Below the pieces are notes generated by a model, which was not told where the DNA came from, did not search any database, and worked only from the letters and a program-made list of their open reading frames with translations. From contig NZ_AFXZ01000051.1 in assembly GCF_000224335.1 (NCBI RefSeq), positions 1 to 61,999 of the forward strand: a stretch of 61,999 bases of DNA, read 5' to 3'. This document shows, in pieces, positions 1 to 61,999 of this stretch. How positions within the stretch are numbered: position 1 is the stretch's first letter; the number at the start of each line of letters is the position of its first letter. Both the position numbers and the translations under genes were made by a program. Origin of the DNA: Bizionia argentinensis JUB59 (lineage in GTDB: Bacteria > Bacteroidota > Bacteroidia > Flavobacteriales > Flavobacteriaceae).

Positions 1-13
1 AGCAAACATTTGA

Positions 14-520
14 ATGAATACTTGGAAAGAATATATAGAATCGAAGTTTAGTCCTATTTCCGACTTCCAAATTGAGGATAAAACTCAAAAAGGAGAAATC
101 GGAATTTATAGTTTGACTCATAATTTGACCGAAACAAGATTTGACTTTATCTATCCTGATGAAGATTGGAAAAAAATTGGAGATGTACAATTCTACAACC
201 CAAAAACGAAAGGTTGGTCTGGAGAATTTTGGGAAGCGGAATTTAACGAAACTGAAAAAAAACGACTGAATGAATTTCTGGAACCTGCATTTGAAAATGG
301 ATGGTCGAGTAAAGACTTTTATTTTTTCGGAAAACATTACCAATCAAAAGTCTATTGGAATAAAAATTTTGATGGACAAAAGTTCGGATATTATACTGGA
401 TTTGGTTGCTTATGGATTATTTTATTTCCAATATTTTGGATTACTACTAAACTAATGGAACTGAATTTAATAATCGGAATGAAAAAGATTATAATAGAAC
501 CGATAAATAAAAACGTTTGA
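14..520 (+). CDS. Hypothetical protein, possible membrane anchor
   Basis: A 168-residue protein I do not recognise. The N-terminal ~125 residues are soluble and rich in aromatic and charged residues. Around residues 130-148 is a hydrophobic stretch (GCLWIILFPIFWITTKLM) that could span the membrane, followed by a short basic tail. The ATG at 14 is the first in frame and close to the window edge, so upstream sequence cannot be judged. Its stop codon directly abuts a ~140 bp hairpin-rich repeat, so it looks like one cargo unit of the cassette-like region that follows. No catalytic motif is visible. Confidence 0.6.
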   Translation: MNTWKEYIESKFSPISDFQIEDKTQKGEIGIYSLTHNLTETRFDFIYPDEDWKKIGDVQFYNPKTKGWSGEFWEAEFNETEKKRLNEFLEPAFENGWSSKDFYFFGKHYQSKVYWNKNFDGQKFGYYTGFGCLWIILFPIFWITTKLMELNLIIGMKKIIIEPINKNV

Positions 521-660
521 TAACACCGTATATAAAAAATTGCTGGTGTTAGGCTTAAACAAAGGTCGTTGCACGTTTACTACGTCTGATTTTCCTTCGG
601 AAAATCCTCGCACGCAAACACGCAACTTTCCATATACAAACACGTTGCCAGCAAGCTAAA
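520..660. repeat. Cassette-flanking repeat, copy A
   Basis: Non-coding ~140 bp between the first ORF and the retron. It opens with aacaccgtatataa and ttgctgg, and closes with cacgcaac, ccatatac and aacacgttgccagc. The opening and closing segments are imperfectly complementary. Inside is a perfect hairpin, gattttcc/ggaaaatc with a TTC loop, near 589-607. A related segment with the same order of blocks follows the retron (copy B). It is laid out like an integron attC or other recombination site, but no integrase gene is visible. Confidence 0.65.
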
Positions 661-680
661 GAAACAGTATAACACAAAAA

Positions 681-1535
681 ATGACTACATTAGAATCAAT
701 ATCACAGCTGAATAAAGTATTTAAAAGTAAAAATTGGTCTGAAAGAGACATTGACGAATACGTATTTGACAATTTTTGTAAACTTTTAAACAACGTAAAA
801 GAAAGTGAGCGGGAATTGATAATTGAATTAGTAGAAAAATACCAATGGGTTTCTTTTGCAGATTATCCTCAAAAAATACTAGCGACTTTAGAAAGCATTG
901 AAGATGAAAAGATTGAAAAATTAAAAACAATATATTTCTTCCCTGTAATTAAACCAGAAGATGAAGGCGGTTTTAAAAGTGGACAATTTCTCATTTATCA
1001 AATAAAAGCATTTAGTAAACATTTAAAAAAATACTCTAATGTTAAATTAAAATATGTTTCAAAATTTGAAACTTTAACTGATTCGGAATTTAAACTTAAA
1101 GAAAATGAAGCTATTTTCTTAATTGATGATTATATTGGTTCAGGAGAAACTTTAAATGCTTGTTTGGACGTTTTAAGAAGTAATAAAAACATTACAAATA
1201 ATAAATTAAATATAATTACAATAGCTGTTCAGAATGAAACTTCAACTAACATTACTGAAGAAGGTATTTCAATTTATTCAGATTATTTTTCACCTAAAGG
1301 CTTGAGTGATTTTAATGACTCACCAATTCTTGATGAAAAAATTAAAATTATGCTAGAAATTGAAAAACTAATTCCTGGAGGTAGCCATTTTAGTTTAGGT
1401 TATAATGGATGTGAGGGATTAATAACTCTTGCAAGAACACCCGATAATACTTTTCCGATTTTTTGGATGAAACACAGAATTGGTAAAGAGAAATTTGATG
1501 CACCTTTTTCAAGAGACGAAACATTTGAATTATGA
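681..1535 (+). CDS. Retron-associated phosphoribosyltransferase-like effector
   Basis: A 284-residue protein with a type I phosphoribosyltransferase PRPP-binding signature, IFLIDDYIGSGETLNA at residues 145-160 (hydrophobic strand, DD, then GSG-T loop). The N-terminal ~90 residues are helical and charged. The ORF overlaps the following winged-helix gene by four bases (ATGA), and a reverse transcriptase lies 480 bp downstream, so it belongs to a retron operon. PRTase-like proteins paired with winged-helix proteins are known as accessory proteins of one retron class (type III in the Mestre scheme, as I recall). There they are presumed toxic effectors triggered by phage. The exact substrate is unknown. 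Retron assignment is well supported; the biochemical role is inferred. Confidence 0.8.
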   Translation: MTTLESISQLNKVFKSKNWSERDIDEYVFDNFCKLLNNVKESERELIIELVEKYQWVSFADYPQKILATLESIEDEKIEKLKTIYFFPVIKPEDEGGFKSGQFLIYQIKAFSKHLKKYSNVKLKYVSKFETLTDSEFKLKENEAIFLIDDYIGSGETLNACLDVLRSNKNITNNKLNIITIAVQNETSTNITEEGISIYSDYFSPKGLSDFNDSPILDEKIKIMLEIEKLIPGGSHFSLGYNGCEGLITLARTPDNTFPIFWMKHRIGKEKFDAPFSRDETFEL

Positions 1536-1846
1536 TAAAAAGAGAAGAAATATTAATGCTCAACTTAATTGAGGATTCAGGTAACGTTAAGAGGTTATTA
1601 AGAGAAAATTTATCTTATAAAGAAATTTCAGAACTTATATCCAAATTAGTACAAGATGAATTATTAACTTATGTTGATAAGAAAATAATTTTAACTGATA
1701 AAGGGGAAAAAAAATTAAACGAAAGTAAACACTTAATCAAAGAAACTAATAAAGAATTATGGATAAAACCCGAAAACAAAAGTAGAGTTAAAAAAATAGA
1801 AAGAAATTTTATATATTTACCAAATCAAACAGAGCTTGATTTTTAA
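1532..1846 (+). CDS. Retron accessory winged-helix protein
   Basis: A 104-residue basic protein. Its first ~75 residues read as a winged helix: a helical pair (YKEISELISKLVQDELL), then a short wing ending in ILTDKGEKKL, the usual MarR/PadR-like ending. It is translationally coupled to the PRTase-like gene by an ATGA overlap. It ends directly before a hairpin-rich non-coding stretch and the reverse transcriptase. In retrons of this layout the small DNA-binding partner is thought to hold the effector in an inactive complex with RT and msDNA, or to regulate the operon. The fold call is by motif only. Confidence 0.7.
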   Translation: MIKREEILMLNLIEDSGNVKRLLRENLSYKEISELISKLVQDELLTYVDKKIILTDKGEKKLNESKHLIKETNKELWIKPENKSRVKKIERNFIYLPNQTELDF

Positions 1847-2017
1847 AACTTCAAAAAAAATGGTCGGTGGTGTCACCTTTCCAAATAGTGAATATTCTTT
1901 CAAGCAAGCGAATTTTGTAAAGACAAAATCAGAGATATTTGCCTTTACAAAATTCTTATTCCGAACGGGGGCTCTGGGTAGTCCCCTGTTCATAAGGACA
2001 AAATTATACTTTGAACT
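1847..2017 (+). ncRNA. Putative retron msr-msd RNA
   Basis: The 171 bases between the winged-helix gene and the RT start contain three hairpins. A short one at 1866-1877 pairs GGTG with CACC. A long one at 1910-1955 has a perfect 13-bp stem (gaattttgtaaag / ctttacaaaattc) extended by CAAA/TTTG beyond a mismatch. A GC-rich one at 1963-1991 pairs GAAC-GGGG with CCCC-T-GTTC. Near the outer edges TTCAAA (1850-1855) and TTTGAA (2010-2015) could form a short a1/a2 stem. Position, length and a long stem just upstream of a retron RT fit an msr-msd locus. The branching guanosine and exact boundaries cannot be assigned. Confidence 0.65.
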
Positions 2018-3037
2018 ATGAACGACCAACAAATTTATACCAAAAAGTTTACCGAAAAAGCATTAGAAAATGGATTCTCTTCTGATTACATAAAAAAATG
2101 TTTAAATTATGCTAAACCAATATTAGCTAATAATCTTCCTGTAATATATAACATTGACCATTTTAGTAATCTAGTGGGCTATAATGTTTCTTATTTAAAA
2201 CGAGCAGTAAAGTTTCAAAAATTTTTCTATCGTAAGTTTGAAATTGATAAACGTAATGGAAAGAAAAGAATATTAAATGAACCGCTTCCTAGTCTTAAAG
2301 AAATCCAACTGTGGATTTTAAATGAAATTCTTTATAAAAACAAAGTTAGTAGATATGCAAAAGCATATGTGCCAAACCGAAGTATTAAAGAACATACTAT
2401 CTATCATACTGATGAAAAATTTGTTTTAACATTAGACATAAAGGAATTTTTTAAAAACATAAAATTTGAGTTTGTGGAAAGTCTTTTCAAGAGTATGGGT
2501 TATTCAAGAAAAGTATCGAATCTACTTACAAAACTCTGTTATTTGGAAAAAGAATTACCTCAAGGAGCGTCAACTAGTCCTTATATTTCAAATCTAATTT
2601 TAAAAGACTTTGATAATGTAATCTCTAACTATTGTATATCTAATAAAATTAAATATACAAGATATGCAGATGACTTGGCTTTTTCTGGAAATTTAAATAC
2701 AGATGAAATTGGAATATTAGTTAATAAAGAATTATCAAAAATAGGCCTAGAATTAAATGATGAGAAAACAAAATTAATGAAGCCCAATCAGCCACAATTA
2801 ATTTCTGGAATTATCGTAAATAAAAAAGCTCAATTACCAAAAAAGATTCGTAATTCTTTAAGAAATGATATGTTTTTTATCAAAAAATTCGGATTAGTTA
2901 ATCATATGGAACGAACTAATCAAACAAAATCGAATTACTTAAAACATCTTATAGGTAGAATTAATTATGTTTTGCAAATTAACCCTAGAGATAAAGAATT
3001 TATCGAATATAGAAAATATTTATACGATTTGAAATAA
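2018..3037 (+). CDS. Retron-type reverse transcriptase
   Basis: A 339-residue RT, a typical retron length. Visible motifs: LDIKEFF (139-145, catalytic Asp of motif A), LPQGASTSPYIS (180-191, motif B/4), RYADDLAFSG (215-224, catalytic YADD), LNDEKTKLM (motif 6) and ISGIIVN (the VTG-like region that retron RTs use for RNA recognition). The usual NAxxH signature is altered here: the region reads VPNRSIKEHTIYH (118-130), keeping the histidine but not the NA. The gene follows the putative msr-msd directly and ends just before repeat copy B. It should copy msd into msDNA that remains bound to the RT. Confidence 0.93.
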   Translation: MNDQQIYTKKFTEKALENGFSSDYIKKCLNYAKPILANNLPVIYNIDHFSNLVGYNVSYLKRAVKFQKFFYRKFEIDKRNGKKRILNEPLPSLKEIQLWILNEILYKNKVSRYAKAYVPNRSIKEHTIYHTDEKFVLTLDIKEFFKNIKFEFVESLFKSMGYSRKVSNLLTKLCYLEKELPQGASTSPYISNLILKDFDNVISNYCISNKIKYTRYADDLAFSGNLNTDEIGILVNKELSKIGLELNDEKTKLMKPNQPQLISGIIVNKKAQLPKKIRNSLRNDMFFIKKFGLVNHMERTNQTKSNYLKHLIGRINYVLQINPRDKEFIEYRKYLYDLK

Positions 3038-3165
3038 AGCCGGCTGGCAACACCGTATATAATTTATTGCTGGCTTCTCGCCTACTTACGAAAGTCCTCG
3101 CGGACTTTCTTTGTCCGTAATTATTTACTAAATTAGTTGCTTAAAACACGCAACAAACCATATAC
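3038..3165. repeat. Cassette-flanking repeat, copy B (left part, split by IS110)
   Basis: Starts immediately after the retron RT. It shares ggcaacaccgtatataa, ttgctgg, cacgcaac and ccatatac with copy A in the same order. It contains a perfect 8-bp hairpin, gaaagtcc/ggactttc, around 3088-3107. The final block (aaacacgttacctacaa) is missing here but is found at 4394-4410, on the far side of the IS110-type element. This shows the insertion split one repeat and fixes the element's ends to within a base or two. Confidence 0.7.
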
Positions 3166-3207
3166 GTATTCCAAGATCAAATCCTAATAAATTATCTAGC
3201 TTTTTTA

Positions 3208-4200
3208 TTATGCTACATGCTGCTGAAGAACAACGTAAGGCGTTCCTCTCTTCACTACTGCAAAAGCTCGTGCTATTAGTTTATTTCTAACATTATTTAT
3301 AGCAAGCATTTTATCTTTTCCCTCTGCTAACTTTCGCTTATAATATAAACGGAGCTCACTATCGTGCTGTATGGCTGAAACACTAGCCATACTCAACAAA
3401 CTTTTCATTTTCCTATCACCTAGATAGTGGCACTGTTTTCTGCGATGAATACTAGTACCTGATTGATAATCGAAAGGTGCTGTTCCGCAATAGCTTGAAA
3501 AGGCCCTCCAACTTGCAAAGCGCGTAAAGTTACCTGTATGATATATAAGCTGACAAGCGACCACAAAACCGACTCCTTTGAGACTTGTTAAGAGCTCATA
3601 ATTTTTACTCATTGAAGCATCTTGTAATAGGATCTCATTTATTCTAGACTCGATTCCTTTGACTTGCTTTTCTAAATAATCAATGCTGCGTTTTAGACTT
3701 AAACATCCAGCATCCGTGCTAGGACTTGACAAAAGCACTTTAAGCTCTTTTAAAGTGCCTTTTAGGCCTGCATTATTCCTTACCAATTGATCTCTTAATG
3801 CTAGTAATCTACCCAGTTCTAAATGAGACATACTCTTAACTGCACTCGGCTCTAACTCCTCTCTATAAAGCCATGCATAACGTGCTATTAAAACAGCATC
3901 TATGAGATCCGTCTTCTCTTTCACTATTCCTGATGAGCGTTTTATTTTTAAAGGACTCTCTTCTACATAAACAATAGTTTGACTATGTAGATAAAGCGCC
4001 AATTTTAATGAGTAATAACCTGTATTCTCAAAACAGTAAAAAACAGAGCTAGTTTTAGTTACTTTTAAAACCCATTTTATTAGGCTTTTATAACCAACTA
4101 CATCATTGACAAACACTTTGTGAACTTGGGCGTGGTAACAATAGGCCTCTATTGTCTTTTTTGAGACATCAATTCCAACTACTTCTTCGTAATTTTTCAT
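3208..4200 (-). CDS. IS110-family DEDD/serine transposase
   Basis: A 330-residue recombinase. The N-terminal RuvC-like domain shows the DEDD set: D11 in GIDVSKKT, E58 in FENTG, D98 and D101 in KTDLIDA. The C-terminal Transposase_20 half contains LLTSLKGVGFVVA (203-215) and FSSYCGTAP, followed by the expected catalytic serine in QSGTS (S247). All catalytic residues are present and there is no stop or frameshift, so the protein is probably active. It would act with the structured RNA upstream, which directs target choice. The gene opposes its neighbours and interrupts a repeat between two cargo units. Confidence 0.95.
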   Translation of the reverse strand: MKNYEEVVGIDVSKKTIEAYCYHAQVHKVFVNDVVGYKSLIKWVLKVTKTSSVFYCFENTGYYSLKLALYLHSQTIVYVEESPLKIKRSSGIVKEKTDLIDAVLIARYAWLYREELEPSAVKSMSHLELGRLLALRDQLVRNNAGLKGTLKELKVLLSSPSTDAGCLSLKRSIDYLEKQVKGIESRINEILLQDASMSKNYELLTSLKGVGFVVACQLIYHTGNFTRFASWRAFSSYCGTAPFDYQSGTSIHRRKQCHYLGDRKMKSLLSMASVSAIQHDSELRLYYKRKLAEGKDKMLAINNVRNKLIARAFAVVKRGTPYVVLQQHVA

Positions 4201-4393
4201 ATTTTTACAATTAGAGTTATTAAATATGTTGCGTTAACTACTTCCTTTATCGGGAGATAATACTCCTGGTATTCCAAATGGTTCTTGGCAACTTTATAGA
4301 AAGAGAGGACTCGTACGTGTCATGGATCACTATTCTAAAACACGTTATAGTTCTCCTCTTTTTCTATCTAAAGATATTTATTACAAACTAAAG
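4201..4393 (-). ncRNA. Putative IS110 bridge RNA locus (LE)
   Basis: This is the non-coding end upstream of the transposase. A long nested stem pairs 4298-4311 with 4349-4365 and 4315-4320 with 4340-4345 around two opposed 3-nt bulges. Read on the minus strand, 4347-4338 gives UAACGUGUUU, identical to the 10 bases of host DNA flanking the element (complement of 4394-4403): a left-target-guide candidate. Opposite it, 4316-4312 gives GUACG, which can pair with the other flank CGTAT using one G-T wobble. A second region reads UUGGAAUAC (4277-4269), identical to the RE terminus. UAAAG (4249-4245) is complementary to the first LE bases CTTTA. These are the parts expected of target- and donor-binding loops. 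RNA ends are not defined. Confidence 0.75.
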
Positions 4394-4412
4394 AAACACG
4401 TTACCTACAATT
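4394..4412. repeat. Cassette-flanking repeat, copy B (right remnant)
   Basis: Nineteen bases, aaacacgttacctacaatt, that match the terminal block of copy A (aaacacgttgccagcaagc) and complete copy B after removal of the IS110-type element. They run straight to the ATG of the S41 peptidase gene. The segment gttacctaca is the reverse complement of tgtaggtaac at 5720-5729, which opens the repeat on the other side of that gene. Confidence 0.6.
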
Positions 4413-5747
4413 ATGAAAATCAACATTCTACTAATAATTATACTCCTTTCCAATATTTGCTATGGACAAGAAAAATGGTTAATTAAAAGCCCTAATAGTT
4501 TTGACTATTATATTACGACAGAAATTAAAAATGGAGAAATTATCGGACAAACTAGAAATAATGCTCTGAAGGATATTGTTGGTGGATTCAAATTTACAAT
4601 GGCAAAAATGGCTACTTCTGTGAAGTATCCTGAAATTGTATATTTTAAAGGACATATAAACGCAAATGTATTTGACGGTAACTTTCAAATGATATTTAGT
4701 CAAAAAAAGTTTAAAGGATTAATTAAAAATGATTCTATACTAATTACTTTAATAGAAAAAGACAGTTCAGAAACTAAAATAAGCGGAATTAGAATTAAAG
4801 AAATTAAACCGATAAGAGATTATAAAAAAACCTTTAATCAAATATTCACATTAACAGAAAACAATATTTATAATCAATCCTTCTTAAAATCAAAAGATTG
4901 GAGGAAGTTTAAAAAAAGAATGTTAAAATTGAGTGGCGATATTAATGACGATTTGGAACTTCAAATTGCTTTTTCTGCTTTTGCTAGAGATTTTCCATTT
5001 TCACATTATTATCTTTATAAATCACAACCCGAAAATGATAAAGGAAGTTCTAATCCTAATTTTGCAAATATAAGTGAGATAAATAGTGAAACCTGTGTTT
5101 TAAAAGTGAAAAGTTTTTCTGGTTCTAAAGGACAGATGGATAGTTTAATATCTGTTATTGAAAATAAAAAATACCGAAATTTAATTATTGACCTACGTGA
5201 TAATCCTGGTGGAAATCATTTGTCTGCTTTTCCATTAGCCGAATATATAATTGACAAACCTATTATTGCAGGAGTATTTCCTAATAAAAATTGGTATAAA
5301 GAATTTGACAGAATACCAAATAAGGTGGATTATTCAAAATTTACAGAATTTAGCGGAGGAACTATGAATGAATGGTTTGATAAAGCAAATCAAAATTATG
5401 GAGCATATTTCAAAGTAATTCCATCTAACAAACATTTTAATGGTAAAGTTTTTATTTTAACAAATAATCGGACAGGAAGCACTTGTGAGCCATTCGTTTA
5501 CGGATTAAAGTTTCACAACTACGCAACAATAATCGGAGAACATACAGCTGGAGCAATGCTATCATCAAATGAATTTAATTTGGACAATGGTATTACATTG
5601 AGAATACCATTAAATGATTACATTACATATTCGGGCGAACGAATAGACAAAAATGGAATTGAACCAAATATAAAAGTAGAATCTGAAAAGGCATTAGAAT
5701 ATACATTGAACAAAATAACTGTAGGTAACAACGTATATAAAAAATAG
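4413..5747 (+). CDS. Secreted S41-family peptidase
   Basis: A 444-residue protein with a signal peptide (residues 1-19, cut after CYGQ). The catalytic part shows IIDLRDNPGG (258-267) and the nucleophile region LTNNRTGSTCEP (349-360, likely Ser356), then GEHTAGA and the family-typical C-terminal IDKNGIEPNI (411-420). No PDZ domain is obvious; residues 20-190 are a beta-rich N-terminal region of unknown role. It acts in the periplasm or cell envelope. Start is at the first ATG, 3 bases after a repeat remnant. The last codons and stop lie inside the next repeat (NNVYKK from aacaacgtatataaaaaa), suggesting the ORF end was supplied by the repeat. Its specific substrate is unknown. Confidence 0.85.
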   Translation: MKINILLIIILLSNICYGQEKWLIKSPNSFDYYITTEIKNGEIIGQTRNNALKDIVGGFKFTMAKMATSVKYPEIVYFKGHINANVFDGNFQMIFSQKKFKGLIKNDSILITLIEKDSSETKISGIRIKEIKPIRDYKKTFNQIFTLTENNIYNQSFLKSKDWRKFKKRMLKLSGDINDDLELQIAFSAFARDFPFSHYYLYKSQPENDKGSSNPNFANISEINSETCVLKVKSFSGSKGQMDSLISVIENKKYRNLIIDLRDNPGGNHLSAFPLAEYIIDKPIIAGVFPNKNWYKEFDRIPNKVDYSKFTEFSGGTMNEWFDKANQNYGAYFKVIPSNKHFNGKVFILTNNRTGSTCEPFVYGLKFHNYATIIGEHTAGAMLSSNEFNLDNGITLRIPLNDYITYSGERIDKNGIEPNIKVESEKALEYTLNKITVGNNVYKK

Positions 5748-5848
5748 CGAGAGTCGTTGCTAACACAAAGGTTCGGGCATTTTCAGGAAGTCGCCAAATT
5801 TTTAAATTTGACAATTCCCAAAAATAAAATAATTAGTAAAATATAAAA
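5720..5848. repeat. Cassette-flanking repeat, degenerate copy C
   Basis: Begins tgtaggtaacaacgtatata, the same opening block as copies A and B, and overlaps the 3' end of the peptidase gene. It continues with gtcgttgctaacacaaagg. The remainder to the AraC gene is poorly conserved and its right boundary is unclear. It contains a short aaatttttaaattt palindrome. Confidence 0.45.
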
Positions 5849-6640
5849 TTGACGACTAAAAAAAACATAAGTGAATACCATCAACTACCAATACTTGACG
5901 GATTAGAACTACTAAATGCTAAATCTCACACTTTAGATTTTCCATTTCATACACACAACACTTTTAATATAGCTTTAATTTTAGAAAACACTTTTAATAT
6001 TAGACTTTATGATAAAGATATAATGGTACCAAAAGGAGTTCTGTCAATAGTTCATCCAAATGAAGTACACGCCACACCTTGTGACAAAGATTTAGGAAAT
6101 TCATTTTTTACATTTTATGTTTCACCAGAAGCTATTAAAGATTTTAATAGTGGGGAGCCTGTATTTTTTGAAGATAAGATTATCTATGACCAATATATTT
6201 TTAATGAACTCTACTCGTTGTCTTTGCATTTTAAGAATAATGTAATCGATTTCGAAAATCGACTGATTGCAGTCTTAAAATTACTTGTTACGAATTATAC
6301 CTCCATTAAACCTATAAAATTCACCACGAGTAAATTATTTCAATCTTTCATCGCTACGACAAACTTTGAATCTTTTTCATTAGATAAAACTGCAAGCCAA
6401 TTTGGTTTAAATAAGTATAAATTCATAAGACTTTTTAAGCAGGAAATAGGTTTAACACCAAATAATTATGTATTGCTAAAGAAAATTGAAAAAAGTAAAA
6501 AAATGCTTAAAAATGGAAAGCCCATATTTGATGTGGCAATTGACTGTGGATTTTATGATACTTCACATTTTTACAAAAACTTCAAACGCTTTACAGGTGT
6601 AAATCCACTAGATTTTCAAAATGCGTTATTTATTAGTTAG
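5849..6640 (+). CDS. AraC-family transcriptional regulator
   Basis: A 263-residue protein with an N-terminal cupin-like sensing domain (FPFHTHNTFNIALI near residues 31-45, VHPNEVHATP near 70) and a C-terminal double helix-turn-helix. The second helix-turn-helix ends DVAIDCGFYDTSHFYKNFKRF-type, the diagnostic AraC signature. No ATG is available at the right place, so the TTG at 5849 is the likely start: it begins TTKKNISEYHQLP and leaves a complete sensor domain. It lies between a degenerate repeat and an aspartyl protease gene on the same strand, as part of the accessory region. The ligand is unknown. Confidence 0.85.
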   Translation: MTTKKNISEYHQLPILDGLELLNAKSHTLDFPFHTHNTFNIALILENTFNIRLYDKDIMVPKGVLSIVHPNEVHATPCDKDLGNSFFTFYVSPEAIKDFNSGEPVFFEDKIIYDQYIFNELYSLSLHFKNNVIDFENRLIAVLKLLVTNYTSIKPIKFTTSKLFQSFIATTNFESFSLDKTASQFGLNKYKFIRLFKQEIGLTPNNYVLLKKIEKSKKMLKNGKPIFDVAIDCGFYDTSHFYKNFKRFTGVNPLDFQNALFIS

Positions 6641-6676
6641 TGCAATATTTTACAATAATATTTATTAAAGTAGTTC

Positions 6677-6684
6677 TAACTTTG
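6677..6684 (+). promoter_or_regulatory. Bacteroidota -7 box for the aspartyl protease gene
   Basis: TAACTTTG, a perfect match to TAnnTTTG, 25 bases before the ATG at 6709. Being after the AraC stop codon, it suggests the protease gene has its own promoter. Confidence 0.5.
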
Positions 6685-6708
6685 CTATAAAATTAAAATA
6701 ATGCTCTT

Positions 6709-7593
6709 ATGAAACAAACTTTAATATTACTATGCATCCTATCTGCTAACATTTCAAATGCTCAAGAAACTATTCCTTTTAAATTAGGAGATGATAATCG
6801 AATATATATGAAAGGGATTGTCAATCAATCTGACACATTGGATTTAGTATTTGATTTAGGCGCCAACATAACCGTTATTAATAAAACGAGAATGAAAAAA
6901 AACAATGTCAATATAAAATTTGATACACTCGTCTCTAATAGTGGAACCAATGGTTCTAGTGAAGAAGAAAAAAGTTTTAATAATCAAGTTGTTCTTGGGA
7001 AACAAAAGTATAAAAATATAGATATTCTTGGGATTTCGTATCCTGAAGATGATTTAATGGATGGAATAATTGGGTGGAATTTTTTTAAAGACAAAATAGT
7101 TCAAATCAATTATGAAAGTAAAGAATTGTTGATATATGACAAACTACCTGAACTTTCAAAAGGATATAATAAATGTAAATTGAAGCTTGTAGATGATGAT
7201 GGTCTACCATATGTAGAAGTCATTGTTTATAAGGGAAAGAAAAAAGTAAAAATTTGGGCTATGCTAGATACTGGATATAATTCGGAGCTACTCGTATATT
7301 TCAAAGAAGTTAAAAAAAATGATCTATTAAATAAATTTCAAGTAATAGGAGAGGCTACATCTTATGGAACAGATGGGAGTATATCAAAACAAGATAAAAT
7401 TTTATTACCAAAATTTAGCATTAGTGGATTTGAGATATACAATATGCCCTCATACCTGAATAAGACGGAATTTGAGACCGATATTCCAGCGATACTAGGT
7501 GGGAATTTACTTAAGCGTTTTCATATTGTTTTAGACTTTGAAAAAAAACTTATTTACCTTAAACCTAATATTAACATCAATAGTAGATTTTAG
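6709..7593 (+). CDS. Exported retropepsin-like aspartyl protease
   Basis: A 294-residue protein with a signal peptide (1-18, ISNAQ). It has two aspartic-protease half-sites in one chain: LVFDLGANITVIN (46-58, Asp49) and AMLDTGYNSELLV (184-196, Asp187). Hydrophobic-glycine segments follow each (GIIGWNFF near 119-126, ILGGNLL near 262-268), as in pepsin-like folds built from two lobes. The first site has DLG rather than DTG. The protein is probably periplasmic or surface exposed. It is the last clear gene of the variable region; a degenerate repeat follows. Substrate unknown. Confidence 0.75.
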   Translation: MKQTLILLCILSANISNAQETIPFKLGDDNRIYMKGIVNQSDTLDLVFDLGANITVINKTRMKKNNVNIKFDTLVSNSGTNGSSEEEKSFNNQVVLGKQKYKNIDILGISYPEDDLMDGIIGWNFFKDKIVQINYESKELLIYDKLPELSKGYNKCKLKLVDDDGLPYVEVIVYKGKKKVKIWAMLDTGYNSELLVYFKEVKKNDLLNKFQVIGEATSYGTDGSISKQDKILLPKFSISGFEIYNMPSYLNKTEFETDIPAILGGNLLKRFHIVLDFEKKLIYLKPNININSRF

Positions 7594-7599
7594 TATATA

Positions 7600-7717
7600 T
7601 AAAATACATGTGGCAATACCTTATATAATTAATTTCCTAGTTATAGTCTACTTACGAAAATACTCACGGATTTTCTATTCAGTTTTTATTTGCTAACTTT
7701 CGTACTTACCCACACAG
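7600..7717. repeat. Cassette-flanking repeat, copy D
   Basis: Opens with tggcaataccttatataatt and continues with tagtctacttacgaaaatac, tcacggattttct and atttgctaact. It aligns base for base in order with copy B (tggcaacaccgtatataatt, cgcctacttacgaaagtcct, cgcggactttct, atttactaaat), with scattered substitutions. The internal hairpin is weakened by mutations. This marks the right end of the cassette-like region. Confidence 0.6.
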
Positions 7718-8102
7718 CTAATCATGCTCAAGATGTCTCTTTCTGATTTTTCTTTCGATGATTTTAACAATTTGTTCTTCAGGTATGCACTCTGCTATGT
7801 TTCTGTTGACCATTTGTTCAGAATATGAAGTTGTTTCAGATTTTGATTTTTCAATAATTTTCACAAAAACATCTTTGTTTAGATTTGTTTCTGGATGAAA
7901 CACAATGCCATTTACAAATCTATTTTCTTGTGTGGAATTATATATTTCCAATTCCTTCTTGTCATTTTTAATCGCTTCTTCAAGTTCTTCTTTTAGCTCA
8001 TTTTCAGAGTAGTTGTAGTGTTGGTATTCACCCTTAATTGTTTCATTTAAGCTCAATTGAATCTTCTATCGGCTCAACATCATCTAGAAAATAGACTTTC
8101 AC
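7718..8102 (-). pseudogene. Unrecognised gene, apparently frameshifted near its start
   Basis: From 8056 down to 7718 runs a charged, lysine/glutamate-rich reading frame of 112 residues (for example NRFVNGIVFHPETN, QIVKIIERKIRKRH), but it has only a TTG start. Just upstream, another frame from a GTG at 8102 encodes VKVYFLDDVEPIEDSIELK and then stops. Joining the two frames by one base gives a continuous protein beginning VKVYFLDDVEPIEDSIELN, which looks more natural. I do not recognise the family. It could equally be a short intact gene with a TTG start. Confidence 0.4.
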
Positions 8103-8413
8103 CCCCCTTTTTTCAACTGAAATATAACGAGTTTATCTTTGCACTAATATTGGTATAGATATCCCCCTATTTTTTTTGCGGACGTAATTTCAAAGTTATA
8201 TATTTATTGGGAGTAAAGCGTTCCTGCTTATTTCCGATGGATGAAGTAAAATGGAAATCATAATTTTTGATCTTACGATTTATATACTGACCTACATCAT
8301 TTCACAAAGTTATATAATAGATTAATTTTGCAGCTCAATCATATTAAGAGATAAGTATAAATTTTAGCTTATTGCATTTAATAAAGAATAATAGTACACT
8401 AATACAAATTAAA
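8103..8413 (+). promoter_or_regulatory. Intergenic region with export-operon promoter
   Basis: About 310 non-coding bases. Two TAnnTTTG-type boxes face right: TATCTTTG at 8134-8141 and TAATTTTG at 8323-8330. The second is ~90 bases before the likely TolC start and is the better candidate for the operon promoter. No terminator, RNA gene or repeat is seen here. Confidence 0.4.
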
Positions 8414-9793
8414 ATGAGCGTTAAATTATCAAGAACGAGTATCATTATTAGAGCGTTGGCGTGGTTTATACCATTTATGTCTTTAGCGCAACAACCTGAC
8501 CCTGTTTTAAAAGAACTTATAAATAAAGCTTTAGAAAAAAGTCATAGCCTTAATATTAATAATTTAAGTTCAGAACAAGTGCGAAAAGATCAACAATTAG
8601 CTAAAGCTGTTTTTATACCTAAAGTTACCTTTAGTGGAAGTTTCACTAGACTGGACGACGATATCACTTTTGATGAAAACACCCAAAATCTACTCATAGG
8701 AGCTCAACAACTTCTTATCAAAGAAGCTATTGGTCTTCCTTTTAATAGCCCTTTCCCATCAAATATTCCTTTAACTGAAGTACCTAATTTACAAGACAAA
8801 AATATTTTGAGATCTGCTGTCGATTTAGATTGGATTCTTTTTAGTGGTTTTGAAGCTCGTAATGCCATTAAAGCCAGTAAACATAAAGAGGCATCACTCA
8901 ATTATTTGGGCATTGCTGAAAGAGATAAAATTGCTTTAAAAATTATTGAGACTTATGATAAGCTAGCTTTAGTACATGCCTCAAAAAAAGTGCTTAACAC
9001 AACCGATAAATACTTGAAAGAGCAAGAAAATTACGTGAAAAAAGCTATTGAAAATGGTTTAGCAACACCTATCAGTCGTAAAAAAATTGAACTTGCACAA
9101 CAACAGTTAGCGTCCAAAGAACTAGAGTTCAACCAAAATATCACTTTGCTAATTGAAGTATTGCATCAACTTACAGATGAGAGCAGAAAAGATTTAGCGC
9201 TACTTAATCCGCAATTGCAATCTTTTTCAAACATAACGGATTCTGTTGAAAAACGTAATGAAATAAAAGCTTTAGAAGAAGCCGAGCAAGCAACAATATA
9301 TTTATCTAAAATGGAAAAAAGCAGCTTTATTCCAAAGATTGCTTTAAAAGGGCATTACGAATTTATAGAAGACGACCTGTCCTTATTAGACCCAAAATGG
9401 TTTATAGGAGTTGGCATTAGATGGAATGTGTTTGATGGATTTGAGTCGAAATTAAAAAGTGAAAAATCAATTCTTGAAAGTCAAAAGTATAGAGCGCAGA
9501 TAGAAGAGGCCGAAGAAATGATTGCGCTGAGTATAGTTAAAGCACAGTTAGAATATGAATCCTCACTTCAAAACACCAAAATGATTGAAAAGGAAATTGA
9601 TTTAGCAAGCGCTACCTATACGATGGTTAATAAGCAATATAAAAATAATCTGGCTGCTATAAATGACGTCCTGGACGCACTAACCGATTTAGAAAAAGCC
9701 AATTTTAAATTACAGCAATCTTATTTCAATCAACGCAGTGCTCTTACAGCAATGCTTCATGCAAAAGGAGTACTTAAATCTTTTTACAATTAA
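8414..9793 (+). CDS. TolC-family outer-membrane efflux protein
   Basis: An outer-membrane channel of the TolC type, ~459 residues from the chosen ATG. That start gives a proper signal peptide, MSVKLSRTSIIIRALAWFIP then FMSLAQQ; a TTG 42 bases upstream would add a useless leader. The sequence has the duplicated long coiled-coil architecture of TolC (two alpha-hairpin blocks around residues 150-260 and 350-450), with the family-typical ending NAINDVLDALTDLEKANFKL-like near the C-terminus. The fusion protein gene starts 13 bases downstream, so the two form an envelope-spanning exporter. Confidence 0.9.
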   Translation: MSVKLSRTSIIIRALAWFIPFMSLAQQPDPVLKELINKALEKSHSLNINNLSSEQVRKDQQLAKAVFIPKVTFSGSFTRLDDDITFDENTQNLLIGAQQLLIKEAIGLPFNSPFPSNIPLTEVPNLQDKNILRSAVDLDWILFSGFEARNAIKASKHKEASLNYLGIAERDKIALKIIETYDKLALVHASKKVLNTTDKYLKEQENYVKKAIENGLATPISRKKIELAQQQLASKELEFNQNITLLIEVLHQLTDESRKDLALLNPQLQSFSNITDSVEKRNEIKALEEAEQATIYLSKMEKSSFIPKIALKGHYEFIEDDLSLLDPKWFIGVGIRWNVFDGFESKLKSEKSILESQKYRAQIEEAEEMIALSIVKAQLEYESSLQNTKMIEKEIDLASATYTMVNKQYKNNLAAINDVLDALTDLEKANFKLQQSYFNQRSALTAMLHAKGVLKSFYN

Positions 9794-9806
9794 TACCTAA
9801 GAAACA

Positions 9807-10769
9807 ATGAATACTATAAAAACTATATTTTTCGGAGCCATAGCAATATTAGCTTTACATTCTTGTGGAAATAAGGAGGAAATCACCTCTTACAGAGGAA
9901 AGGTGAAATTTGAAACCATAGCTATAAGCAATAAAGTGCCTGGCAGAATTAGTAAAATGTACATTCAAGAAGGTCAGGTAGTAAAAAAAGGAGACACACT
10001 TGCCTTGATTGATATTCCCGAAGTTAGTGCAAAAATGGCACAAGCCGATGGTGCAATTAGAGCAGCGCAAGGCCAATTAGATATGGCTTATAATGGCGCT
10101 ACAAATGACCAGTTAGGTCAAATAGATGGTAAATTAAATGCAGGTAAGGCTCAATTAAATTTTGCTAACGAATCTTTTAAAAGAATGCAGGCTATGTATC
10201 AAGATTCTTTAATAACAAAGCAACAATTTGATGAGGTTAAAATGAATGTAGAAATGGCACAAGCTCAAGTAGAAGCACTTGAAGCAGTGAAAAATGAAGC
10301 TAAGAATAGTGCCAGAATAGAGCAAGTTAATCAAGCCAAAGGACAATTAGACCGAGCTATAGGAGCTAAAGATGAAGTACGAAGTGCTGCAAACGAAAAA
10401 TACGTGATTGCTCCTGCAGATATGACAGTAGAAACCATTAGCCTTAAAGAAGGTGAATTACTCTCACCTGGTTATACCCTCTTCAATGGGTATAAACAAA
10501 ATAGTGTGTATTTCCGTTTTACGGTACCAGAATCTAAGGTGTATAATTTTAAAGTAGGAGACCCATTACGACTTATAAATCCTTATACTAAAGAAGAACT
10601 TGACGCAAAAATTGTAGCTATAAAGCAACTGGCACAGTACGCAGATATTACAAGCACAGCACCTTTATACCAGCTGTCTGAAACTATTTTTGAGCTCAAA
10701 GTAGTGCCTGTAAAAGTAGATCCTTCACAGACTTTTTATGCAAATGCCACCATATTAATTAAGGAATAA
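9807..10769 (+). CDS. HlyD-family membrane fusion lipoprotein
   Basis: A 320-residue periplasmic adaptor. A lipoprotein signal (AILALHSCGN, Cys20) anchors it to a membrane. The barrel-lipoyl half-motif PGRISKMYIQEGQVVKKGDTLALID (residues ~48-72) is followed by a long alanine/glutamine-rich coiled-coil hairpin (75-190), then a second lipoyl half and beta barrel (EKYVIAPADMTVETISLKEGELLSPG). It lies between the TolC gene and an ABC-2 permease with gaps of 13 and 33 bp, a co-transcribed unit of the YhiI/YbhG type. Confidence 0.9.
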   Translation: MNTIKTIFFGAIAILALHSCGNKEEITSYRGKVKFETIAISNKVPGRISKMYIQEGQVVKKGDTLALIDIPEVSAKMAQADGAIRAAQGQLDMAYNGATNDQLGQIDGKLNAGKAQLNFANESFKRMQAMYQDSLITKQQFDEVKMNVEMAQAQVEALEAVKNEAKNSARIEQVNQAKGQLDRAIGAKDEVRSAANEKYVIAPADMTVETISLKEGELLSPGYTLFNGYKQNSVYFRFTVPESKVYNFKVGDPLRLINPYTKEELDAKIVAIKQLAQYADITSTAPLYQLSETIFELKVVPVKVDPSQTFYANATILIKE

Positions 10770-10802
10770 CTGAAAAGCATTAATCAGACTAAAACGAACC
10801 AA

Positions 10803-11981
10803 ATGAAAAAGTTTTTAAGATTACTACGAGTAGAATTTAAGCGGATATTCTCTAATTCTGTGCTACTCGCTATCTTTTTTGGAGCGCCTATTCTCTATGG
10901 CGTGTTATTTGGTAATGTTTATAAACAAGGAAAGGTGGTGGACTTACCCATAATTATTGTAGATCAGGATAATAGTCCAACAACAGACAAAATTATAGAT
11001 GCCTTTGACGATAACGAAACATTGTTAGTTAAAGACCTACGGTTCACTACTGGAAACATTATGGCAGAAATGCCTATAGAACAATACGCAGCAGTGATTA
11101 CTTTTCCTACCAATTTTGAAGCAGACATCTTTCAGAAAAGACATCCCGAAATACGAGTGGATCTGAATATGGCTAACATATTAAATGCTAACACCGCAAG
11201 TTTAAATATCCAGTCGGTTTTGATGACCCTAAATGCAGGAATGGAAATAGAAGGACTTAAAAAACAAGGCATGCATCCAGACCAAGCGTTAGCCTCATTT
11301 GAGAGTTTTAAAATTAATTTTAATAAGCTCTATAATTCTACAGGAAACTATGTAACGTTTATGCTTCCTGGAATACTTGCTGCTATTATGCAGCAAATAA
11401 TATTTCTGGCTATGGCATTGGTTTTTGCTAGAGATTTTGAAGATGGCTACTTTAGTATATTAATAAAAGAAAGCAACTGGTCGTTGTATCATATCCTATT
11501 AAAATCTACACCGTTTTTACTAATGATTCCTATTATGTGGGCTATCGTTAGCTTTTTTGTACCTTATTTTAAAATCGAAATTGCAGTTTTCAATTTCCCT
11601 ATGTTCGTTCTCACTACTTTATTAACTTTGGCGTCTATGTGTATAGGTATGTTATTTTCGATTGCGATTCCTAATCAATTAAAAGCCACAGAACTCTTAA
11701 TGGTTATTTCCACACCTGCTTTTATATTGAGTGGTTTTACGTGGCCAACGCTGGCGATACCAGATTTCATTACAAACATTGCGCAGTATATACCAGTTAC
11801 CCAATACTTGGTTGGCTTTAGAAAAATAGCATTTTATGGAGGAGACATTGCATCCATTATGCCAGAAATTTATATGCTACTACTTATAATTTTCGTTTCA
11901 TTTTTAGGGATGGTTTCACTGCTTCAGTTTAAGATATATTCTGTTAGCAAAAAACAAAAAGCTTTGGTGCAAGTAGATTAA
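10803..11981 (+). CDS. ABC-2 type transporter permease
   Basis: A 392-residue inner-membrane protein: one TM near residues 20-38, a periplasmic domain (40-185), then five C-terminal TMs. It shows the ABC2_membrane_3 (YhhJ-like) pattern, including LPGILAAIMQQIIFLAMALVFARDFEDG and ILSGFTWPTLAIPDFI. Together with the upstream TolC and HlyD proteins it should export a small molecule. No ATP-binding subunit and no second permease are encoded nearby, so an ATPase must come from elsewhere if one is needed. Confidence 0.88.
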   Translation: MKKFLRLLRVEFKRIFSNSVLLAIFFGAPILYGVLFGNVYKQGKVVDLPIIIVDQDNSPTTDKIIDAFDDNETLLVKDLRFTTGNIMAEMPIEQYAAVITFPTNFEADIFQKRHPEIRVDLNMANILNANTASLNIQSVLMTLNAGMEIEGLKKQGMHPDQALASFESFKINFNKLYNSTGNYVTFMLPGILAAIMQQIIFLAMALVFARDFEDGYFSILIKESNWSLYHILLKSTPFLLMIPIMWAIVSFFVPYFKIEIAVFNFPMFVLTTLLTLASMCIGMLFSIAIPNQLKATELLMVISTPAFILSGFTWPTLAIPDFITNIAQYIPVTQYLVGFRKIAFYGGDIASIMPEIYMLLLIIFVSFLGMVSLLQFKIYSVSKKQKALVQVD

Positions 11982-12082
11982 TAATTAACTATTTCCGAAG
12001 AAAATTAAAGCCTATTACTGAAATATTCTTTTATTTTGAATATTAATCGTTCAAATAATCGCTTATAAATAATGAAAAATTA

Positions 12083-14407
12083 ATGTCTAATAAACTCATA
12101 AACCTCTTTCTGATATTTTTTTGTATCTCATTTATGCAATCAACTTTTGCACAAGATAAAAAACCAAAAGTAGCACTGGTCTTAAGTGGTGGTGGTGCAA
12201 AAGGTGTTGCCCATATTCGTACACTTCAATTATTAGATTCTTTACATATTGTGCCAGATTTAATTGTTGGCAACAGTATGGGAAGTATTGTTGGTGGACT
12301 TTATGCTATGGGTTATTCCGGTGATAGTATTGCCAATCTTACAAAAAATGCCAATTGGGAGAAATTATTGGGAGGACGAGTTTCGCTTAATAAAGTTGGT
12401 GCAGAAGAAAAAAATGAGTATGATAAATACTTAATTGAATTAGATTTTAAGAAAGGAAATATTAGTACAGGTGCTTACCTTCTTAATGATCAAAAATTGA
12501 GAGAATTTATTGCTTTACTTGCAATCCCAGTTTACGGAATTAATCATTTTGATGATTTGCCAATACCCTTTAGAGCAGTTACTACAGATATATTAAATGG
12601 TAAAGAAATAATTTTAGACCGAGGTTCTCTTGCTACTGCAATGCGAGCTAGTATGTCTATTCCTGGTGTTTTTTCACCAGTTCGTTATAAAAACACGCTC
12701 TTGGTAGATGGCGGATTGCTGAATAATTTCCCTGTTGATGTTGCTGAAAATTGGGGAGCAGACTTTATAATTGGAAGTGATGTAGGCGACAACCCAAAAA
12801 CTATTGAAAGTTTAAATAGTATAAGTTCTTTACTTTTTCAAGGAAGTATGATGAATAGTAATAAAAAACGACCAGCAAACCGACTGCTTTGTGATATACT
12901 TATTGATCATGCGCCATACTTAACATATTCCACTTCCGATTTTTTTAATGCAAGTGAAATATATGAAGAAGGAAAAATAGCTGCCAATCAACAAATTGAT
13001 GCATTGGTTAATTTATCACTAAGGCTGAAAAAATTTGAACAAAGAAAACATGAACTACCTCCTACACAAACCGAATTCGTATTCAACAGTATTGAATATC
13101 AAGATATTAGCAAATCAAACCTAGCGCTTGTAAAAGCAAGAACTTCAATGAAAGCTAATGTAACATATACTACAAAAGAAATTGAAGAAGGTTTAGGTAG
13201 AGCTATGGGAACAACAATTTTTAAGGATATTGATTTTGCACCTAATAGAAATAATGGAAATTTTGGACTCATTTTAAAAGGCGTCGAAAAATCAAAGCAT
13301 CAGGTTAAAGGATCATTGCATTTTGATGGCTATCGAGGAGCTGGACTTATAGTAAATTATACAGGTAGAAATATTCTTGCAGATGCATCACGATTACTTG
13401 TGACTTTAGATATTGCCGAACAACCAAAAGCAAGATTACAATATCAGAAAAATTTTGGTGGAGATCGAGATTGGTGGTGGAAAACAGAAGGTTTAGGCCA
13501 ACTACTTCAGCAAGAATTATTTATTGAAGGAAAAAATGTAGATGAGGCTAGATTCTCTTATTTTGAATTTGACAATCAAATTAATAGAAATATAAGCTCT
13601 TTAAAAAGTTATGCTGGTTTAGGTCTAAAATATGAAACCACCAAATTAAAGCCCAAAATAGACCCGAACATTAATAACAATATTTTAAGTTTAGAACAGT
13701 ATAATTTTACAATTTACGAGTTATATGCTCAGTTTAAATACAGTAGTTTAAACGGTGTGCTATATCCTACTAGTGGCACTCAAATACAAGCAATGCTTTC
13801 AAGGTCTATTTATAATAATATTCGAACTTCCTACATAGATCCTAATATTAATAATATTGATGCTTTTGCAAATAATTATACTAAATTAAGTCTGGGCTTG
13901 GAAGAAAGAATTTTGTTTACACCAAATTCAACTGGAATTATAAGTTTGAATTCTGGTTTTATGTTTGGAGATAATAGTAAAGATAATGACTATCTTTTTT
14001 CTACGCTTGGTTATGGTGCAAAATATTTTTTAGGAGGAAATATTATAGATCCAAGGAATGATAATTATACATTTTCAGGTTTAACTGAAAGTGCATTAGC
14101 GGTAAGTCAATTTATAAAAGTTGGTCTTGGTGTACAATTAAAAACTATCCGTAATTTATACCTTATACCTCATTTAGACTTGGCGTCTGTAGGTTATGGA
14201 AACTTTAATGATTATCTACCCAAAGCCTTTTCGCCAAAAGATGAATGGAGAAATTACGAAGATCCAAGTTTTTTAGCTTCTGTTGGAACAACGGTTTCAT
14301 ACAAATCTCTACTTGGACCTATTAATTTTGACGTATCGTGGGTTAATAATACTAATGATGTTCGTTTTTTTATAGGAATTGGCTTTCCTTTAAATCGGTC
14401 CAATTAA
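12083..14407 (+). CDS. Patatin-like phospholipase with C-terminal outer-membrane barrel
   Basis: A 774-residue protein. Signal peptide 1-23. The patatin domain (30-310) has the oxyanion loop SGGGAKG (35-41), nucleophile Ser65 in VGNSMGS and Asp209 in VDGG, so the dyad is intact. A POTRA-like stretch (~330-410) follows, then a beta barrel of the BamA/surface-antigen type to the C-terminus, ending VRFFIGIGFPLNRSN. This is the PlpD-like (type Vd) domain order common in Bacteroidota, where the lipase may stay surface bound. The gap of 101 bases from the permease gene suggests it may be transcribed separately. Confidence 0.9.
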   Translation: MSNKLINLFLIFFCISFMQSTFAQDKKPKVALVLSGGGAKGVAHIRTLQLLDSLHIVPDLIVGNSMGSIVGGLYAMGYSGDSIANLTKNANWEKLLGGRVSLNKVGAEEKNEYDKYLIELDFKKGNISTGAYLLNDQKLREFIALLAIPVYGINHFDDLPIPFRAVTTDILNGKEIILDRGSLATAMRASMSIPGVFSPVRYKNTLLVDGGLLNNFPVDVAENWGADFIIGSDVGDNPKTIESLNSISSLLFQGSMMNSNKKRPANRLLCDILIDHAPYLTYSTSDFFNASEIYEEGKIAANQQIDALVNLSLRLKKFEQRKHELPPTQTEFVFNSIEYQDISKSNLALVKARTSMKANVTYTTKEIEEGLGRAMGTTIFKDIDFAPNRNNGNFGLILKGVEKSKHQVKGSLHFDGYRGAGLIVNYTGRNILADASRLLVTLDIAEQPKARLQYQKNFGGDRDWWWKTEGLGQLLQQELFIEGKNVDEARFSYFEFDNQINRNISSLKSYAGLGLKYETTKLKPKIDPNINNNILSLEQYNFTIYELYAQFKYSSLNGVLYPTSGTQIQAMLSRSIYNNIRTSYIDPNINNIDAFANNYTKLSLGLEERILFTPNSTGIISLNSGFMFGDNSKDNDYLFSTLGYGAKYFLGGNIIDPRNDNYTFSGLTESALAVSQFIKVGLGVQLKTIRNLYLIPHLDLASVGYGNFNDYLPKAFSPKDEWRNYEDPSFLASVGTTVSYKSLLGPINFDVSWVNNTNDVRFFIGIGFPLNRSN

Positions 14408-14443
14408 TAAAGTAATAAATTATTTTAGAATCAAAAACTAATA

Positions 14444-14478
14444 AAAAAGACTGCTTTCAATTCGAAAACAGTCTTTTT
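14444..14478. terminator. Bidirectional rho-independent terminator
   Basis: Inverted repeat aaaaagactg / cagtcttttt with a 15-base loop, flanked by A and T runs. It lies between the convergent patatin and MFS genes, so it can serve both. Confidence 0.8.
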
Positions 14479-14506
14479 CATTAAAAGGCGATAGTTATTC
14501 CAAGCA

Positions 14507-15679
14507 TTAACTCAATGTCTTTTTCGAGAGAAAGGCGATGAACATTCCTGGAATTGATAAAGCTATTGCAAAGTACACAAGGCTCATTGGCGAATATATT
14601 CCGAGTAACAATCCCGCTACTGAAGATGCAATCATTATGGATAAATTAAATACTGAAGACTGAACCGAAGTAGCCACATCTTTTGCAGTTTCTACTTGGC
14701 GACTCACGCCAGCCTGTAACAGGGTTACTAATGGTCCAAATGAAAGTCCCCATAAAAAGAAGGCAAAGTGTCCTATCCCTTTTGTTCCACCGTACATTAG
14801 AAAAATAACCATAGAGATAATTAGTAGGGCAAACATTAATATGGTTAACAATCTTAAATATTTATCAGTAAATTTTATGGCTAACAATACCGAAATTAAA
14901 GATCCTATTCCAAAAAACAATAAGGCACTTTCTACACCTCCTGCCAACTGGATTTCATCAACAAGACTTGTGATATATACATAAACGCCATAATGAGCAA
15001 CCACGCCAAGTAGTGTAAGCAATAAAATAAGTAAAACTGCTGGTATTTTTAATAGTGCAAGAGGTGAAGAACCTTTAGTCAGTTTTTCTCCTGGTGCAGA
15101 AGGCAAAGCAAAGAAACTAACTAAGGCGATAACAAAAATAAAAGCACCTAAACCAATAAATTCTATTCTCCAGCCATAATCATTACCAATGGAAGTCATT
15201 ATAGGCATTCCGATACTAATTCCCAATGTGGTTCCAGCCATAATTACTGCAATGGCTTTTCCGTGATCCTTTTCATCTACCAATCGCATACCATAAGCGG
15301 CAATCATTGGCCACATAACACCAGCACAAATACCACCAATAACCCTTAACGCAATTATTGCAGTATAGTCGTGAACTAGTCCTGCAATGATATTAGAAAT
15401 AGCAAATCCACCTAGCAAAATCAACAATAAATATTTTCGGTTATATTGCATCGTCATTGATATAAGTGGGATTGCAAAAATAGCAGAAGCAATCGCATAG
15501 TAACCTACCAAATTACCAGTTTGCACTTCGCTAATATTCAAATCGGCCATCACTAATGGGAGTACACCCGAAGGCATTAACTCAGATAGTATTCCGACAA
15601 AGGTTACGGACGACATTAATATCATTATCAGCCACGGAAAAGCGCTTTTTGCTTGAGCCGTAATTTGTTGTTTAGTCAT
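14507..15679 (-). CDS. MFS transporter
   Basis: A 12-TM major facilitator protein (~390 residues) of the sugar-efflux/AraJ-like group. The TM2-TM3 region has NLVGYYAIASAIFAIPLI, and the motif after TM3 reads RVIGGICAGVMWPMIAAYG. The start at 15679 (MTKQQITAQAKSAFPWLI) places the first TM normally; an upstream ATG at 15712 would add 11 residues with no function visible. It is the last gene of a minus-strand group with an old-yellow-enzyme homologue and an amidohydrolase, so it may export or import a compound handled by them. Substrate unknown. Confidence 0.85.
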   Translation of the reverse strand: MTKQQITAQAKSAFPWLIMILMSSVTFVGILSELMPSGVLPLVMADLNISEVQTGNLVGYYAIASAIFAIPLISMTMQYNRKYLLLILLGGFAISNIIAGLVHDYTAIIALRVIGGICAGVMWPMIAAYGMRLVDEKDHGKAIAVIMAGTTLGISIGMPIMTSIGNDYGWRIEFIGLGAFIFVIALVSFFALPSAPGEKLTKGSSPLALLKIPAVLLILLLTLLGVVAHYGVYVYITSLVDEIQLAGGVESALLFFGIGSLISVLLAIKFTDKYLRLLTILMFALLIISMVIFLMYGGTKGIGHFAFFLWGLSFGPLVTLLQAGVSRQVETAKDVATSVQSSVFNLSIMIASSVAGLLLGIYSPMSLVYFAIALSIPGMFIAFLSKKTLS

Positions 15680-15783
15680 GTTTTTATTATTTAAATGCAT
15701 TAAAATTGCCAACCCTCTTAATGTTTTATTTTAATAATTTTAGAGGCATCGGCAAGATTTTTTTAATTTCAATATTACTTATT

Positions 15784-17004
15784 TTATAAGACAGATTTAG
15801 ATGAGGTTGCATACTCTTTTGTAAATACACAATTGGTTGTTGTATAAACGGTAAACATGCATTTGTTACAGTGAATACATCTTCCCTCCGTTTGTGATTC
15901 ATCCTTTAGTTTATTTATTAAATCCGGTTCGCGTAATAAAGCTCTTCCCATTGCTACAAAAGAAAAGCCGCTCTCCATAGCCTTTTTTATATGTTGATAG
16001 TCATTAATACCACCGAGTAAAATTAACTGAGCATTTTTCACAATAGGTTGAAATTGTCTGGCTGACTTTAACATGTATAGATCTTCGTATGGATACTCAC
16101 CCAGCATTTTTTTTCCGAATAGCTTTACGCCTAACTTGAAGATTCCTTTTTGAGTTGCTGCCATACCATCAATATCCGTGTCTCCACGGAAAAGGTACAT
16201 TTGATTATACACGGATGAACCCATCGTTAATTCAAAAGCATCAACAGTGCCCGTCTCATCAAGAATTTTTACAGTTTCTGTTGACTCATCAAGCCAGATG
16301 GAACCTTTAATACCATCATCCATTGATATTTTAACAATAATTGCAACGCGATCTTTAATGCGTTCTTTTACGGCAAGAAGAATTTCCTTTGCAAATCGGG
16401 TTCGGTTTTCAATAGATCCTCCATACTCATCTTTTCGCTTGTTAATCCATGGACTAAAAAATGCAGAGACAATATATAAATGACCAAAGTGCAGTTCTAT
16501 AGCATCAAATCCAGCATCGGCGGCCACCTCAGCGGAATCAGCAAATTGCTGAATAAGTTTCGAAATTTCTTCTTTCTTAATTTCTCGACAAAATTGAAAA
16601 CTTGTCGGATTCAGAAAACGAGAAGGTGCTATAGGTCGCACACCTGTGATATTCTTGTGTGCAACTGGGCCTGCATGACCAAGCTGTGCAGAAACTAATC
16701 CCCCAGCATCATGCATGGCCTGAGTAAATTTCTTAAGACCTAGAAGGTTTTCACGAATCATTAATATTTCTCCAGGGGCCGCAAAACCTTCAGGAGATAT
16801 GGCGCAATACGCTAAAGTGGTCATGCCGGTTCCTCCTTCGATAAAACCACGATGAAAATCAATGAGAGCTTGTGTTACTTTTCCTTCAGGGCTTCTACCT
16901 TCACTTGTTGCTGCCTTTATGATCCGATTTGGTAATGTTATAGGTCCAAGTTTTACAGGTGAGAAAACATCTGGAACTTCTTTTGATTGTGATAAATTAT
17001 TCAT
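15784..17004 (-). CDS. NADH:flavin oxidoreductase (old yellow enzyme family)
   Basis: A 406-residue FMN-dependent TIM barrel. Visible family elements: FSPVKLGPITLPNRIIKAAT at the N-terminus, AQLGHAGP, ADAGFDAIELHFGHLYIVSAFFSPW-type central motif with the expected histidine pair partly replaced by LHFGH, and NRTRFAKEI. The C-terminus has CIHCNKCMFTVYTTTNC, a cysteine-rich tail resembling an iron-sulfur or zinc ligand set but without the long C-terminal domain of 2,4-dienoyl-CoA reductases. It probably reduces an activated alkene or xenobiotic. It lies 55 bases downstream of the amidohydrolase gene and likely shares its stress promoter. Confidence 0.88.
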   Translation of the reverse strand: MNNLSQSKEVPDVFSPVKLGPITLPNRIIKAATSEGRSPEGKVTQALIDFHRGFIEGGTGMTTLAYCAISPEGFAAPGEILMIRENLLGLKKFTQAMHDAGGLVSAQLGHAGPVAHKNITGVRPIAPSRFLNPTSFQFCREIKKEEISKLIQQFADSAEVAADAGFDAIELHFGHLYIVSAFFSPWINKRKDEYGGSIENRTRFAKEILLAVKERIKDRVAIIVKISMDDGIKGSIWLDESTETVKILDETGTVDAFELTMGSSVYNQMYLFRGDTDIDGMAATQKGIFKLGVKLFGKKMLGEYPYEDLYMLKSARQFQPIVKNAQLILLGGINDYQHIKKAMESGFSFVAMGRALLREPDLINKLKDESQTEGRCIHCNKCMFTVYTTTNCVFTKEYATSSKSVL

Positions 17005-17059
17005 ATAAAATTTTTAAGTTAATTTCTGAGCATAAATACAGCTTTAGAAACAATACATT

Positions 17060-18307
17060 TTAAAGACTCAACGCAACATCAAAAGCCTCTTCTTTTTTTC
17101 GGAATAAGAACTCACCATTACGTACAGACGCCAACACATCTACTCTTTTTCTAATAGCTTCATAAACGGTAGATTCATTTAAAACGATAAAGTTTGCTGC
17201 TTTACCAACGTCTAAACCGTAACTACCTTGAATGTTTAAACATTGTGCTCCATTATAAGTTATTAAATCGAAATTTGTCTTTACATCTTCCGAAGACATT
17301 ATTTGAGCTAAATGAATTCCGTTATCTAAAATATTCATCATATTACCATTACCCATTGGATACCAAGGGTCGTTAATGGAATCTTGTGCAAAAGCCACGT
17401 TAATTCCGTACTCGATAAACTCTTTTACTCTGGTCAATCCACGACGCTTAGGATAGGTATCTTGACGACCTTGTAAATAGGCGTTTTCCGTAGGACAAGC
17501 AATAAAGTTCATCTTAGTCTTTTGGAATATGTCGAGCATTCTAAACGCATAGGAGTCATCTGCCGAACCAAACGAACAGGTATGACTTGCTGTAGTTCTA
17601 CTGCCATAATCTTCCATATAAACAAGTCCATTTAATAACTCTACAAAGCGTGAATGTGGATCATCAGTTTCGTCACAATGCACGTCTATCATCTTGTCAT
17701 ATTTTAGCGCCAGTTTAACGATATCATGAACAGATTTTTCTCCAAATTCTCTTGCAGGTTCGTAATGTGGAATGCCTCCTACAACATCTGCTCCCATTTT
17801 AAGTGCCTCTTCAACTAACTCAAGACCTCCTTTATACATGTACATGCCCTCTTGTGGGAAAGCCACAATTTGAATATCAACTTTATCCTTTAAATCTTCT
17901 TTCATTTCCAGCATCGCTTTTAATGCTGTAAAGTTTGGGTCGGTAACATCTATATGTGTTCTAATGTGCTGTACACCTTGCGAAACCTCATCTTGAATTC
18001 CCTTCATAGCCAATCTTTTTACACTTTCTACTGTTAGTGTTTTTTTGAATTGTGGCCATAACTCAATAGCTTCGAACAAGGTACCGGATCCTGCACCTTC
18101 CTGTCCAAGTTCAGACAACGTATATACGTAGTCTAAATGTAAGTGTGGATCTACATAAGGCGGCAAAACGAGTTTTCCGTTAAGATCTATTTCTTCATCA
18201 CATTTTGGTAAATTTGTTCCAATATGCGTGATTTTTCCATTTTCTACAATCATTTCTGTTGCAGCTTCGTTGCGATAAATTTTCGCATTAAAAAACTTTT
18301 TTTTCAT
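17060..18307 (-). CDS. Cytosine-deaminase-like amidohydrolase
   Basis: A 415-residue metal-dependent hydrolase. Metal and catalytic residues expected for the CodA group are all visible: H55 and H57 in DPHLHLDY, H210 and E213 in DVHCDETDD, H242 in SHTCSF, D309 in AFAQDS. It should hydrolyse an amide or deaminate a cyclic base; cytosine is only the best-known substrate of the group. The palindrome/-7 box unit at 18404-18446 precedes it, so it is probably induced with Dps and the UspA gene. The OYE and MFS genes follow on the same strand. Confidence 0.88.
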   Translation of the reverse strand: MKKKFFNAKIYRNEAATEMIVENGKITHIGTNLPKCDEEIDLNGKLVLPPYVDPHLHLDYVYTLSELGQEGAGSGTLFEAIELWPQFKKTLTVESVKRLAMKGIQDEVSQGVQHIRTHIDVTDPNFTALKAMLEMKEDLKDKVDIQIVAFPQEGMYMYKGGLELVEEALKMGADVVGGIPHYEPAREFGEKSVHDIVKLALKYDKMIDVHCDETDDPHSRFVELLNGLVYMEDYGSRTTASHTCSFGSADDSYAFRMLDIFQKTKMNFIACPTENAYLQGRQDTYPKRRGLTRVKEFIEYGINVAFAQDSINDPWYPMGNGNMMNILDNGIHLAQIMSSEDVKTNFDLITYNGAQCLNIQGSYGLDVGKAANFIVLNESTVYEAIRKRVDVLASVRNGEFLFRKKEEAFDVALSL

Positions 18308-18403
18308 TGTTCGTTTATTTTATGTTACTATTTTACTTGTTTAAGTTTCTAAACCTTAATTAATTCTAAAAAAATAAAGTGTCTAAATGTTTTCATTTAA
18401 GTT

Positions 18404-18446
18404 TAAAGATACTTTTAAAGCTTGTGTTTTGAAATGACATAGGTCA
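18404..18446 (-). promoter_or_regulatory. Stress-type promoter: palindrome plus -7 box (amidohydrolase)
   Basis: Palindrome tgacataggtca at 18435-18446 and, on the minus strand, TATCTTTA at 18404-18411. Centres are 33 bp apart. It sits ~100 bases upstream of the amidohydrolase start. One of six copies with identical spacing in this window. Confidence 0.75.
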
Positions 18447-18490
18447 GTTGAACATTAATTTATGAAAAAAAATGTTCTTAAAAAGCATAA

Positions 18491-18530
18491 AAAAATGGAT
18501 AATTGATTTTTAAATCAATTATCCATTTTT
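18491..18530 (-). terminator. Strong terminator after dps
   Basis: A 19-bp perfect inverted repeat (aaaaatggataattgattt and its complement) separated by two bases, flanked by A and T runs, 26 bases beyond the Dps stop codon. It isolates dps from the amidohydrolase promoter. Confidence 0.85.
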
Positions 18531-18555
18531 TTTAAAATTAGTGAAAATTCGAAGT

Positions 18556-19023
18556 TTATTTCAAATACGAATTTAACATCCAAAGGGTTTTTTCCGTTTC
18601 TGTAATGTAGTCACTCATTAAACTTACTGTACCTTCATCATTTGTATCGGCAGCAATAGTAAGAATATGACGCTCTTTTTCAACTAAAGTTCTAAAATTA
18701 TTAACTACAACCTCTACGCCTTTTGTACCGTCTGATACATTTTTTTCTTCTTTAATTTGTGTTGTTGCAAGATAATCTGTATAAGTGTGTAAAGGCTCGC
18801 CTTCTAATGTAAGAATACGCTCTGCAATTTCATCAATTTTTTCAAAAGCATCTTTATAAAGCTCTTCAAACTTATCGTGTAATTCAAAAAACTTTCTACC
18901 TTTAATGTTCCAATGTAAACCTCTTAAGTTTTGATAAAAGATTTCATAATCTGCCAATAAGATGTTTAATTCAACAACTAATGCTTCAGCTTTTTCACTA
19001 TCTAATCCTACTAAGTTTTTCAT
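18556..19023 (-). CDS. dps: Dps-family DNA-protecting ferritin
   Basis: A 155-residue Dps. The inter-subunit ferroxidase residues appear at H37 (GLHWNIKG), H49 (FELHDKF), D64 and E68 (EKIDEIAERI), at the family spacing. It oxidises and stores iron with peroxide and shields DNA. It is monocistronic: a strong terminator follows. It has its own promoter with a perfect TATCTTTG box and an upstream TGACC-tt-GGTCA palindrome, which suggests activation by a CRP/FNR-type regulator under stress. Confidence 0.95.
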   Translation of the reverse strand: MKNLVGLDSEKAEALVVELNILLADYEIFYQNLRGLHWNIKGRKFFELHDKFEELYKDAFEKIDEIAERILTLEGEPLHTYTDYLATTQIKEEKNVSDGTKGVEVVVNNFRTLVEKERHILTIAADTNDEGTVSLMSDYITETEKTLWMLNSYLK

Positions 19024-19050
19024 GTTATGTGTGTTTTTTAATTATTACTT

Positions 19051-19093
19051 CAAAGATATGATAATTGTCAAGTATTGGCAATGACCTTGGTCA
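19051..19093 (-). promoter_or_regulatory. Stress-type promoter: palindrome plus -7 box (dps)
   Basis: Perfect palindrome arms in tgaccttggtca (19082-19093) and perfect TATCTTTG on the minus strand (19051-19058), centres 33 bp apart, 28 bases upstream of the dps ATG. Best copy of the series. Confidence 0.85.
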
Positions 19094-19138
19094 GTTGCAG
19101 GTTGATTTTTGTCCCTGATTTGGATAAAAAAATCTTAT

Positions 19139-20215
19139 TTATTGCTTCATAACTACAGTTCTATGTGGAAATGGTATTTCAATTCCCTCATTATCGAAAC
19201 GTTTTTTTACTGTTTCAAAAACATCTCTTTTTATAGCAATAGATTTTGAATAGTTTTCAGCCCAAGCCCAAGCTCTTAAAACAACAGCAGAGTCACCTAA
19301 GTCTATAACCGCAGTTCTAATCATTGGTGCTCCATCTTGTTTTTGCTCTTCAGTTCGATTGTCTAAAATAAATGGATGCTTCTCACATTCTTCTCTTAGA
19401 ATCTGTTTTGCAAGGTCAACATCACTATCATATGAAATACCGACGACTATATACTCACAGCATTTTTGTTCATCTAAATCAAAATTTTCTATATTGGCTT
19501 TATTAATTACCGCATTAGGTATGATAACTCTTCTGTTCTGCCATGTACGTATTATAGTATGTCTCAAGGTAATATCTGTAACGCTGCCTGTTACAGAACC
19601 TCCAATAGAAACTATATCACCAACTCTAAACGGTTTAAAAGCTATAAGAAATAAGCCACCAATTACGTTAGACAAAGCTTCTTGAGAAGCAAGACCTACA
19701 ATAAGTGCTGCAACACCTGCGCCGCCTAAAGCGGTCTGTGCAACACCTTTGAGCGAAGGAAAGGCTAAAAGACACATCATAATACCAATAAAGTAAATGG
19801 AAACTAGAACTAAGTATCGTAAAAATTTAAAACTAGTTGGGTCTTGTTGTGTTGCTATCTTTTTTTTTATATCATTTTGAAACCACATATTTGCCGTAGT
19901 AGCAGCAATAATGGTGAGTGATAACACGACACCCAGATACAATGCTAATTTAAAATTATCTACCAAGACGCTCTGTTTGCTCTCGTCAACAACTAAATAG
20001 ATTAATGCTAATAAACCTAGTACAAGCCATAATGTATTAAGAATGCGTTTTAATAAACTTAATGGCTTTGATACTTCTCCAGGAAAACGTGCCTGTTGCT
20101 CTTTTTTGAGCCAACGATGTAGTTTTTTTGTCAAAAATCGTAATGTAAAGATTATTAAAATGACAATGACACCAAAGATGATATCAAATTTGTGAGCGTT
20201 TAAAAATTCTATCAT
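19139..20215 (-). CDS. MscS-family mechanosensitive channel
   Basis: A 358-residue small-conductance channel. There are about four N-terminal TM segments (10-30, 60-78, 90-110, 130-155). The pore helix follows, with the glycine/alanine pattern TALGGAGVAALIVGLASQEALSNVIGG (162-188), then the beta domain beginning FKPFRVGDIVSIGGSVTGSV. It relieves turgor under osmotic shock. A 6-7 unit TAA microsatellite lies upstream; no clear operon partner. Confidence 0.93.
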   Translation of the reverse strand: MIEFLNAHKFDIIFGVIVILIIFTLRFLTKKLHRWLKKEQQARFPGEVSKPLSLLKRILNTLWLVLGLLALIYLVVDESKQSVLVDNFKLALYLGVVLSLTIIAATTANMWFQNDIKKKIATQQDPTSFKFLRYLVLVSIYFIGIMMCLLAFPSLKGVAQTALGGAGVAALIVGLASQEALSNVIGGLFLIAFKPFRVGDIVSIGGSVTGSVTDITLRHTIIRTWQNRRVIIPNAVINKANIENFDLDEQKCCEYIVVGISYDSDVDLAKQILREECEKHPFILDNRTEEQKQDGAPMIRTAVIDLGDSAVVLRAWAWAENYSKSIAIKRDVFETVKKRFDNEGIEIPFPHRTVVMKQ

Positions 20216-20334
20216 AGCCTTTGGTTTTTTTAATTTTATAATAAACGTTAGTTATTTATCTTAACAAAAACACGCTTTAATTCCTGCAATAATATTTGCA
20301 ACAGGAAAAGCAGGTAAAATCAATCCGATTAACC

Positions 20335-20357
20335 TAATAATAATAATAATAATAATG
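20335..20357. repeat. TAA trinucleotide microsatellite
   Basis: Seven to eight uninterrupted TAA units in the 231-bp gap between the MscS gene and the cardiolipin synthase gene. It could vary in length. It is ~120 bases upstream of the MscS start, so length changes might affect its promoter. Nothing else is seen in the gap except an isolated FNR-like palindrome at 20433-20444. Confidence 0.85.
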
Positions 20358-20447
20358 CTGACACGTGCTTCTCCAATTATTTTTTGCACTCTTGCACACC
20401 TCCGAGACATTTAGCAATCCTTCATTAATCCATGATTTTAATCAATG

Positions 20448-21902
20448 TCATAAAAATGGCGATAATAATCTCACTAACCTTTCCCATAAATGAATATATT
20501 TTGGTCTGCTTAACCAAGATTCGACATCAATTAGTTCAGATACTTTTAAGTCGTCGTTAAATGCCTTGGTAAGCTGTGCTGCAATATTTTTACTATACAC
20601 TATGGCATTGACTTCAAAATTGAGGTCAAAACTTCTGTAGTCCATATTTGCGGAACCCACAATAGCTACATCATCATCAATTACCATTGTTTTTGCGTGA
20701 ACAAATCCTTTGTTATACTTATAAATCTTCGCTCCAACTTGAAGTAATTCTGTATAATAAGCGCTTGCAGCTGCGTTTACTATTTTAGAATCTGAAATGC
20801 CTGGAATTAATATCTTAACATCCAATCCGCCTTTAATGGCAATAATTAAAGCGTCCATTAAACTTTCATCTGGAATAAAATACGGACTTGTAATATATAT
20901 GCTTTCTTTGGCTGAATTAATAGCTTCTAAAAGTGAATAGAAAATAACTGGCTGCTTACTGTCTGGTCCTGAAGCTGCAATTTGTACCACTTCATTTATA
21001 ATATGCTCTTGTTCTGTTTTGTCAATAAAATAAGATTCAGAATAGGCAAAAGGTGTAGCACTACAAAAATTCCAATCTCCCATAAATAGGTATTGTAAAT
21101 AAGCTGTGGCCTGACCTTTGATCATTAAATGCGTGTCTCGCCAATACAAATGATTTTCTTTATGTAAATCGTTACGGTATTTATCGCTCATATTAATACC
21201 ACCTACAAAACCAACTTTACCGTCAATAACTATAATTTTTCTATGATTTCTGTAATTAAGTCGGTTAGCAAATGCATACCATCTTATTTTATAGAAAGGT
21301 GCCGTTTGGATTCCTGCATCTTCTAATTTATTAATGAAAGATTTTCCTAGATCATGACTTCCAAAATCGTCATACATAAAACGGACTTCAACACCTTCTT
21401 TTGATTTTTTAATAAGAATATCAGCCACTTGATTTCCTGTAATATCATCTTCATAAATATAATATTCAATATGAATGTGTGATGTTGCATTTTCAAGTTC
21501 TTTTAGTAATACGGCAAATTTTTCGTCTCCATTTATTAGCAGTTTTACCTCATTATTTGCTGTTAAAGGACTATAACCAGCACGACGAATAAACTCTATT
21601 AAAGTTTTACTTTTTTGCGGAATTAATCCGGAATTGCTTACAGCTTCAGAATACAAATTCACTTTGGTTGTAATGCGTTCTCGAAGTTGTTCATCTTCAA
21701 CTATCTTTTTAGAATATAGTTTTCGTTTTCGATAATTTACTCCAAAGGAAAAATAAAAAATCATACCAACAATAGGTAGAAAAACAATGAAAAGAATATA
21801 TGCCAAAGCTTTGGTGCTACTGCGTGTATCGTGCAACACTCTAGAGATAACTAAAATGATAATGAGGACGTAAAATGCTTCAGCTATTAAAACCCAATTC
21901 AT
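20448..21902 (-). CDS. cls: Cardiolipin synthase (phospholipase D superfamily)
   Basis: A 484-residue ClsA-type enzyme. Two N-terminal TM segments (3-20, 32-52) are followed by two PLD domains with HKD motifs: H220 in NHRKIIVID and H402/K404 in VHAKTMVID, each followed by a GG/GSANMD segment. It condenses two phosphatidylglycerols to cardiolipin at the inner membrane. Domain order and length are normal. It is separated from a pirin gene upstream by 34 bases on the same strand, so co-transcription is possible. Confidence 0.93.
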   Translation of the reverse strand: MNWVLIAEAFYVLIIILVISRVLHDTRSSTKALAYILFIVFLPIVGMIFYFSFGVNYRKRKLYSKKIVEDEQLRERITTKVNLYSEAVSNSGLIPQKSKTLIEFIRRAGYSPLTANNEVKLLINGDEKFAVLLKELENATSHIHIEYYIYEDDITGNQVADILIKKSKEGVEVRFMYDDFGSHDLGKSFINKLEDAGIQTAPFYKIRWYAFANRLNYRNHRKIIVIDGKVGFVGGINMSDKYRNDLHKENHLYWRDTHLMIKGQATAYLQYLFMGDWNFCSATPFAYSESYFIDKTEQEHIINEVVQIAASGPDSKQPVIFYSLLEAINSAKESIYITSPYFIPDESLMDALIIAIKGGLDVKILIPGISDSKIVNAAASAYYTELLQVGAKIYKYNKGFVHAKTMVIDDDVAIVGSANMDYRSFDLNFEVNAIVYSKNIAAQLTKAFNDDLKVSELIDVESWLSRPKYIHLWERLVRLLSPFL

Positions 21903-21936
21903 GCAATGCTTTTATGGTCGTATTAAATTACTAGAT

Positions 21937-22818
21937 TCACTTCCTTTTAAATGTTGGATAAGGAATGTATTCATCATCACCTTCTATTTTATCAAATGAT
22001 TGTGATACCCATTTTTGTTTCGCTTCGGCTATTAATTCTTTATCTGAAGACACAAAATTCCAATCAATAAATCGTTCTTCGGGAAAAGGTTCGCCTCCAA
22101 AAATATAAATGGTACTGTTTTCTTGAATTGTAAATTCACATAGTGAGCTGTCTTTTGCTACTAATAGTTGTTTAGGTTCGTATACATTTCCTTCACTTTC
22201 GATGGCGCCTTTAAGAATATATAAACCAGCTTCACCATAAAGGGCATCACCAATATTTACCACCTGTTTTGATGTGCTTTTAATTTCCAGCATAAATAGC
22301 TTACTAAAAACTGGGACTGCTGATTTTTTACCAAAGGCTTCTCCTGCTATTAACTTAAATTGTAAATCGCCTTCTGTCCAACTTGGAATTTGGTTTTCTT
22401 CAATATGAAAAAATTGCGGTTCCATTTGCTCTAAATGTTTTGGCAAAGCCACCCAAATTTGCAAACCATGCATAAATAATGGCGAGTCTCGCAAATGCTC
22501 TGGTGTACGTTCAGAATGTACAATTCCTTTTCCTGCTGTCATCCAATTGACTGCTCCCGGCTTTATTTCTACTTCGTTACCAAGCGTATCGCGATGCATA
22601 ATGCTGCCTTCAAATAAAAACGTAAGGGTTGAAAGTCCTATATGTGGATGCGGCATTACATCAAAATTTTCTCGCTCGCTTAACTTAACAGGACCCATGT
22701 GGTCTATGTAAATAAAAGGACCTACCATTCGTTTTTGACGAAATGGTAATAATCGTCCTACCATAAACTTCCCAATATTGGCAGCTCTCTCTTCAATAAT
22801 TAGTTTGATGTTTGACAT
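21937..22818 (-). CDS. Pirin-family cupin protein
   Basis: A 293-residue two-cupin protein. The N-terminal cupin carries the metal site VMPHPHIGLSTLTFLFEG with the later ERTPEHLR-type region. The C-terminal half is the PF05726-like pirin C domain (LYILKGAIE, IYIFGGEPF). Family members bind iron; some have quercetinase activity and others act as redox-sensitive regulators. It sits 17 bases from a small 102-residue protein gene upstream and before cls. Confidence 0.92.
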   Translation of the reverse strand: MSNIKLIIEERAANIGKFMVGRLLPFRQKRMVGPFIYIDHMGPVKLSERENFDVMPHPHIGLSTLTFLFEGSIMHRDTLGNEVEIKPGAVNWMTAGKGIVHSERTPEHLRDSPLFMHGLQIWVALPKHLEQMEPQFFHIEENQIPSWTEGDLQFKLIAGEAFGKKSAVPVFSKLFMLEIKSTSKQVVNIGDALYGEAGLYILKGAIESEGNVYEPKQLLVAKDSSLCEFTIQENSTIYIFGGEPFPEERFIDWNFVSSDKELIAEAKQKWVSQSFDKIEGDDEYIPYPTFKRK

Positions 22819-22835
22819 GATAACGATTAAGTTAA

Positions 22836-23144
22836 TTATAGATTATGTAATTTTTTAACCAATTCTCGAGAAACAGATGTTGAATACGCACTATAAGAAT
22901 TTACTAACAATCCTTTTATATCGTCTTTTTTTGAAGAAATTGCGTATAGAATACTTTCATTATCTACATCAGACATTTCTTGAAAACGGAATACGTCATC
23001 AACATCAAATTCATCTACTTGTAGCTCTATATCGTGATTTTTACACTCAATCGTATCATTATCATTGTTAGTGCTAAAGTTATGCGTGTAGCCTTTTTTT
23101 GTTAAGTCATTGATGGCTACTGATAAGCTTGTGTATTTTCCCAT
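22836..23144 (-). CDS. Small conserved acidic protein
   Basis: A 102-residue acidic protein of a type common in flavobacteria and often labelled phosphoribosylpyrophosphate synthetase, a label I do not trust: there is no PRPP-binding loop. Recognisable pattern: LSVAINDLTKKGYTHNF, DEFDVDDVFRFQEMSD, YAISSKKDDIKGLLVNSYSAY. No signal peptide or TM. It is followed by the pirin gene. Function unknown. Confidence 0.7.
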   Translation of the reverse strand: MGKYTSLSVAINDLTKKGYTHNFSTNNDNDTIECKNHDIELQVDEFDVDDVFRFQEMSDVDNESILYAISSKKDDIKGLLVNSYSAYSTSVSRELVKKLHNL

Positions 23145-23225
23145 TGTGTTATAGTTTTATATGTGTTATTCAGTTTTTATTTTAATTAGCTATTTTAATT
23201 CTTAAATATGATACTTTCATTTTTT

Positions 23226-23760
23226 GATAAGGTATAAGAGTTTCCTTAACCTCTAAGTTCGTAATTTTCATTTTTATACCAAATACCAGAGGCTGCTTTT
23301 TCTTCAACTAAGCCTATCTACTTGCCATCATTTAAATAGGCTTTAACAGTTCCTTCCGTATTATTAAAGGTAATATTTAATACATCGTCAATATCATTTT
23401 TTGCTTGTAAATTAGCGATATCATCAGACGTTCAAAAATTATTTCTCCATCTTTTCTTAGGGTTATATCGTTACCTTTTCCTCTAAATTCATGTTGGTTG
23501 ATTTTGTACCAAATTCCAGCAGCTGTTTTCTCTTCAACTAAATCTATCTGTTCGCCACCATCTAAATAAGCTTTAACAGTTCCTTTTGTATTATTAAATA
23601 CCAAGTCTAATTTTTTGCCATCTTTGTTAGTGGATGTGATTTTAGTAATAGCATCTGAAACATTCTAAACTGTTTCTGTGTTTGTCTTTTCTGCATCTTC
23701 TTTTTTTGTGGATTCTTTACAAAAACCTAAAATCAATACAGTTAATAATTAAAGTTTTTT
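23226..23760 (-). pseudogene. Decayed MliC-repeat lipoprotein
   Basis: Remnant of a paralogue of the intact MliC-repeat gene at 26361-27167. In minus-strand order it has a lipobox-like LILGFC, then a spacer ending in a stop (ETV-stop), one repeat (FNNTKGTVKAYLDGGEQIDL...GIWYK), a frame change after EIIFE, and a second repeat interrupted by stops in NDGK-stop and ELRG-stop. Reading frames must be joined at least twice. Only a 75-residue piece remains open. Function is presumably lost. Confidence 0.8.
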
Positions 23761-23767
23761 TATCGTT

Positions 23768-24187
23768 TTATTTTTTATTATATATTAAATTATCAATCGA
23801 AAATTTACCAGCACCTGCAATTAGAATAACCAAATAAATTGAAGCATAAAGCAATGGTAATTCCTGTTTTGCAAATGGATCAGGTACATGAATTATTAAT
23901 ACTGCAACTAACATTGTAATTAGCAAAGGAATTGCCGCAAAACGTGTAGCTAAACCTAAAATTAAGAGTGCGGCACAGACCACTTCTGCAAATACAGCAA
24001 GCGCTAAAGATGTTGTTGCGCCAAATCCTATTGGATCTGGAAATTGAATTGGGTCGCTTCCAAACAATGGTGCGATTTTACCTATGCCATGTGTTAACAT
24101 TAAAGCACCACCCGCCATACGAAGTATTAGTAACGAAAGGTTGATGTTTTTAGCATAAAAACCAGGGTTTAGCATTTTTTTTATCAT
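23768..24187 (-). CDS. DoxX-family membrane protein
   Basis: A 139-residue protein with four TM helices and the DoxX pattern: LLILRMAGGALMLTHGIGKI at the N-terminus, AVFAEVVCAALLILGLATRFAAIP in the middle, and a final LPLLYASIYLVILIAGAGKFSID. DoxX proteins are poorly understood inner-membrane proteins linked to redox stress. It ends 8 bases from the decayed MliC pseudogene. Confidence 0.9.
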   Translation of the reverse strand: MIKKMLNPGFYAKNINLSLLILRMAGGALMLTHGIGKIAPLFGSDPIQFPDPIGFGATTSLALAVFAEVVCAALLILGLATRFAAIPLLITMLVAVLIIHVPDPFAKQELPLLYASIYLVILIAGAGKFSIDNLIYNKK

Positions 24188-24355
24188 AAGTTTATTATTA
24201 TTTATTAGTCCTTGTAGAACTATTTTATGCTGTTAATTTTTCATGTAAAAACTAATTCTAATTAGCCATTCTAAAGCGTTAAAAAAATAAATTTTTTTAA
24301 CTCTTTCTTCTATAATTTCGCTTGTTGTTTTACATACTATTTTTTCTGTACTAAA

Positions 24356-24982
24356 TCATTGTGATGCTGACTTTTCGGTTTTCCAAATCCTTGGCAAATG
24401 CCAGTTGAATTTTACGGATAATAATCGAAATACAACTATAGTAGCCAGACAAATAATTTCGACAGGCATTATGGGTACATTCAACTTTAGTAAAAGGAAA
24501 AAAACGGCACCTCCTAAAATGCATGTGGTTGCATATATTTCCTTCTGAAAAATAAGCGGAATGTTACTTAAAGAAATATCTCTAATTACACCTCCAAAAC
24601 AAGCAGTAATTGTTCCAAGAGCAATGCAACTTATAGGATGCATATCTAGCGAAATTCCGGTTTGAATTCCAACTACGGTAAAAAAACCCAGCCCTATAGA
24701 ATCGAAAAACAACAACACATTATGGAAGTTTTTAATAGCCGATTTAAATAGTAATCCTACGATGGTACTCATTAGAACTACGAATCCTGCGCTAAATTCC
24801 AACAACCATTTAACAGGAACTTCTCCAATTAAAACATCGCGTAAAGTTCCGCCACCCAAAGCCGTAATAAAAGCAATAATAAATGTACCAAAAACATCTA
24901 ACTTTTTTTCCATTGCGGCAAATGTACCTGCAATGCCAAATGCTGCTGTTCCTATTATCTCAATGGTTTTAAGGGATTCCAT
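24356..24982 (-). CDS. TRIC/UPF0126-family cation channel protein
   Basis: A 208-residue protein of seven short TM segments in two internally repeated halves. Each carries a GGG-T-RD signature: FITALGGGTLRDVLIG (37-52) and ITACFGGVIRDISL (near 124-137). These are the hallmarks of prokaryotic trimeric intracellular cation channel homologues. Expected role: cation (mainly K+) conductance in the inner membrane. It stands alone between DoxX and an alcohol dehydrogenase. Confidence 0.9.
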   Translation of the reverse strand: MESLKTIEIIGTAAFGIAGTFAAMEKKLDVFGTFIIAFITALGGGTLRDVLIGEVPVKWLLEFSAGFVVLMSTIVGLLFKSAIKNFHNVLLFFDSIGLGFFTVVGIQTGISLDMHPISCIALGTITACFGGVIRDISLSNIPLIFQKEIYATTCILGGAVFFLLLKLNVPIMPVEIICLATIVVFRLLSVKFNWHLPRIWKTEKSASQ

Positions 24983-25217
24983 AATTGGGTTGTTTTATAT
25001 AATTATGTAGTACAATATACATAAATGTGAATACTTCAAAACCAATAAAACAAATTTAATTAATGTTGTAGTGTTGTATTCAATGTTTGTATTTTACATA
25101 TAAAAATGCCATCATCTATAATTTCATAAGACAATGGCATTTTCAATGCGAATGATATTGGTGTTTTGATAATTAGTTAGTGTTCAAAAACAACTTATAT
25201 TTCCATTTAACCCTTCT

Positions 25218-26282
25218 TTAATTGGCATTAATATCAACCAAAATTTTAACTTCCGAAGGGTCATTTACTAAAGCTTCAAACCCTTTATCTACAATATCAT
25301 CTAAAGGAATAACACTTGTCACTAATTTTTCTACTGGTAATCTTCCACTACTGATTAAGGCAATAACTTCTGGAAAAATATTACGATATGCTGCTGTACC
25401 AATTATAGTAAGCTCTCTTAGAGTTTGGTTTAAAGCATCGTGATTTATTTTTTCTCCAAATAGCGCTACTAAAACAGCTGTTCCACCGTTTCTTAAACTA
25501 TCAATACCAGTATCAAATGACGCTTGAGCGCCTGCTGCATCAATAAAAATGTCTACACCATAACCCGTCATTTCTTTTATTTTCTTCGGAATATCCTTAG
25601 ATCTGGCATCAAACGTATGTGTAGCACCGATTTCTTTCGCTTTTTTCAATCTATCTTCAGATAAATCTGAAACAAAAATATTTGAAGCTCCACTTGCTAA
25701 TGCCACTTGGATGGTGAGCATACCAATTGGACCTGCTCCTGCAATTAAAACTGTATCACCTAATTTCATACCACTACGTTTTATGGCATAGGCAGCAACT
25801 GCTGCAGGTTCTACGATGGCTCCTTGTTCAAACGTCATGTTATCTGGCATTTTATGTACCATATAATCTTCAACCACCACATATTTTGCAAAACCACCGT
25901 TTGCTGTAAGTCCTACAAACCCTAAAGGTTCCGATAGGTTGTACTCACCTGTAACGATGAATGGACTTTCGGGATTTCTAAAAATCGGCTCTACAGTAAC
26001 GCGATCACCTTTTTTAATATGCGATACGTTTTTGCCTACCTCTTCTACTATACCAGAAAATTCGTGACCTAACGTTGTGGTTCCTTGATGTCCGTTTAAC
26101 GAAAAAGGTTCATCTACAGGAATCAATTGTGGTCCGTGGGTATATTCGTGCAGATCGGATCCGCAGATTCCTGTAAATTTTACTGCAATTTTCACCTGAT
26201 TCTCTTTAGGTGTTGGTATATCTGTATCTTCTACTCTAATATCTTTCGCTGCGTGCCAGCGTGCTGCTTTCATTGTTTCCAT
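25218..26282 (-). CDS. Zinc-type medium-chain alcohol dehydrogenase (butanediol dehydrogenase-like)
   Basis: A 354-residue MDR protein. Catalytic zinc ligands: Cys in GICGSDLHEY (near 40) and His in LGHEFSGIVEEVG. The Rossmann motif is AGAGPIGMLTIQVALASGA (near 181-199). The region that usually holds four cysteines for the structural zinc reads VEPIFRNPESPFIVTGEYNL and has none, so the structural zinc is absent. The closest named group is 2,3-butanediol/acetoin dehydrogenase. A broken paralogue with the same cysteine-free lobe lies at 43631-44691. Confidence 0.9.
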   Translation of the reverse strand: METMKAARWHAAKDIRVEDTDIPTPKENQVKIAVKFTGICGSDLHEYTHGPQLIPVDEPFSLNGHQGTTTLGHEFSGIVEEVGKNVSHIKKGDRVTVEPIFRNPESPFIVTGEYNLSEPLGFVGLTANGGFAKYVVVEDYMVHKMPDNMTFEQGAIVEPAAVAAYAIKRSGMKLGDTVLIAGAGPIGMLTIQVALASGASNIFVSDLSEDRLKKAKEIGATHTFDARSKDIPKKIKEMTGYGVDIFIDAAGAQASFDTGIDSLRNGGTAVLVALFGEKINHDALNQTLRELTIIGTAAYRNIFPEVIALISSGRLPVEKLVTSVIPLDDIVDKGFEALVNDPSEVKILVDINAN

Positions 26283-26360
26283 AATTCACTTTCATTTAAT
26301 TAATAGTTAATACTTCGCTCTTTTCAGAATTGAAATAACACGTTTAAAATATTAATCTGT

Positions 26361-27167
26361 TTAATTTTTAAACACAGTCTCTCCGTCTTTTGTCAACTCC
26401 AAATGTTCTCCTTTCCCTCTTAATTCATAGGTCTCATTTTTATACCAAATGCCAGATGCTGCGCGTTGGGCTTCTAAATCAATTTGTTCGCCACCATTTA
26501 AATACACTTTTACAGTGCCTTCGGTATTATTAAACGTCATGTTTAATGTTTGGCCAACTTTGTCTTTTACAGAACTCATAACAATATCATCTGTGTGTTC
26601 AAATACAACGTTTCCATCTTTTTTCAACTCTAGATTGTTACCTTTTCCTCGTAATTCGTAAGTCTCATTTTTATACCAAATTCCCGAAGCTACTTTTTCA
26701 GCCTTCAAATCAATTTGCTCACCATCATTTAAATATACTTTGGCTGTACCTTCGGTATTATTAAATGTTACATCTAGGGTTTTACCATCCTTATTCTTTA
26801 ACGAACTGGTAACAATATCATCGGTATGATAAAAAACAACTTCTCCATTCTTTTTCAATTCCAGATTATTGCCTTTACCACGCAATTCGAAATTTTCATT
26901 TTTGTACCAAATTCCAGAAGCTGCCTTTTGTGCTTCTAGCGTAATGGTTTCTCCATTAAAATTAAGTGTCGTGGTATTTTCGGTATTATTAAATACAAGC
27001 TCTAATGTTTTTCCATCCTTATCGGTAGAAACCGTTTTTACGATGTCGTCGTTATTTTGCATCGCTTCTTCTGTGGTAGTAATTGCTTCATCTTGCTTTG
27101 AATTCTCTTTACAAGCAGTAAAAATAAGTGCTGTAAGAAGTGTGATTGTTAAAATTATTTTCTTCAT
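26361..27167 (-). CDS. MliC-like lipoprotein with three tandem repeats
   Basis: A 268-residue lipoprotein (ALIFTACKEN, Cys19). It is built of three ~70-residue repeats, each ending in the same core: FNNTEG-T-K-YLNGGEQIDL, then A(S)GIWYKNE, then YELRGKGNNLELKKDG. This core resembles the MliC/PliC fold, periplasmic inhibitors of C-type lysozyme, including the conserved SG-YK segment. Three domains in one chain are unusual. A decayed relative sits 2.6 kb downstream. Anchored in the outer membrane, it could protect peptidoglycan from host or predator lysozyme; this is inferred from the family. Confidence 0.8.
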   Translation of the reverse strand: MKKIILTITLLTALIFTACKENSKQDEAITTTEEAMQNNDDIVKTVSTDKDGKTLELVFNNTENTTTLNFNGETITLEAQKAASGIWYKNENFELRGKGNNLELKKNGEVVFYHTDDIVTSSLKNKDGKTLDVTFNNTEGTAKVYLNDGEQIDLKAEKVASGIWYKNETYELRGKGNNLELKKDGNVVFEHTDDIVMSSVKDKVGQTLNMTFNNTEGTVKVYLNGGEQIDLEAQRAASGIWYKNETYELRGKGEHLELTKDGETVFKN

Positions 27168-27303
27168 AATTATTGTCTTTTTTAATTGTTTTTAGTAAAC
27201 TTAAATAACGGCAAAAAGCCTACCACGATTAGGTAAATGCCATATATTATCTAATTTTTTTTATTTTCTTCTAAAACTCTAAAACTCTAAAATTCTCTCC
27301 ATT

Positions 27304-28212
27304 TTAAGACGGAACTTGCAAATCTTCCACATCCCAACCTGACAATTTTGCACCTGCTTGGTAACTACTTTCCAAGAAATCCAAGATTTGTTTTTTAGGA
27401 TTTTCACTTTCAATAATATCTTTATAAAGTAATAATGCCATTGGGCTGCCATTAGAGTCTTGCCATTTTGCTGCTTTAGGCTGTAATGGCTCTTTATCAA
27501 TGCCATTTGGTGAAGGATAGGTATACGAATAGAAAGCTGGCTCCTTAATGGTATCATCACCAAACCAAAAACCAAAACTTATAACTTCGTGTGAATAGGC
27601 CTCTTTTTCTACTTGCGAAACATCTCCCATATCTGGACCTCTTTCGCCTGAAAAACGTGTGACCACTAAATCAAAATGATGCCAGTAAATGTGTACAGGA
27701 CAGGTTTTGCTGTAAGATCTTCCGCTAAATTCTTGAAACACCATATCTATATGTAATAAAATTTTCCAAGCGTTGTGAACGGCATCCTTATCATATGTAT
27801 GATGTTCTATACATGTATCAAAAGGAATGTCATCTGAAAGATCAAAAGGCTTTTTCAGGATATCAAATTCAATTTGAAGGTCGTTCAATATACTTTCTAA
27901 TTTTTTATAAAAATCAGCTACAGATAATCCGTCTTCTAACTTAAAGAAACGCTCATCTCCTTTACTTGTAGAAACATTTAAGGTATGTTTTATAAAGTCG
28001 AATAAAATCTCAAATGAGAAGTCGTTGTGCGGAATGGCTCGCGTAGTCACACCTTTTGTCGTGGTATAAAGCGTAATGTGCCACCAGTGATTTTTCTTCG
28101 GATTTAAAGTAAGTCGCAATTTTCCAACAATTTGAAAATAGCGATGCAAGGTTTCTTTGGTATCTATCCATTCGTTTAATGGAAATTCTGGAAATAATTT
28201 AGTATTGCTCAT
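27304..28212 (-). CDS. DUF5996-family protein
   Basis: A 302-residue protein matching the DUF5996 pattern: FPLNEWIDTKETLHRYFQIVGK at the start, NPKKNHWWHITLYTTTKG, IPHNDFSFEILFDFI, later CPVHIYWHHFDLVVTRFSG and FGFWFGDD. No TM or signal peptide. The function of the family is unknown. It heads a tight minus-strand group with GNAT and DoxX genes (gaps of 32 and 12 bp upstream), so they are probably co-transcribed. Confidence 0.88.
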   Translation of the reverse strand: MSNTKLFPEFPLNEWIDTKETLHRYFQIVGKLRLTLNPKKNHWWHITLYTTTKGVTTRAIPHNDFSFEILFDFIKHTLNVSTSKGDERFFKLEDGLSVADFYKKLESILNDLQIEFDILKKPFDLSDDIPFDTCIEHHTYDKDAVHNAWKILLHIDMVFQEFSGRSYSKTCPVHIYWHHFDLVVTRFSGERGPDMGDVSQVEKEAYSHEVISFGFWFGDDTIKEPAFYSYTYPSPNGIDKEPLQPKAAKWQDSNGSPMALLLYKDIIESENPKKQILDFLESSYQAGAKLSGWDVEDLQVPS

Positions 28213-28244
28213 AGTGGTATGTTTTATTACAAGGTAATATTAGC

Positions 28245-28562
28245 TTAAAGCTTATCATATCCTTTAAATTTTGGACTCACGATACGTTTCCATTCTGGAT
28301 GCTTTTTAATGTACGCAAAAACATATGGACAAAACGGAAGCACTTCAACGTTGTGCTTATCTAGAAAATGTAAGGTCTTTTCCACAACAGCTTTTGCAGC
28401 TCCTTGGCCTGCTATATCGGGTTCCGTTTCTGTATGCACCAAAGCTATTTGGCTGCCAAATTCTTTATAATTAATAAATGCATAGTGCCCATCAATTTCA
28501 ATTTCGAAGCGTTCTTTATCCTCGCTTTTTTCTAGTGGAATGTCCTTGTAGTCTATTTTCAT
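28245..28562 (-). CDS. Small GNAT-fold acetyltransferase (YjdJ-like)
   Basis: A 105-residue minimal N-acetyltransferase of the COG2388 type. It shows ALVHTETEPDIAGQGAAKAVVEKTLHFL, holding the acetyl-CoA pyrophosphate loop (GQGAAK), and the C-terminal VLPFCPYVFAYIKKHPEW signature. Substrate unknown. It is 12 bp downstream of a DoxX-type gene and upstream of the DUF5996 gene. Confidence 0.9.
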   Translation of the reverse strand: MKIDYKDIPLEKSEDKERFEIEIDGHYAFINYKEFGSQIALVHTETEPDIAGQGAAKAVVEKTLHFLDKHNVEVLPFCPYVFAYIKKHPEWKRIVSPKFKGYDKL

Positions 28563-28574
28563 AACGTATGGTTC

Positions 28575-29021
28575 TTATTTGTTTCTGTTTTTAAATGCTT
28601 TCCATGCTCCTGTAGACCATAATGCCCAAACAATAAGAACCGGTTGAAAAAACAATCTTACAAGTCTGGCTGTATCGGAATCCAATCCAAAAGCATCTAC
28701 TTCATTCATATATTGCGAAATATTACCAGGAAATATTAATACAAAGAAAGTAGCTGCAGCCCAACCTACCAACGCTTTATATTTGTATAAAACTACTAAC
28801 GATAGGCCCAGAATAATTTCTACAATCCCTGAAAGCACTACGACTGAATCTGTCGCCAATGGCACCCAATATGGTACTTGCGCCACAAACTCTGCTCTAT
28901 TAAAAGTTAAGTGGCTGATGCCCGCAAATAAAAGAGCTGCTCCAAGTAAAATCCTGAATATGGTTTGCAACCAACTGGTTTGTGTAGCAAAAGCCCATTT
29001 TAAATTTTCGGGTAAACTCAT
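28575..29021 (-). CDS. DoxX-like membrane protein
   Basis: A 148-residue, four-TM protein: TIFRILLGAALLFAGISHL, then VVLSGIVEIILGLSLVVLYKYKALVGWAAATFFVLIFPGNISQY, and a last TM ending VLIVWALWSTGAWK. The pattern belongs to the DoxX superfamily, a branch different from the 139-residue protein at 23768. It lies between a YceI gene and a GNAT gene in one strand group. Confidence 0.85.
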   Translation of the reverse strand: MSLPENLKWAFATQTSWLQTIFRILLGAALLFAGISHLTFNRAEFVAQVPYWVPLATDSVVVLSGIVEIILGLSLVVLYKYKALVGWAAATFFVLIFPGNISQYMNEVDAFGLDSDTARLVRLFFQPVLIVWALWSTGAWKAFKNRNK

Positions 29022-29053
29022 TATATCTTAAATTAAAAATTGGGAATGCATTC

Positions 29054-29073
29054 ATTGGGAATGCAATCCCAAT
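29054..29073 (-). other. Short hairpin between YceI and DoxX genes
   Basis: attggga / tcccaat, 7-bp stem with a 6-base loop, preceded by a second direct copy of ttgggaatgca at 29040-29050. No T-run follows on the transcribed strand, so it is more likely an mRNA processing or stability element than a terminator. Confidence 0.35.
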
Positions 29074-29086
29074 TATGGTTTATAAA

Positions 29087-29605
29087 TTACTGCTTAATAA
29101 ATTGTAAATCAATTGCCATGTTAATGGTATCGCTCACAACAATGCTACCTGCTTCGGTAACCGCGTTCCAAGTAAGTCCAAAATCTTTACGACTAATTTT
29201 CCCAGAAATCTCAAACCCTGCTTTGGTTTGATCGTAAGGATCTACTGCCACACCATTAAAATCCATATCTAATTTTACTTCTTTAGTAACGCCTGCAATT
29301 GTAAGGTCTCCAACAACTTTATCGCCATCATAAGATTTCGATTTGAAAGTTAATTCTGGATGTTTAGCTGCGTTGAAAAAATCTTCCGATTTGAGATGTT
29401 TATCTCGATCGTCATTTTTAGTGTTAATTGAATCTGTTTTTGCAGTAAAGCTGAAATTAGCATTTTTAAAATCCTCATTCTCCGTTTCTACAGTCGCATT
29501 AAAATCTTCAAATGCTCCTTTTACTGTTGAAATCATCATGTGTTTTACTTTGAATCCGACTTCAGAATGTGATTCATCTACTTTCCATTTTGTTTTATTT
29601 TTCAT
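29087..29605 (-). CDS. YceI-family lipid-binding protein (no signal peptide)
   Basis: A 172-residue YceI lipocalin-like protein: WKVDESHSEVGFKVKHMMIS at the start, NTKNDDRDKHLKSEDFFNAAKHPELTFKS in the middle, and VSDTINMAIDLQF at the end. Unlike the second copy at 33646 it lacks a signal peptide, so it may be cytoplasmic. The family binds isoprenoid-type lipids. It is 46 bp from the pirin gene upstream. Confidence 0.92.
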   Translation of the reverse strand: MKNKTKWKVDESHSEVGFKVKHMMISTVKGAFEDFNATVETENEDFKNANFSFTAKTDSINTKNDDRDKHLKSEDFFNAAKHPELTFKSKSYDGDKVVGDLTIAGVTKEVKLDMDFNGVAVDPYDQTKAGFEISGKISRKDFGLTWNAVTEAGSIVVSDTINMAIDLQFIKQ

Positions 29606-29651
29606 GATATTTATAGTTTGTGTCTAAACGACAATTAGAATTATTTCTTAT

Positions 29652-30536
29652 TTATGATTTGAATTGCATTGGCACTTCCATTAAAAGCACGCGCGCATCT
29701 TCGGTTGCCTTAAGTGTAAAGCCATCTGTATTCCAAATACCCATGCCATCTCTTTTTGAAAGTTTTTCACCATCAATTTCTATATCACCTTCTAGAATAA
29801 ATGCATAGACGCCATTTCCTTCTTTTTTTATTTTGTAATCATCAGAATTTCCTTTGGTAAACTCCCCGATATGAAACCAAGCATCTTGGTGTGCCCAAAC
29901 ACCTTGATCGTCTTTATTTGGAGAAAGTACTTGATAGAATTCGTTCTCTTTTGCGATATCCTTTAATGAAATTTGGTCGTAACGTGGTTCTACATTTTGT
30001 TTGTTCGGAATGATCCAAATTTGTAAAAATTTTACAGGTTGATCAGGGTTGTTGTTAAATTCAGAATGTACCACACCTGTCCCAGCGCTCATAACTTGAA
30101 TATCGCCTTCTCTGATAATGGTTTTATTTCCCATATTATCTTCGTGCTTCAAATCGCCTTCCAACGGAATGGAAACAATCTCCATATCTCTGTGTGGATG
30201 TGAGCCAAAACCTCTACTTTCCGAAACGGTATCGTCATTTAATACTCTCAATACCCCAAAGTTCATGCGCTCTGGATTGTGGTAATTGGCGAAACTAAAC
30301 GTGTGTTTTGAATGTAACCAACCGTGATTGGCATCGCCTCTTGTGTCTGATCTGTGAATTATTGTGTTCATAGTTTTTATTTCTTTATTGGGTAGATGGT
30401 TATACCCGACAGTTTGTTTTAATGAAACGTTACTCGATTTAAGTGGTTGATTATGTTTAGCTCCAAGAATTTGAGGAGAGATGGCACCAACAACACCAGT
30501 TAAAAAAGCGTTTCTAATAAATTTTTTAAGATCCAT
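29652..30536 (-). CDS. Pirin/YhaK-type protein with N-terminal export-like segment
   Basis: Residues from about 55 onward form a pirin/YhaK cupin: TRGDANHGWLHSKHTFSFA, then GFGSHPHRDMEIVSIPLEG with the metal-binding His-X-His, and GTGVVHSEFNN. The chosen start at 30536 (MDLKKFIRNAFLTGVVGAIS) gives a hydrophobic N-terminal segment; an ATG at 30581 lies upstream of a likely -7 box (30560-30567) and would not be in the mRNA. A short form beginning MNTIIHRSDTRG is also possible. It is located between AraC and YceI genes. Confidence 0.8.
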   Translation of the reverse strand: MDLKKFIRNAFLTGVVGAISPQILGAKHNQPLKSSNVSLKQTVGYNHLPNKEIKTMNTIIHRSDTRGDANHGWLHSKHTFSFANYHNPERMNFGVLRVLNDDTVSESRGFGSHPHRDMEIVSIPLEGDLKHEDNMGNKTIIREGDIQVMSAGTGVVHSEFNNNPDQPVKFLQIWIIPNKQNVEPRYDQISLKDIAKENEFYQVLSPNKDDQGVWAHQDAWFHIGEFTKGNSDDYKIKKEGNGVYAFILEGDIEIDGEKLSKRDGMGIWNTDGFTLKATEDARVLLMEVPMQFKS

Positions 30537-30559
30537 GTCCTTTATTATAAAGGCTAATA

Positions 30560-30567
30560 CAAAGGTA
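30560..30567 (-). promoter_or_regulatory. Bacteroidota -7 box before the pirin gene
   Basis: Minus-strand TACCTTTG, a perfect TAnnTTTG, 24 bases upstream of the ATG at 30536. It argues for that start codon rather than the in-frame ATG at 30581. Confidence 0.5.
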
Positions 30568-30638
30568 TAACATGGTAACAATCTGTGAAATATGAAAAAA
30601 TGAGAGAATATTATGAAAATCCGATATAAGGACTCCTA

Positions 30639-31514
30639 TTAAGCTCGAATCTCACTTTTCTTGAATTTTGAAGGCGATATGTTTGTATGTTTTTTGAAGA
30701 ATGCACTAAAGTTGGCAGGTTCATTAAAACCCAACTCATAAGCGATTTCTTTATTGGTCTCATCAGTAAAATAGAGAAGACGCTTGGCTTCAGTTGTAAT
30801 TCTTGCTTGAATATACTCTTTCGCAGTTTTACCAATTTTCGATTTAACGATTCTAGTAAGATGGTCTGGTGTTATGTGAAGTTGTTTAGCGTAATATGTG
30901 GTGGAATGTTCTTTCCTATAATTAACATCTACGGCTTTTTTAAAGTTTTTTATAATATTATTTCTAGAGGCATCATTATCAGTATTTGCCGGGTTTACAG
31001 CGCAAATATTATTACATTCAATAAGCAAGAGTTTTAGAAATGCTCCAATTGACAAGAATTTCATTGCTGCATTGCCATGGTACAACTCGTAAATCTTATT
31101 AGCAAAATTTACAATCGTATCAAATTGTTCTGGCTCTGGCATCAATGGCGGACTTTGTCCATAATTTTGAAATAGGTTCAAACCGTCAATAAAGGATAAT
31201 GGAATAGAATTTTTAATTAAAAATTGATTGGAAAATGTCATCGCAAATCCTATAGATTTTTCATTTTCAATTACTTGATGAACTTGACCTGGTGCCACAA
31301 AGTAAATTTGGTTATTTGATAACTCATAAGAGTTGAAGTCAATTTTATGTTGTCCTTTTGCTTTATTGACAATTAAAACCGTATAATAGTTATGTTTGTG
31401 TGGCTCGTCAACTCTTCCATTTCGTTTTGTGTATATATCTTCCATTTTAGATATACCAAAACTTATAGAGTCTATTTCATTATTTACATTTTGATATGTT
31501 TTAACTATATCCAT
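30639..31514 (-). CDS. AraC-family transcriptional regulator
   Basis: A 291-residue regulator. The N-terminal cupin (PHKHNYYTVLIVNKAKG, IYFVAPGQVHQV) binds an unknown small molecule. The C-terminal HTH pair (residues ~190-288) ends NKEIAYELGFNEPANFSAFFKKHTNISPSKF, the classical AraC signature. It is transcribed toward the pirin gene. Targets may be the pirin/YceI genes, but no operator can be named. Confidence 0.92.
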   Translation of the reverse strand: MDIVKTYQNVNNEIDSISFGISKMEDIYTKRNGRVDEPHKHNYYTVLIVNKAKGQHKIDFNSYELSNNQIYFVAPGQVHQVIENEKSIGFAMTFSNQFLIKNSIPLSFIDGLNLFQNYGQSPPLMPEPEQFDTIVNFANKIYELYHGNAAMKFLSIGAFLKLLLIECNNICAVNPANTDNDASRNNIIKNFKKAVDVNYRKEHSTTYYAKQLHITPDHLTRIVKSKIGKTAKEYIQARITTEAKRLLYFTDETNKEIAYELGFNEPANFSAFFKKHTNISPSKFKKSEIRA

Positions 31515-31538
31515 TGATTTTTAAATTCTAACATTAGA

Positions 31539-32108
31539 TTATAACTTTTCTTCTATTCGCTTATCTGGAATTAGCCACATAATGGCTACAATAACATAAA
31601 GTGCGATTCCGAACCAAGTATTTAAAAATGAGCAACCAATTCCAAGTATATAACAACCAATTGATATTTTTCCTTTTCTGTCTGAACCAATCACTTTTCT
31701 TAATGGGAATTCATTATCGTGGGAGTTTATAATTATTGATTGCAAAATAAAATAAGCAATTGCACAAAATAATAATACAACTCCATAAGCAATTACAGGT
31801 AATCTTGCATCATAATTCTCGCCAATCCAAGCTGTAGTAAATGGAATTAAAGATAACCAAAAAAGCAAATGTAAATTCGCCCAAAGTATTTTTCCGTTTA
31901 CTTTTTGTGTAATCTGAAATAAGTGATGATGGTTGTTCCAATAAATTCCTACATATATAAAACTGAAAATATAACTTAAAAATATAGGTGTTTTAGCAAG
32001 TAGAGAATATATATCTGTTTCAGTTGGTGCTGTTAATTCTAAAACCATTATGGTTATAATTATGGCTAAAACTCCATCGCTAAATGCTTCTAATCTACTT
32101 GTCTTCAT
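31539..32108 (-). CDS. TMEM175-type potassium channel (DUF1211)
   Basis: A 189-residue, six-TM protein opening RLEAFSDGVLAIIITIMVLEL, the bacterial TMEM175 selectivity signature (FSDG in TM1), followed by SYIFSFIYVGIYWNNHHHLFQ. It forms K+-leak channels as tetramers. It is 24 bp upstream of the AraC gene on the same strand. Confidence 0.92.
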   Translation of the reverse strand: MKTSRLEAFSDGVLAIIITIMVLELTAPTETDIYSLLAKTPIFLSYIFSFIYVGIYWNNHHHLFQITQKVNGKILWANLHLLFWLSLIPFTTAWIGENYDARLPVIAYGVVLLFCAIAYFILQSIIINSHDNEFPLRKVIGSDRKGKISIGCYILGIGCSFLNTWFGIALYVIVAIMWLIPDKRIEEKL

Positions 32109-32270
32109 TTGTCTATTTGGGTGTTTGTTTTAATTACCTACAACGAGTTTGTATATCTTAAGTTAGCCTTTTGTAAAAATAGTTAACTTTAAGATATAAT
32201 CAGAAAGAACAAAAGAGAGGAGTAAGGTCATTTATTGCCTCTTATAATGTTGCATATTTTTCCATTTTAT

Positions 32271-33197
32271 TTAAGTTTTAATAGTCCAAATAGATCCATT
32301 TTTGGTTGTCAATTTCTCCAAAACTCCTTTATCTGAAAGTTCATTTAAAACCGCTTCACTTTCTGTTCTCGGTGTTCCTGAAAGTTCCGCATATTCTTTT
32401 GCTGTTAGTGAAGGGTATATTGAAAAAAGTGATTCCCAATTTTTACTGTATTCGCTTTTAATTGCATTGGGATTCAACTTTAGAATTGCCATTTCATAAA
32501 AAGCATAAGGTCTTGTTCCATATACTGTTTCTTTATTGCCAGCTTCGTCAATGAAGAATATTGTTGGAAAACCTCGAACACCGAGTTCTTTTCCTAATTT
32601 TAAATCTTCTTCAAACAAGGTTTTTGCTTTGCCTTCAAAATCGGTTTTTAATTGTTCTACATTTAGTCCAACAGTTTTAGCTGCAACTTTTAAATGTTCC
32701 CATCTTTCAATATTTTTCTTTTTTAGAAAAACCATTTCCCTAATTTCTCGCATAAACAAATGGGCTTTTTCTTCATCTTGTAATTGTGCCGCTTTAAATG
32801 CTATGGATGGCGGATAAGATGAATCTAATGGGTCTTCTAGCCATAAATCGCCATCAATAGGCATATCGTAATGCACACTTACTTCGTCCCAATGTGAAGC
32901 GACGTCAGATGGTTTTCCAATACCACCACTATTGTAATTCCAATCTGGTAATAAACCTCCCATTCTATAGTCGATTTCAACGGTATTGCCATATTCAAGT
33001 TTCAGTTTACGCAGTTGTGGTTCAATTCCCCAACAAGACGAACAAATTGGATCTGTATAATAAATTAGTTTTACGGATTTCTCTGTAGCTTGCTGATTGG
33101 ATTTAGATGAATAATTCGTGTTCTCATCTGTTGTTTCGCACATTCCAGTTTCTATATCGCATAAAAGTGGATTGTTAATTGATTTATCCTCATTCAT
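32271..33197 (-). CDS. DsbA-family thioredoxin-fold protein with C-terminal helical domain
   Basis: A 308-residue protein. Residues 45-230 are a DsbA/FrnE/SpxH-like thioredoxin fold with the active site DPICSSCWG (CxxC) and the cis-Pro region GVRGFPTIFFID. An N-terminal ~40-residue extension holds two extra cysteines (LLCDIETGMCET). The C-terminal ~60 residues (LTAKEYAELSGTPRTESEAVL, LEKLTTKNGSIWTI) look like a winged helix. Cytoplasmic: no signal peptide. Expected role: disulfide exchange or a ClpXP adaptor of the SpxH type. Confidence 0.85.
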   Translation of the reverse strand: MNEDKSINNPLLCDIETGMCETTDENTNYSSKSNQQATEKSVKLIYYTDPICSSCWGIEPQLRKLKLEYGNTVEIDYRMGGLLPDWNYNSGGIGKPSDVASHWDEVSVHYDMPIDGDLWLEDPLDSSYPPSIAFKAAQLQDEEKAHLFMREIREMVFLKKKNIERWEHLKVAAKTVGLNVEQLKTDFEGKAKTLFEEDLKLGKELGVRGFPTIFFIDEAGNKETVYGTRPYAFYEMAILKLNPNAIKSEYSKNWESLFSIYPSLTAKEYAELSGTPRTESEAVLNELSDKGVLEKLTTKNGSIWTIKT

Positions 33198-33248
33198 AAT
33201 TCTTTTCTTTTTAATGATTTTAATACTATCGAAAAACGTAAGAAAAAC

Positions 33249-33631
33249 TTACTTTTTCACTTCTTCGGAAGTTGCAAATTCTTCCATTTTAGTAATCAAA
33301 TCGTTTTCAACTGTATAGATTTGAACCCAATCTTGTTTTAGTTCTCTTCCAGATCGTTTTACTTTTTGATGCTCTCTTCCTAAAACCACAACCATATTAC
33401 CTTCAACGATATATTGAAGCGGTTCAAAGTTGATGATTTCGGTTCGTTCCATTATATTTTCATAAAAACTCGAACACCGTCCTTCTTTTCAAACCGTCCT
33501 TTTGGGATTATTTGTGTACCATGATAAATCCAAACGGTATCGTCTGAAACTGTTGCCACAAATTTATCTGCATCGCCACTACTAAAGGCAGCGAACATAT
33601 TTTCTACTACTTCTTTTGCTGGATTTTTCAT
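33249..33631 (-). pseudogene. NTF2/SnoaL-like protein, single-base frameshift
   Basis: The first part (from ATG at 33631) reads MKNPAKEVVENMFAAFSSGD and continues to GVRVFMKI then stop. The second part, in the next frame, runs to 33249 (NMVVVLGREHQKVKRSGREL). A run of five T where six are needed (in gagtttttatg, minus strand) breaks the frame. With one extra T the text reads GVRVFYENIMERTEII, a good SnoaL-like join. It could be a real mutation, a slippage-prone switch or a base-calling error. Confidence 0.8.
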
Positions 33632-33645
33632 TTTCTATTGATTTT

Positions 33646-34215
33646 TTATTGTTTTGCAAATTGTAAGTGAACCACTATGATTACGTCTTTTCCAACACCA
33701 GTAGCGGCTGGGTCGTAATTAATATTATAATCAAATCTATTAATAGTCGTTTCGGCTTTCATTCCTAATTTTTCACCTTGTTCGCTCTTGGCTGTTCCAC
33801 CATAGTGCACATCAAAAACCACCTCTTTTGTGACATCTTTTATAGTTAATTGACCGTGTAATTGATAGTGGTCAGATTTATCTGTAGAAGATATTTTCGT
33901 GCTTTTAAACGTCATTTCAGGATATCTTTCAACTTCAAAAAAATCAGCACTTCTTAAATGGTTATCTCTATCTTCTACATTGGTATTAATACTTTCAATC
34001 TTAACCGTAAAATCGAAATTTGCATCGTTAAGCGCATCACCATCTGTTGTCAAGTTCCCTGTGTATTCTAAAAATTTCCCATTCACTATACTAATTCCAG
34101 AATGTGATATATTGAAGTTTAAGGACGAGTGGAACGGATCTACTTTCCATTGTGTTTGTGCAAATGAGCTTACCGTAAGGAATACCAATGCAACTAATGA
34201 TATAATATTTTTCAT
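33646..34215 (-). CDS. Periplasmic YceI-family protein
   Basis: A 189-residue YceI protein with a signal peptide (ALVFLTVSSFAQ, cleaved near 20). Family pattern: WKVDPFHSSLNFNISHSGIS, NTNVEDRDNHLRSADFFEVERYPEMTFKS, VGKDVIIVVHLQF. It probably binds a polyisoprenoid or fatty lipid in the periplasm. It is 14 bp upstream of the frameshifted SnoaL-like gene. Confidence 0.94.
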   Translation of the reverse strand: MKNIISLVALVFLTVSSFAQTQWKVDPFHSSLNFNISHSGISIVNGKFLEYTGNLTTDGDALNDANFDFTVKIESINTNVEDRDNHLRSADFFEVERYPEMTFKSTKISSTDKSDHYQLHGQLTIKDVTKEVVFDVHYGGTAKSEQGEKLGMKAETTINRFDYNINYDPAATGVGKDVIIVVHLQFAKQ

Positions 34216-34269
34216 TGTCTTTATTTTTTAAAGGTTAATAATTATAATAGTTTATGCTATAAATTGCTA

Positions 34270-34824
34270 TTACTTCGCAATCGTATCTACCCATTTCTCA
34301 AAAGCATTCATAAAGCTCTTTAAGAAGTCTTTGGTAGAGTCATTCTTCAACTTACCATTATCGTCAAAAAGTTCTGCCGCTCCGCCAAGATAAGCTTCTG
34401 GCTGTGCCATTGTTGGTACATTTATAAAAGTTAGCGATTGTCTTAAATGGTGATTGGCACCAAAACCGCTAATAGCTCCAATAGAAACACTAACAATAGC
34501 TGCGGGTTTTCCATCCCACGAATTTTTTCCATAAGGACGAGAACCAACATCAATAGCGTTTTTTAAAACTGCTGGTACAGAACGGTTGTATTCTGGTGTA
34601 AAGAATAGTAGTCCATCTGCGTCTTTAATATTCTTGCGTAACTTTTCCCATTCTTTTGGTGGATTATCTTCAAGGTCTTCATTAAACATTGGAAGCCCAG
34701 AGATATCCAATAATTCCATATCAAATGATTCTGGTGCCATTGCCATCATAGCTTTTGCTGTTTTTAAATTGAAGGATTCTTTACGAAGACTTCCTACGAT
34801 TACTGCGATTTTGTATTTTTTCAT
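34270..34824 (-). CDS. NADPH-dependent FMN reductase
   Basis: A 184-residue flavodoxin-fold reductase: IAVIVGSLRKESFNLKTAKAM (FMN phosphate loop), LPMFNEDLEDNPP, LLFFTPEYNRSVPAVLKNAID (FMN ring contact), and AAIVSVSIGAISGFGANHHLR. It belongs to the ChrR/azoreductase-like group that reduces quinones or chromate with NAD(P)H. It suits the oxidative-stress surroundings. Confidence 0.93.
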   Translation of the reverse strand: MKKYKIAVIVGSLRKESFNLKTAKAMMAMAPESFDMELLDISGLPMFNEDLEDNPPKEWEKLRKNIKDADGLLFFTPEYNRSVPAVLKNAIDVGSRPYGKNSWDGKPAAIVSVSIGAISGFGANHHLRQSLTFINVPTMAQPEAYLGGAAELFDDNGKLKNDSTKDFLKSFMNAFEKWVDTIAK

Positions 34825-35075
34825 ACTATTTTGTATTTAAGTTATTAAAAATTAAAATGAATTTCCAATTAATCAATTTTAGATAAAAGAATGATTGGTC
34901 AGTACCTGGTTGTAAATTTTACACAGTACACTTGTAATCTGTAAGCGGTAATGGGTCTTAAACAATACATTTTTGCCACAACCCAAGTAGCTTGCCGTTG
35001 GTAGTGTTTTCAGTTTGCCCAGAAAACTACCAAGAAAAAGGGCTGGTACTCACCCCAATCATTCCGCCTTTCGGC
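34825..35075 (-). other. Non-coding region with long imperfect hairpin
   Basis: Between the FMN reductase and the DIP1984-type gene. The right half (34930-35070) is richer in GC than its surroundings. It holds a hairpin at 34998-35033, TTGGTAG-tg-TTTTC pairing with GAAAA-CTACCAA, and a small gccgaaaggc stem at its edge. It could be a small RNA, a 5' leader or a decayed mobile-element end; I cannot choose. Confidence 0.4.
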
Positions 35076-35543
35076 TTAATCTTTTAACTCTGTAAGCCAA
35101 TTTAATTCCTGAATTTTACTATCTATCTCTCTAAAAGCTCTTCCTGTTTGATCCATTTCAGTTTGTAACTTCTTAATATCAATGGTTGTTTTAAGATTGG
35201 CATCACCACTATTATTTATTTGAGCAGCGTACCTAATATTTCTTAATTTTTCAGAAAGCATTTTTAATGAATCTCTTTTAGCAAGTGCCTCCATTAGCGA
35301 ACCTTCTCCTTTAATATTATTTTCATTATTGGTCTTATTGATTCTAATAACCAAGCTTTCTAAATCTTGAATTGCGGTTCTCAATTGCGCCAATAGCTTT
35401 GCTGGATCTTCTTGTGGTTTTTTGTCATCTGATACAATAAGAACAGGCCTTATTCTATTTTGAATATGTTCAATTTTCTTCATCAAATCTGATCGTAACA
35501 AAAGTGCCTCTGCAAGTTTCATTTTTTTAATTTTTTCTGACAT
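35076..35543 (-). CDS. DIP1984-family protein
   Basis: A 155-residue, almost entirely helical protein matching the DIP1984 (septicolysin-like) pattern: MKLAEALLLRSDLMKKIEHIQNRI, LESLVIRINKTN, GEGSLMEALAKRDSLK, and a C-terminal QTGRAFREIDSKIQELNW. Coiled-coil throughout. It may start at M8 (KLAEALL). Located 28 bases downstream of catalase on the same strand, so probably co-expressed. Function unknown. Confidence 0.85.
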   Translation of the reverse strand: MSEKIKKMKLAEALLLRSDLMKKIEHIQNRIRPVLIVSDDKKPQEDPAKLLAQLRTAIQDLESLVIRINKTNNENNIKGEGSLMEALAKRDSLKMLSEKLRNIRYAAQINNSGDANLKTTIDIKKLQTEMDQTGRAFREIDSKIQELNWLTELKD

Positions 35544-35571
35544 ACTGTAGCTTTAAAAAATTAACTAATTA

Positions 35572-37107
35572 TTACCTTGGACATTTAGAAATTGGATTAT
35601 TATCTGGTTTCGGTGCCCATTTATTATAAGGTGTCAAATCAAAGTTATTTACCTCATCCATAGTTAAACCTAATGCTTTTGCAACACCTTGACCATATTC
35701 TGGATCGGCTTTAAAGCAGTTTCTTATATGGCGAACTTGAATGAATTTTTCTGCGCCACCTACTTGCGCTGCTGTATTATTAAATAACAAATCTGCTTTT
35801 CCGTCGGCTTTAATAATGCGGAACAAATCGCCTGGTTGCGTGTAATAATCTTCATCATCATCCCTAAAATTGTGCGCATAAGCGTCACCATTTAATTCTA
35901 AAGGGGGATCTTTAAATTCTGGCTGCTCTTGCCATTCACCATAACTGTTAGGCTCATAATGCAATGTGCCGCCATGATTTCCATCTACACGCATAGTTCC
36001 ATCTCTATGGTTAGAATGATACGGACAGGTTGGTTTATTAACCGGAATTTGATAATGATTTACACCTAATCGATAACGTTGTGCATCTCCATAAGAAAAT
36101 AGTCGCCCTTGCAACATTTTATCTGGTGAAAAACCAATTCCAGGAACCACATTCAATGGATTGAAAGCAGCTTGCTCTACGTCTTGAAAATAGTTTTCTG
36201 GGTTTCTATTTAATTCAAATTCTCCAACAGGTATTAAAGGAAAATCTTTTTTAGACCAAACTTTAGTTAAATCGAAGGGATGAAAACGATATGTTTTTGC
36301 TTCTTCTTCTGTCATAACTTGTACAAACATTTTCCATTTCGGAAAATCCTTTTTATCAATAGCATCAAAAAGATCTCTTTGTGATGATTCCCGATCCATT
36401 CCTACCACTTTCTTCGCCTCTTCATCAGATAGGTTTTCTATTCCTTGCTGACTTACAAAATGAAACTTCACCCAATGTCTTGCGTTGTCTTTGTTTAAAA
36501 AACTATAGGTATGGCTACCAAAACCGTGCATATGTCTGTAGCCTTTTGGAATGCCACGATCACTCATAGTTATGGTAACTTGGTGTAAAGATTCTGGAAG
36601 TAAAGTCCAAAAATCCCAGTTATTATTAGCACTTCTTAAATTAGTTTTTGGATCACGTTTTACAGCACGATTTAAGTCTGGAAACTTCATTGGATCACGA
36701 AAGAAAAACACAGGTGTATTATTTCCTACTAAATCCCAGATACCTTCATCGGTATAAAACTTAAGTGCAAAACCTCTAATATCTCTTTCGGCATCTGCAG
36801 CGCCTCTTTCTCCTGCAACTGTAGAAAATCTGCTGAACATTTCTGTTTTTTTACCAACTTCGCTAAAAATTTTCGCTTTGGTATATTTTGAAATATCGTG
36901 AGTTAACGTAAATGTTCCAAACGCTCCAGAACCTTTAGCGTGCATTCGCCTTTCTGGAATGACTTCGCGATCAAAGTTTGCCATTTTTTCAAGAAACCAA
37001 GCATCTTGCATTAGCATTGGCCCTCTTGGTCCTGCAGTTTGTACATTTTGGTTGTCTCCAACTGGTGCTCCAGTTTGTCTTGTGAGTTTTGGTTTATTAT
37101 CTTCCAT
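35572..37107 (-). CDS. katA: Monofunctional haem catalase
   Basis: A 511-residue clade 3-sized catalase. Catalytic His56 ([12 protein letters not shown]), Asn129 ([10 protein letters not shown]) and haem-ligand Tyr339 ([15 protein letters not shown]) are all present. No signal peptide: cytoplasmic. It decomposes hydrogen peroxide, complementing Dps. The TGAyCtnrGTCA palindrome found upstream of neighbouring stress genes is not present upstream of catalase, so its control probably differs. Confidence 0.97.
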
Positions 37108-37181
37108 TTTTAGTTTATTTTTTAGTGATTTATCTTAATATTTAAATTTACAAAAAAAACAATCTTCTGCAAGTGTTTCTT

Positions 37182-38030
37182 TTATACACGATGCCTCAAT
37201 ACAAGTACCGGAACATGTGATTGGTATCCTAAATCTTTGACCAATGGTTTAGACACTAATCTACTGAAAAAATTGCTTTTTTGATTTATAAAAGCAACCA
37301 TATCGCTTTCATGTCTTTCTATAAAAGCGTTAATTCCTTCAAGAACCGTCATACCATTTAATTCATGGAAACTATGGTCAACATCTTTAAAAAGCGTTAC
37401 TAACAATTTTTTGTTATCCTGTTGTTCCTTTGTTAGCTTATCCGATTCTTTGATATGAATCACCTGTATATCTGTGCCATGCGTACCGGCAATATTAATC
37501 AGGTATTTGAGCTCTCTTCGTTTAAAAGGTGTTTTATAATCCGTAGGAAAAACTATTTTTCTTGGTGTTTTAAAAACGACATCTTCAGGTATCGCCAAAA
37601 CAGGGCAAGCTTTACTATTTTCCATCACATTAATGGTATTCATACCAAAAGCAACTGGTCTTGAACTGGTCATACCTTTTGCTCCCATAATGATGATATC
37701 TATATCGTGTTTTGCTACAACATCATCTACAGCTTCAAGCAAGGCATTGTTTGCAAAAATTGTATTATATGTATGTATTGGATCGTTACTTTGCAGATTA
37801 AGTACTTCTATTAAACTTTTAAATTGTTCTTCCGTTTTAGGCTCTTGATTGTCAAAAGTTCGCCGACCAAAATCCGTGTAATTGTGGCTATCTATAGAGT
37901 AACCATCTGCATAATAGGTGTTCAAAAAGTAAAACGTGCATTTACGGTCTGCATAGAGGTCTAAAGCATAGCGTGCTGCATTAAGAGCTTCTTTTGAAAA
38001 ATCAGTAAGTATTAAGATTCTTTTGTCCAT
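37182..38030 (-). CDS. Double-domain universal stress protein
   Basis: A 282-residue protein of two UspA domains (1-145, 150-282). The first opens KRILILTDFSKEALNAARYALDLYADRKC and ends DIIIMGAKGMTSSRPVAFGMNTINVMENS, close to the ATP-binding G-x2-G-x9-G pattern. The second ends LVSKPLVKDLGYQSHVPVLVL without it. It has its own palindrome/-7 box promoter unit at 38053-38095. Confidence 0.92.
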   Translation of the reverse strand: MDKRILILTDFSKEALNAARYALDLYADRKCTFYFLNTYYADGYSIDSHNYTDFGRRTFDNQEPKTEEQFKSLIEVLNLQSNDPIHTYNTIFANNALLEAVDDVVAKHDIDIIIMGAKGMTSSRPVAFGMNTINVMENSKACPVLAIPEDVVFKTPRKIVFPTDYKTPFKRRELKYLINIAGTHGTDIQVIHIKESDKLTKEQQDNKKLLVTLFKDVDHSFHELNGMTVLEGINAFIERHESDMVAFINQKSNFFSRLVSKPLVKDLGYQSHVPVLVLRHRV

Positions 38031-38052
38031 AATGATAGCTTTTCACAATTGT

Positions 38053-38095
38053 TAAAATTAGTCAACTACCATGACTATTGAAATGACCTCGGTCA
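38053..38095 (-). promoter_or_regulatory. Stress-type promoter: palindrome plus -7 box (UspA)
   Basis: tgacctcggtca (38084-38095) with perfect arms, and minus-strand TAATTTTA (38053-38060), centres 33 bp apart, 23 bases before the UspA ATG. Confidence 0.75.
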
Positions 38096-38309
38096 GTCAC
38101 TATCTGAAAATTAAAGCAAAAGTTGAAAACTCTAAAAACAGCAAATGCAATCATCGATCCTTGGCACAAACAACAACTGTTTATTAACACTATTTCTCTT
38201 TGTGCGGAATAACCCTAAATGGAATATTAATTTGAAGGCCTAATCTTTTGACTATCGACTTTGCTTATGATATTTTCTTTCAATTTAGCGAATTAAAAAA
38301 GTCCCATTG

Positions 38310-39569
38310 TTACGGTGGTGTGCCTTCTCCATTTGAAACAACTGCATCAATTTGTACCAAAGCGTTCATAGGCAAAGCTGAAACACCAATTATTGTTCTT
38401 GCAGGAAGATCGCTTTTGAAAAATGTGGTAAATACTTCATTCAAAACATCGATATCCTTGATGTTTTTAAGTTGTATGTTTACTTTAACCACATCATCCA
38501 TAACGTGATCTATACTTTCCACGATAGCCTTAATGTTTTTTAAGCTTTGATTTACCTGTTCTTTTATTCCACCAGCAATCATTTTATCGGTTTTTGGTTC
38601 TAGTGGTAACTGGCCTGAAATATGGTTGTAGTGCGAAAAAGCTACAGTTTGGGTAGAGAACGTGTTTTTAGGTGCGTCCTGCGTATTGTTTGCGCGGATG
38701 ACAATCCCATGTCTGTCTGCAACGGCTTGTGGTGGTGTGCCATCTCCGTGAGAGATCACGGCATCAATTTGAATTAAGGCGTCCATAGGCAAACCTGAAG
38801 CTATGACCACGGTACGTGCAGGTACATAAGCCGCTGTTCTGGCAATTGCAGAGTCTGGAAAAAATGAGGAATACACTTCATTTACAGCGTCTATATCCGA
38901 GGGGTTTTTAAGAAAAATTGTTGTTTTAACAATATCGTCAAAAGGAACGTCTATGCTTTGTAAAATTGCCTTGATATTTTTTAGGCACTGTTCAGCTTGC
39001 TTCTTCACACCACCAATTACAATTTTATCCGATTTTGGATCGATAGGTAACTGCGCCGAAATATTGTTGTAATGGGAAAATGCTACCGTTTGAGCAGATA
39101 CTTTACTAATTGGCGCATTTTGAGTATTCTTCACAACTTTCTTAAGCGCTGTTGGTTGTTGCGGATGCGTACCAACACCGTTTGAAATTACAGCATCCAT
39201 TTGTATCAATGCGCCGTCCATCGGTAAAGCATCGACCGCCATGATTGTTCGTGTAGGAAAATAGTTTTGAAAGACCGACGTATAAACTTCATCTAAGGCA
39301 TCAATATCTGATATGTTTTTAATGTATATCGTAATTTTAATGACATCGTTCATACTTTGATCGATACCTTCTACAATTGCTCTCAAGTTATTTAAGCATT
39401 GCTTAGCTTGTTCCGCTATGGTATTTCCTGCAATTTCACCTGTTCTTGGATTGATAGGTAATTGAGCTGAAATATTATTGTAATGCGAAAAGGCTACAGA
39501 TTGTGTTGCAAAAGAACTTTTTGGCGCATTTTCAGTGTTTCTTGAAACTTTAATGATATCATTACCCAT
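38310..39569 (-). CDS. Triple-domain RidA (YjgF/UK114) protein
   Basis: A 419-residue fusion of three complete RidA domains (~10-125, ~145-265, ~285-419). Each repeats the same landmarks: VAFSHYNNISAQLP or VAFSHYNHISGQLP, KAIVESIDHVMDDVVK-type, and the active-site arginine segment PTRTIMAV, PARTVVIA, PARTIIGV, followed by LIQ(I/M)DAV. RidA normally is a single ~130-residue domain that trimerises and hydrolyses reactive enamines/imines; here one chain could form a pseudo-trimer. The usual late glutamate is aspartate in all three. It has its own palindrome promoter unit. Confidence 0.9.
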   Translation of the reverse strand: MGNDIIKVSRNTENAPKSSFATQSVAFSHYNNISAQLPINPRTGEIAGNTIAEQAKQCLNNLRAIVEGIDQSMNDVIKITIYIKNISDIDALDEVYTSVFQNYFPTRTIMAVDALPMDGALIQMDAVISNGVGTHPQQPTALKKVVKNTQNAPISKVSAQTVAFSHYNNISAQLPIDPKSDKIVIGGVKKQAEQCLKNIKAILQSIDVPFDDIVKTTIFLKNPSDIDAVNEVYSSFFPDSAIARTAAYVPARTVVIASGLPMDALIQIDAVISHGDGTPPQAVADRHGIVIRANNTQDAPKNTFSTQTVAFSHYNHISGQLPLEPKTDKMIAGGIKEQVNQSLKNIKAIVESIDHVMDDVVKVNIQLKNIKDIDVLNEVFTTFFKSDLPARTIIGVSALPMNALVQIDAVVSNGEGTPP

Positions 39570-39656
39570 ATCGATATTTATTTTTAGATTTTATTATTAA
39601 AATAATTTACTAATTGCATAGGTTTATTTAAGAGACTCCTATAATAAATCATGAAT

Positions 39657-39699
39657 CAAAGTTAACATGCTTATTCAACTCTTGCTATGATCCAGATCA
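39657..39699 (-). promoter_or_regulatory. Stress-type promoter: palindrome plus -7 box (triple RidA)
   Basis: tgatccagatca (39688-39699) and a perfect minus-strand TAACTTTG (39657-39664), centres 33 bp apart, 88 bases upstream of the RidA start. The remainder of the 39570-39898 gap shows nothing recognisable. Confidence 0.75.
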
Positions 39700-39898
39700 G
39701 TTTGAATAAGGAATGACCATAAGGCGTATATTCTTTAAAGACCTACTATTTTGAATATTAATTTAGCTCATAGTTAAGTCTTTAAAAACAGCGAATAAAA
39801 TATCTCGATATTAGCGAAGTATTGGTTGACCGTTGAGAACATAGGTTTTAATTTATATAATAGTGTCTATCTAATAAATTAAAATCAGCTACGAGGCA

Positions 39899-40802
39899 CT
39901 AACTTTGCGTCTGTCTTTTTTCTCTAATCAAATAAATAACAATTAAAATCAAAACACCACTAACGCATACCAAATTGTAAATTTTTCTCCATCAATAATA
40001 CCCCAAATTACAGCAACAATTGGTAATAAACAACTTGCTGTACTTGCAAAAACAGCTAATGTTTTTTGAATTAATTTATAATACAATAGCATTGCAATCG
40101 CTGTTCCGAATAGGGTTAAAAACGATAAATACCCTAATGGTTTCAGAACGTCTGGTGTTAATTCAAAATTTTGAACAAAACCAGTAAAATATAATACCAC
40201 AAGTGCAGGAACTGCCCAAATGGTATAAACAGCAGCAGTTAATTCAACAGCTTTAACTTTTGATGTTCGCTCTGCAACAACCACAGCATTATCACCATAA
40301 GACGCTCCTGCTAAAACAATTAGCGATGCATACCCAAACTGTGACCCTTCCGTATTTGCATCTGAAAAATAAATTAAGCTTGCAGCACCTAAAAACCCTA
40401 TTACAGCACCAATGACTTGTGAAAATTGACTCTTAATTCCGAAAAGAAAAAATCCAAATACCAACACAAAAACGGGCATTAAAGAATCTAAAAGTCCCGC
40501 CAAAGAACTACTTATCTCTGTTTGCGCAATGGGAAACAAAAACATGGGTGAAAAATTCCCAGAAAAACCTACGACAGTTACCCCAGAATAAGGTTTTTTT
40601 TAGACATTTTTTTAATTGCTGGAATACCAATAATAGCTAGTAACAATCCAGAACCAACTATACAAATAGCTCCTATTTCATAAGGTGTAAAGGCAACCAA
40701 TGATTTTTTGATTAACATAAACGAGCTTCCCCAAGTTAATGTTATGACTATTAATAAAACCCAGCGGTTATTGAACAATGTTCCCATGTTATTAAACATC
40801 AA
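39899..40802 (-). pseudogene. EamA/DMT-family transporter, two frameshifts
   Basis: Three reading-frame pieces make one DMT transporter. Piece 1 (40802-40578) has TM1-TM2 (LIVITLTWGSSFMLIKKSL). Piece 2 (40545-39949) has the middle and end (LPIVAVIWGIIDGEKF). Between them the text in another frame would read GVTVVGFSGNFSPMFLFPIAQTE, needing one extra G. Near the end a missing G shifts the C-terminus; restored, it reads YALGGVLILIVIYLIREKR. Two independent lesions suggest decay rather than one error. Confidence 0.8.
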
Positions 40803-40859
40803 AGAAGTTCCTCTTCTTCCGAACTAGTACTATTCATTATGTTTCTTCTATTAAACTAA

Positions 40860-41604
40860 TTATCTTAATTTTATATCCCCACCATCTGCCATAAGTGTTT
40901 GACCCGTCATATACTGACTGTCTTCACTCAATAAAAAGGCTACTATAGGTGCAACGTCTTTTTGTGGGTCTCCAAAACGATGCATTGGGTTTTTACTAAT
41001 AATTTCTTCATATTGTTCTGGGAAATTTTCTTTCCATTGTTTTACACCTTCGGTAAATGCAAGCGGACAAACTATGTTTACTCTAATGCCATCTTCTGCC
41101 CATTCATTAGCTGCTACACGGGACAAACCTCGAATCGCTTCTTTGGCTGCTGCATAGCTTCCTTGATTTTTTTGACCTAGTAACCCTGCACCAGAACCAA
41201 AATTTACGATGGACCCGTTAGTTTTCTTTAATTCTTTATAGGCAGCTTTCATAAAATTTAAGGTACCTTTTAAACCTGTGTTCATAGACAAAGCCCAATC
41301 GTCTTCAGTAAGTTCTAGTATTGGTTTTTGACGAGATGCGTGTGCATTATTAACCAGACTTGTTAATTTTCCGAATTTAGAAATAGCAAGTTTAACCGCT
41401 TCTTTTGCAACTGTTTCTTTAGAAATATCTCCTTTTAAGAATGCAATTTGCTCTGGATTGGATGCTACTTTTTGCTTACCTGCTTCTTCGTTTAGGTCAA
41501 CAGCAACAACACAAGCTCCTCTTTCCGTTAATTCAGTAGTCATGGCTCCACCAATTCCTGCCGCCTCCTGTTATTATTGTTATTTTATCTTTTAAATTTT
41601 TCAT
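40860..41604 (-). pseudogene. SDR oxidoreductase, frameshifted at the nucleotide-binding loop
   Basis: From 41543 the frame encodes a good SDR: VVAVDLNEEAG, NNAHAS (NNAG variant), SIVNFGSGAG, catalytic YAAAKEAIRG (Tyr-x3-Lys) and PLAFTEGV. Its normal N-terminus lies in another frame from ATG 41604 (MKNLKDKITIITGG). One surplus G in ggaggcggcaggaatt separates them; without it the loop reads ITGGAGIGGAM. As it stands the cofactor loop is lost. A C-terminal TGQTLMADGGDIKL is intact. Confidence 0.75.
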
Positions 41605-41646
41605 AGTATTTATTGTATTAAAATTCCAAATATGCATTTCACCTAT

Positions 41647-42093
41647 TTATTTGATTGGTAAAGCCATAACTATTCGGTCTTCATTATCTAAAAAATAGTT
41701 ATCTAAAATTTCCTCTCCTTCAAAACCCAAATCTTTATATATTTTTATAGCAGAAACATTATCAGAATAGACTGTTAAGGCAATTTCTTTAGGGTTTTTA
41801 GCTTTTAGAACTTCAATCAAACCTTCTGTTAGTTTTTTTCCTAAACCTTTCCCTCTACCTTTTTGATGAACACCTAAAGATAATATCCAGCCTTTTTGCT
41901 CATTTGTACTTAAACCACCTATAATATAGCCAAAAATTTTGTCATTTTCTTTTGCTACCAAAAAGTAATCTCTAGAAATATCGAATAATTGACGTATTAC
42001 AAAAGCTGGGTAACTGTCTGTATTGAATACGTGTTGCTCAATGGCAATAATAGTTTCTAAATCTTCTAATTTTACTTTATGTATTGTTATCAT
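41647..42093 (-). CDS. GNAT acetyltransferase (RimI-like)
   Basis: A 148-residue N-acetyltransferase: VFNTDSYPAFVIRQLFDIS, then the acetyl-CoA loop LSLGVHQKGRGKGLGKKLTEGL (Q/R-x-x-G-x-G), and a C-terminal YSDNVSAIKIYKDLGFEGEEIL. Pattern and size fit the RimI group or related protein acetyltransferases. It is 9 bp upstream of HdeD on the same strand. Confidence 0.9.
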   Translation of the reverse strand: MITIHKVKLEDLETIIAIEQHVFNTDSYPAFVIRQLFDISRDYFLVAKENDKIFGYIIGGLSTNEQKGWILSLGVHQKGRGKGLGKKLTEGLIEVLKAKNPKEIALTVYSDNVSAIKIYKDLGFEGEEILDNYFLDNEDRIVMALPIK

Positions 42094-42102
42094 TATGTTT
42101 TT

Positions 42103-42741
42103 TTAATCATCCCATTCGTTACGTATTTCTAACATAAGGTCGTCATAACGTTTTACTAATTCTGCTGATATCTTTTTTGAGGATTTATGCAACTTTCGCA
42201 ATTGAAATGAAAGAAAAACACTGAAAAGCCCAGCGAAAAGGAAATTTATAGCCACTAATACTACCAGACTCAATCCTGCAAAAAGCGGATTCCAAATAAG
42301 TATGAATGATACGATGGTACCAATTGTACCTAAAATTAAAAGTCCTCCCCAGTTTTTGCTTCCATATTTTTTAACATCCATTGCAAAACCAATGGTAGAT
42401 ATAGAACGAAACATAATTACAAAACCAATATAAAAAGCTAATGCTGTAATGGACAATTCAGGTTTAAGTAATAATAAAACCCCAACTATTAACGTAAGAA
42501 TACCGAAGCCTAAAGACCAACCCCAATTATCCAGGCGATCTCTATTTATCAGCGCAAAAACACTTTCTGAAATGCCACTTAATAAAAATGATAATGCAAA
42601 GAGTAAGGACAGTGTTAACAACGAGCCTACTGGCGAAGAAAAGGCTACAATGCTTACGATTATAAAAAATATACCTACAAGTAAAGGAATGTACCAATGT
42701 TTAACGGTGCTTTTAATCGTTTTTAAAAATGATGTTTCCAT
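42103..42741 (-). CDS. HdeD-family (DUF308) membrane protein
   Basis: A 212-residue protein with six TM helices in three hairpins: WYIPLLVGIFFIIVSIVAF, LSLLFALSFLLSGISE, WGWSLGFGILTLIVGVLLLLKP and so on, the DUF308/HdeD arrangement. HdeD is linked to acid resistance at high density in E. coli. It lies between a UspA gene and a GNAT gene, forming a possible stress operon. Confidence 0.9.
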   Translation of the reverse strand: METSFLKTIKSTVKHWYIPLLVGIFFIIVSIVAFSSPVGSLLTLSLLFALSFLLSGISESVFALINRDRLDNWGWSLGFGILTLIVGVLLLLKPELSITALAFYIGFVIMFRSISTIGFAMDVKKYGSKNWGGLLILGTIGTIVSFILIWNPLFAGLSLVVLVAINFLFAGLFSVFLSFQLRKLHKSSKKISAELVKRYDDLMLEIRNEWDD

Positions 42742-42766
42742 AGTTTTGTTTTTTACAGGTTAATAA

Positions 42767-43585
42767 TTATAATTTAAAGGTCATTACTGGTCGTCTTGAA
42801 TGGTTTGCAAGATCTTCTGAGATACTTCCTTTAATTAAATGATTTAATCCTTTTCTCGCATTAGTAATCACTACAATTGCATCAGCGTTTGTTTCATCTG
42901 CATATTGAATGATTCCGTCCTCAATAGTATAACCCGCAATAAATTCTACTTTATTTGATCCGCCTGCATCAGCAAATTCTTTTACCTTTTTATTGAAGGT
43001 TTTAGAGTTTATAAATCCGTTATTAGGTCTATTCACATAAACCAAGTCCACTTTGCTTCCTAGTTTTGAAAGTTTGTTTTCTGCTCTCTTATAGGCATCT
43101 ACACTTTCTATACTCATATCTGTTGCTAAAACCACTTGGTTTAGGCTAAAGTTTTCTGGTTTATTTTTAACAATTAATACAGGTGTGCTACTATTTCGTA
43201 CCATTTTTTCTGCATTAGATCCAGCAAATATGCCATCTTGAAGCGTGATGCCTTGAGAACCCATAATTATCAAATCTGCATCTAACTCTTTAGCAACAGC
43301 ATCTACCTCTTGATATACCTTGTGCTTTTTAATCACTGGAATCACGGTAACGCCTTCTAAATAGTCTTTGTTCAAAAACTCTTCAAATCGTTTTTTTGCA
43401 AGCGACAACATAAAAAACATTTCGTTTTTACTGTCATTTTGCGAGATAGAGAACAATGCATCAGAAACCTCTAACATATGTAGCACGTGTAAGGTGGCGT
43501 TATGCTTTTTGGCAAGTATAGCTCCTGTTTCTAGAGCAAATTCTGATTGTTCTGAAAAATCAATAGGTATAATTATATCTTTCAT
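42767..43585 (-). CDS. Double-domain universal stress protein
   Basis: A 272-residue tandem UspA protein. The first domain ends LIIMGSQGITLQDGIFAGSNAEKM, a complete G-x2-G-x9-GS ATP-binding motif. The second ends AIVVITNARKGLNHLIKGSISEDLANHS, G-spaced similarly. Both start with an IIPIDFS or VLATDMS strand. It is 25 bp upstream of HdeD. The palindrome promoter unit found at the other UspA gene is not visible here. Confidence 0.93.
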   Translation of the reverse strand: MKDIIIPIDFSEQSEFALETGAILAKKHNATLHVLHMLEVSDALFSISQNDSKNEMFFMLSLAKKRFEEFLNKDYLEGVTVIPVIKKHKVYQEVDAVAKELDADLIIMGSQGITLQDGIFAGSNAEKMVRNSSTPVLIVKNKPENFSLNQVVLATDMSIESVDAYKRAENKLSKLGSKVDLVYVNRPNNGFINSKTFNKKVKEFADAGGSNKVEFIAGYTIEDGIIQYADETNADAIVVITNARKGLNHLIKGSISEDLANHSRRPVMTFKL

Positions 43586-43630
43586 AATTTATAAATTAAC
43601 AAGGTTAGTTTTTATCTTTTATTTGTTTTA

Positions 43631-44691
43631 CTATTTACTAAGATCAACCAGTATTTTTACTTCCGACGGATCTTTTATTAATGCTTCGAAGCCTTCATAT
43701 ACAATATTTTCTAACGGTATTAAGTTTGTGATTAATTTTTCTACTGGTAATCTTCCACTATTAATCAAAGCAATAACTTCAGGAAAAATATTTCGATATC
43801 CAATAATTCCTTTAATTGTTAATTATCTTAAAGCTTGGTCTAAAGCATCGTGCGACACATTTTTAGAAAACAGCGCTACTAATACTGCTATACCACCATT
43901 ACGCAAACTCTGTATTCCTGTATCAAAGGAAGATTGCACACCTGCCGCATCTATAAATACATCAACACCATTTTCTGTCATTTCCTTTATTTTTTTAGGA
44001 ATGTCTTTTTCACGGGCGTCAAAAGTTTTTGTTGCTCCAATTTCTTTTGCTTTTGCCAATCTACTTTCAGAAATATCTGTAATAAAAACTTGAGAAGCAC
44101 CACTCGCTAAAGCCACTTGAAGTGTAAGCAATCCAATAGGGCCAGCTCCTGTAATTAAAACTGTGTCTCCCATTTTCATTCCTCTTTGCTGTAAGCCATA
44201 AGCAGCTACCGCATCAGGTTCAACAATTACACCTTGCTCAAACGTCATATTATCTGGCTTTTTACGGGTCATATATTCTTCAACAACCCCATATTTGGCA
44301 AAAGCACCATTGGCAGTAAGACCAACAAAACCTAATGGCTCTGAAAAGTTATATTCTCCTTTTGGTACAAATGGGCTTTCTGGATTTCTAAGAATAGGCT
44401 CCACAGTAACGCGGTCTCCTTTTTTTACATTTGTAACATTTTTCCTGTATTAACCACAACTCCTGAAAATTCGTGACCAAGTGTAGTTACTCCTTTATAA
44501 CCATTTAATGGATACGGCTCACCTCCATGAATTAATTGTGGGCAGTGATTATACTCATGTAGATCTGAACCACAAACACCTGTAAACTTAACTTCTATTT
44601 TTACCTGATTATCATTTGGTGTTGGAACATTAGTTTCCTATACTCTTATATCTTTCGCTGCATAACAGCGCGCTGCTTTCATCTTTTCCAT
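43631..44691 (-). pseudogene. Broken zinc-type alcohol dehydrogenase
   Basis: Full-length relic of a paralogue of the 25218-26282 dehydrogenase. From the ATG at 44691 it reads MEKMKAARCYAAKDIRV, then a TAG where the intact copy has GTAGAA-type sequence. There is a frameshift after LGHEFSGVV, an open stretch from 44404 to 43823 (GAGPIGLLTLQVALASGA), a TAA after LDQALR, and the usual C-terminus PSEVKILVDLSK to 43631. At least three lesions. The structural-zinc lobe lacks cysteines, as in the intact copy. Confidence 0.85.
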
Positions 44692-44743
44692 AATCCTTCT
44701 ATTTAATATGTTATTATTTTATTTTTGAGATTTAATCCGTGAT

Positions 44744-45556
44744 TTATCCCATTTTTTTGATATTATGAATAACTCCGCCATCTATCAAAATATCTGTACT
44801 GTTAATAAAACGTGCTGCATCACTTGCTAAAAAATGGATGACATCTACAACATCTTTAGGTTGACCATTACGTTTTAAAGGCGTAGCTTGTTTAATCATT
44901 TCCATGCGTTCCGGATGTTCTTCTGCAGCTTTTAATGCCATTGGTGTTTCAATAACTCCTGGTGAAACAGATACGATTCTTGCGCCTTTTTCTCCCCATT
45001 TATTAGCATTTTTTATCGTTAACAATTGCACACCTCGTTTTGCGAAATTGTACATTAAGTCTGAATCGTTATTTACAAATTTGCTCACAATATCAAAAGA
45101 TTCTTGTGCTTGTGGATTTATAAGTGCCTCATCATAATCTTTATTTGCAGGAACTGTATGAGCCATCATAGACGATAATAAAATTGCTACTGAATCTTTT
45201 TCTGCTAGCTCATAAAATGCATCAACTAAAAGATCGGTTGCAACTAAGTCTATGTTGAATACTTTTTTCAAGTCTTTCACAGTTCCGCTAACTCCAGCTG
45301 TGTGAATGAATGCTTTTAAGGACCCATTATCTGCTACAAATTTTGTTAGTTTATCTATACCTTTTTTATCTGTGATATCACAAGCAATTCCTGCAACGTC
45401 AAAACCTTCTTTTGAAAATTTTGCTACGGTTTCATCCACTTTGTCTTGCGAATAATCTGTAAGTATTATAGGTTGGTTTTTAAAAGCTCTCGCACAAGCC
45501 TGACCTATGCCTCCTGCTCCTCCTGTAATAACTATTAGGTTTTTTTGTACTTTCAT
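44744..45556 (-). CDS. SDR-family oxidoreductase
   Basis: A 270-residue short-chain dehydrogenase. Cofactor loop VITGGAGGIGQACA (residues 9-22), NTAG-equivalent IHTAGVSG, SSMMAHTV (Ser), a non-standard catalytic tyrosine region (LMYNFAKRGVQLL, Tyr-x3-Lys), then SVSPGVIETPM and INSTDILIDGG. NAD(P)-dependent; substrate unknown. It is intact, in contrast to the frameshifted SDR at 40860. Confidence 0.9.
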   Translation of the reverse strand: MKVQKNLIVITGGAGGIGQACARAFKNQPIILTDYSQDKVDETVAKFSKEGFDVAGIACDITDKKGIDKLTKFVADNGSLKAFIHTAGVSGTVKDLKKVFNIDLVATDLLVDAFYELAEKDSVAILLSSMMAHTVPANKDYDEALINPQAQESFDIVSKFVNNDSDLMYNFAKRGVQLLTIKNANKWGEKGARIVSVSPGVIETPMALKAAEEHPERMEMIKQATPLKRNGQPKDVVDVIHFLASDAARFINSTDILIDGGVIHNIKKMG

Positions 45557-45580
45557 TTTACGTATCTTTAAATTAATTTT

Positions 45581-46654
45581 TTAATATCTCGTTATGGCTC
45601 CAAAGCCATTAAATTTTGACAATTCTCCTTTAGGAAGAAAGACTACATCGCCACCAAAACTCATATTTAAATCAATAAGTTCATCATAGATATCATCAAT
45701 GACATCGGTTTTTGTTCGGTCTTCTTCTTTAACATACCTAATTTCATCATCTTCCATAACTGCTGGCTGAAATAAACCTTTTTCTATAAAAAGCGTTTGT
45801 ATTCTGCCTTCTGTAATGGCTCTCCGGATTTCGTTAGTATCACTTAAAAATTTGTTTTCGGTTACTGCTTTGAGCAATTCTGCCTTACGTGCTACATTTT
45901 TTGCTATATTATGTGCTTCTACAATCCCCCAGGCCTCAGTAACAATAACGTGGTCTATTTCTTCGATTCTGCTATTGTTTAAAAAGGATGTAAAAATGCT
46001 CTCTTTTTCATCAGCTATTTTTAAATACTCATGATAGTTTTCTTCAACCGTAACAATTAATACTGGCAAAGGATTTTCTTTTCTAATGGCATTAACTTCT
46101 TTATCTACTTGATTAAAAAATTCTGCCATTAAGCTTCTCTTTTTTGAAGCCACATCAAATTGTGTCTTATTTTTACCGAAAAACAACGTGTTCTCGATAG
46201 GGAATGGTGATTTAAATTCCGTAACCAATCTATCATTTAAAGCTTCGACTAATCGAACTTTATCTTGGTTTAGAACCAGTATATAATAATTAGACTCACT
46301 ATGCATCGCTCTTACTAAATCTCTTGTAGAAAAGGAAGAATCAATCATTACACGATCTGAAACTTGAATAGGTAGTCGTGTAAATTTAGCAATGTCTTCG
46401 TTCACAAAAAGGATTAAGCTCTCTAAATTATGAGCGTGATCTATTTGGTCCGCGAGAGATTCTAATTTTTCTAACAAGGCTGTCGCCTCACGTTTAGTAG
46501 TATCTGCCAGAAGCCTTGTTTCAACCTCTTTGATATGGTTTTTAAGTGTTATTTCATCTTTTAAGCGTTCTGGAAGTGTTCTGTGTGTATTCATTATTAT
46601 TGTGATACAGTTATCAGAACTTATATTCTTTAATTTTTTTAATGTGGTGTTCAT
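45581..46654 (-). CDS. BaeRF-family protein (bacterial archaeo-eukaryotic release factor-like)
   Basis: A 357-residue protein with no TM or signal. Pattern: CITIIMNTHRTLPERLKDEITLK, LFVNEDIAKFTRLPIQV, YYILVLNQDKVRLVEALND, and a C-terminal L7Ae-like part with AVTENKFLSDTNEIRRAITEGRIQTLFIEKG. This matches the BaeRF3-type group, predicted to act on ribosomes like eRF1. It lacks the GGQ peptide-release motif in anything I can see. Its 24-bp distance to the downstream SDR gene suggests co-transcription. Confidence 0.75.
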   Translation of the reverse strand: MNTTLKKLKNISSDNCITIIMNTHRTLPERLKDEITLKNHIKEVETRLLADTTKREATALLEKLESLADQIDHAHNLESLILFVNEDIAKFTRLPIQVSDRVMIDSSFSTRDLVRAMHSESNYYILVLNQDKVRLVEALNDRLVTEFKSPFPIENTLFFGKNKTQFDVASKKRSLMAEFFNQVDKEVNAIRKENPLPVLIVTVEENYHEYLKIADEKESIFTSFLNNSRIEEIDHVIVTEAWGIVEAHNIAKNVARKAELLKAVTENKFLSDTNEIRRAITEGRIQTLFIEKGLFQPAVMEDDEIRYVKEEDRTKTDVIDDIYDELIDLNMSFGGDVVFLPKGELSKFNGFGAITRY

Positions 46655-46758
46655 AATCTATGATTTTAAATTTACAATAAAAAGTTGGACGATTTATTTA
46701 GAATGGATTGGAATAGAGGCCAATGCTTTTAACTTTTCTTAATAAAGAATACGTAAAA

Positions 46759-47208
46759 TTAACCCCTATCGATATCTAAAACTGTACCTGCTTCGCTATA
46801 AGTCAATTCTATTTCTTCTGTCCAACCAGATTTTGAAACTTCAACTTCATAGGTGGTTACTCCATTTTGAAACATAGATTTAGCTGAATCAATTCTATAA
46901 TCGGAATAATCTCTTTTAAGAGCCTCGACTAGGGGCTTTGGTAAATTTGCTTTAACAATTTCGGCTTCTACTTTTACACGGTCTCCCTGTTTATTGAAGT
47001 AAATTTTATGCTCCAGTAAATTGTTTTTGAACTTTACTTTATAATCTTCGTTACTTCTTTCCCATATTATATCTTTAGCTTCAGGGTAAACTTCTAAAAG
47101 ACTTTTAGTAAAACTTTGTGGAACATCTGTCTTTTTTAAATCTTGGGCATTCATTGTTCCGGTAAAAAGTAAAATTATTCCTACTGTAATCGCTTTGAGT
47201 GTTTTCAT
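46759..47208 (-). CDS. Periplasmic PepSY-like domain protein
   Basis: A 149-residue exported protein (signal peptide 1-21, LLFTGTMNAQ). It has two tandem PepSY-like (PF11396-type) repeats, each with the pattern YPEAKDIIWERSNEDYKVKF and YSDYRIDSAKSMFQNGVTTYEVEV. Such proteins are common in Bacteroidota envelopes, role unknown. It has a perfect promoter unit with the regulon palindrome, so it is expected to be a member of the same stress response. Confidence 0.8.
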   Translation of the reverse strand: MKTLKAITVGIILLFTGTMNAQDLKKTDVPQSFTKSLLEVYPEAKDIIWERSNEDYKVKFKNNLLEHKIYFNKQGDRVKVEAEIVKANLPKPLVEALKRDYSDYRIDSAKSMFQNGVTTYEVEVSKSGWTEEIELTYSEAGTVLDIDRG

Positions 47209-47246
47209 TGAATTATAATTTTATGTTGTTCATATTAATAACACAT

Positions 47247-47289
47247 CAAAGATACCTATGATATAAAGTCTACCAAATGACCTAAGTCA
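47247..47289 (-). promoter_or_regulatory. Stress-type promoter: palindrome plus -7 box (PepSY-like)
   Basis: tgacctaagtca (47278-47289) and perfect minus-strand TATCTTTG (47247-47254), centres 33 bp apart, 39 bases before the ATG. Confidence 0.85.
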
Positions 47290-47415
47290 GTTCGCCTACT
47301 CATTAATTAAAAGACTATGGATTAGAACGTTATATTTGATAAAAAAGTAAAGGCTACATCATACTAATAAGAAAAATGAGTCTTTAAAATAATAAATAGG
47401 CTAATAGTAAAAAAA

Positions 47416-47907
47416 TTAATTTGCTTCTACCAAGGCATTCACCGTTTCTAAGTTACGCAACTCTACTCGTATGATAAGGCAAAATTTCCCATCTTTTACC
47501 GTCGTTAAATAGTTTTTAGTTTCTCTTTCATTGAACCCTAATTCTCTAAAAATACCTAAAAGACCAGCAGGTAATGCAGCGAGTTTTCTGTTGTCCACTT
47601 CGGTAAGAAATATTGATGTTAAATGACCTGCTATAAATAATTTACCGTATTCTGAATGGTTAAAAAAACCAAACTTAAAGGTGTTACTACTAAAGCCTCT
47701 TAATTCCTCTTTTATATTGGCAAAGATTGTTTTAAGTTCTATTTTAGTCCTTGAATTAAGTGAAGTGTATTGGCCTAATACGGACACCTGCGGTTTATCA
47801 TTGCCTATTAATGCCATAGTATTTACTACAGTTTCTATTTGAGATATGCTTGAATAAACCCTTGTAATAAATATTTTTCGAAGGTTTTTATCTTCTATAT
47901 ATGGCAT
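47416..47907 (-). CDS. Unrecognised small protein, probable stress protein
   Basis: A 163-residue protein from ATG 47907 (MPYIEDKNLRKIFITRVYSS). An ATG at 47946 is in frame but lies within or upstream of the promoter box, so the shorter start is preferred. The text VSVLGQYTSLNS, FGFFNHSEYGKLFIAGHLTS and LAALPAGLLGIFRELGF is weakly reminiscent of general stress protein 17M/YflT-like alpha-beta domains with a glycine-rich insert. I would not name it. It is expected to be induced with Dps and UspA because of its promoter. Confidence 0.65.
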   Translation of the reverse strand: MPYIEDKNLRKIFITRVYSSISQIETVVNTMALIGNDKPQVSVLGQYTSLNSRTKIELKTIFANIKEELRGFSSNTFKFGFFNHSEYGKLFIAGHLTSIFLTEVDNRKLAALPAGLLGIFRELGFNERETKNYLTTVKDGKFCLIIRVELRNLETVNALVEAN

Positions 47908-47934
47908 TCTGTAACTATTTAATTTAGTGTTGTG

Positions 47935-47977
47935 CCAAATTATCAAGACTGTACGTTTTTGGCAATGATCGAAGTCA
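47935..47977 (-). promoter_or_regulatory. Stress-type promoter: palindrome plus -7 box (47416 gene)
   Basis: tgatcgaagtca (47966-47977) and minus-strand TAATTTGG (47935-47942, one mismatch to TAnnTTTG), centres 33 bp apart. It places transcription start near 47928, so translation should begin at 47907. Confidence 0.65.
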
Positions 47978-48208
47978 ATCGCTTTATTTATTATTCAAAA
48001 AGTTTTGTTAAAATAGAATGCGCTTTTTTGTAGACAGCTTGCTTTAAAAGCCTAAATCACAAAAAAATCAATAAGTCAGTTTAAATTTTTATTCAGACTA
48101 ATTTTATAGCGATGAGAAGTGTTTTTTTTTAAAGATTTCGCAAAAGCGTATCAGCATAATTAAAGCGTTTTACTATAAGACAATGGGTTAGGAAACAGGC
48201 TTGAAATA

Positions 48209-49282
48209 CTATTCAAACTCCGCCATATCTTCTAAGCGTCTTACGTCTTCAATGATAATTTCTTTGTGAGCACCAATAGTTACTACGTTTTCATCTTTAA
48301 ATTTAGTGAGCATTCTAATGGCAGTCTCGGTAGCAGTACCGATAAGATTGGCTAAATCATCTCGTGTTATATTGATACCTTTATTTGTGGTATTATTAAG
48401 TATTTCTGTATTTGAAAGGTTTAATAATACTTTTGCTAACCGCTGTCTTACCGTATCAAAAGCCATACTTATAAGCTGTTCTTGCAGGTTGAGCATATCG
48501 TTAGATAGCATTGTGATGAATTTATTAGCAATGTGTTTATCTCCAAAAAGTAGGGCTGTAAATTCTGATTTTGGGATTTTTACAAGTTCTGATTCTTCTA
48601 TAACTGTAGCGGTATCTCTGTATTTACCTTGACCAGTAAGTAAGGATAGTTGACCTACAAATTGTCCTACACCAAATAAGCCCGTTACCAACGATTTCCC
48701 AGATTCAACTGTTTTATACGTTTTTACAGCTCCTTTTTGAATATAATAAAGTGTATGTGCAGCGTCTCCTTCCATAAAAACAAAGTCTTTTAGGTTAAAA
48801 ACTACAGCATCTCTATGTTCTGAAAGACTTTTTAAATCGTCTTGTATTGCCGTATCATCAAAAAACAGGTTGACACTTTCAATGTCTTTGCTAAATTCCT
48901 TCTTTAAAGCGTCGTGTTTTTCCAGCCTAGATGCAATGGCTTCCAATAGCTCGTTTTCGTCAAAAGGCTTTGTTAGGTAATCATCTGCGCCAATGTTCAT
49001 CCCTTTTCTTATGTCTGTTCGTTCTGTTTTGGCAGTTAAAAATATAAAAGGTGTGCTGGCTGTTTGTTCTTCTTTTCTTAAGTGTCGCAACACTTCATAG
49101 CCATCCATTACAGGCATCATAATATCGCATATAATAATATCTGGGTTTTCTATTTTTGCTACTTCAACACCATTCTTACCATCCACTGCGGTACAGACTT
49201 CATAGTTTGATAACTCTAATATCTCTGCGGTATTTTCTCGCACATCTTGGTGGTCTTCTATTAATAAAATCTTTATTTTCAT
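48209..49282 (-). CDS. Response regulator with CRP-type sensor and HTH output
   Basis: A 357-residue fusion. The receiver domain (1-120) has acidic residues at 9-10, phospho-acceptor Asp53 (IICDIMMPVMDG), Thr83 and Lys105 (LTKPF). A cyclic-nucleotide-binding fold (~140-250) follows: FVFMEGDAAHTLYYIQKGAVKTYK, GQFVGQLSLLTGQ. A CRP-type winged HTH (~285-350) has TRDDLANLIGTATETAIRMLTKFKDE. It is paired with the upstream PAS kinase on the same strand. It is the best candidate for binding the TGAyCtnrGTCA palindromes at -41 of stress genes here; that link is inferred. Confidence 0.92.
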   Translation of the reverse strand: MKIKILLIEDHQDVRENTAEILELSNYEVCTAVDGKNGVEVAKIENPDIIICDIMMPVMDGYEVLRHLRKEEQTASTPFIFLTAKTERTDIRKGMNIGADDYLTKPFDENELLEAIASRLEKHDALKKEFSKDIESVNLFFDDTAIQDDLKSLSEHRDAVVFNLKDFVFMEGDAAHTLYYIQKGAVKTYKTVESGKSLVTGLFGVGQFVGQLSLLTGQGKYRDTATVIEESELVKIPKSEFTALLFGDKHIANKFITMLSNDMLNLQEQLISMAFDTVRQRLAKVLLNLSNTEILNNTTNKGINITRDDLANLIGTATETAIRMLTKFKDENVVTIGAHKEIIIEDVRRLEDMAEFE

Positions 49283-49476
49283 GTGTTTCTATTTATTGTT
49301 TTTTTGGACACATGTTGTTCGCTATTAAACATTTACTTAAGCGATAAAATTCTGAACATGCGCGTTTCATGTGTTTCTATTTATCGTTTTTTTTGGACGC
49401 ATATTGTCCGCAATTAAACATTTACTTAAGTGATAAAATTTTGAACATGCTCGTTTCATCTGTTTCTATTATTAGT
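49278..49476. repeat. Tandem ~88-bp duplication upstream of the response regulator gene
   Basis: Unit 1 (49278-49366) and unit 2 (49367-49454) are ~90% identical head to tail: both run ttcatgtgtttctattta, ttttttggac-catgttgtccgc, attaaacatttacttaag, gataaaatt and gaacatg. A partial third unit (ttcatctgtttctatt) starts at 49455. Unit 1 includes the start codon of the response regulator gene, so the gene's leader or promoter has been duplicated. Confidence 0.9.
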
Positions 49477-49544
49477 TTTCAATGGTCAGATGGAACATCC
49501 AAATACCTATTTTGCATTCGAGCAAAATTTTAGTGAGGAATGTT

Positions 49545-51959
49545 TCATAATACAACAGCTTTTGGCCACTTTATAAACAAAGTGGTGCCGTTATTAATTT
49601 CGCTCCTTAACTCAATGGTGCCATCCAACAATTCTACATATTGTTTTACAATATGAAGCCCTAATCCAGTACCCTGAATATTTTGCGCATTTTTTGCTCT
49701 GAAAAACCGCTCAAAAAGTCTGTTTTGTTCCTCTTTTGCAATACCTATGCCTTCATCTTTAATAATAAGTGTCACCCAATGAGCGCTTTCTTTAATGTTG
49801 AAATAAATAGTTGTGTTTTCTGCAGAATACTTAATAGCGTTAGATAACACATTCATTAAAATATGCCGTACTAATTTTCTATCCAGTTGAAGTAATGCAA
49901 CGTTTTTTGAGGTATTTAATACAATATATTGCCCTATCTTTTTTATTTCTGAAAACTCTTCGATAATAACCTTTGAAAAAGCTACTACATCCAGCAATTC
50001 TTTATTTATCGATACCTTTCCTTCTTCTAATTTACTAAGTGATAAAAAATCGTTTAAAATAACTTCTAAATTTTTTACATTTCGTTTTATTTGAGATATG
50101 TATTTGTCTAGTTTAGATATATTTCCTGCATCGTTTTGTTTTTTAATAAGAATGGCAGAGGTTTGTATGGCACTTAACGGCGTTCTAAACTCGTGCGATG
50201 CCATTGCGACAAAGCGTGATTTTAACTCGTTAAGTTCTTGTTCTTTTTTTAAGGCATTTAACGCAATGTTCTCACTTTCCTTTTGCACAGTTATATCATT
50301 ATAAATAAACAAGGCGTTATAGCAGTTTACTTTATCATCCATTAAAGGTGCAGTATTTACAGCATAGTGGCGATTTTTGTAAGTAGTTTCAAAGTCGAGA
50401 TGCTCGCCTTTTAAGGTATTTATAATGTTTTGCTTTAGCTTTTCTCTTTGTGCATCAGAAATGGTTTTGATATCATCGACTTTATTCCCTTTTATTGCTT
50501 GTCGGTCTATTTCAAATTTTTTAAGCGCTTCTCCAACCAAAAGTAATATTTCAAAATCGCTATTAAAAACTATGATAAATCCATTAGGAAAATTTTTTGC
50601 AATTGCCGAAGATAAAGATTTGTTAGCAATCGCTTTTTTATTAGCTTCTTGACTTTCGATTATTTTGTCTTCCAAAAGTAGATTAGAAGCTACCAATTGT
50701 TGAACAGTAGTAGTTAACTCGCTTGTTCTATTAGTAATTTCTTTTTCTAATCTTTTAGTATAGGCTTTTAGTTGGGATTCAGAAATCCTTAATTTTTCTA
50801 CAGCCATTTTTTGGCTGAAACTTTTTAGCTCTGTAACATCTCTTACAATATTTAACAGTTTATCATTATTTAAAAGTACTACACGCGCTTCAAAATGGAT
50901 TAAGGTGTCATTAACTTTTTCACTGTACTCTATAATGTCTATTTTGCCAGAGGCTATTGCCCGTTGATGTGATGCTTTTACTTTTTTATAAATGTGAGTA
51001 GGTAATGTTTCCTTCATATTAACACCCATAAACGCTTCGGGTTGTACAAATAATTTGTCCTTATTATTAGCATACCATTCTGTGTAAATACCATTATAGT
51101 TCTGAATAAACATCATATCTGGTATGGCTTGTAGTATGGCATTTATTTTAGCTTCCTTATTACGCAATTGTAGTTCTGCTTCTTTTTTTGCAGTAATGTC
51201 TGTAATAAAGCCTTCTATAAATGTGGTTGTGTTTTGTTTGTTATAAACAAATTCACTTTGTTCCCAAACATATTTTATACTACCGTTTTTATGCCTAATA
51301 CGATACTCACACTCAAAAGCTGTAAGCTGTTTTATAGAAGTTTGTATCGTTTGCCAAACCCTATCACGGTCTTCTTCTACAATGAGTTGACCAACGGTTA
51401 TTGTTCCATCTTTAAAGCTCTCAAATGAGTAGCCTGTAATTTCTAAACAGCCCTCGCTGATATAATGCACTGTGTATTCTCTATTGTTTTCACAGCGAAA
51501 TAAAATACCTTTTACATTATTAATTAAGGTATTAAACTTATAATTGCTTGCTAAAAGCTTTTGATTTGTTTCTTTTATTTCTTGAAGATTTTGATGATGT
51601 TCATTTGTGTCTCTTAAATATACAATCGCAATCTCTTTACCATTAAGAACCGCAGAACTACACCTCATTTCTACTCTAAATGGTGTGGTGGTGTTTTTTA
51701 TGGCGAGGATATCTAAAGTCACACAAGTAGTATTGCTTGCGAGGTTGAGAAGACAATTTTTAAGTTGTGTTCTGTGTTTTTCTGGAATAAAAAGAGCTAA
51801 ATCTTTTTGTAACAACGCATCATTTTCACAATCAAATATTTGATTACAAGTAGGATTTGCCATTAAAATAGTTCCCCCTTTATCTACTATTAGAATAGCT
51901 TCTGTAGAAAGTTGAAATATCTTTTTGTAAAGATTTACGTCTTGTAAGTATTCATTCAC
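49545..51959 (-). CDS. Multi-PAS sensor histidine kinase
   Basis: An 804-residue soluble kinase (no TM). PAS1 (~5-120), PAS2 with PAC (~140-260, HKNGSIKYVWEQSEF, FITDITAKKEAE), PAS3 (~265-380), a coiled-coil (385-450), PAS4 (~455-560), then HisKA with phospho-acceptor His589 (MASHEFRTPLSA) and HATPase with N708, DEGIGI (735-740) and GTGLGL (763-768). All catalytic boxes are intact. It lies 262 bp upstream of the response regulator gene and probably phosphorylates it. The signal is unknown; cytoplasmic PAS sensing suggests redox, oxygen or NO. Confidence 0.95.
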   Translation of the reverse strand: MNEYLQDVNLYKKIFQLSTEAILIVDKGGTILMANPTCNQIFDCENDALLQKDLALFIPEKHRTQLKNCLLNLASNTTCVTLDILAIKNTTTPFRVEMRCSSAVLNGKEIAIVYLRDTNEHHQNLQEIKETNQKLLASNYKFNTLINNVKGILFRCENNREYTVHYISEGCLEITGYSFESFKDGTITVGQLIVEEDRDRVWQTIQTSIKQLTAFECEYRIRHKNGSIKYVWEQSEFVYNKQNTTTFIEGFITDITAKKEAELQLRNKEAKINAILQAIPDMMFIQNYNGIYTEWYANNKDKLFVQPEAFMGVNMKETLPTHIYKKVKASHQRAIASGKIDIIEYSEKVNDTLIHFEARVVLLNNDKLLNIVRDVTELKSFSQKMAVEKLRISESQLKAYTKRLEKEITNRTSELTTTVQQLVASNLLLEDKIIESQEANKKAIANKSLSSAIAKNFPNGFIIVFNSDFEILLLVGEALKKFEIDRQAIKGNKVDDIKTISDAQREKLKQNIINTLKGEHLDFETTYKNRHYAVNTAPLMDDKVNCYNALFIYNDITVQKESENIALNALKKEQELNELKSRFVAMASHEFRTPLSAIQTSAILIKKQNDAGNISKLDKYISQIKRNVKNLEVILNDFLSLSKLEEGKVSINKELLDVVAFSKVIIEEFSEIKKIGQYIVLNTSKNVALLQLDRKLVRHILMNVLSNAIKYSAENTTIYFNIKESAHWVTLIIKDEGIGIAKEEQNRLFERFFRAKNAQNIQGTGLGLHIVKQYVELLDGTIELRSEINNGTTLFIKWPKAVVL

Positions 51960-52250
51960 TATTTATAAAAAAGCTATTGGTTAGTTGGTTCGACAAGATA
52001 CTATTTTTTGAATAATAAAAATTAATTTATTGAAATTTCAGAAATAGTAGTGACTCTACTTCTTATAGACTAACAACTAAATAACCTTAGAAGAACTAGT
52101 AATATTAAAATGAAGTAAGGTGTTAATTTGCCAATCTAAATCTGTGGATTTTTCAATACATTTATTAACTATCAGAGATTTTTCGGTTTTTATATCAAAC
52201 CAATACATCGACTAACTTGTTCAAATTGTATATTTGGTGTAAATAACTAA
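51960..52250. promoter_or_regulatory. Divergent promoter region
   Basis: 291 bases between the kinase (left) and FUSC (right) genes. A perfect rightward TATATTTG lies at 52229-52236, with TTG at 52218-52220 upstream. On the minus strand TATCTTGT at 51992-51999 is a weak candidate for the kinase. No repeat or hairpin of note. Confidence 0.4.
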
Positions 52251-54491
52251 ATTAAAATCACAATTTCAAATTTTGTAAAAAACAACGTCAAGGATTTATT
52301 AGAGTTCTTAAAAAGCACAAGCTTTTCTAAAGCTGTTTTAATTGGTGTAGCTATTACTGTGCCTATTGTTTTTGGTTTGATTACTGATTATTTTGAAATA
52401 GGCATTGCTTTAGGTTTTGGTGCATTTTGGGCTTCACCAAGTGATGTAAATGGTAATTTGAAGCACAAACAAATCGGAATCATTTTTTCTACTCTTTTAA
52501 TAGTTGTAATTAGTTTTATTGGTGGCTACTTTCATATATCAAATATATTTCTTTTTCCTTTATTAGGTGTTTTAACCTTTAGTATTGCTTTTATTTCTAT
52601 TTATGGATTTAGAGCTTCAATGGTTAGTTTTTCTGGGTTACTGGCTTTAGTATTGAGTTTTGCTAATATTTCTGAAACTTTAGAAATATATCAATACTCC
52701 CTATGGCTTGGTGTGGGTGGTTTGTGGTATTTAGGACTATCAACGCTATGGTTTTACCTAAACCCAAAAACCTATACCGAAGAAACGCTTAACGAAATTT
52801 TTATACTTACCGCAGATTTTTTAGATATTCGAAAAAAGCTTATTGGCGAACATCCAGATAGAGACGCCTTACAAACACAACTCATCAACTTAAAGATTGA
52901 GCTAACCGAACTGCACGACAGCTTTCGCGAGGTTTTAATTTCTTATCGCAAAAGTTCTGGTAAGTCCAGTTACCAAGGTAAACGCTTATTAGTATTTGTA
53001 GAGTTGGTAGAGCTTTTAGAAACTGCCATTGCAAATCCTGTAAACTATAATAAAATGGATGAACTTTTTAAAATTCATCCTGAGTTTGAGATTAATTTTC
53101 AAAAATTGATTTCTGAATTTTCATACCAATTACGAGCTATTGCAAACCAGATTAACAACTCGAAAAAATTTCCTGAAAACAATGTACTTAACGACTCTTT
53201 TAAACATCTTGAAAGGGATATTCTAAATTTAAGAGATGAAACTAAACCTGAAGGTTATGAACGTTATTTAATACTTCAGAACTTCTTGGATTACCAGAAA
53301 AAGCAATTTGAGAAGCTCAAAAGAATTAAAAGAATATTGGGTAATTATTTATTAACAACAGACGATATAATATCATCAAAAGACCTTAAGAATTTTATAA
53401 AAACCCAAGATTATAACCCAAAATTAATTCTTAGAAACCTGAGTTTTAAATCGACCATTTTTAGACATTCCTTACGTATGGCAATTACAGTTATGTTGGG
53501 TTATGGCATTGGTTTATATTTTAATTTACAAAATCCGTATTGGATTATACTAACCATAATTATAATTATGCGTCCAAGTTATGGACTTACAAAAACACGC
53601 TCAAAAGACCGTGTTATTGGAACATTAATTGGCGCAGTTTTGGCAACTAGTTTGGTGTTTTTTATAAGTAACACTTATGTCTTTGGTGCTTTAGGTGTGT
53701 TATCTTTAGTGATTGCGTTTTCTATGGTTCAGAAAAACCACAAAGCGTCCTCAACATTTGTAACCTTAAGTATTATTCTTATTTATGCCATTACAGAGCC
53801 TGATATTTCATCGGTTATTCAGTTTAGAATTATTGACACCGTAATTGGTGCACTGTTATCTTATGCAGCAATGCGTTGGTTATTGCCAGCTTGGTCGTTT
53901 ATGGAAATTGGCGATACCATTAAAGATGCTTTAAAGGCAAATACCGAATTTTATAAATCTATAAGCACTTATTATCAAGAAAAAGGTAAGGTCCCAACCA
54001 GTTTAAAAGTAAACCGAAAGGAAGCCTTTTTGCAACTATCTAACTTAAGTGCTGCTTTTCAGAGAATGGTTCAAGAACCAAAATCGAAGCAAAACCATAT
54101 AGACGATATTTATGAGCTTGTTGAAATTAATCATAGTTTTTTAGCATCCTTAGCATCGTTGAGTTCTTATATCCAAAGTCATAAAACGACGGAAGCTTCA
54201 GAGGAATTTAAAATGATTTCAGAAAAAATTCAAAACAATTTGGATGCCGTTTGTTCTCAATTAAAAACTATAGATTTTGAATCTAAAATAATAAATCCTA
54301 ATCCTTTAGCCATAAAAAACGAATCTAAACGCATTAAAGTTTCAATAGACCGTTTTACAAATGAAACTATTTTAAATACAGAAAACTTACGTAGTCATAA
54401 GGAAGCTCATTTAATTTGGGAACAGCTATATTGGTTGTTTTCTTTAAGTGAAAAAATGCTGAAATTAACACTAAAATTTAAGATGAATTAA
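52251..54491 (+). CDS. FUSC/YccS-family inner-membrane protein with probable non-ATG start
   Basis: A two-lobe FUSC protein. The N-terminal TM block (SKAVLIGVAITVPIVFGLI, GIALGFGAFWASPSDVNG), a long cytoplasmic helical section, then the second TM block (FRHSLRMAITVMLGYGIGLYF, RPSYGLTKTRSKDRVIGTLIGA) show the usual YccS order. The first usable GTG (52359) would cut through TM1. The frame is open back to 52251, where ATT-AAA-ATC-ACA-ATT follows a stop codon and a -7 box 15 bases away, giving (M)KITISNFVKNNVKDLLEFLK. Start by ATT is inferred. Expected role: export of aromatic or toxic compounds. Confidence 0.85.
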   Translation: MKITISNFVKNNVKDLLEFLKSTSFSKAVLIGVAITVPIVFGLITDYFEIGIALGFGAFWASPSDVNGNLKHKQIGIIFSTLLIVVISFIGGYFHISNIFLFPLLGVLTFSIAFISIYGFRASMVSFSGLLALVLSFANISETLEIYQYSLWLGVGGLWYLGLSTLWFYLNPKTYTEETLNEIFILTADFLDIRKKLIGEHPDRDALQTQLINLKIELTELHDSFREVLISYRKSSGKSSYQGKRLLVFVELVELLETAIANPVNYNKMDELFKIHPEFEINFQKLISEFSYQLRAIANQINNSKKFPENNVLNDSFKHLERDILNLRDETKPEGYERYLILQNFLDYQKKQFEKLKRIKRILGNYLLTTDDIISSKDLKNFIKTQDYNPKLILRNLSFKSTIFRHSLRMAITVMLGYGIGLYFNLQNPYWIILTIIIIMRPSYGLTKTRSKDRVIGTLIGAVLATSLVFFISNTYVFGALGVLSLVIAFSMVQKNHKASSTFVTLSIILIYAITEPDISSVIQFRIIDTVIGALLSYAAMRWLLPAWSFMEIGDTIKDALKANTEFYKSISTYYQEKGKVPTSLKVNRKEAFLQLSNLSAAFQRMVQEPKSKQNHIDDIYELVEINHSFLASLASLSSYIQSHKTTEASEEFKMISEKIQNNLDAVCSQLKTIDFESKIINPNPLAIKNESKRIKVSIDRFTNETILNTENLRSHKEAHLIWEQLYWLFSLSEKMLKLTLKFKMN

Positions 54492-54531
54492 ATTTTTAAA
54501 ATTCCGAAGCGTACTATCTAAACGCTATCAT

Positions 54532-55233
54532 TTACCATCCTAAAAAAACCATACCTATACCACATATTGCAATGGATAGTCCTGAAATTGGCACAACGTA
54601 TTTTTCCAACCATTCGGTTTTTATAAAGTTAAAACCATGGTATAAGAGTGATACTACAATTATCATAGTTGAAACTGTTGTTAATAAAAAAACACCTATC
54701 AATACTAACATATTAAACGTAGATTGTTCAACTGCTGGATAGGTTAGTAATGGAAATAGGACCTCGCAAGGACCAAGAAGAAAGATTAAAAATAGAATCC
54801 ACGGTGTTACTTTTCTTCGTTTGGAAACATAGGTCATTTGTTTATGGTCGTGCTCAAACACATAGACTGAACCATCATCGTACACATCAAAATGTTTGTG
54901 TCTTTTTTCTTTATAAACGCCATACATACCATATATAAAATACAAAACTCCAAAGATGAATATAGCCCAACTTGCAAGACCACCTCTCACTTCGTTTAAG
55001 CCATCAATTTTACTTAATGAAAATCCAATTGCTGCACCACCTAAAGCTAATAAAACAGAAGCCAATACGTGTGCAGAACCACAGATGGCTGTCCACATTA
55101 CAATTTTGGGTAATCTCCATCCTTTAGATTTTCCAATCGCTATAAAAGGAATATAATGGTCTGGACCCGAAACGGTGTGCAGTACACTGACTGAAATAGC
55201 CGTAATTAATAAGATGCTTAATTCTGTTTCCAT
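54532..55233 (-). CDS. UreH-like nickel/urease accessory transporter
   Basis: A 233-residue protein with six TM segments of the NiCoT/TauE-like class. SVLHTVSGPDHYIPFIAIGKSKGW carries the H-x4-DH signature used for nickel in related permeases, and LFLLGPCEVLFPLL is the second conserved segment. A charged, histidine-bearing loop (HKHFDVYDDG, FEHDHKQ) is between. It directly follows ureD (1-base gap) at the end of the urease operon and very probably imports nickel for the enzyme. Confidence 0.88.
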   Translation of the reverse strand: METELSILLITAISVSVLHTVSGPDHYIPFIAIGKSKGWRLPKIVMWTAICGSAHVLASVLLALGGAAIGFSLSKIDGLNEVRGGLASWAIFIFGVLYFIYGMYGVYKEKRHKHFDVYDDGSVYVFEHDHKQMTYVSKRRKVTPWILFLIFLLGPCEVLFPLLTYPAVEQSTFNMLVLIGVFLLTTVSTMIIVVSLLYHGFNFIKTEWLEKYVVPISGLSIAICGIGMVFLGW

Positions 55234-55234
55234 T

Positions 55235-56035
55235 TTAGTTTTTTCGACCTTGTAGGTTAATTAATAAATCTTCGTCTTTACGTATTTGGGTAAACAACTT
55301 GTAGAGTTGTTGCGCTTCGTTGCCTAAAACTCTGATTGAATAAGCATTCTCCATCATTTTAGATATTCCAAAACTGATGCCTTTTTCTTTTGAGAAAACT
55401 TCAGAAATCCGTTCCATTCGTTCTGTAATATCCGTTTCTGGTGCTATAAAAAACAAACTTCCTTGATGTGTATACTCTTCATATAAACCGAATTGTTTCA
55501 GGTTTATTTCTTCTGGAACGATATATAAATTGTCTTTAAAAATCATCACATCGTCTTGATATATCTCCGTAACAGTGTGGTGTTTTTTAAACTGAAACTC
55601 CTCTCCTTCTGCCATATATTTGCGTCCACAGGTTAGTATTTCTCCCCACAATAGCGTACTGCTACCTTTAATATGAATGGCGTTTTTTGCTTTGTACTTT
55701 GCACCTTTGTGAGGCACAGTAGGATGCGGAACGTGGCTGAAATAAGCGTCATCGCCAACGGAAATAGCCATATTTTGTTGTGTGCCTTTTTCAGAAACAA
55801 AAATGCGTTGGTAGGATTGGGTTTGTAAGTTTAAGGCAGACCCATCAATCACTTCAATAGTGATATCGTAAAAATCATTATTTAAAAGTCCAGGTGATGA
55901 TGACATTAGCATCATTTCTAACAGCTGATTTTTTTTATTTTCTCTTACTTCAACTAAATTAAATGGCGACGTAAAATAAACATCCTTTAATATCGTTTGC
56001 TCGCGTAACCCAGTTTTAAGACTGTATCTTTCCAT
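55235..56035 (-). CDS. ureD: Urease accessory protein UreD
   Basis: A 266-residue UreD: YFTSPFNLVEVRENKKNQLLEMMLMSSSPGLLNNDFYDI near the start, then YQRIFVSEKGTQQNMAISVG, FSHVPHPTVPHKGAKYKAKN and WGEILTCGRK, the usual UreD markers. It scaffolds nickel delivery with UreF and UreG. Its ATG overlaps the ureG stop (TAATG). Confidence 0.93.
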   Translation of the reverse strand: MERYSLKTGLREQTILKDVYFTSPFNLVEVRENKKNQLLEMMLMSSSPGLLNNDFYDITIEVIDGSALNLQTQSYQRIFVSEKGTQQNMAISVGDDAYFSHVPHPTVPHKGAKYKAKNAIHIKGSSTLLWGEILTCGRKYMAEGEEFQFKKHHTVTEIYQDDVMIFKDNLYIVPEEINLKQFGLYEEYTHQGSLFFIAPETDITERMERISEVFSKEKGISFGISKMMENAYSIRVLGNEAQQLYKLFTQIRKDEDLLINLQGRKN

Positions 56036-56676
56036 TATCTAAGCAATTGAGGTTCTTCTGTATTTTCTTCTACCAAAGCGTAACGTTTTATCCAGTTTAT
56101 AACACCATCTAAACCTTCATCTGTCATAAGATTTGTAAAAATAAAAGGTTGTCCGTTGCGCATTCTGCGAGCATCCTCTTCCATTGCGTCTAAACTGGCG
56201 TTTACATAAGGTGCCAAATCCATTTTATTTATAACTAATAAATCTGAACGTGTAATACCAGGACCACCTTTGCGAGGAATATCTGCGCCACCAGCAACAG
56301 AGATTACAAAAATGGTAACATCTGCAAGGTCTGGACTAAATGTGGCAGATAGGTTATCGCCACCACTTTCTATAAAAATAATTTCTATGTCTTTGTGTCT
56401 ATTTACCAATTCATCTACTGCTTCAAGATTCATACTTGCGTCTTCGCGTATGGCAGTATGAGGACATCCACCTGTTTCTACACCTATAATTCTATCTGCG
56501 GCTAAAGTTGAGTTCTTTTCCAGATATTTTGCATCTTCTTTTGTATAGATATCATTAGTAACCACACCAATTTTATAGTCCTTGGTTATTTTTTTAGTTA
56601 ACTTTTCTATTAAGGCTGTTTTTCCAGTCCCTACGGGTCCTGCAACGCCTATTTTTATGTATTTTCTTTCCTCCAT
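56035..56676 (-). CDS. ureG: Urease accessory GTPase UreG
   Basis: A 213-residue SIMIBI GTPase. P-loop [10 protein letters not shown] (14-23), the nickel-binding Cys-Pro-His (GGCPHTA), ESGGDNL, and NKMD guanine specificity are all visible. It transfers nickel during apo-urease activation. Translationally coupled to ureD; 125 bp separate it from ureF. Confidence 0.97.
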
Positions 56677-56801
56677 TTTTGTTTTTAATGTGTTGATTCT
56701 ACTCGATAATCGAGATTAAAATGCTCCTAGGCTTGTCTCGAAATTATAAGGTTTCTTCTCCTACTATTGCCTCGGGACTTGACCAAAGGCAGTTTACTAA
56801 T

Positions 56802-57515
56802 TTAAGACATATACAATCTAGAGTATAGATGTTCGTGTTGCATGCACTTAATATCTAATGCGGTATTACAAACACCATACATATCCCTTTCTAATTTCAT
56901 TATTTCTAATGTTTGGTCTTCAATGAGCTGTTGTACATCATAGATGATTTGTTGACCATCGGTTTGACCAAGCGGAACCAATTTTACCGCATTAGTAACT
57001 ATAGAAACTGCAGCGTTATATAAAAATGCGCAAATGGCTTTTTCCTTATCTATTTTTAATAGTGCAGTGACGATTCCATAAATAATCGCATAGTGACCCA
57101 CCATTTTCTTTTCTGAAATGTTCTTGTTTATAGTATTTAGAAAAGGATGATTTAACAATTTGCCATAAATTTTTATGAGTCGCGTGCCTAATTTCTGGCT
57201 ACCATCCCGTATTTCAAAAGGGGCTTTTAATGCTTGCGTTTCTATATCTAATTTGAGTAGTGCTTCTATATTATTATCTAAAGTAAATTCATAAGCCAAC
57301 TTAACCGCTAACCCATCGTTGTAGGTATAATTATTTGTAATCATACTCGCTACAAAATCTTGGGTAGTTGCTACGTTTTTTACTAGGTTTTGTTGCACAT
57401 AAGTCTCTAAACCATTAGAGTGCGAAAACCCACCAATAGGAAGCGTAGGGTCTGTAATGTGTAGTATTTCTATAAGCGAACTTAACGTTGTATTTCCACT
57501 TGTTTTTTTGGTCAT
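56802..57515 (-). CDS. ureF: Urease accessory protein UreF
   Basis: A 237-residue all-helical UreF: HITDPTLPIGGFSHSNGLETYVQ at the N-terminus, GHYAIIYGIVTALL, VSIVTNAVKLVPLGQTDGQQI near the end. It is a GTPase-activating partner of UreG in nickel insertion. A strong hairpin lies in the 72-bp gap before it. Confidence 0.95.
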   Translation of the reverse strand: MTKKTSGNTTLSSLIEILHITDPTLPIGGFSHSNGLETYVQQNLVKNVATTQDFVASMITNNYTYNDGLAVKLAYEFTLDNNIEALLKLDIETQALKAPFEIRDGSQKLGTRLIKIYGKLLNHPFLNTINKNISEKKMVGHYAIIYGIVTALLKIDKEKAICAFLYNAAVSIVTNAVKLVPLGQTDGQQIIYDVQQLIEDQTLEIMKLERDMYGVCNTALDIKCMQHEHLYSRLYMS

Positions 57516-57533
57516 CTATGTTATTTTTAATTT

Positions 57534-57571
57534 GTACTGCTGCTCGAAAAATAAATCTCGAGCAGCAGTAC
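57534..57571 (-). other. Perfect 14-bp hairpin in the ureE-ureF gap
   Basis: gtactgctgctcga and its complement around a 10-base loop, lying 19 bases upstream of the ureF ATG. No T-run follows, so not a normal terminator; it may be an RNase site or stabiliser setting the level of catalytic versus accessory subunits. Confidence 0.75.
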
Positions 57572-57587
57572 ATTCTCTTAATTAATA

Positions 57588-58094
57588 CTATTCTTTAGTG
57601 GTTAATTCAAGAATTTTAGAAAAAAGTGATCCGCCAGTTCTCCCGTGCTGATGAGGCGCCACGTTTGCCTTTAACATATTTAGCAATTTGCAATGCGTTT
57701 TTGTTACCTCATAACCGGAAGCTACTAATAAACGCTCCAATGGTTTTTCATAAGGAATAAGCACATTATCGCCTTGAATAAATAGCGGTAAATGTTTGTT
57801 TCCTATTTCATAACAGACTGTTCCCATTTCGTAAATAGACCTTGGTGTGACTTGTATAGCATCACAAGGCAAGATATTTACGATTACTACTTTCTCATCA
57901 TCTTCATAAAGGATATCGCCTTCTTTAAGTCGCGTGCCTTCTTTTAAAAATTTGATAACTATTTCATTATTAGCTTCCGTTTTCTTCCGCATAATACGTT
58001 TTGTAGTCTCAAACCATTCCAGACTTAATACATCTTTATCTTTAATGGCTATGGAATAGGATTCTATATTACCAATTACTTCTTTACAAATCAT
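57588..58094 (-). CDS. ureE: Urease nickel chaperone UreE
   Basis: A 168-residue UreE. The N-terminal domain (SLEWFETTKRIMRKKT, LKEGDILYED) and C-terminal metal domain (CYEIGNKHLPLFIQGDNVLIPYE, with the conserved His) are visible. The C-terminus lacks the His-rich tail of Klebsiella UreE, leaving one PHQHG cluster. It sits 21 bp after ureC. Confidence 0.95.
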   Translation of the reverse strand: MICKEVIGNIESYSIAIKDKDVLSLEWFETTKRIMRKKTEANNEIVIKFLKEGTRLKEGDILYEDDEKVVIVNILPCDAIQVTPRSIYEMGTVCYEIGNKHLPLFIQGDNVLIPYEKPLERLLVASGYEVTKTHCKLLNMLKANVAPHQHGRTGGSLFSKILELTTKE

Positions 58095-58115
58095 AAATCC
58101 CGATGTTAATTATGA

Positions 58116-59843
58116 TTAAAATAAGAAATAGCGTTGTGCTAATGGAACAACCTCTAAAGGTTCATTAGTGATAACTTTTCCATCTACAGTTACTTCATAA
58201 TTTTCTGGATTGATTTCAATATTTGGTAAATCATCGTTATGAACCATATCTTTTTTACCAACGGTTCTACAACCTTTTACCGCTAATAGTTCTCTATTAA
58301 CCTCATATTTTTCTGCAATATTATTATCAATTCCTGCTTGCGAAACAAATGTAACTGCTGTTTTATTAACTGCTGAACCAAATGATCCAAACATTCTTCG
58401 CATTAAAACAGGTTGAGGCGTTGGAATAGCACCATTAGGATCTCCCATTTTGCTTGCTGCAATCATTCCACCTTTAATTATCATTTCTGGTTTTGCACCA
58501 AAAAAAGCTGGTTTCCATAAAACTAAATCAGCTATTTTACCAGATTCAACAGACCCTACATAGTTAGAAATACCATGTGCAATAGCAGGATTAATAGTAT
58601 ACTTGGCAATATATCGTTTTACTCTAAAGTTGTCTGCTTCAATTTTAGTATCACCTTCTAAGTAACCACGTTGCACCTTGTTTTTGTGAGCCGTTTGCCA
58701 CGTTCTTGTAATTACCTCGGCAACTCTTCCCATAGCTTGAGAATCTGAACTCATCATACTAATAGATCCCATATCGTGAAGAACATCCTCGGCAGCCATC
58801 GTTTCTTTTCTAATTCTTGAGTCTGCAAAAGCAACATCTTCAGGTATGGTCTTTTTTAAATGATGTGCAACCATAAGCATATCTAAATGTTCATCTACCG
58901 TGTTCACAGTAAAAGGTCTTGTTGGGTTTGTTGAACTAGGAAGCACATTAGGATGTGATGCTATTTTCATAATATCTGGCGCGTGACCACCACCTGCTCC
59001 TTCGGTATGAAACGTATGTATTGTTCTACCATTTATTGCATTTACTGTATCTTCTAAAAACCCTGCTTCATTCAAACTATCTGCGTGTAGAGCAACTTGT
59101 ATGTCATATTCTTCGGCAACTGTAAGGGAAGCATCAAGCGCAGCAGGGGTGGCTCCCCAATCTTCGTGTACCTTAAGACCAAGAGCTCCAGCTTCAATTT
59201 GTTCTTTCAAGGGTGATAATGTGCTACAGTTTCCTTTTCCAAAAAAACCAACGTTCATGGGAAAATCTTCTGTAGCTTGAATCATTTTTTCAATGTGCCA
59301 AGCACCAGAAGTAACTAAAGTAGCACTTGTACCATCGGCAGGCCCAGAGCCACCACCAATCATTGTAGTAATACCACTAAACAAGGCATGATCTACCTGT
59401 TGCGGGCTAATAAAATGAACATGTGTGTCTATACCACCAGCAGTAAGAATATGGCCAGCTCCAGAATGAACCTCTGTGGATGCACCAATAATCATATTTT
59501 CGGTAACACCATCCATCGTGTCAGGATTTCCAGCTTTGCCAATACCAACAATTTTACCATCTTTAATTCCTACATCTCCTTTAATAATTCCCCAATGGTC
59601 AATCACTACAACATTAATTATGACAAAATCCAGAACACCTTCATCTCTTGTTTTGGTCGAAGATTGTGCCATACCATCCCTCACGGTTTTACCACCTCCA
59701 AATGTGCTTTCTTCACCGTAATGGTCTTTGTTATAATCTTTTTCAATTTGAATAAACAGTTCTGTATCTCCTAAACGAATCTTATCGCCTTCAGTAGGAC
59801 CGTAAATATTAGCGTATTTTAATCTATCTACATTGAAGCTCAT
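58116..59843 (-). CDS. ureC: Urease alpha (catalytic) subunit UreC
   Basis: A 575-residue urease alpha. Ni ligands H141, H143, H253, H279, D367 and carbamylated lysine K224 ([11 protein letters not shown]) are intact, as is the general-acid His (HHL at 327-328). The mobile-flap cysteine common in bacteria (V-C-H-H-L) is alanine here: LMVAHHLK, residue 326. Overlaps ureB by four bases (ATGA). It hydrolyses urea to ammonia and carbamate. Length is normal. Confidence 0.98.
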
Positions 59844-60214
59844 GATTTTGTGTTTTTAAAATTTGCCGATTTCATTTTCTTCATCGCTTTCGTTAAGCTC
59901 TCTTTTGACGTTGTGTCTCCTTGAGTTAGGTTGCTGGAGCCATAAGATTTTCTACTTCCACCTAAGTCTATTAGCTGTACTTCGAAAGATTCGCCAGGTT
60001 CAAAACGCATGGCAGTTCCTGCTAAAATATCCAACCGTTTACCAAACGCTTTTTCACGATCGAAAGACATTTCTTTGTTGACTTCAAAAAAATGATAATG
60101 AGAACCAATCTGTACAGGTCTGTCTCCTGTATTTATCACTTTTAAAGTAATACTTTCATGTTGGGCGTTACAAATTATTTTTTCTTCTTTTAAAATATAT
60201 TCTCCTGGTATCAT
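59840..60214 (-). CDS. ureB: Urease beta subunit UreB
   Basis: A 124-residue beta subunit: [61 protein letters not shown] and [16 protein letters not shown] are the standard motifs. The C-terminal ~25 lysine-rich residues are an extension. Separate beta and gamma genes indicate the common bacterial ABC layout rather than a fused subunit. Confidence 0.97.
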
Positions 60215-60230
60215 ACTGCTCTAGATTTTA

Positions 60231-60533
60231 TTAACGAATAGGGTTATGTACGGTTACCAGTTTGGTTCCGTCTGGAAAAGTGGCTTCTATTTGTACATCA
60301 TGAATCATTTCTGGAACGCCTTCCATAACGTCTTCTCTAGTTAAAAAAGTGGCTCCAATTTGCATGCATTCTGCTACTTTTTTTCCGTCTCTTGCCAACT
60401 CGTGCAACCGCGAACTTATCAAAGCTATGCATTCTGGATGATTTAATTTTACACCTCTTGCTAATCGTTTTTCAGCGAGTTCTCCTGCTAAAAAAAGCAT
60501 CAGTTTTTCGGTTTCTCTTGAGGTTAATTTCAT
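60231..60533 (-). CDS. ureA: Urease gamma subunit UreA
   Basis: A 100-residue gamma subunit: [78 protein letters not shown]-type end. First gene of the urease operon; the promoter must lie in the 255-bp gap upstream, where TATCTTTA (minus strand, 60634-60641) is the best -7 candidate. Confidence 0.97.
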
Positions 60534-60788
60534 AACTTTATTTTAATAGTTTTAAAGGTTACAATGTCTCGTTAATTTCTTATTTGAAAGTTTTAGCACT
60601 CGTAATGCTTTTCTTTTAAAATGATTATATTCTTTAAAGATATCAAAATAAAAAATGAAATAGCATAAGGATTATTATGTATTACCATATTTATTTGACT
60701 GCCACAGAACTTTAATAAACCAATTGGCACGTTTAAAAACTGAAAGAAGAACAATTTTACATGTCCTGAAAAATTGTTGATTTAAACT
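60534..60788 (-). promoter_or_regulatory. Urease operon upstream region
   Basis: 255 non-coding AT-rich bases. Minus-strand TATCTTTA at 60634-60641 is a TAnnTTTG-like box ~100 bases before ureA. No regulon palindrome, hairpin or riboswitch-like fold is apparent. Confidence 0.35.
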
Positions 60789-61772
60789 TTATCCATTACT
60801 TTCTATTTCTGTTTTCACTCCTCGAATACGCTCCAATAATAAAGTATGTATGTCGTTTTGATAAGCCACAGCTACTAATACGATAACAATACCTGTAGCT
60901 TGAAGTATAGAAATTTTTTCGCCGCTTGTAAATGGCGCCACAAGTACAGTTATAATTGGGCTTAAAAGCAATAATCCTGCTACAATAGTCGGATCTAAAT
61001 TTACAGAACCTATCTGAACAAACACCCAAGCTAAAGAATGACCAATAATTGCCAAAGCAATCATCCACCACCAGTTAGCAATTGTAATCATATCTCCAGA
61101 TAATACTTCGGGATTCATTGGTAATTTACCATTTACTAAAATACCTTGAGTTACATTCCAACCATCAGGTGAAATAAATATCATTGTAAATGCTTGAGGA
61201 ATAAGTTGGGCTAAAAAAACCCACATCAAAGGTTGTATATAAACACCTGGATTTAAAGTACCCGATTTTCTACTTGTGTATAAATAAACTCCATAACAGA
61301 TACCAGAAAGCACACCTAATAATGTACCAACTAATGCAATAGGCTGACCCCAAATCATTGTTGGTCCTTCCGCTGGATCTCCATCAAAAATACCACCTGT
61401 TAATATGACACCAAAAATCATAATTGGAACTAAAACCCAAAAACTCTTTTTTGGTTTAAATTTATCAAAACTCATTGCTAATAATGGCATTACAATGATT
61501 TGTAAATTTAATAATACCGAAGATATACCAGTACCAACAAAAAATATAGCATAGTTCCAAGCTGTCATATCTATACCTAAAAACACACCTGCTAAAATCG
61601 CTAAAAGAACACCGTTTTTATTGAGCTTACCTTTCCTCTTTATTTCCCAAAAAGCAAAGGGCACTAACGTAATGAATGCTATTAAACACCATAAAAATGC
61701 ATTAGTAAAAGGCTCAAAATTTGCTTCTTTAACCATTATAGCCGAAAAAGCTAAGGCTAAAATCCCTATCAT
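60789..61772 (-). CDS. EamA/DMT-family transporter, N-terminus possibly truncated
   Basis: A 327-residue drug/metabolite transporter with ten hydrophobic segments in two EamA halves: LGIDMTAWNYAIFFVGTGISSVLLNLQ, and later NLDPTIVAGLLLLSPIITVLVAPF. The usual few residues before the first TM (IGILALAFSAIMVKE) are missing: the frame has a stop just upstream, and an insertion sequence end starts about there. So the IS may have replaced the native start and promoter. Substrate unknown. Confidence 0.85.
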   Translation of the reverse strand: MIGILALAFSAIMVKEANFEPFTNAFLWCLIAFITLVPFAFWEIKRKGKLNKNGVLLAILAGVFLGIDMTAWNYAIFFVGTGISSVLLNLQIIVMPLLAMSFDKFKPKKSFWVLVPIMIFGVILTGGIFDGDPAEGPTMIWGQPIALVGTLLGVLSGICYGVYLYTSRKSGTLNPGVYIQPLMWVFLAQLIPQAFTMIFISPDGWNVTQGILVNGKLPMNPEVLSGDMITIANWWWMIALAIIGHSLAWVFVQIGSVNLDPTIVAGLLLLSPIITVLVAPFTSGEKISILQATGIVIVLVAVAYQNDIHTLLLERIRGVKTEIESNG

Positions 61773-61774
61773 TA

Positions 61775-61999
61775 TAACGGCTCAACACAAAAAGTTGTGG
61801 AGTAACAAAAAATAAAAGAACTTTGTAACTAAAACTTCTATGCTTTCAGAATCGCTATTACCCATTGCCAACTTATTACTTCCCGAAGTGCTTATAACCT
61901 ATTTTGATCTTAAAAAACACGAGGTGAAAGGCGAAGACCTCCACTTTTATTTTACAGAGCTGAATACCGTTCCCGATGGGCATACTGGCATGAGGCTCC
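61775..61999 (+). mobile_element. ISAon1-type insertion sequence, left end (runs off window)
   Basis: The left end is near 61775-61780 (ggctcaacacaaaaagttg), followed by ~60 non-coding bases and a transposase N-terminal ORF leaving the window. It abuts the start of the DMT transporter gene. The exact boundary and partner end are outside the view. Confidence 0.55.
61840..61999 (+). CDS. ISAon1-type transposase, N-terminal region (partial)
   Basis: Starts at ATG 61840 and is open to the window end: MLSESLLPIANLLLPEVLIT, then YFDLKKHEVKGEDLHFYFTE and NTVPDGHTGMRL. This resembles the N-terminal region protein of ISAon1-type elements in Bacteroidota, usually the first of two overlapping ORFs that yield the transposase. 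Only 53 codons are visible. Confidence 0.75.
   Translation, partial: MLSESLLPIANLLLPEVLITYFDLKKHEVKGEDLHFYFTELNTVPDGHTGMRL

Follow-up and report, generated by a model that had tools for sequence, protein, structure and literature searches.

Seven mostly stress-related genes of Bizionia argentinensis JUB59 carry the same switch sequence, a 12-bp palindrome placed at one fixed distance from a Bacteroidota -7 box, and similar genes do likewise in many relatives. All seven lie in the window, which here means the whole analysed stretch of 61,999 nucleotides. The promoters are probably served by a two-component system encoded in the same window, in which the PAS-type histidine kinase at 49545-51959 would phosphorylate the receiver domain of the response regulator at 48209-49282 (the 48209 protein), enabling its FNR/CRP-type dimer to bind TGAYC-type palindromes whose centres lie 33 bp ahead of the -7 box, a class II position at about -40. 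The bound dimer would then activate RNA polymerase at the seven window promoters and at some elsewhere, and the resulting regulon would protect cells in low-energy or low-oxygen stress, working like the DosR/OsdR dormancy regulons.

Six of the sites face minus-strand genes. Site 1 (18404-18446; palindrome TGACCTATGTCA at 18435-18446, 23 bp, box TATCTTTA at 18404-18411; matrix score 32.2) lies upstream of an amidohydrolase gene (17060-18307) whose cytosine-deaminase-like match falls just below the NCBIfam cut-off, and site 2 (19051-19093; palindrome TGACCAAGGTCA at 19082-19093, 23 bp, box TATCTTTG at 19051-19058; score 33.0) upstream of a Dps/ferritin-like gene (18556-19023). Site 3 (38053-38095; palindrome TGACCGAGGTCA at 38084-38095, 23 bp, box TAATTTTA at 38053-38060; score 30.9) precedes a UspA-family gene (37182-38030), and site 4 (39657-39699; palindrome TGATCTGGATCA at 39688-39699, 23 bp, box TAACTTTG at 39657-39664; score 30.4) precedes a triple-RidA gene (38310-39569). 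Site 5 (47247-47289; palindrome TGACTTAGGTCA at 47278-47289, 23 bp, box TATCTTTG at 47247-47254; score 32.7) is found upstream of a PepSY-like gene (46759-47208), and site 6 (47935-47977; palindrome TGACTTCGATCA at 47966-47977, 23 bp, box TAATTTGG at 47935-47942; score 19.3) upstream of a gene for an unknown protein (47416-47907). Site 7 (8288-8330; palindrome TGACCTACATCA at 8288-8299, 23 bp, box TAATTTTG at 8323-8330; score 30.9) lies on the plus strand, upstream of an OEP/TolC-family gene (8372-9793).

A preceding sequence-only reading had described six promoters between 18404 and 47977, and its palindromes, their orientation and the six gene identities were all borne out, as was the centre-to-centre spacing of 33 bp, exact in all six cases with a 23-bp gap followed by the -7 box. 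Its count fell short by the plus-strand site at 8288, outside that interval, and its consensus TGAYCTNRGTCA is exact only at 19082, 38084 and 47278, the remaining three palindromes requiring one mismatch. The looser pattern TGAYNNNNRTCA matches 11 times in the window against 3.9 expected, seven of these matches having the gap-23 box. A position matrix trained on 72 sites, all from other genomes, picked out exactly the seven sites in the window, scoring 19.3-33.0, with nothing above 8 in the rest of it and a maximum of 14.5 in 20 simulated first-order Markov-chain sequences. No site was detected by the matrix scan upstream of the window's own kinase and regulator genes. The UspA gene at 42767-43585 was rejected as a further target, its near-palindrome at 43635 having neither a gap-23 box (by eye) nor a matrix match.

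The distance between palindrome and box is rigid far beyond the window. A genome-wide scan, which the sequence-only reading had named as its refuting test, found 14 of 26 palindrome-box pairs of B. argentinensis at gap 23 (pattern scan, gaps 8-38; binomial P ~9e-15 assuming uniform gaps) rather than a chance frequency, while the reversed control pattern gave 9 matches in all against 26. When the window, where the idea arose, was set aside, gap 23 still accounted for 10 of 22 pairs (P ~6e-10). Across 40 regions (800 kb) around the CRP-output response regulators of relatives, 54 pairs were counted at gap 23 and 0-3 at each other gap from 0 to 59, and 80 named loci contributed 45 pairs at gap 23. 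A chance alignment of AT-rich boxes, conceivable because TAnnTTTG is not rare in a genome of 33% GC, is contradicted by the counts in the genome, the relatives' regions and the named loci as well as by the matrix scan, and was rejected as having a negligible probability.

The promoter of the unknown protein gives a separate measure of conservation. This gene (minus strand) probably starts at the ATG at 47907, giving 163 aa, rather than at the TTG that would give 176 aa. It comes after the regulator gene in B. argentinensis, in Formosa and in Polaribacter, and a gap-23 site precedes 10 of the 11 homologous ORFs among the relatives fetched, which is the unbiased conservation figure for this promoter. 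The promoter alignment included only promoters chosen for having a site, so that its invariant TGA, TCA, TA and TT columns are in part a product of that choice. The predicted structure of the protein is of moderate confidence (pLDDT 78.7), and the model matched no fold in the PDB at E <=0.001.

In E. coli, the class II promoters of FNR and CRP carry the site at -41.5, and the 33 bp between palindrome centre and box centre are consistent with such a position, at about -40. The rigid gap, the recurrence in relatives and the promoter kept in 10 of 11 cases strongly support the suggestion of the sequence-only reading that a CRP/FNR-type activator would act on these promoters from a class II position. 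The E. coli systems share the palindrome of TGA half-sites, the fixed class II-like distance to the core promoter and the Crp-family recognition helix of E..xR type; they differ in that the core promoter here is the Bacteroidota -7 box, that the proposed activator bears a receiver domain and that promoters of many other Bacteroidota have a second palindrome, 22 bp upstream of the first. A site so close to the core promoter could also be a repressor operator that overlaps it and blocks polymerase, but the 23-bp distance, almost without scatter, fits the need of a class II contact rather than of a roadblock, and the second site often added by other Bacteroidota lies exactly 22 bp further upstream; repression is thus considered very improbable. 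In Flavobacteriaceae promoters such a second site found no support, as only 5 of 142 gap-23 sites score at least 5/6 at 22 bp upstream, compared with 0-5 scoring sites at other offsets.

The proposed activator (48209-49282, minus strand) combines a receiver with a phosphoacceptor Asp, a cNMP-binding fold and a Crp-type helix-turn-helix (HTH_Crp_2) in one protein, the composition of a response regulator with CRP output. Its orthologues (group 1) occur in 7 of 99 relatives and paralogues (group 2) in 40 of 99, group membership being a reading of full-length matches. All eight aligned group-1 proteins keep the phosphoacceptor region CDIMMP unchanged, and seven of them have the helix GTATETAIR where the eighth has GAAKETAIR. 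The N-terminal cysteine cluster of FNR is absent from the 48209 protein, whose only cysteines (30 and 52) are in the receiver, and by eye Q and D occupy the positions of the cAMP-pocket residues E72 and S83. The proposed partner is a PAS-domain sensor histidine kinase (49545-51959, minus strand) with weak similarity to FixL chains, and a homologue of it is encoded directly upstream of the regulator in all 11 named loci L129-L139.

The sequence-only reading had named the 48209 protein as the candidate regulator. Site clustering around its orthologues and the TGAYC core favour this assignment, short of proof. In seven genomes, a group-1 orthologue is encoded less than 40 kb from 35 of the 109 gap-23 sites against 2.1 expected (109 of 149 rows kept, other gaps dropped), 17 of the 35 being also within 40 kb of a group-2 paralogue; in this and the following core comparison, a palindrome with a box on both sides was counted twice. 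TGAYC half-sites make up 10 of 14 in the window, where the weaker boxes TTTA and TTGG were included, versus 1 of 20 at the gap-23 sites of B. argentinensis outside it, the genome-wide sets having required TAnnTTTG. The same half-site accounts for 14 of 36 in islands with group 1 only, 3 of 36 in islands with group 2 only, 9 of 112 at far sites in the same genomes and, among the matches listed (94 gap-23 cores), 8 of 188 in ten genomes chosen as having neither group; group-1-only islands differ from these listed no-regulator matches with a Fisher P of 9e-8. In loci L129-L139 it reaches 44 of 90, in a set that allowed weaker boxes, was also used to train the matrix and contains, as L138, the genome already covered as G054. 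At least one strict TGACYNNRGTCA gap-23 site is present in only 6 of 8 group-1 genomes, 4 of the 58 genomes that lack both groups have one as well, and B. argentinensis has one outside the window, at a RibB gene (L014). The preference for TGAYC at window and orthologue-adjacent sites, and for TGAYA elsewhere, therefore favours the 48209 protein as the putative activator of the window sites.

The gap alone cannot name the regulator, since genomes lacking the response regulator have gap-23 sites too and the genome of B. argentinensis also encodes an FNR-like protein (C58:94240), of which the sequence-only reading was unaware. This protein has CxxC and a nearly identical recognition helix, GTATESAIR versus GTATETAIR, which makes cross-binding likely. 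This FNR-like protein might activate instead of the response regulator, the window sites then being the GC-richer members of one FNR regulon. In its own genome, gap-23 sites with AT-rich cores precede genes for cytochrome c, a HemN-like radical SAM protein and ribosome hibernation, as well as genes for OmpW, Usp and copper oxidase/cytochrome; these fit an FNR and would by inference be tied to C58:94240. The core comparison lowered its standing as sole regulator to improbable, since TGAYC half-sites are split 10 of 14 to 1 of 20 within this very genome and in relatives the same split goes with the place where the group-1 regulator is encoded.

Regulation by both proteins on overlapping promoters, the response regulator dominant at TGAYC and the FNR-like protein at TGAYA, is a serious possibility, though not the one we expect; the island would then integrate the phosphorelay with a second redox signal. 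The position and the TGAY-N4-RTCA frame are common to both, the helices are similar, and islands with both group-1 and group-2 regulators show intermediate cores (TGAYC halves 0.26).

Predicted targets in the window and in relatives include UspA, Hsp20, a hibernation factor, PEP synthase and cbb3 oxidase. Among the targets scanned at 135 of 142 sites, the window's seven included, Usp is the commonest family (27), followed by Hsp20 (8), PAS kinases (4-5), PEP synthase (4) and the hibernation factor (4), with COX1 and FixO at 3 each, maybe the same fused proteins; seven sites without an ORF of at least 70 aa were dropped, and the first-ORF rule may choose the wrong gene. In the fetched loci, a site was present at 32 of 76 Usp-homologous ORFs. 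For the window targets other than Usp and the unknown protein, homologues in these loci were rare and mostly without a site (Dps 1 of 1, OEP 1 of 3, RidA 0 of 3, PepSY 0 of 1), and no homologue of the amidohydrolase was found there.

In the FixL-FixJ-FixK cascade of rhizobia, a kinase, a receiver and a CRP/FNR-type activator control cbb3 oxidase and stress genes; the difference is that a single protein here combines the receiver with the FNR-type activator. In DosR-type systems a heme kinase senses hypoxia or NO. DosR and OsdR carry a NarL/LuxR-type output domain, unlike the HTH_Crp_2 of the 48209 protein, and motif and phylum differ as well. According to the excerpted texts, DosR/DevR of Mycobacterium and OsdR of Streptomyces are two-component regulators within an island of usp genes, their targets include universal stress and heat-shock proteins, pyruvate phosphate dikinase is listed in the OsdR table, and the core regulon surrounds the regulator gene (PMC5069765, PMC10034137). 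The present system resembles these excerpted descriptions in its Usp-rich regulon around the regulator and in its small heat-shock and energy-metabolism targets, of which the window itself holds only Usp and Dps. MalR-like regulators are likewise CRP/FNR family members in Flavobacteriales, with carbon sensing predicted for these homologues, and neither a receiver domain nor the gap-23 motif is described for them in the excerpted text (PMC8510549). In the main text of a paper on F. psychrophilum (PMC9723704), 'crp', 'fnr' and 'palindrom' have 0 occurrences. No description of a CRP-output response regulator with a gap-23 motif in Bacteroidota was found among the open-access titles and abstract beginnings listed, which is weak evidence of absence.

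On a wider scale, we are evenly divided on whether the Bacteroidota hold a phylum-wide counterpart of DosR dormancy, in which a receiver fused to an FNR-type activator would act from the same promoter position as an FNR-like protein of the genome, a difference of one or two core bases (TGAYC versus TGAYA) insulating the two from each other. Flavobacteriaceae would then use single class II sites, and many other Bacteroidota a pair of dimers stacked at a distance of 22 bp. The literature searched says little on how Flavobacteriaceae regulate stress and low-oxygen survival. With a motif so rigidly spaced from the -7 box, targets can be predicted far more specifically in any sequenced member, and the way in which activators touch polymerase at promoters of Bacteroidota becomes open to a direct test. 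Convergence with the gene content of DosR and OsdR, if true, would mean that one survival programme has been rebuilt on a different output domain.

All six minus-strand palindromes reported in the sequence-only reading (18435, 19082, 38084, 39688, 47278 and 47966, ahead of the genes for an amidohydrolase, Dps, UspA, a triple RidA, a PepSY-like protein and the product of 47416-47907) were located at these positions, each followed after exactly 23 bp by a -7-like box (gap 23). The list was one short, as a seventh gap-23 site lies at 8288 on the plus strand upstream of a TolC/OEP-type gene, and the strict consensus TGAYCTNRGTCA was exact at three sites only. The loose palindrome TGAYNNNNRTCA has 11 matches in the window against 3.9 expected, seven of them with the gap-23 box. 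The own genome spans 3.28 Mb in 70 contigs; scanning it for the palindrome followed by TAnnTTTG at 8-38 bp gave 26 pairs, 14 at gap 23 (10/22 beyond the window), in keeping with the proposed fixed spacing. A position matrix, for which only other genomes supplied the 72 training sites, recovered exactly the seven window sites with scores of 19.3-33.0 and found nothing scoring above 8 in the rest of the window; its top score on 20 simulated sequences was 14.5.

In a sample of 99 genomes from the family, the CRP-output response regulator of the window (48209-49282, minus strand; the 48209 protein) has full-length orthologues of 50-57% identity (group 1) in 7 and full-length matches of 38-46% identity (group 2) in 40, with membership assigned by manual reading of the homologue list. 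The tree split the two groups with support, placing L054, labelled group 2, elsewhere, the unlabelled L141 and L155 among group 1, and Formosa and Polaribacter as neighbours of the 48209 protein. For the 428 palindromes in 40 regions, each spanning 20 kb around a group-1 or group-2 gene, TAnnTTTG boxes numbered 54 at gap 23 and 0-3 at each other gap from 0 to 59; relaxing the box to TAnnTTTR gave 104 at gap 23. Three genomes carry both regulators ~25 kb apart in a single stress-gene island (L093 and L094 in G037; L098 and L099 in G011; L095 and L097 in G056).

The Crp HTH model has four matches in the own genome, and the recognition helix reads GTATESAIR in the FNR-like protein encoded at C58:94240 versus GTATETAIR in the 48209 protein; that of group 2 is mostly of the form G(I/M)A-E(T/S)LIR. 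The ten gap-23 sites of the own genome beyond the window have AT-rich cores (TGAYA in 11 of 20 half-sites) and precede genes including those for cytochrome c, a HemN-like radical SAM protein, a hibernation factor, OmpW, a copper-oxidase/cytochrome protein, Usp and RibB, while one site at gap 24 precedes genes which we take to be ccoS/ccoN-like. These AT-rich gap-23 sites presumably belong to the FNR-like protein. As gap 23 is common to them and the window sites, the gap cannot name the regulator; the palindrome core, unlike the gap, can tell regulators apart, judging from sequence comparison. TGAYC half-sites make up 10/14 in the window versus 1/20 in the rest of the own genome, and 14/36 in islands with group 1 only versus 3/36 with group 2 only; the fractions are 44/90 in named loci L129-L139, 9/112 at sites far from either regulator, and 8/188 among the matches listed for ten genomes with neither. 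Within the seven group-1 genomes, 35 of 109 gap-23 sites lie <=40 kb from a group-1 regulator, where 2.1 would be expected; 17 of the 35 have a group-2 gene within the same distance as well. Strict TGACYNNRGTCA gap-23 sites occur in 6/8 genomes with group 1, 9/34 with group 2 only and 4/58 with neither. The extended motif TGACCRCRGTCACTGCA is present at gap 23 in G010, G042 and G051; G010 and G051, two of the four such exceptions, have neither regulator group.

The FNR-like regulator (L028; also L020) carries CxxC at its N-terminus, and its own upstream region has a TGATTTATGTCA palindrome separated by just 9 bp from a TATTTTTG box, which would fit autorepression. The 48209 protein lacks cysteines in its CRP-like part, which speaks against an FNR-type Fe-S sensor.

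A homologue of the window's PAS histidine kinase (49545-51959, minus strand) directly precedes the regulator in 11/11 loci (L129-L139), and the phosphoacceptor region is kept in the receiver of the 48209 protein. On our best reading, the kinase would pass the signal to this receiver, the 48209-protein dimer would then bind the palindrome, and the bound dimer would make a class II contact with polymerase at the -7 promoter; in this scheme we infer the binding, the signal and whether the genes are switched on or off. General background is provided by the class II activator positions of E. coli, the -7/-33 type of the Bacteroidota promoter and the FixLJ-K cascade; DosR is of the NarL/LuxR class. 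No description of this regulon was found among the open-access papers listed by literature searches, judged by titles and abstract beginnings. In some relatives a gap-23 site precedes the partner kinase gene itself (L130:7412, kinase frame from ~7470; L093, L096, L098, L103), suggesting autoregulation there; the window's kinase gene has no gap-23 site ahead.

The gene at 47416-47907 allows one promoter to be followed across species. Its start is likely the ATG at 47907, and a TTG start at 47946 would make the ORF overlap the promoter box (47935-47942). The product, taken with the longer start, matched nothing in Pfam or NCBIfam, and no fold match was found in PDB. Homologous ORFs in the fetched loci number 11; a gap-23 site directly precedes 10 of them, the remaining one (L089) having none listed, and in Formosa and Polaribacter the homologue comes after the regulator gene, same as in the window. 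Alignment of the ten promoters with the window left the palindrome ends, the box TA and TT and little else common to all, conservation partly built in because the promoters were chosen for having the site.

Across the 80 named loci, gap 23 was seen for 45 boxes and gap 45 for 36. A second TGA..TCA element lies exactly 22 bp downstream, at the gap-23 position, in 41/50 gap-45 palindromes (0-2 at other offsets; partner of 5/6 letters or more; loci L141-L208 minus L155). Tandem sites occur in 27/69 loci of L140-L208, for example L154:11073-11140 and L187:8502-8570 in Bacteroidota outside the group-1 Flavobacteriaceae, versus 0/11 of L129-L139; 30/69 of L140-L208 have neither single nor tandem site within the DNA examined. 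An upstream partner is rare in the window and 40 regions (5/142). This pattern suggests two stacked dimers in many other Bacteroidota, against a single one in Flavobacteriaceae.

An ORF was found after 135 of the 142 gap-23 sites of the window and 40 regions, mostly starting 15-45 bp beyond the box. These targets, pooled from group-1 and group-2 islands, include Usp (27), Hsp20 (8), patatin (5), PAS kinases (4-5), PEP synthase/PPDK, ribosome hibernation factor and MlaE (4 each), COX1 and FixO (3 each) and PfkB (2). The OsdR and DevR regulons contain universal stress and heat-shock proteins, and that of OsdR has pyruvate phosphate dikinase near the regulator (PMC5069765, PMC10034137). The window's stress island also encodes a baeRF family 3 (bacterial archaeo-eukaryotic release factor-like) protein at 45581-46654. 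In the fetched loci the amidohydrolase target has no homologue, and homologues of other window targets carry the site in 1/1 (Dps), 1/3 (OEP), 0/3 (RidA) and 0/1 (PepSY) cases. Only Usp (32/76 homologous ORFs) and the 47416-47907 protein recur clearly as targets, and with so few shared among relatives the membership of the regulon looks fluid.
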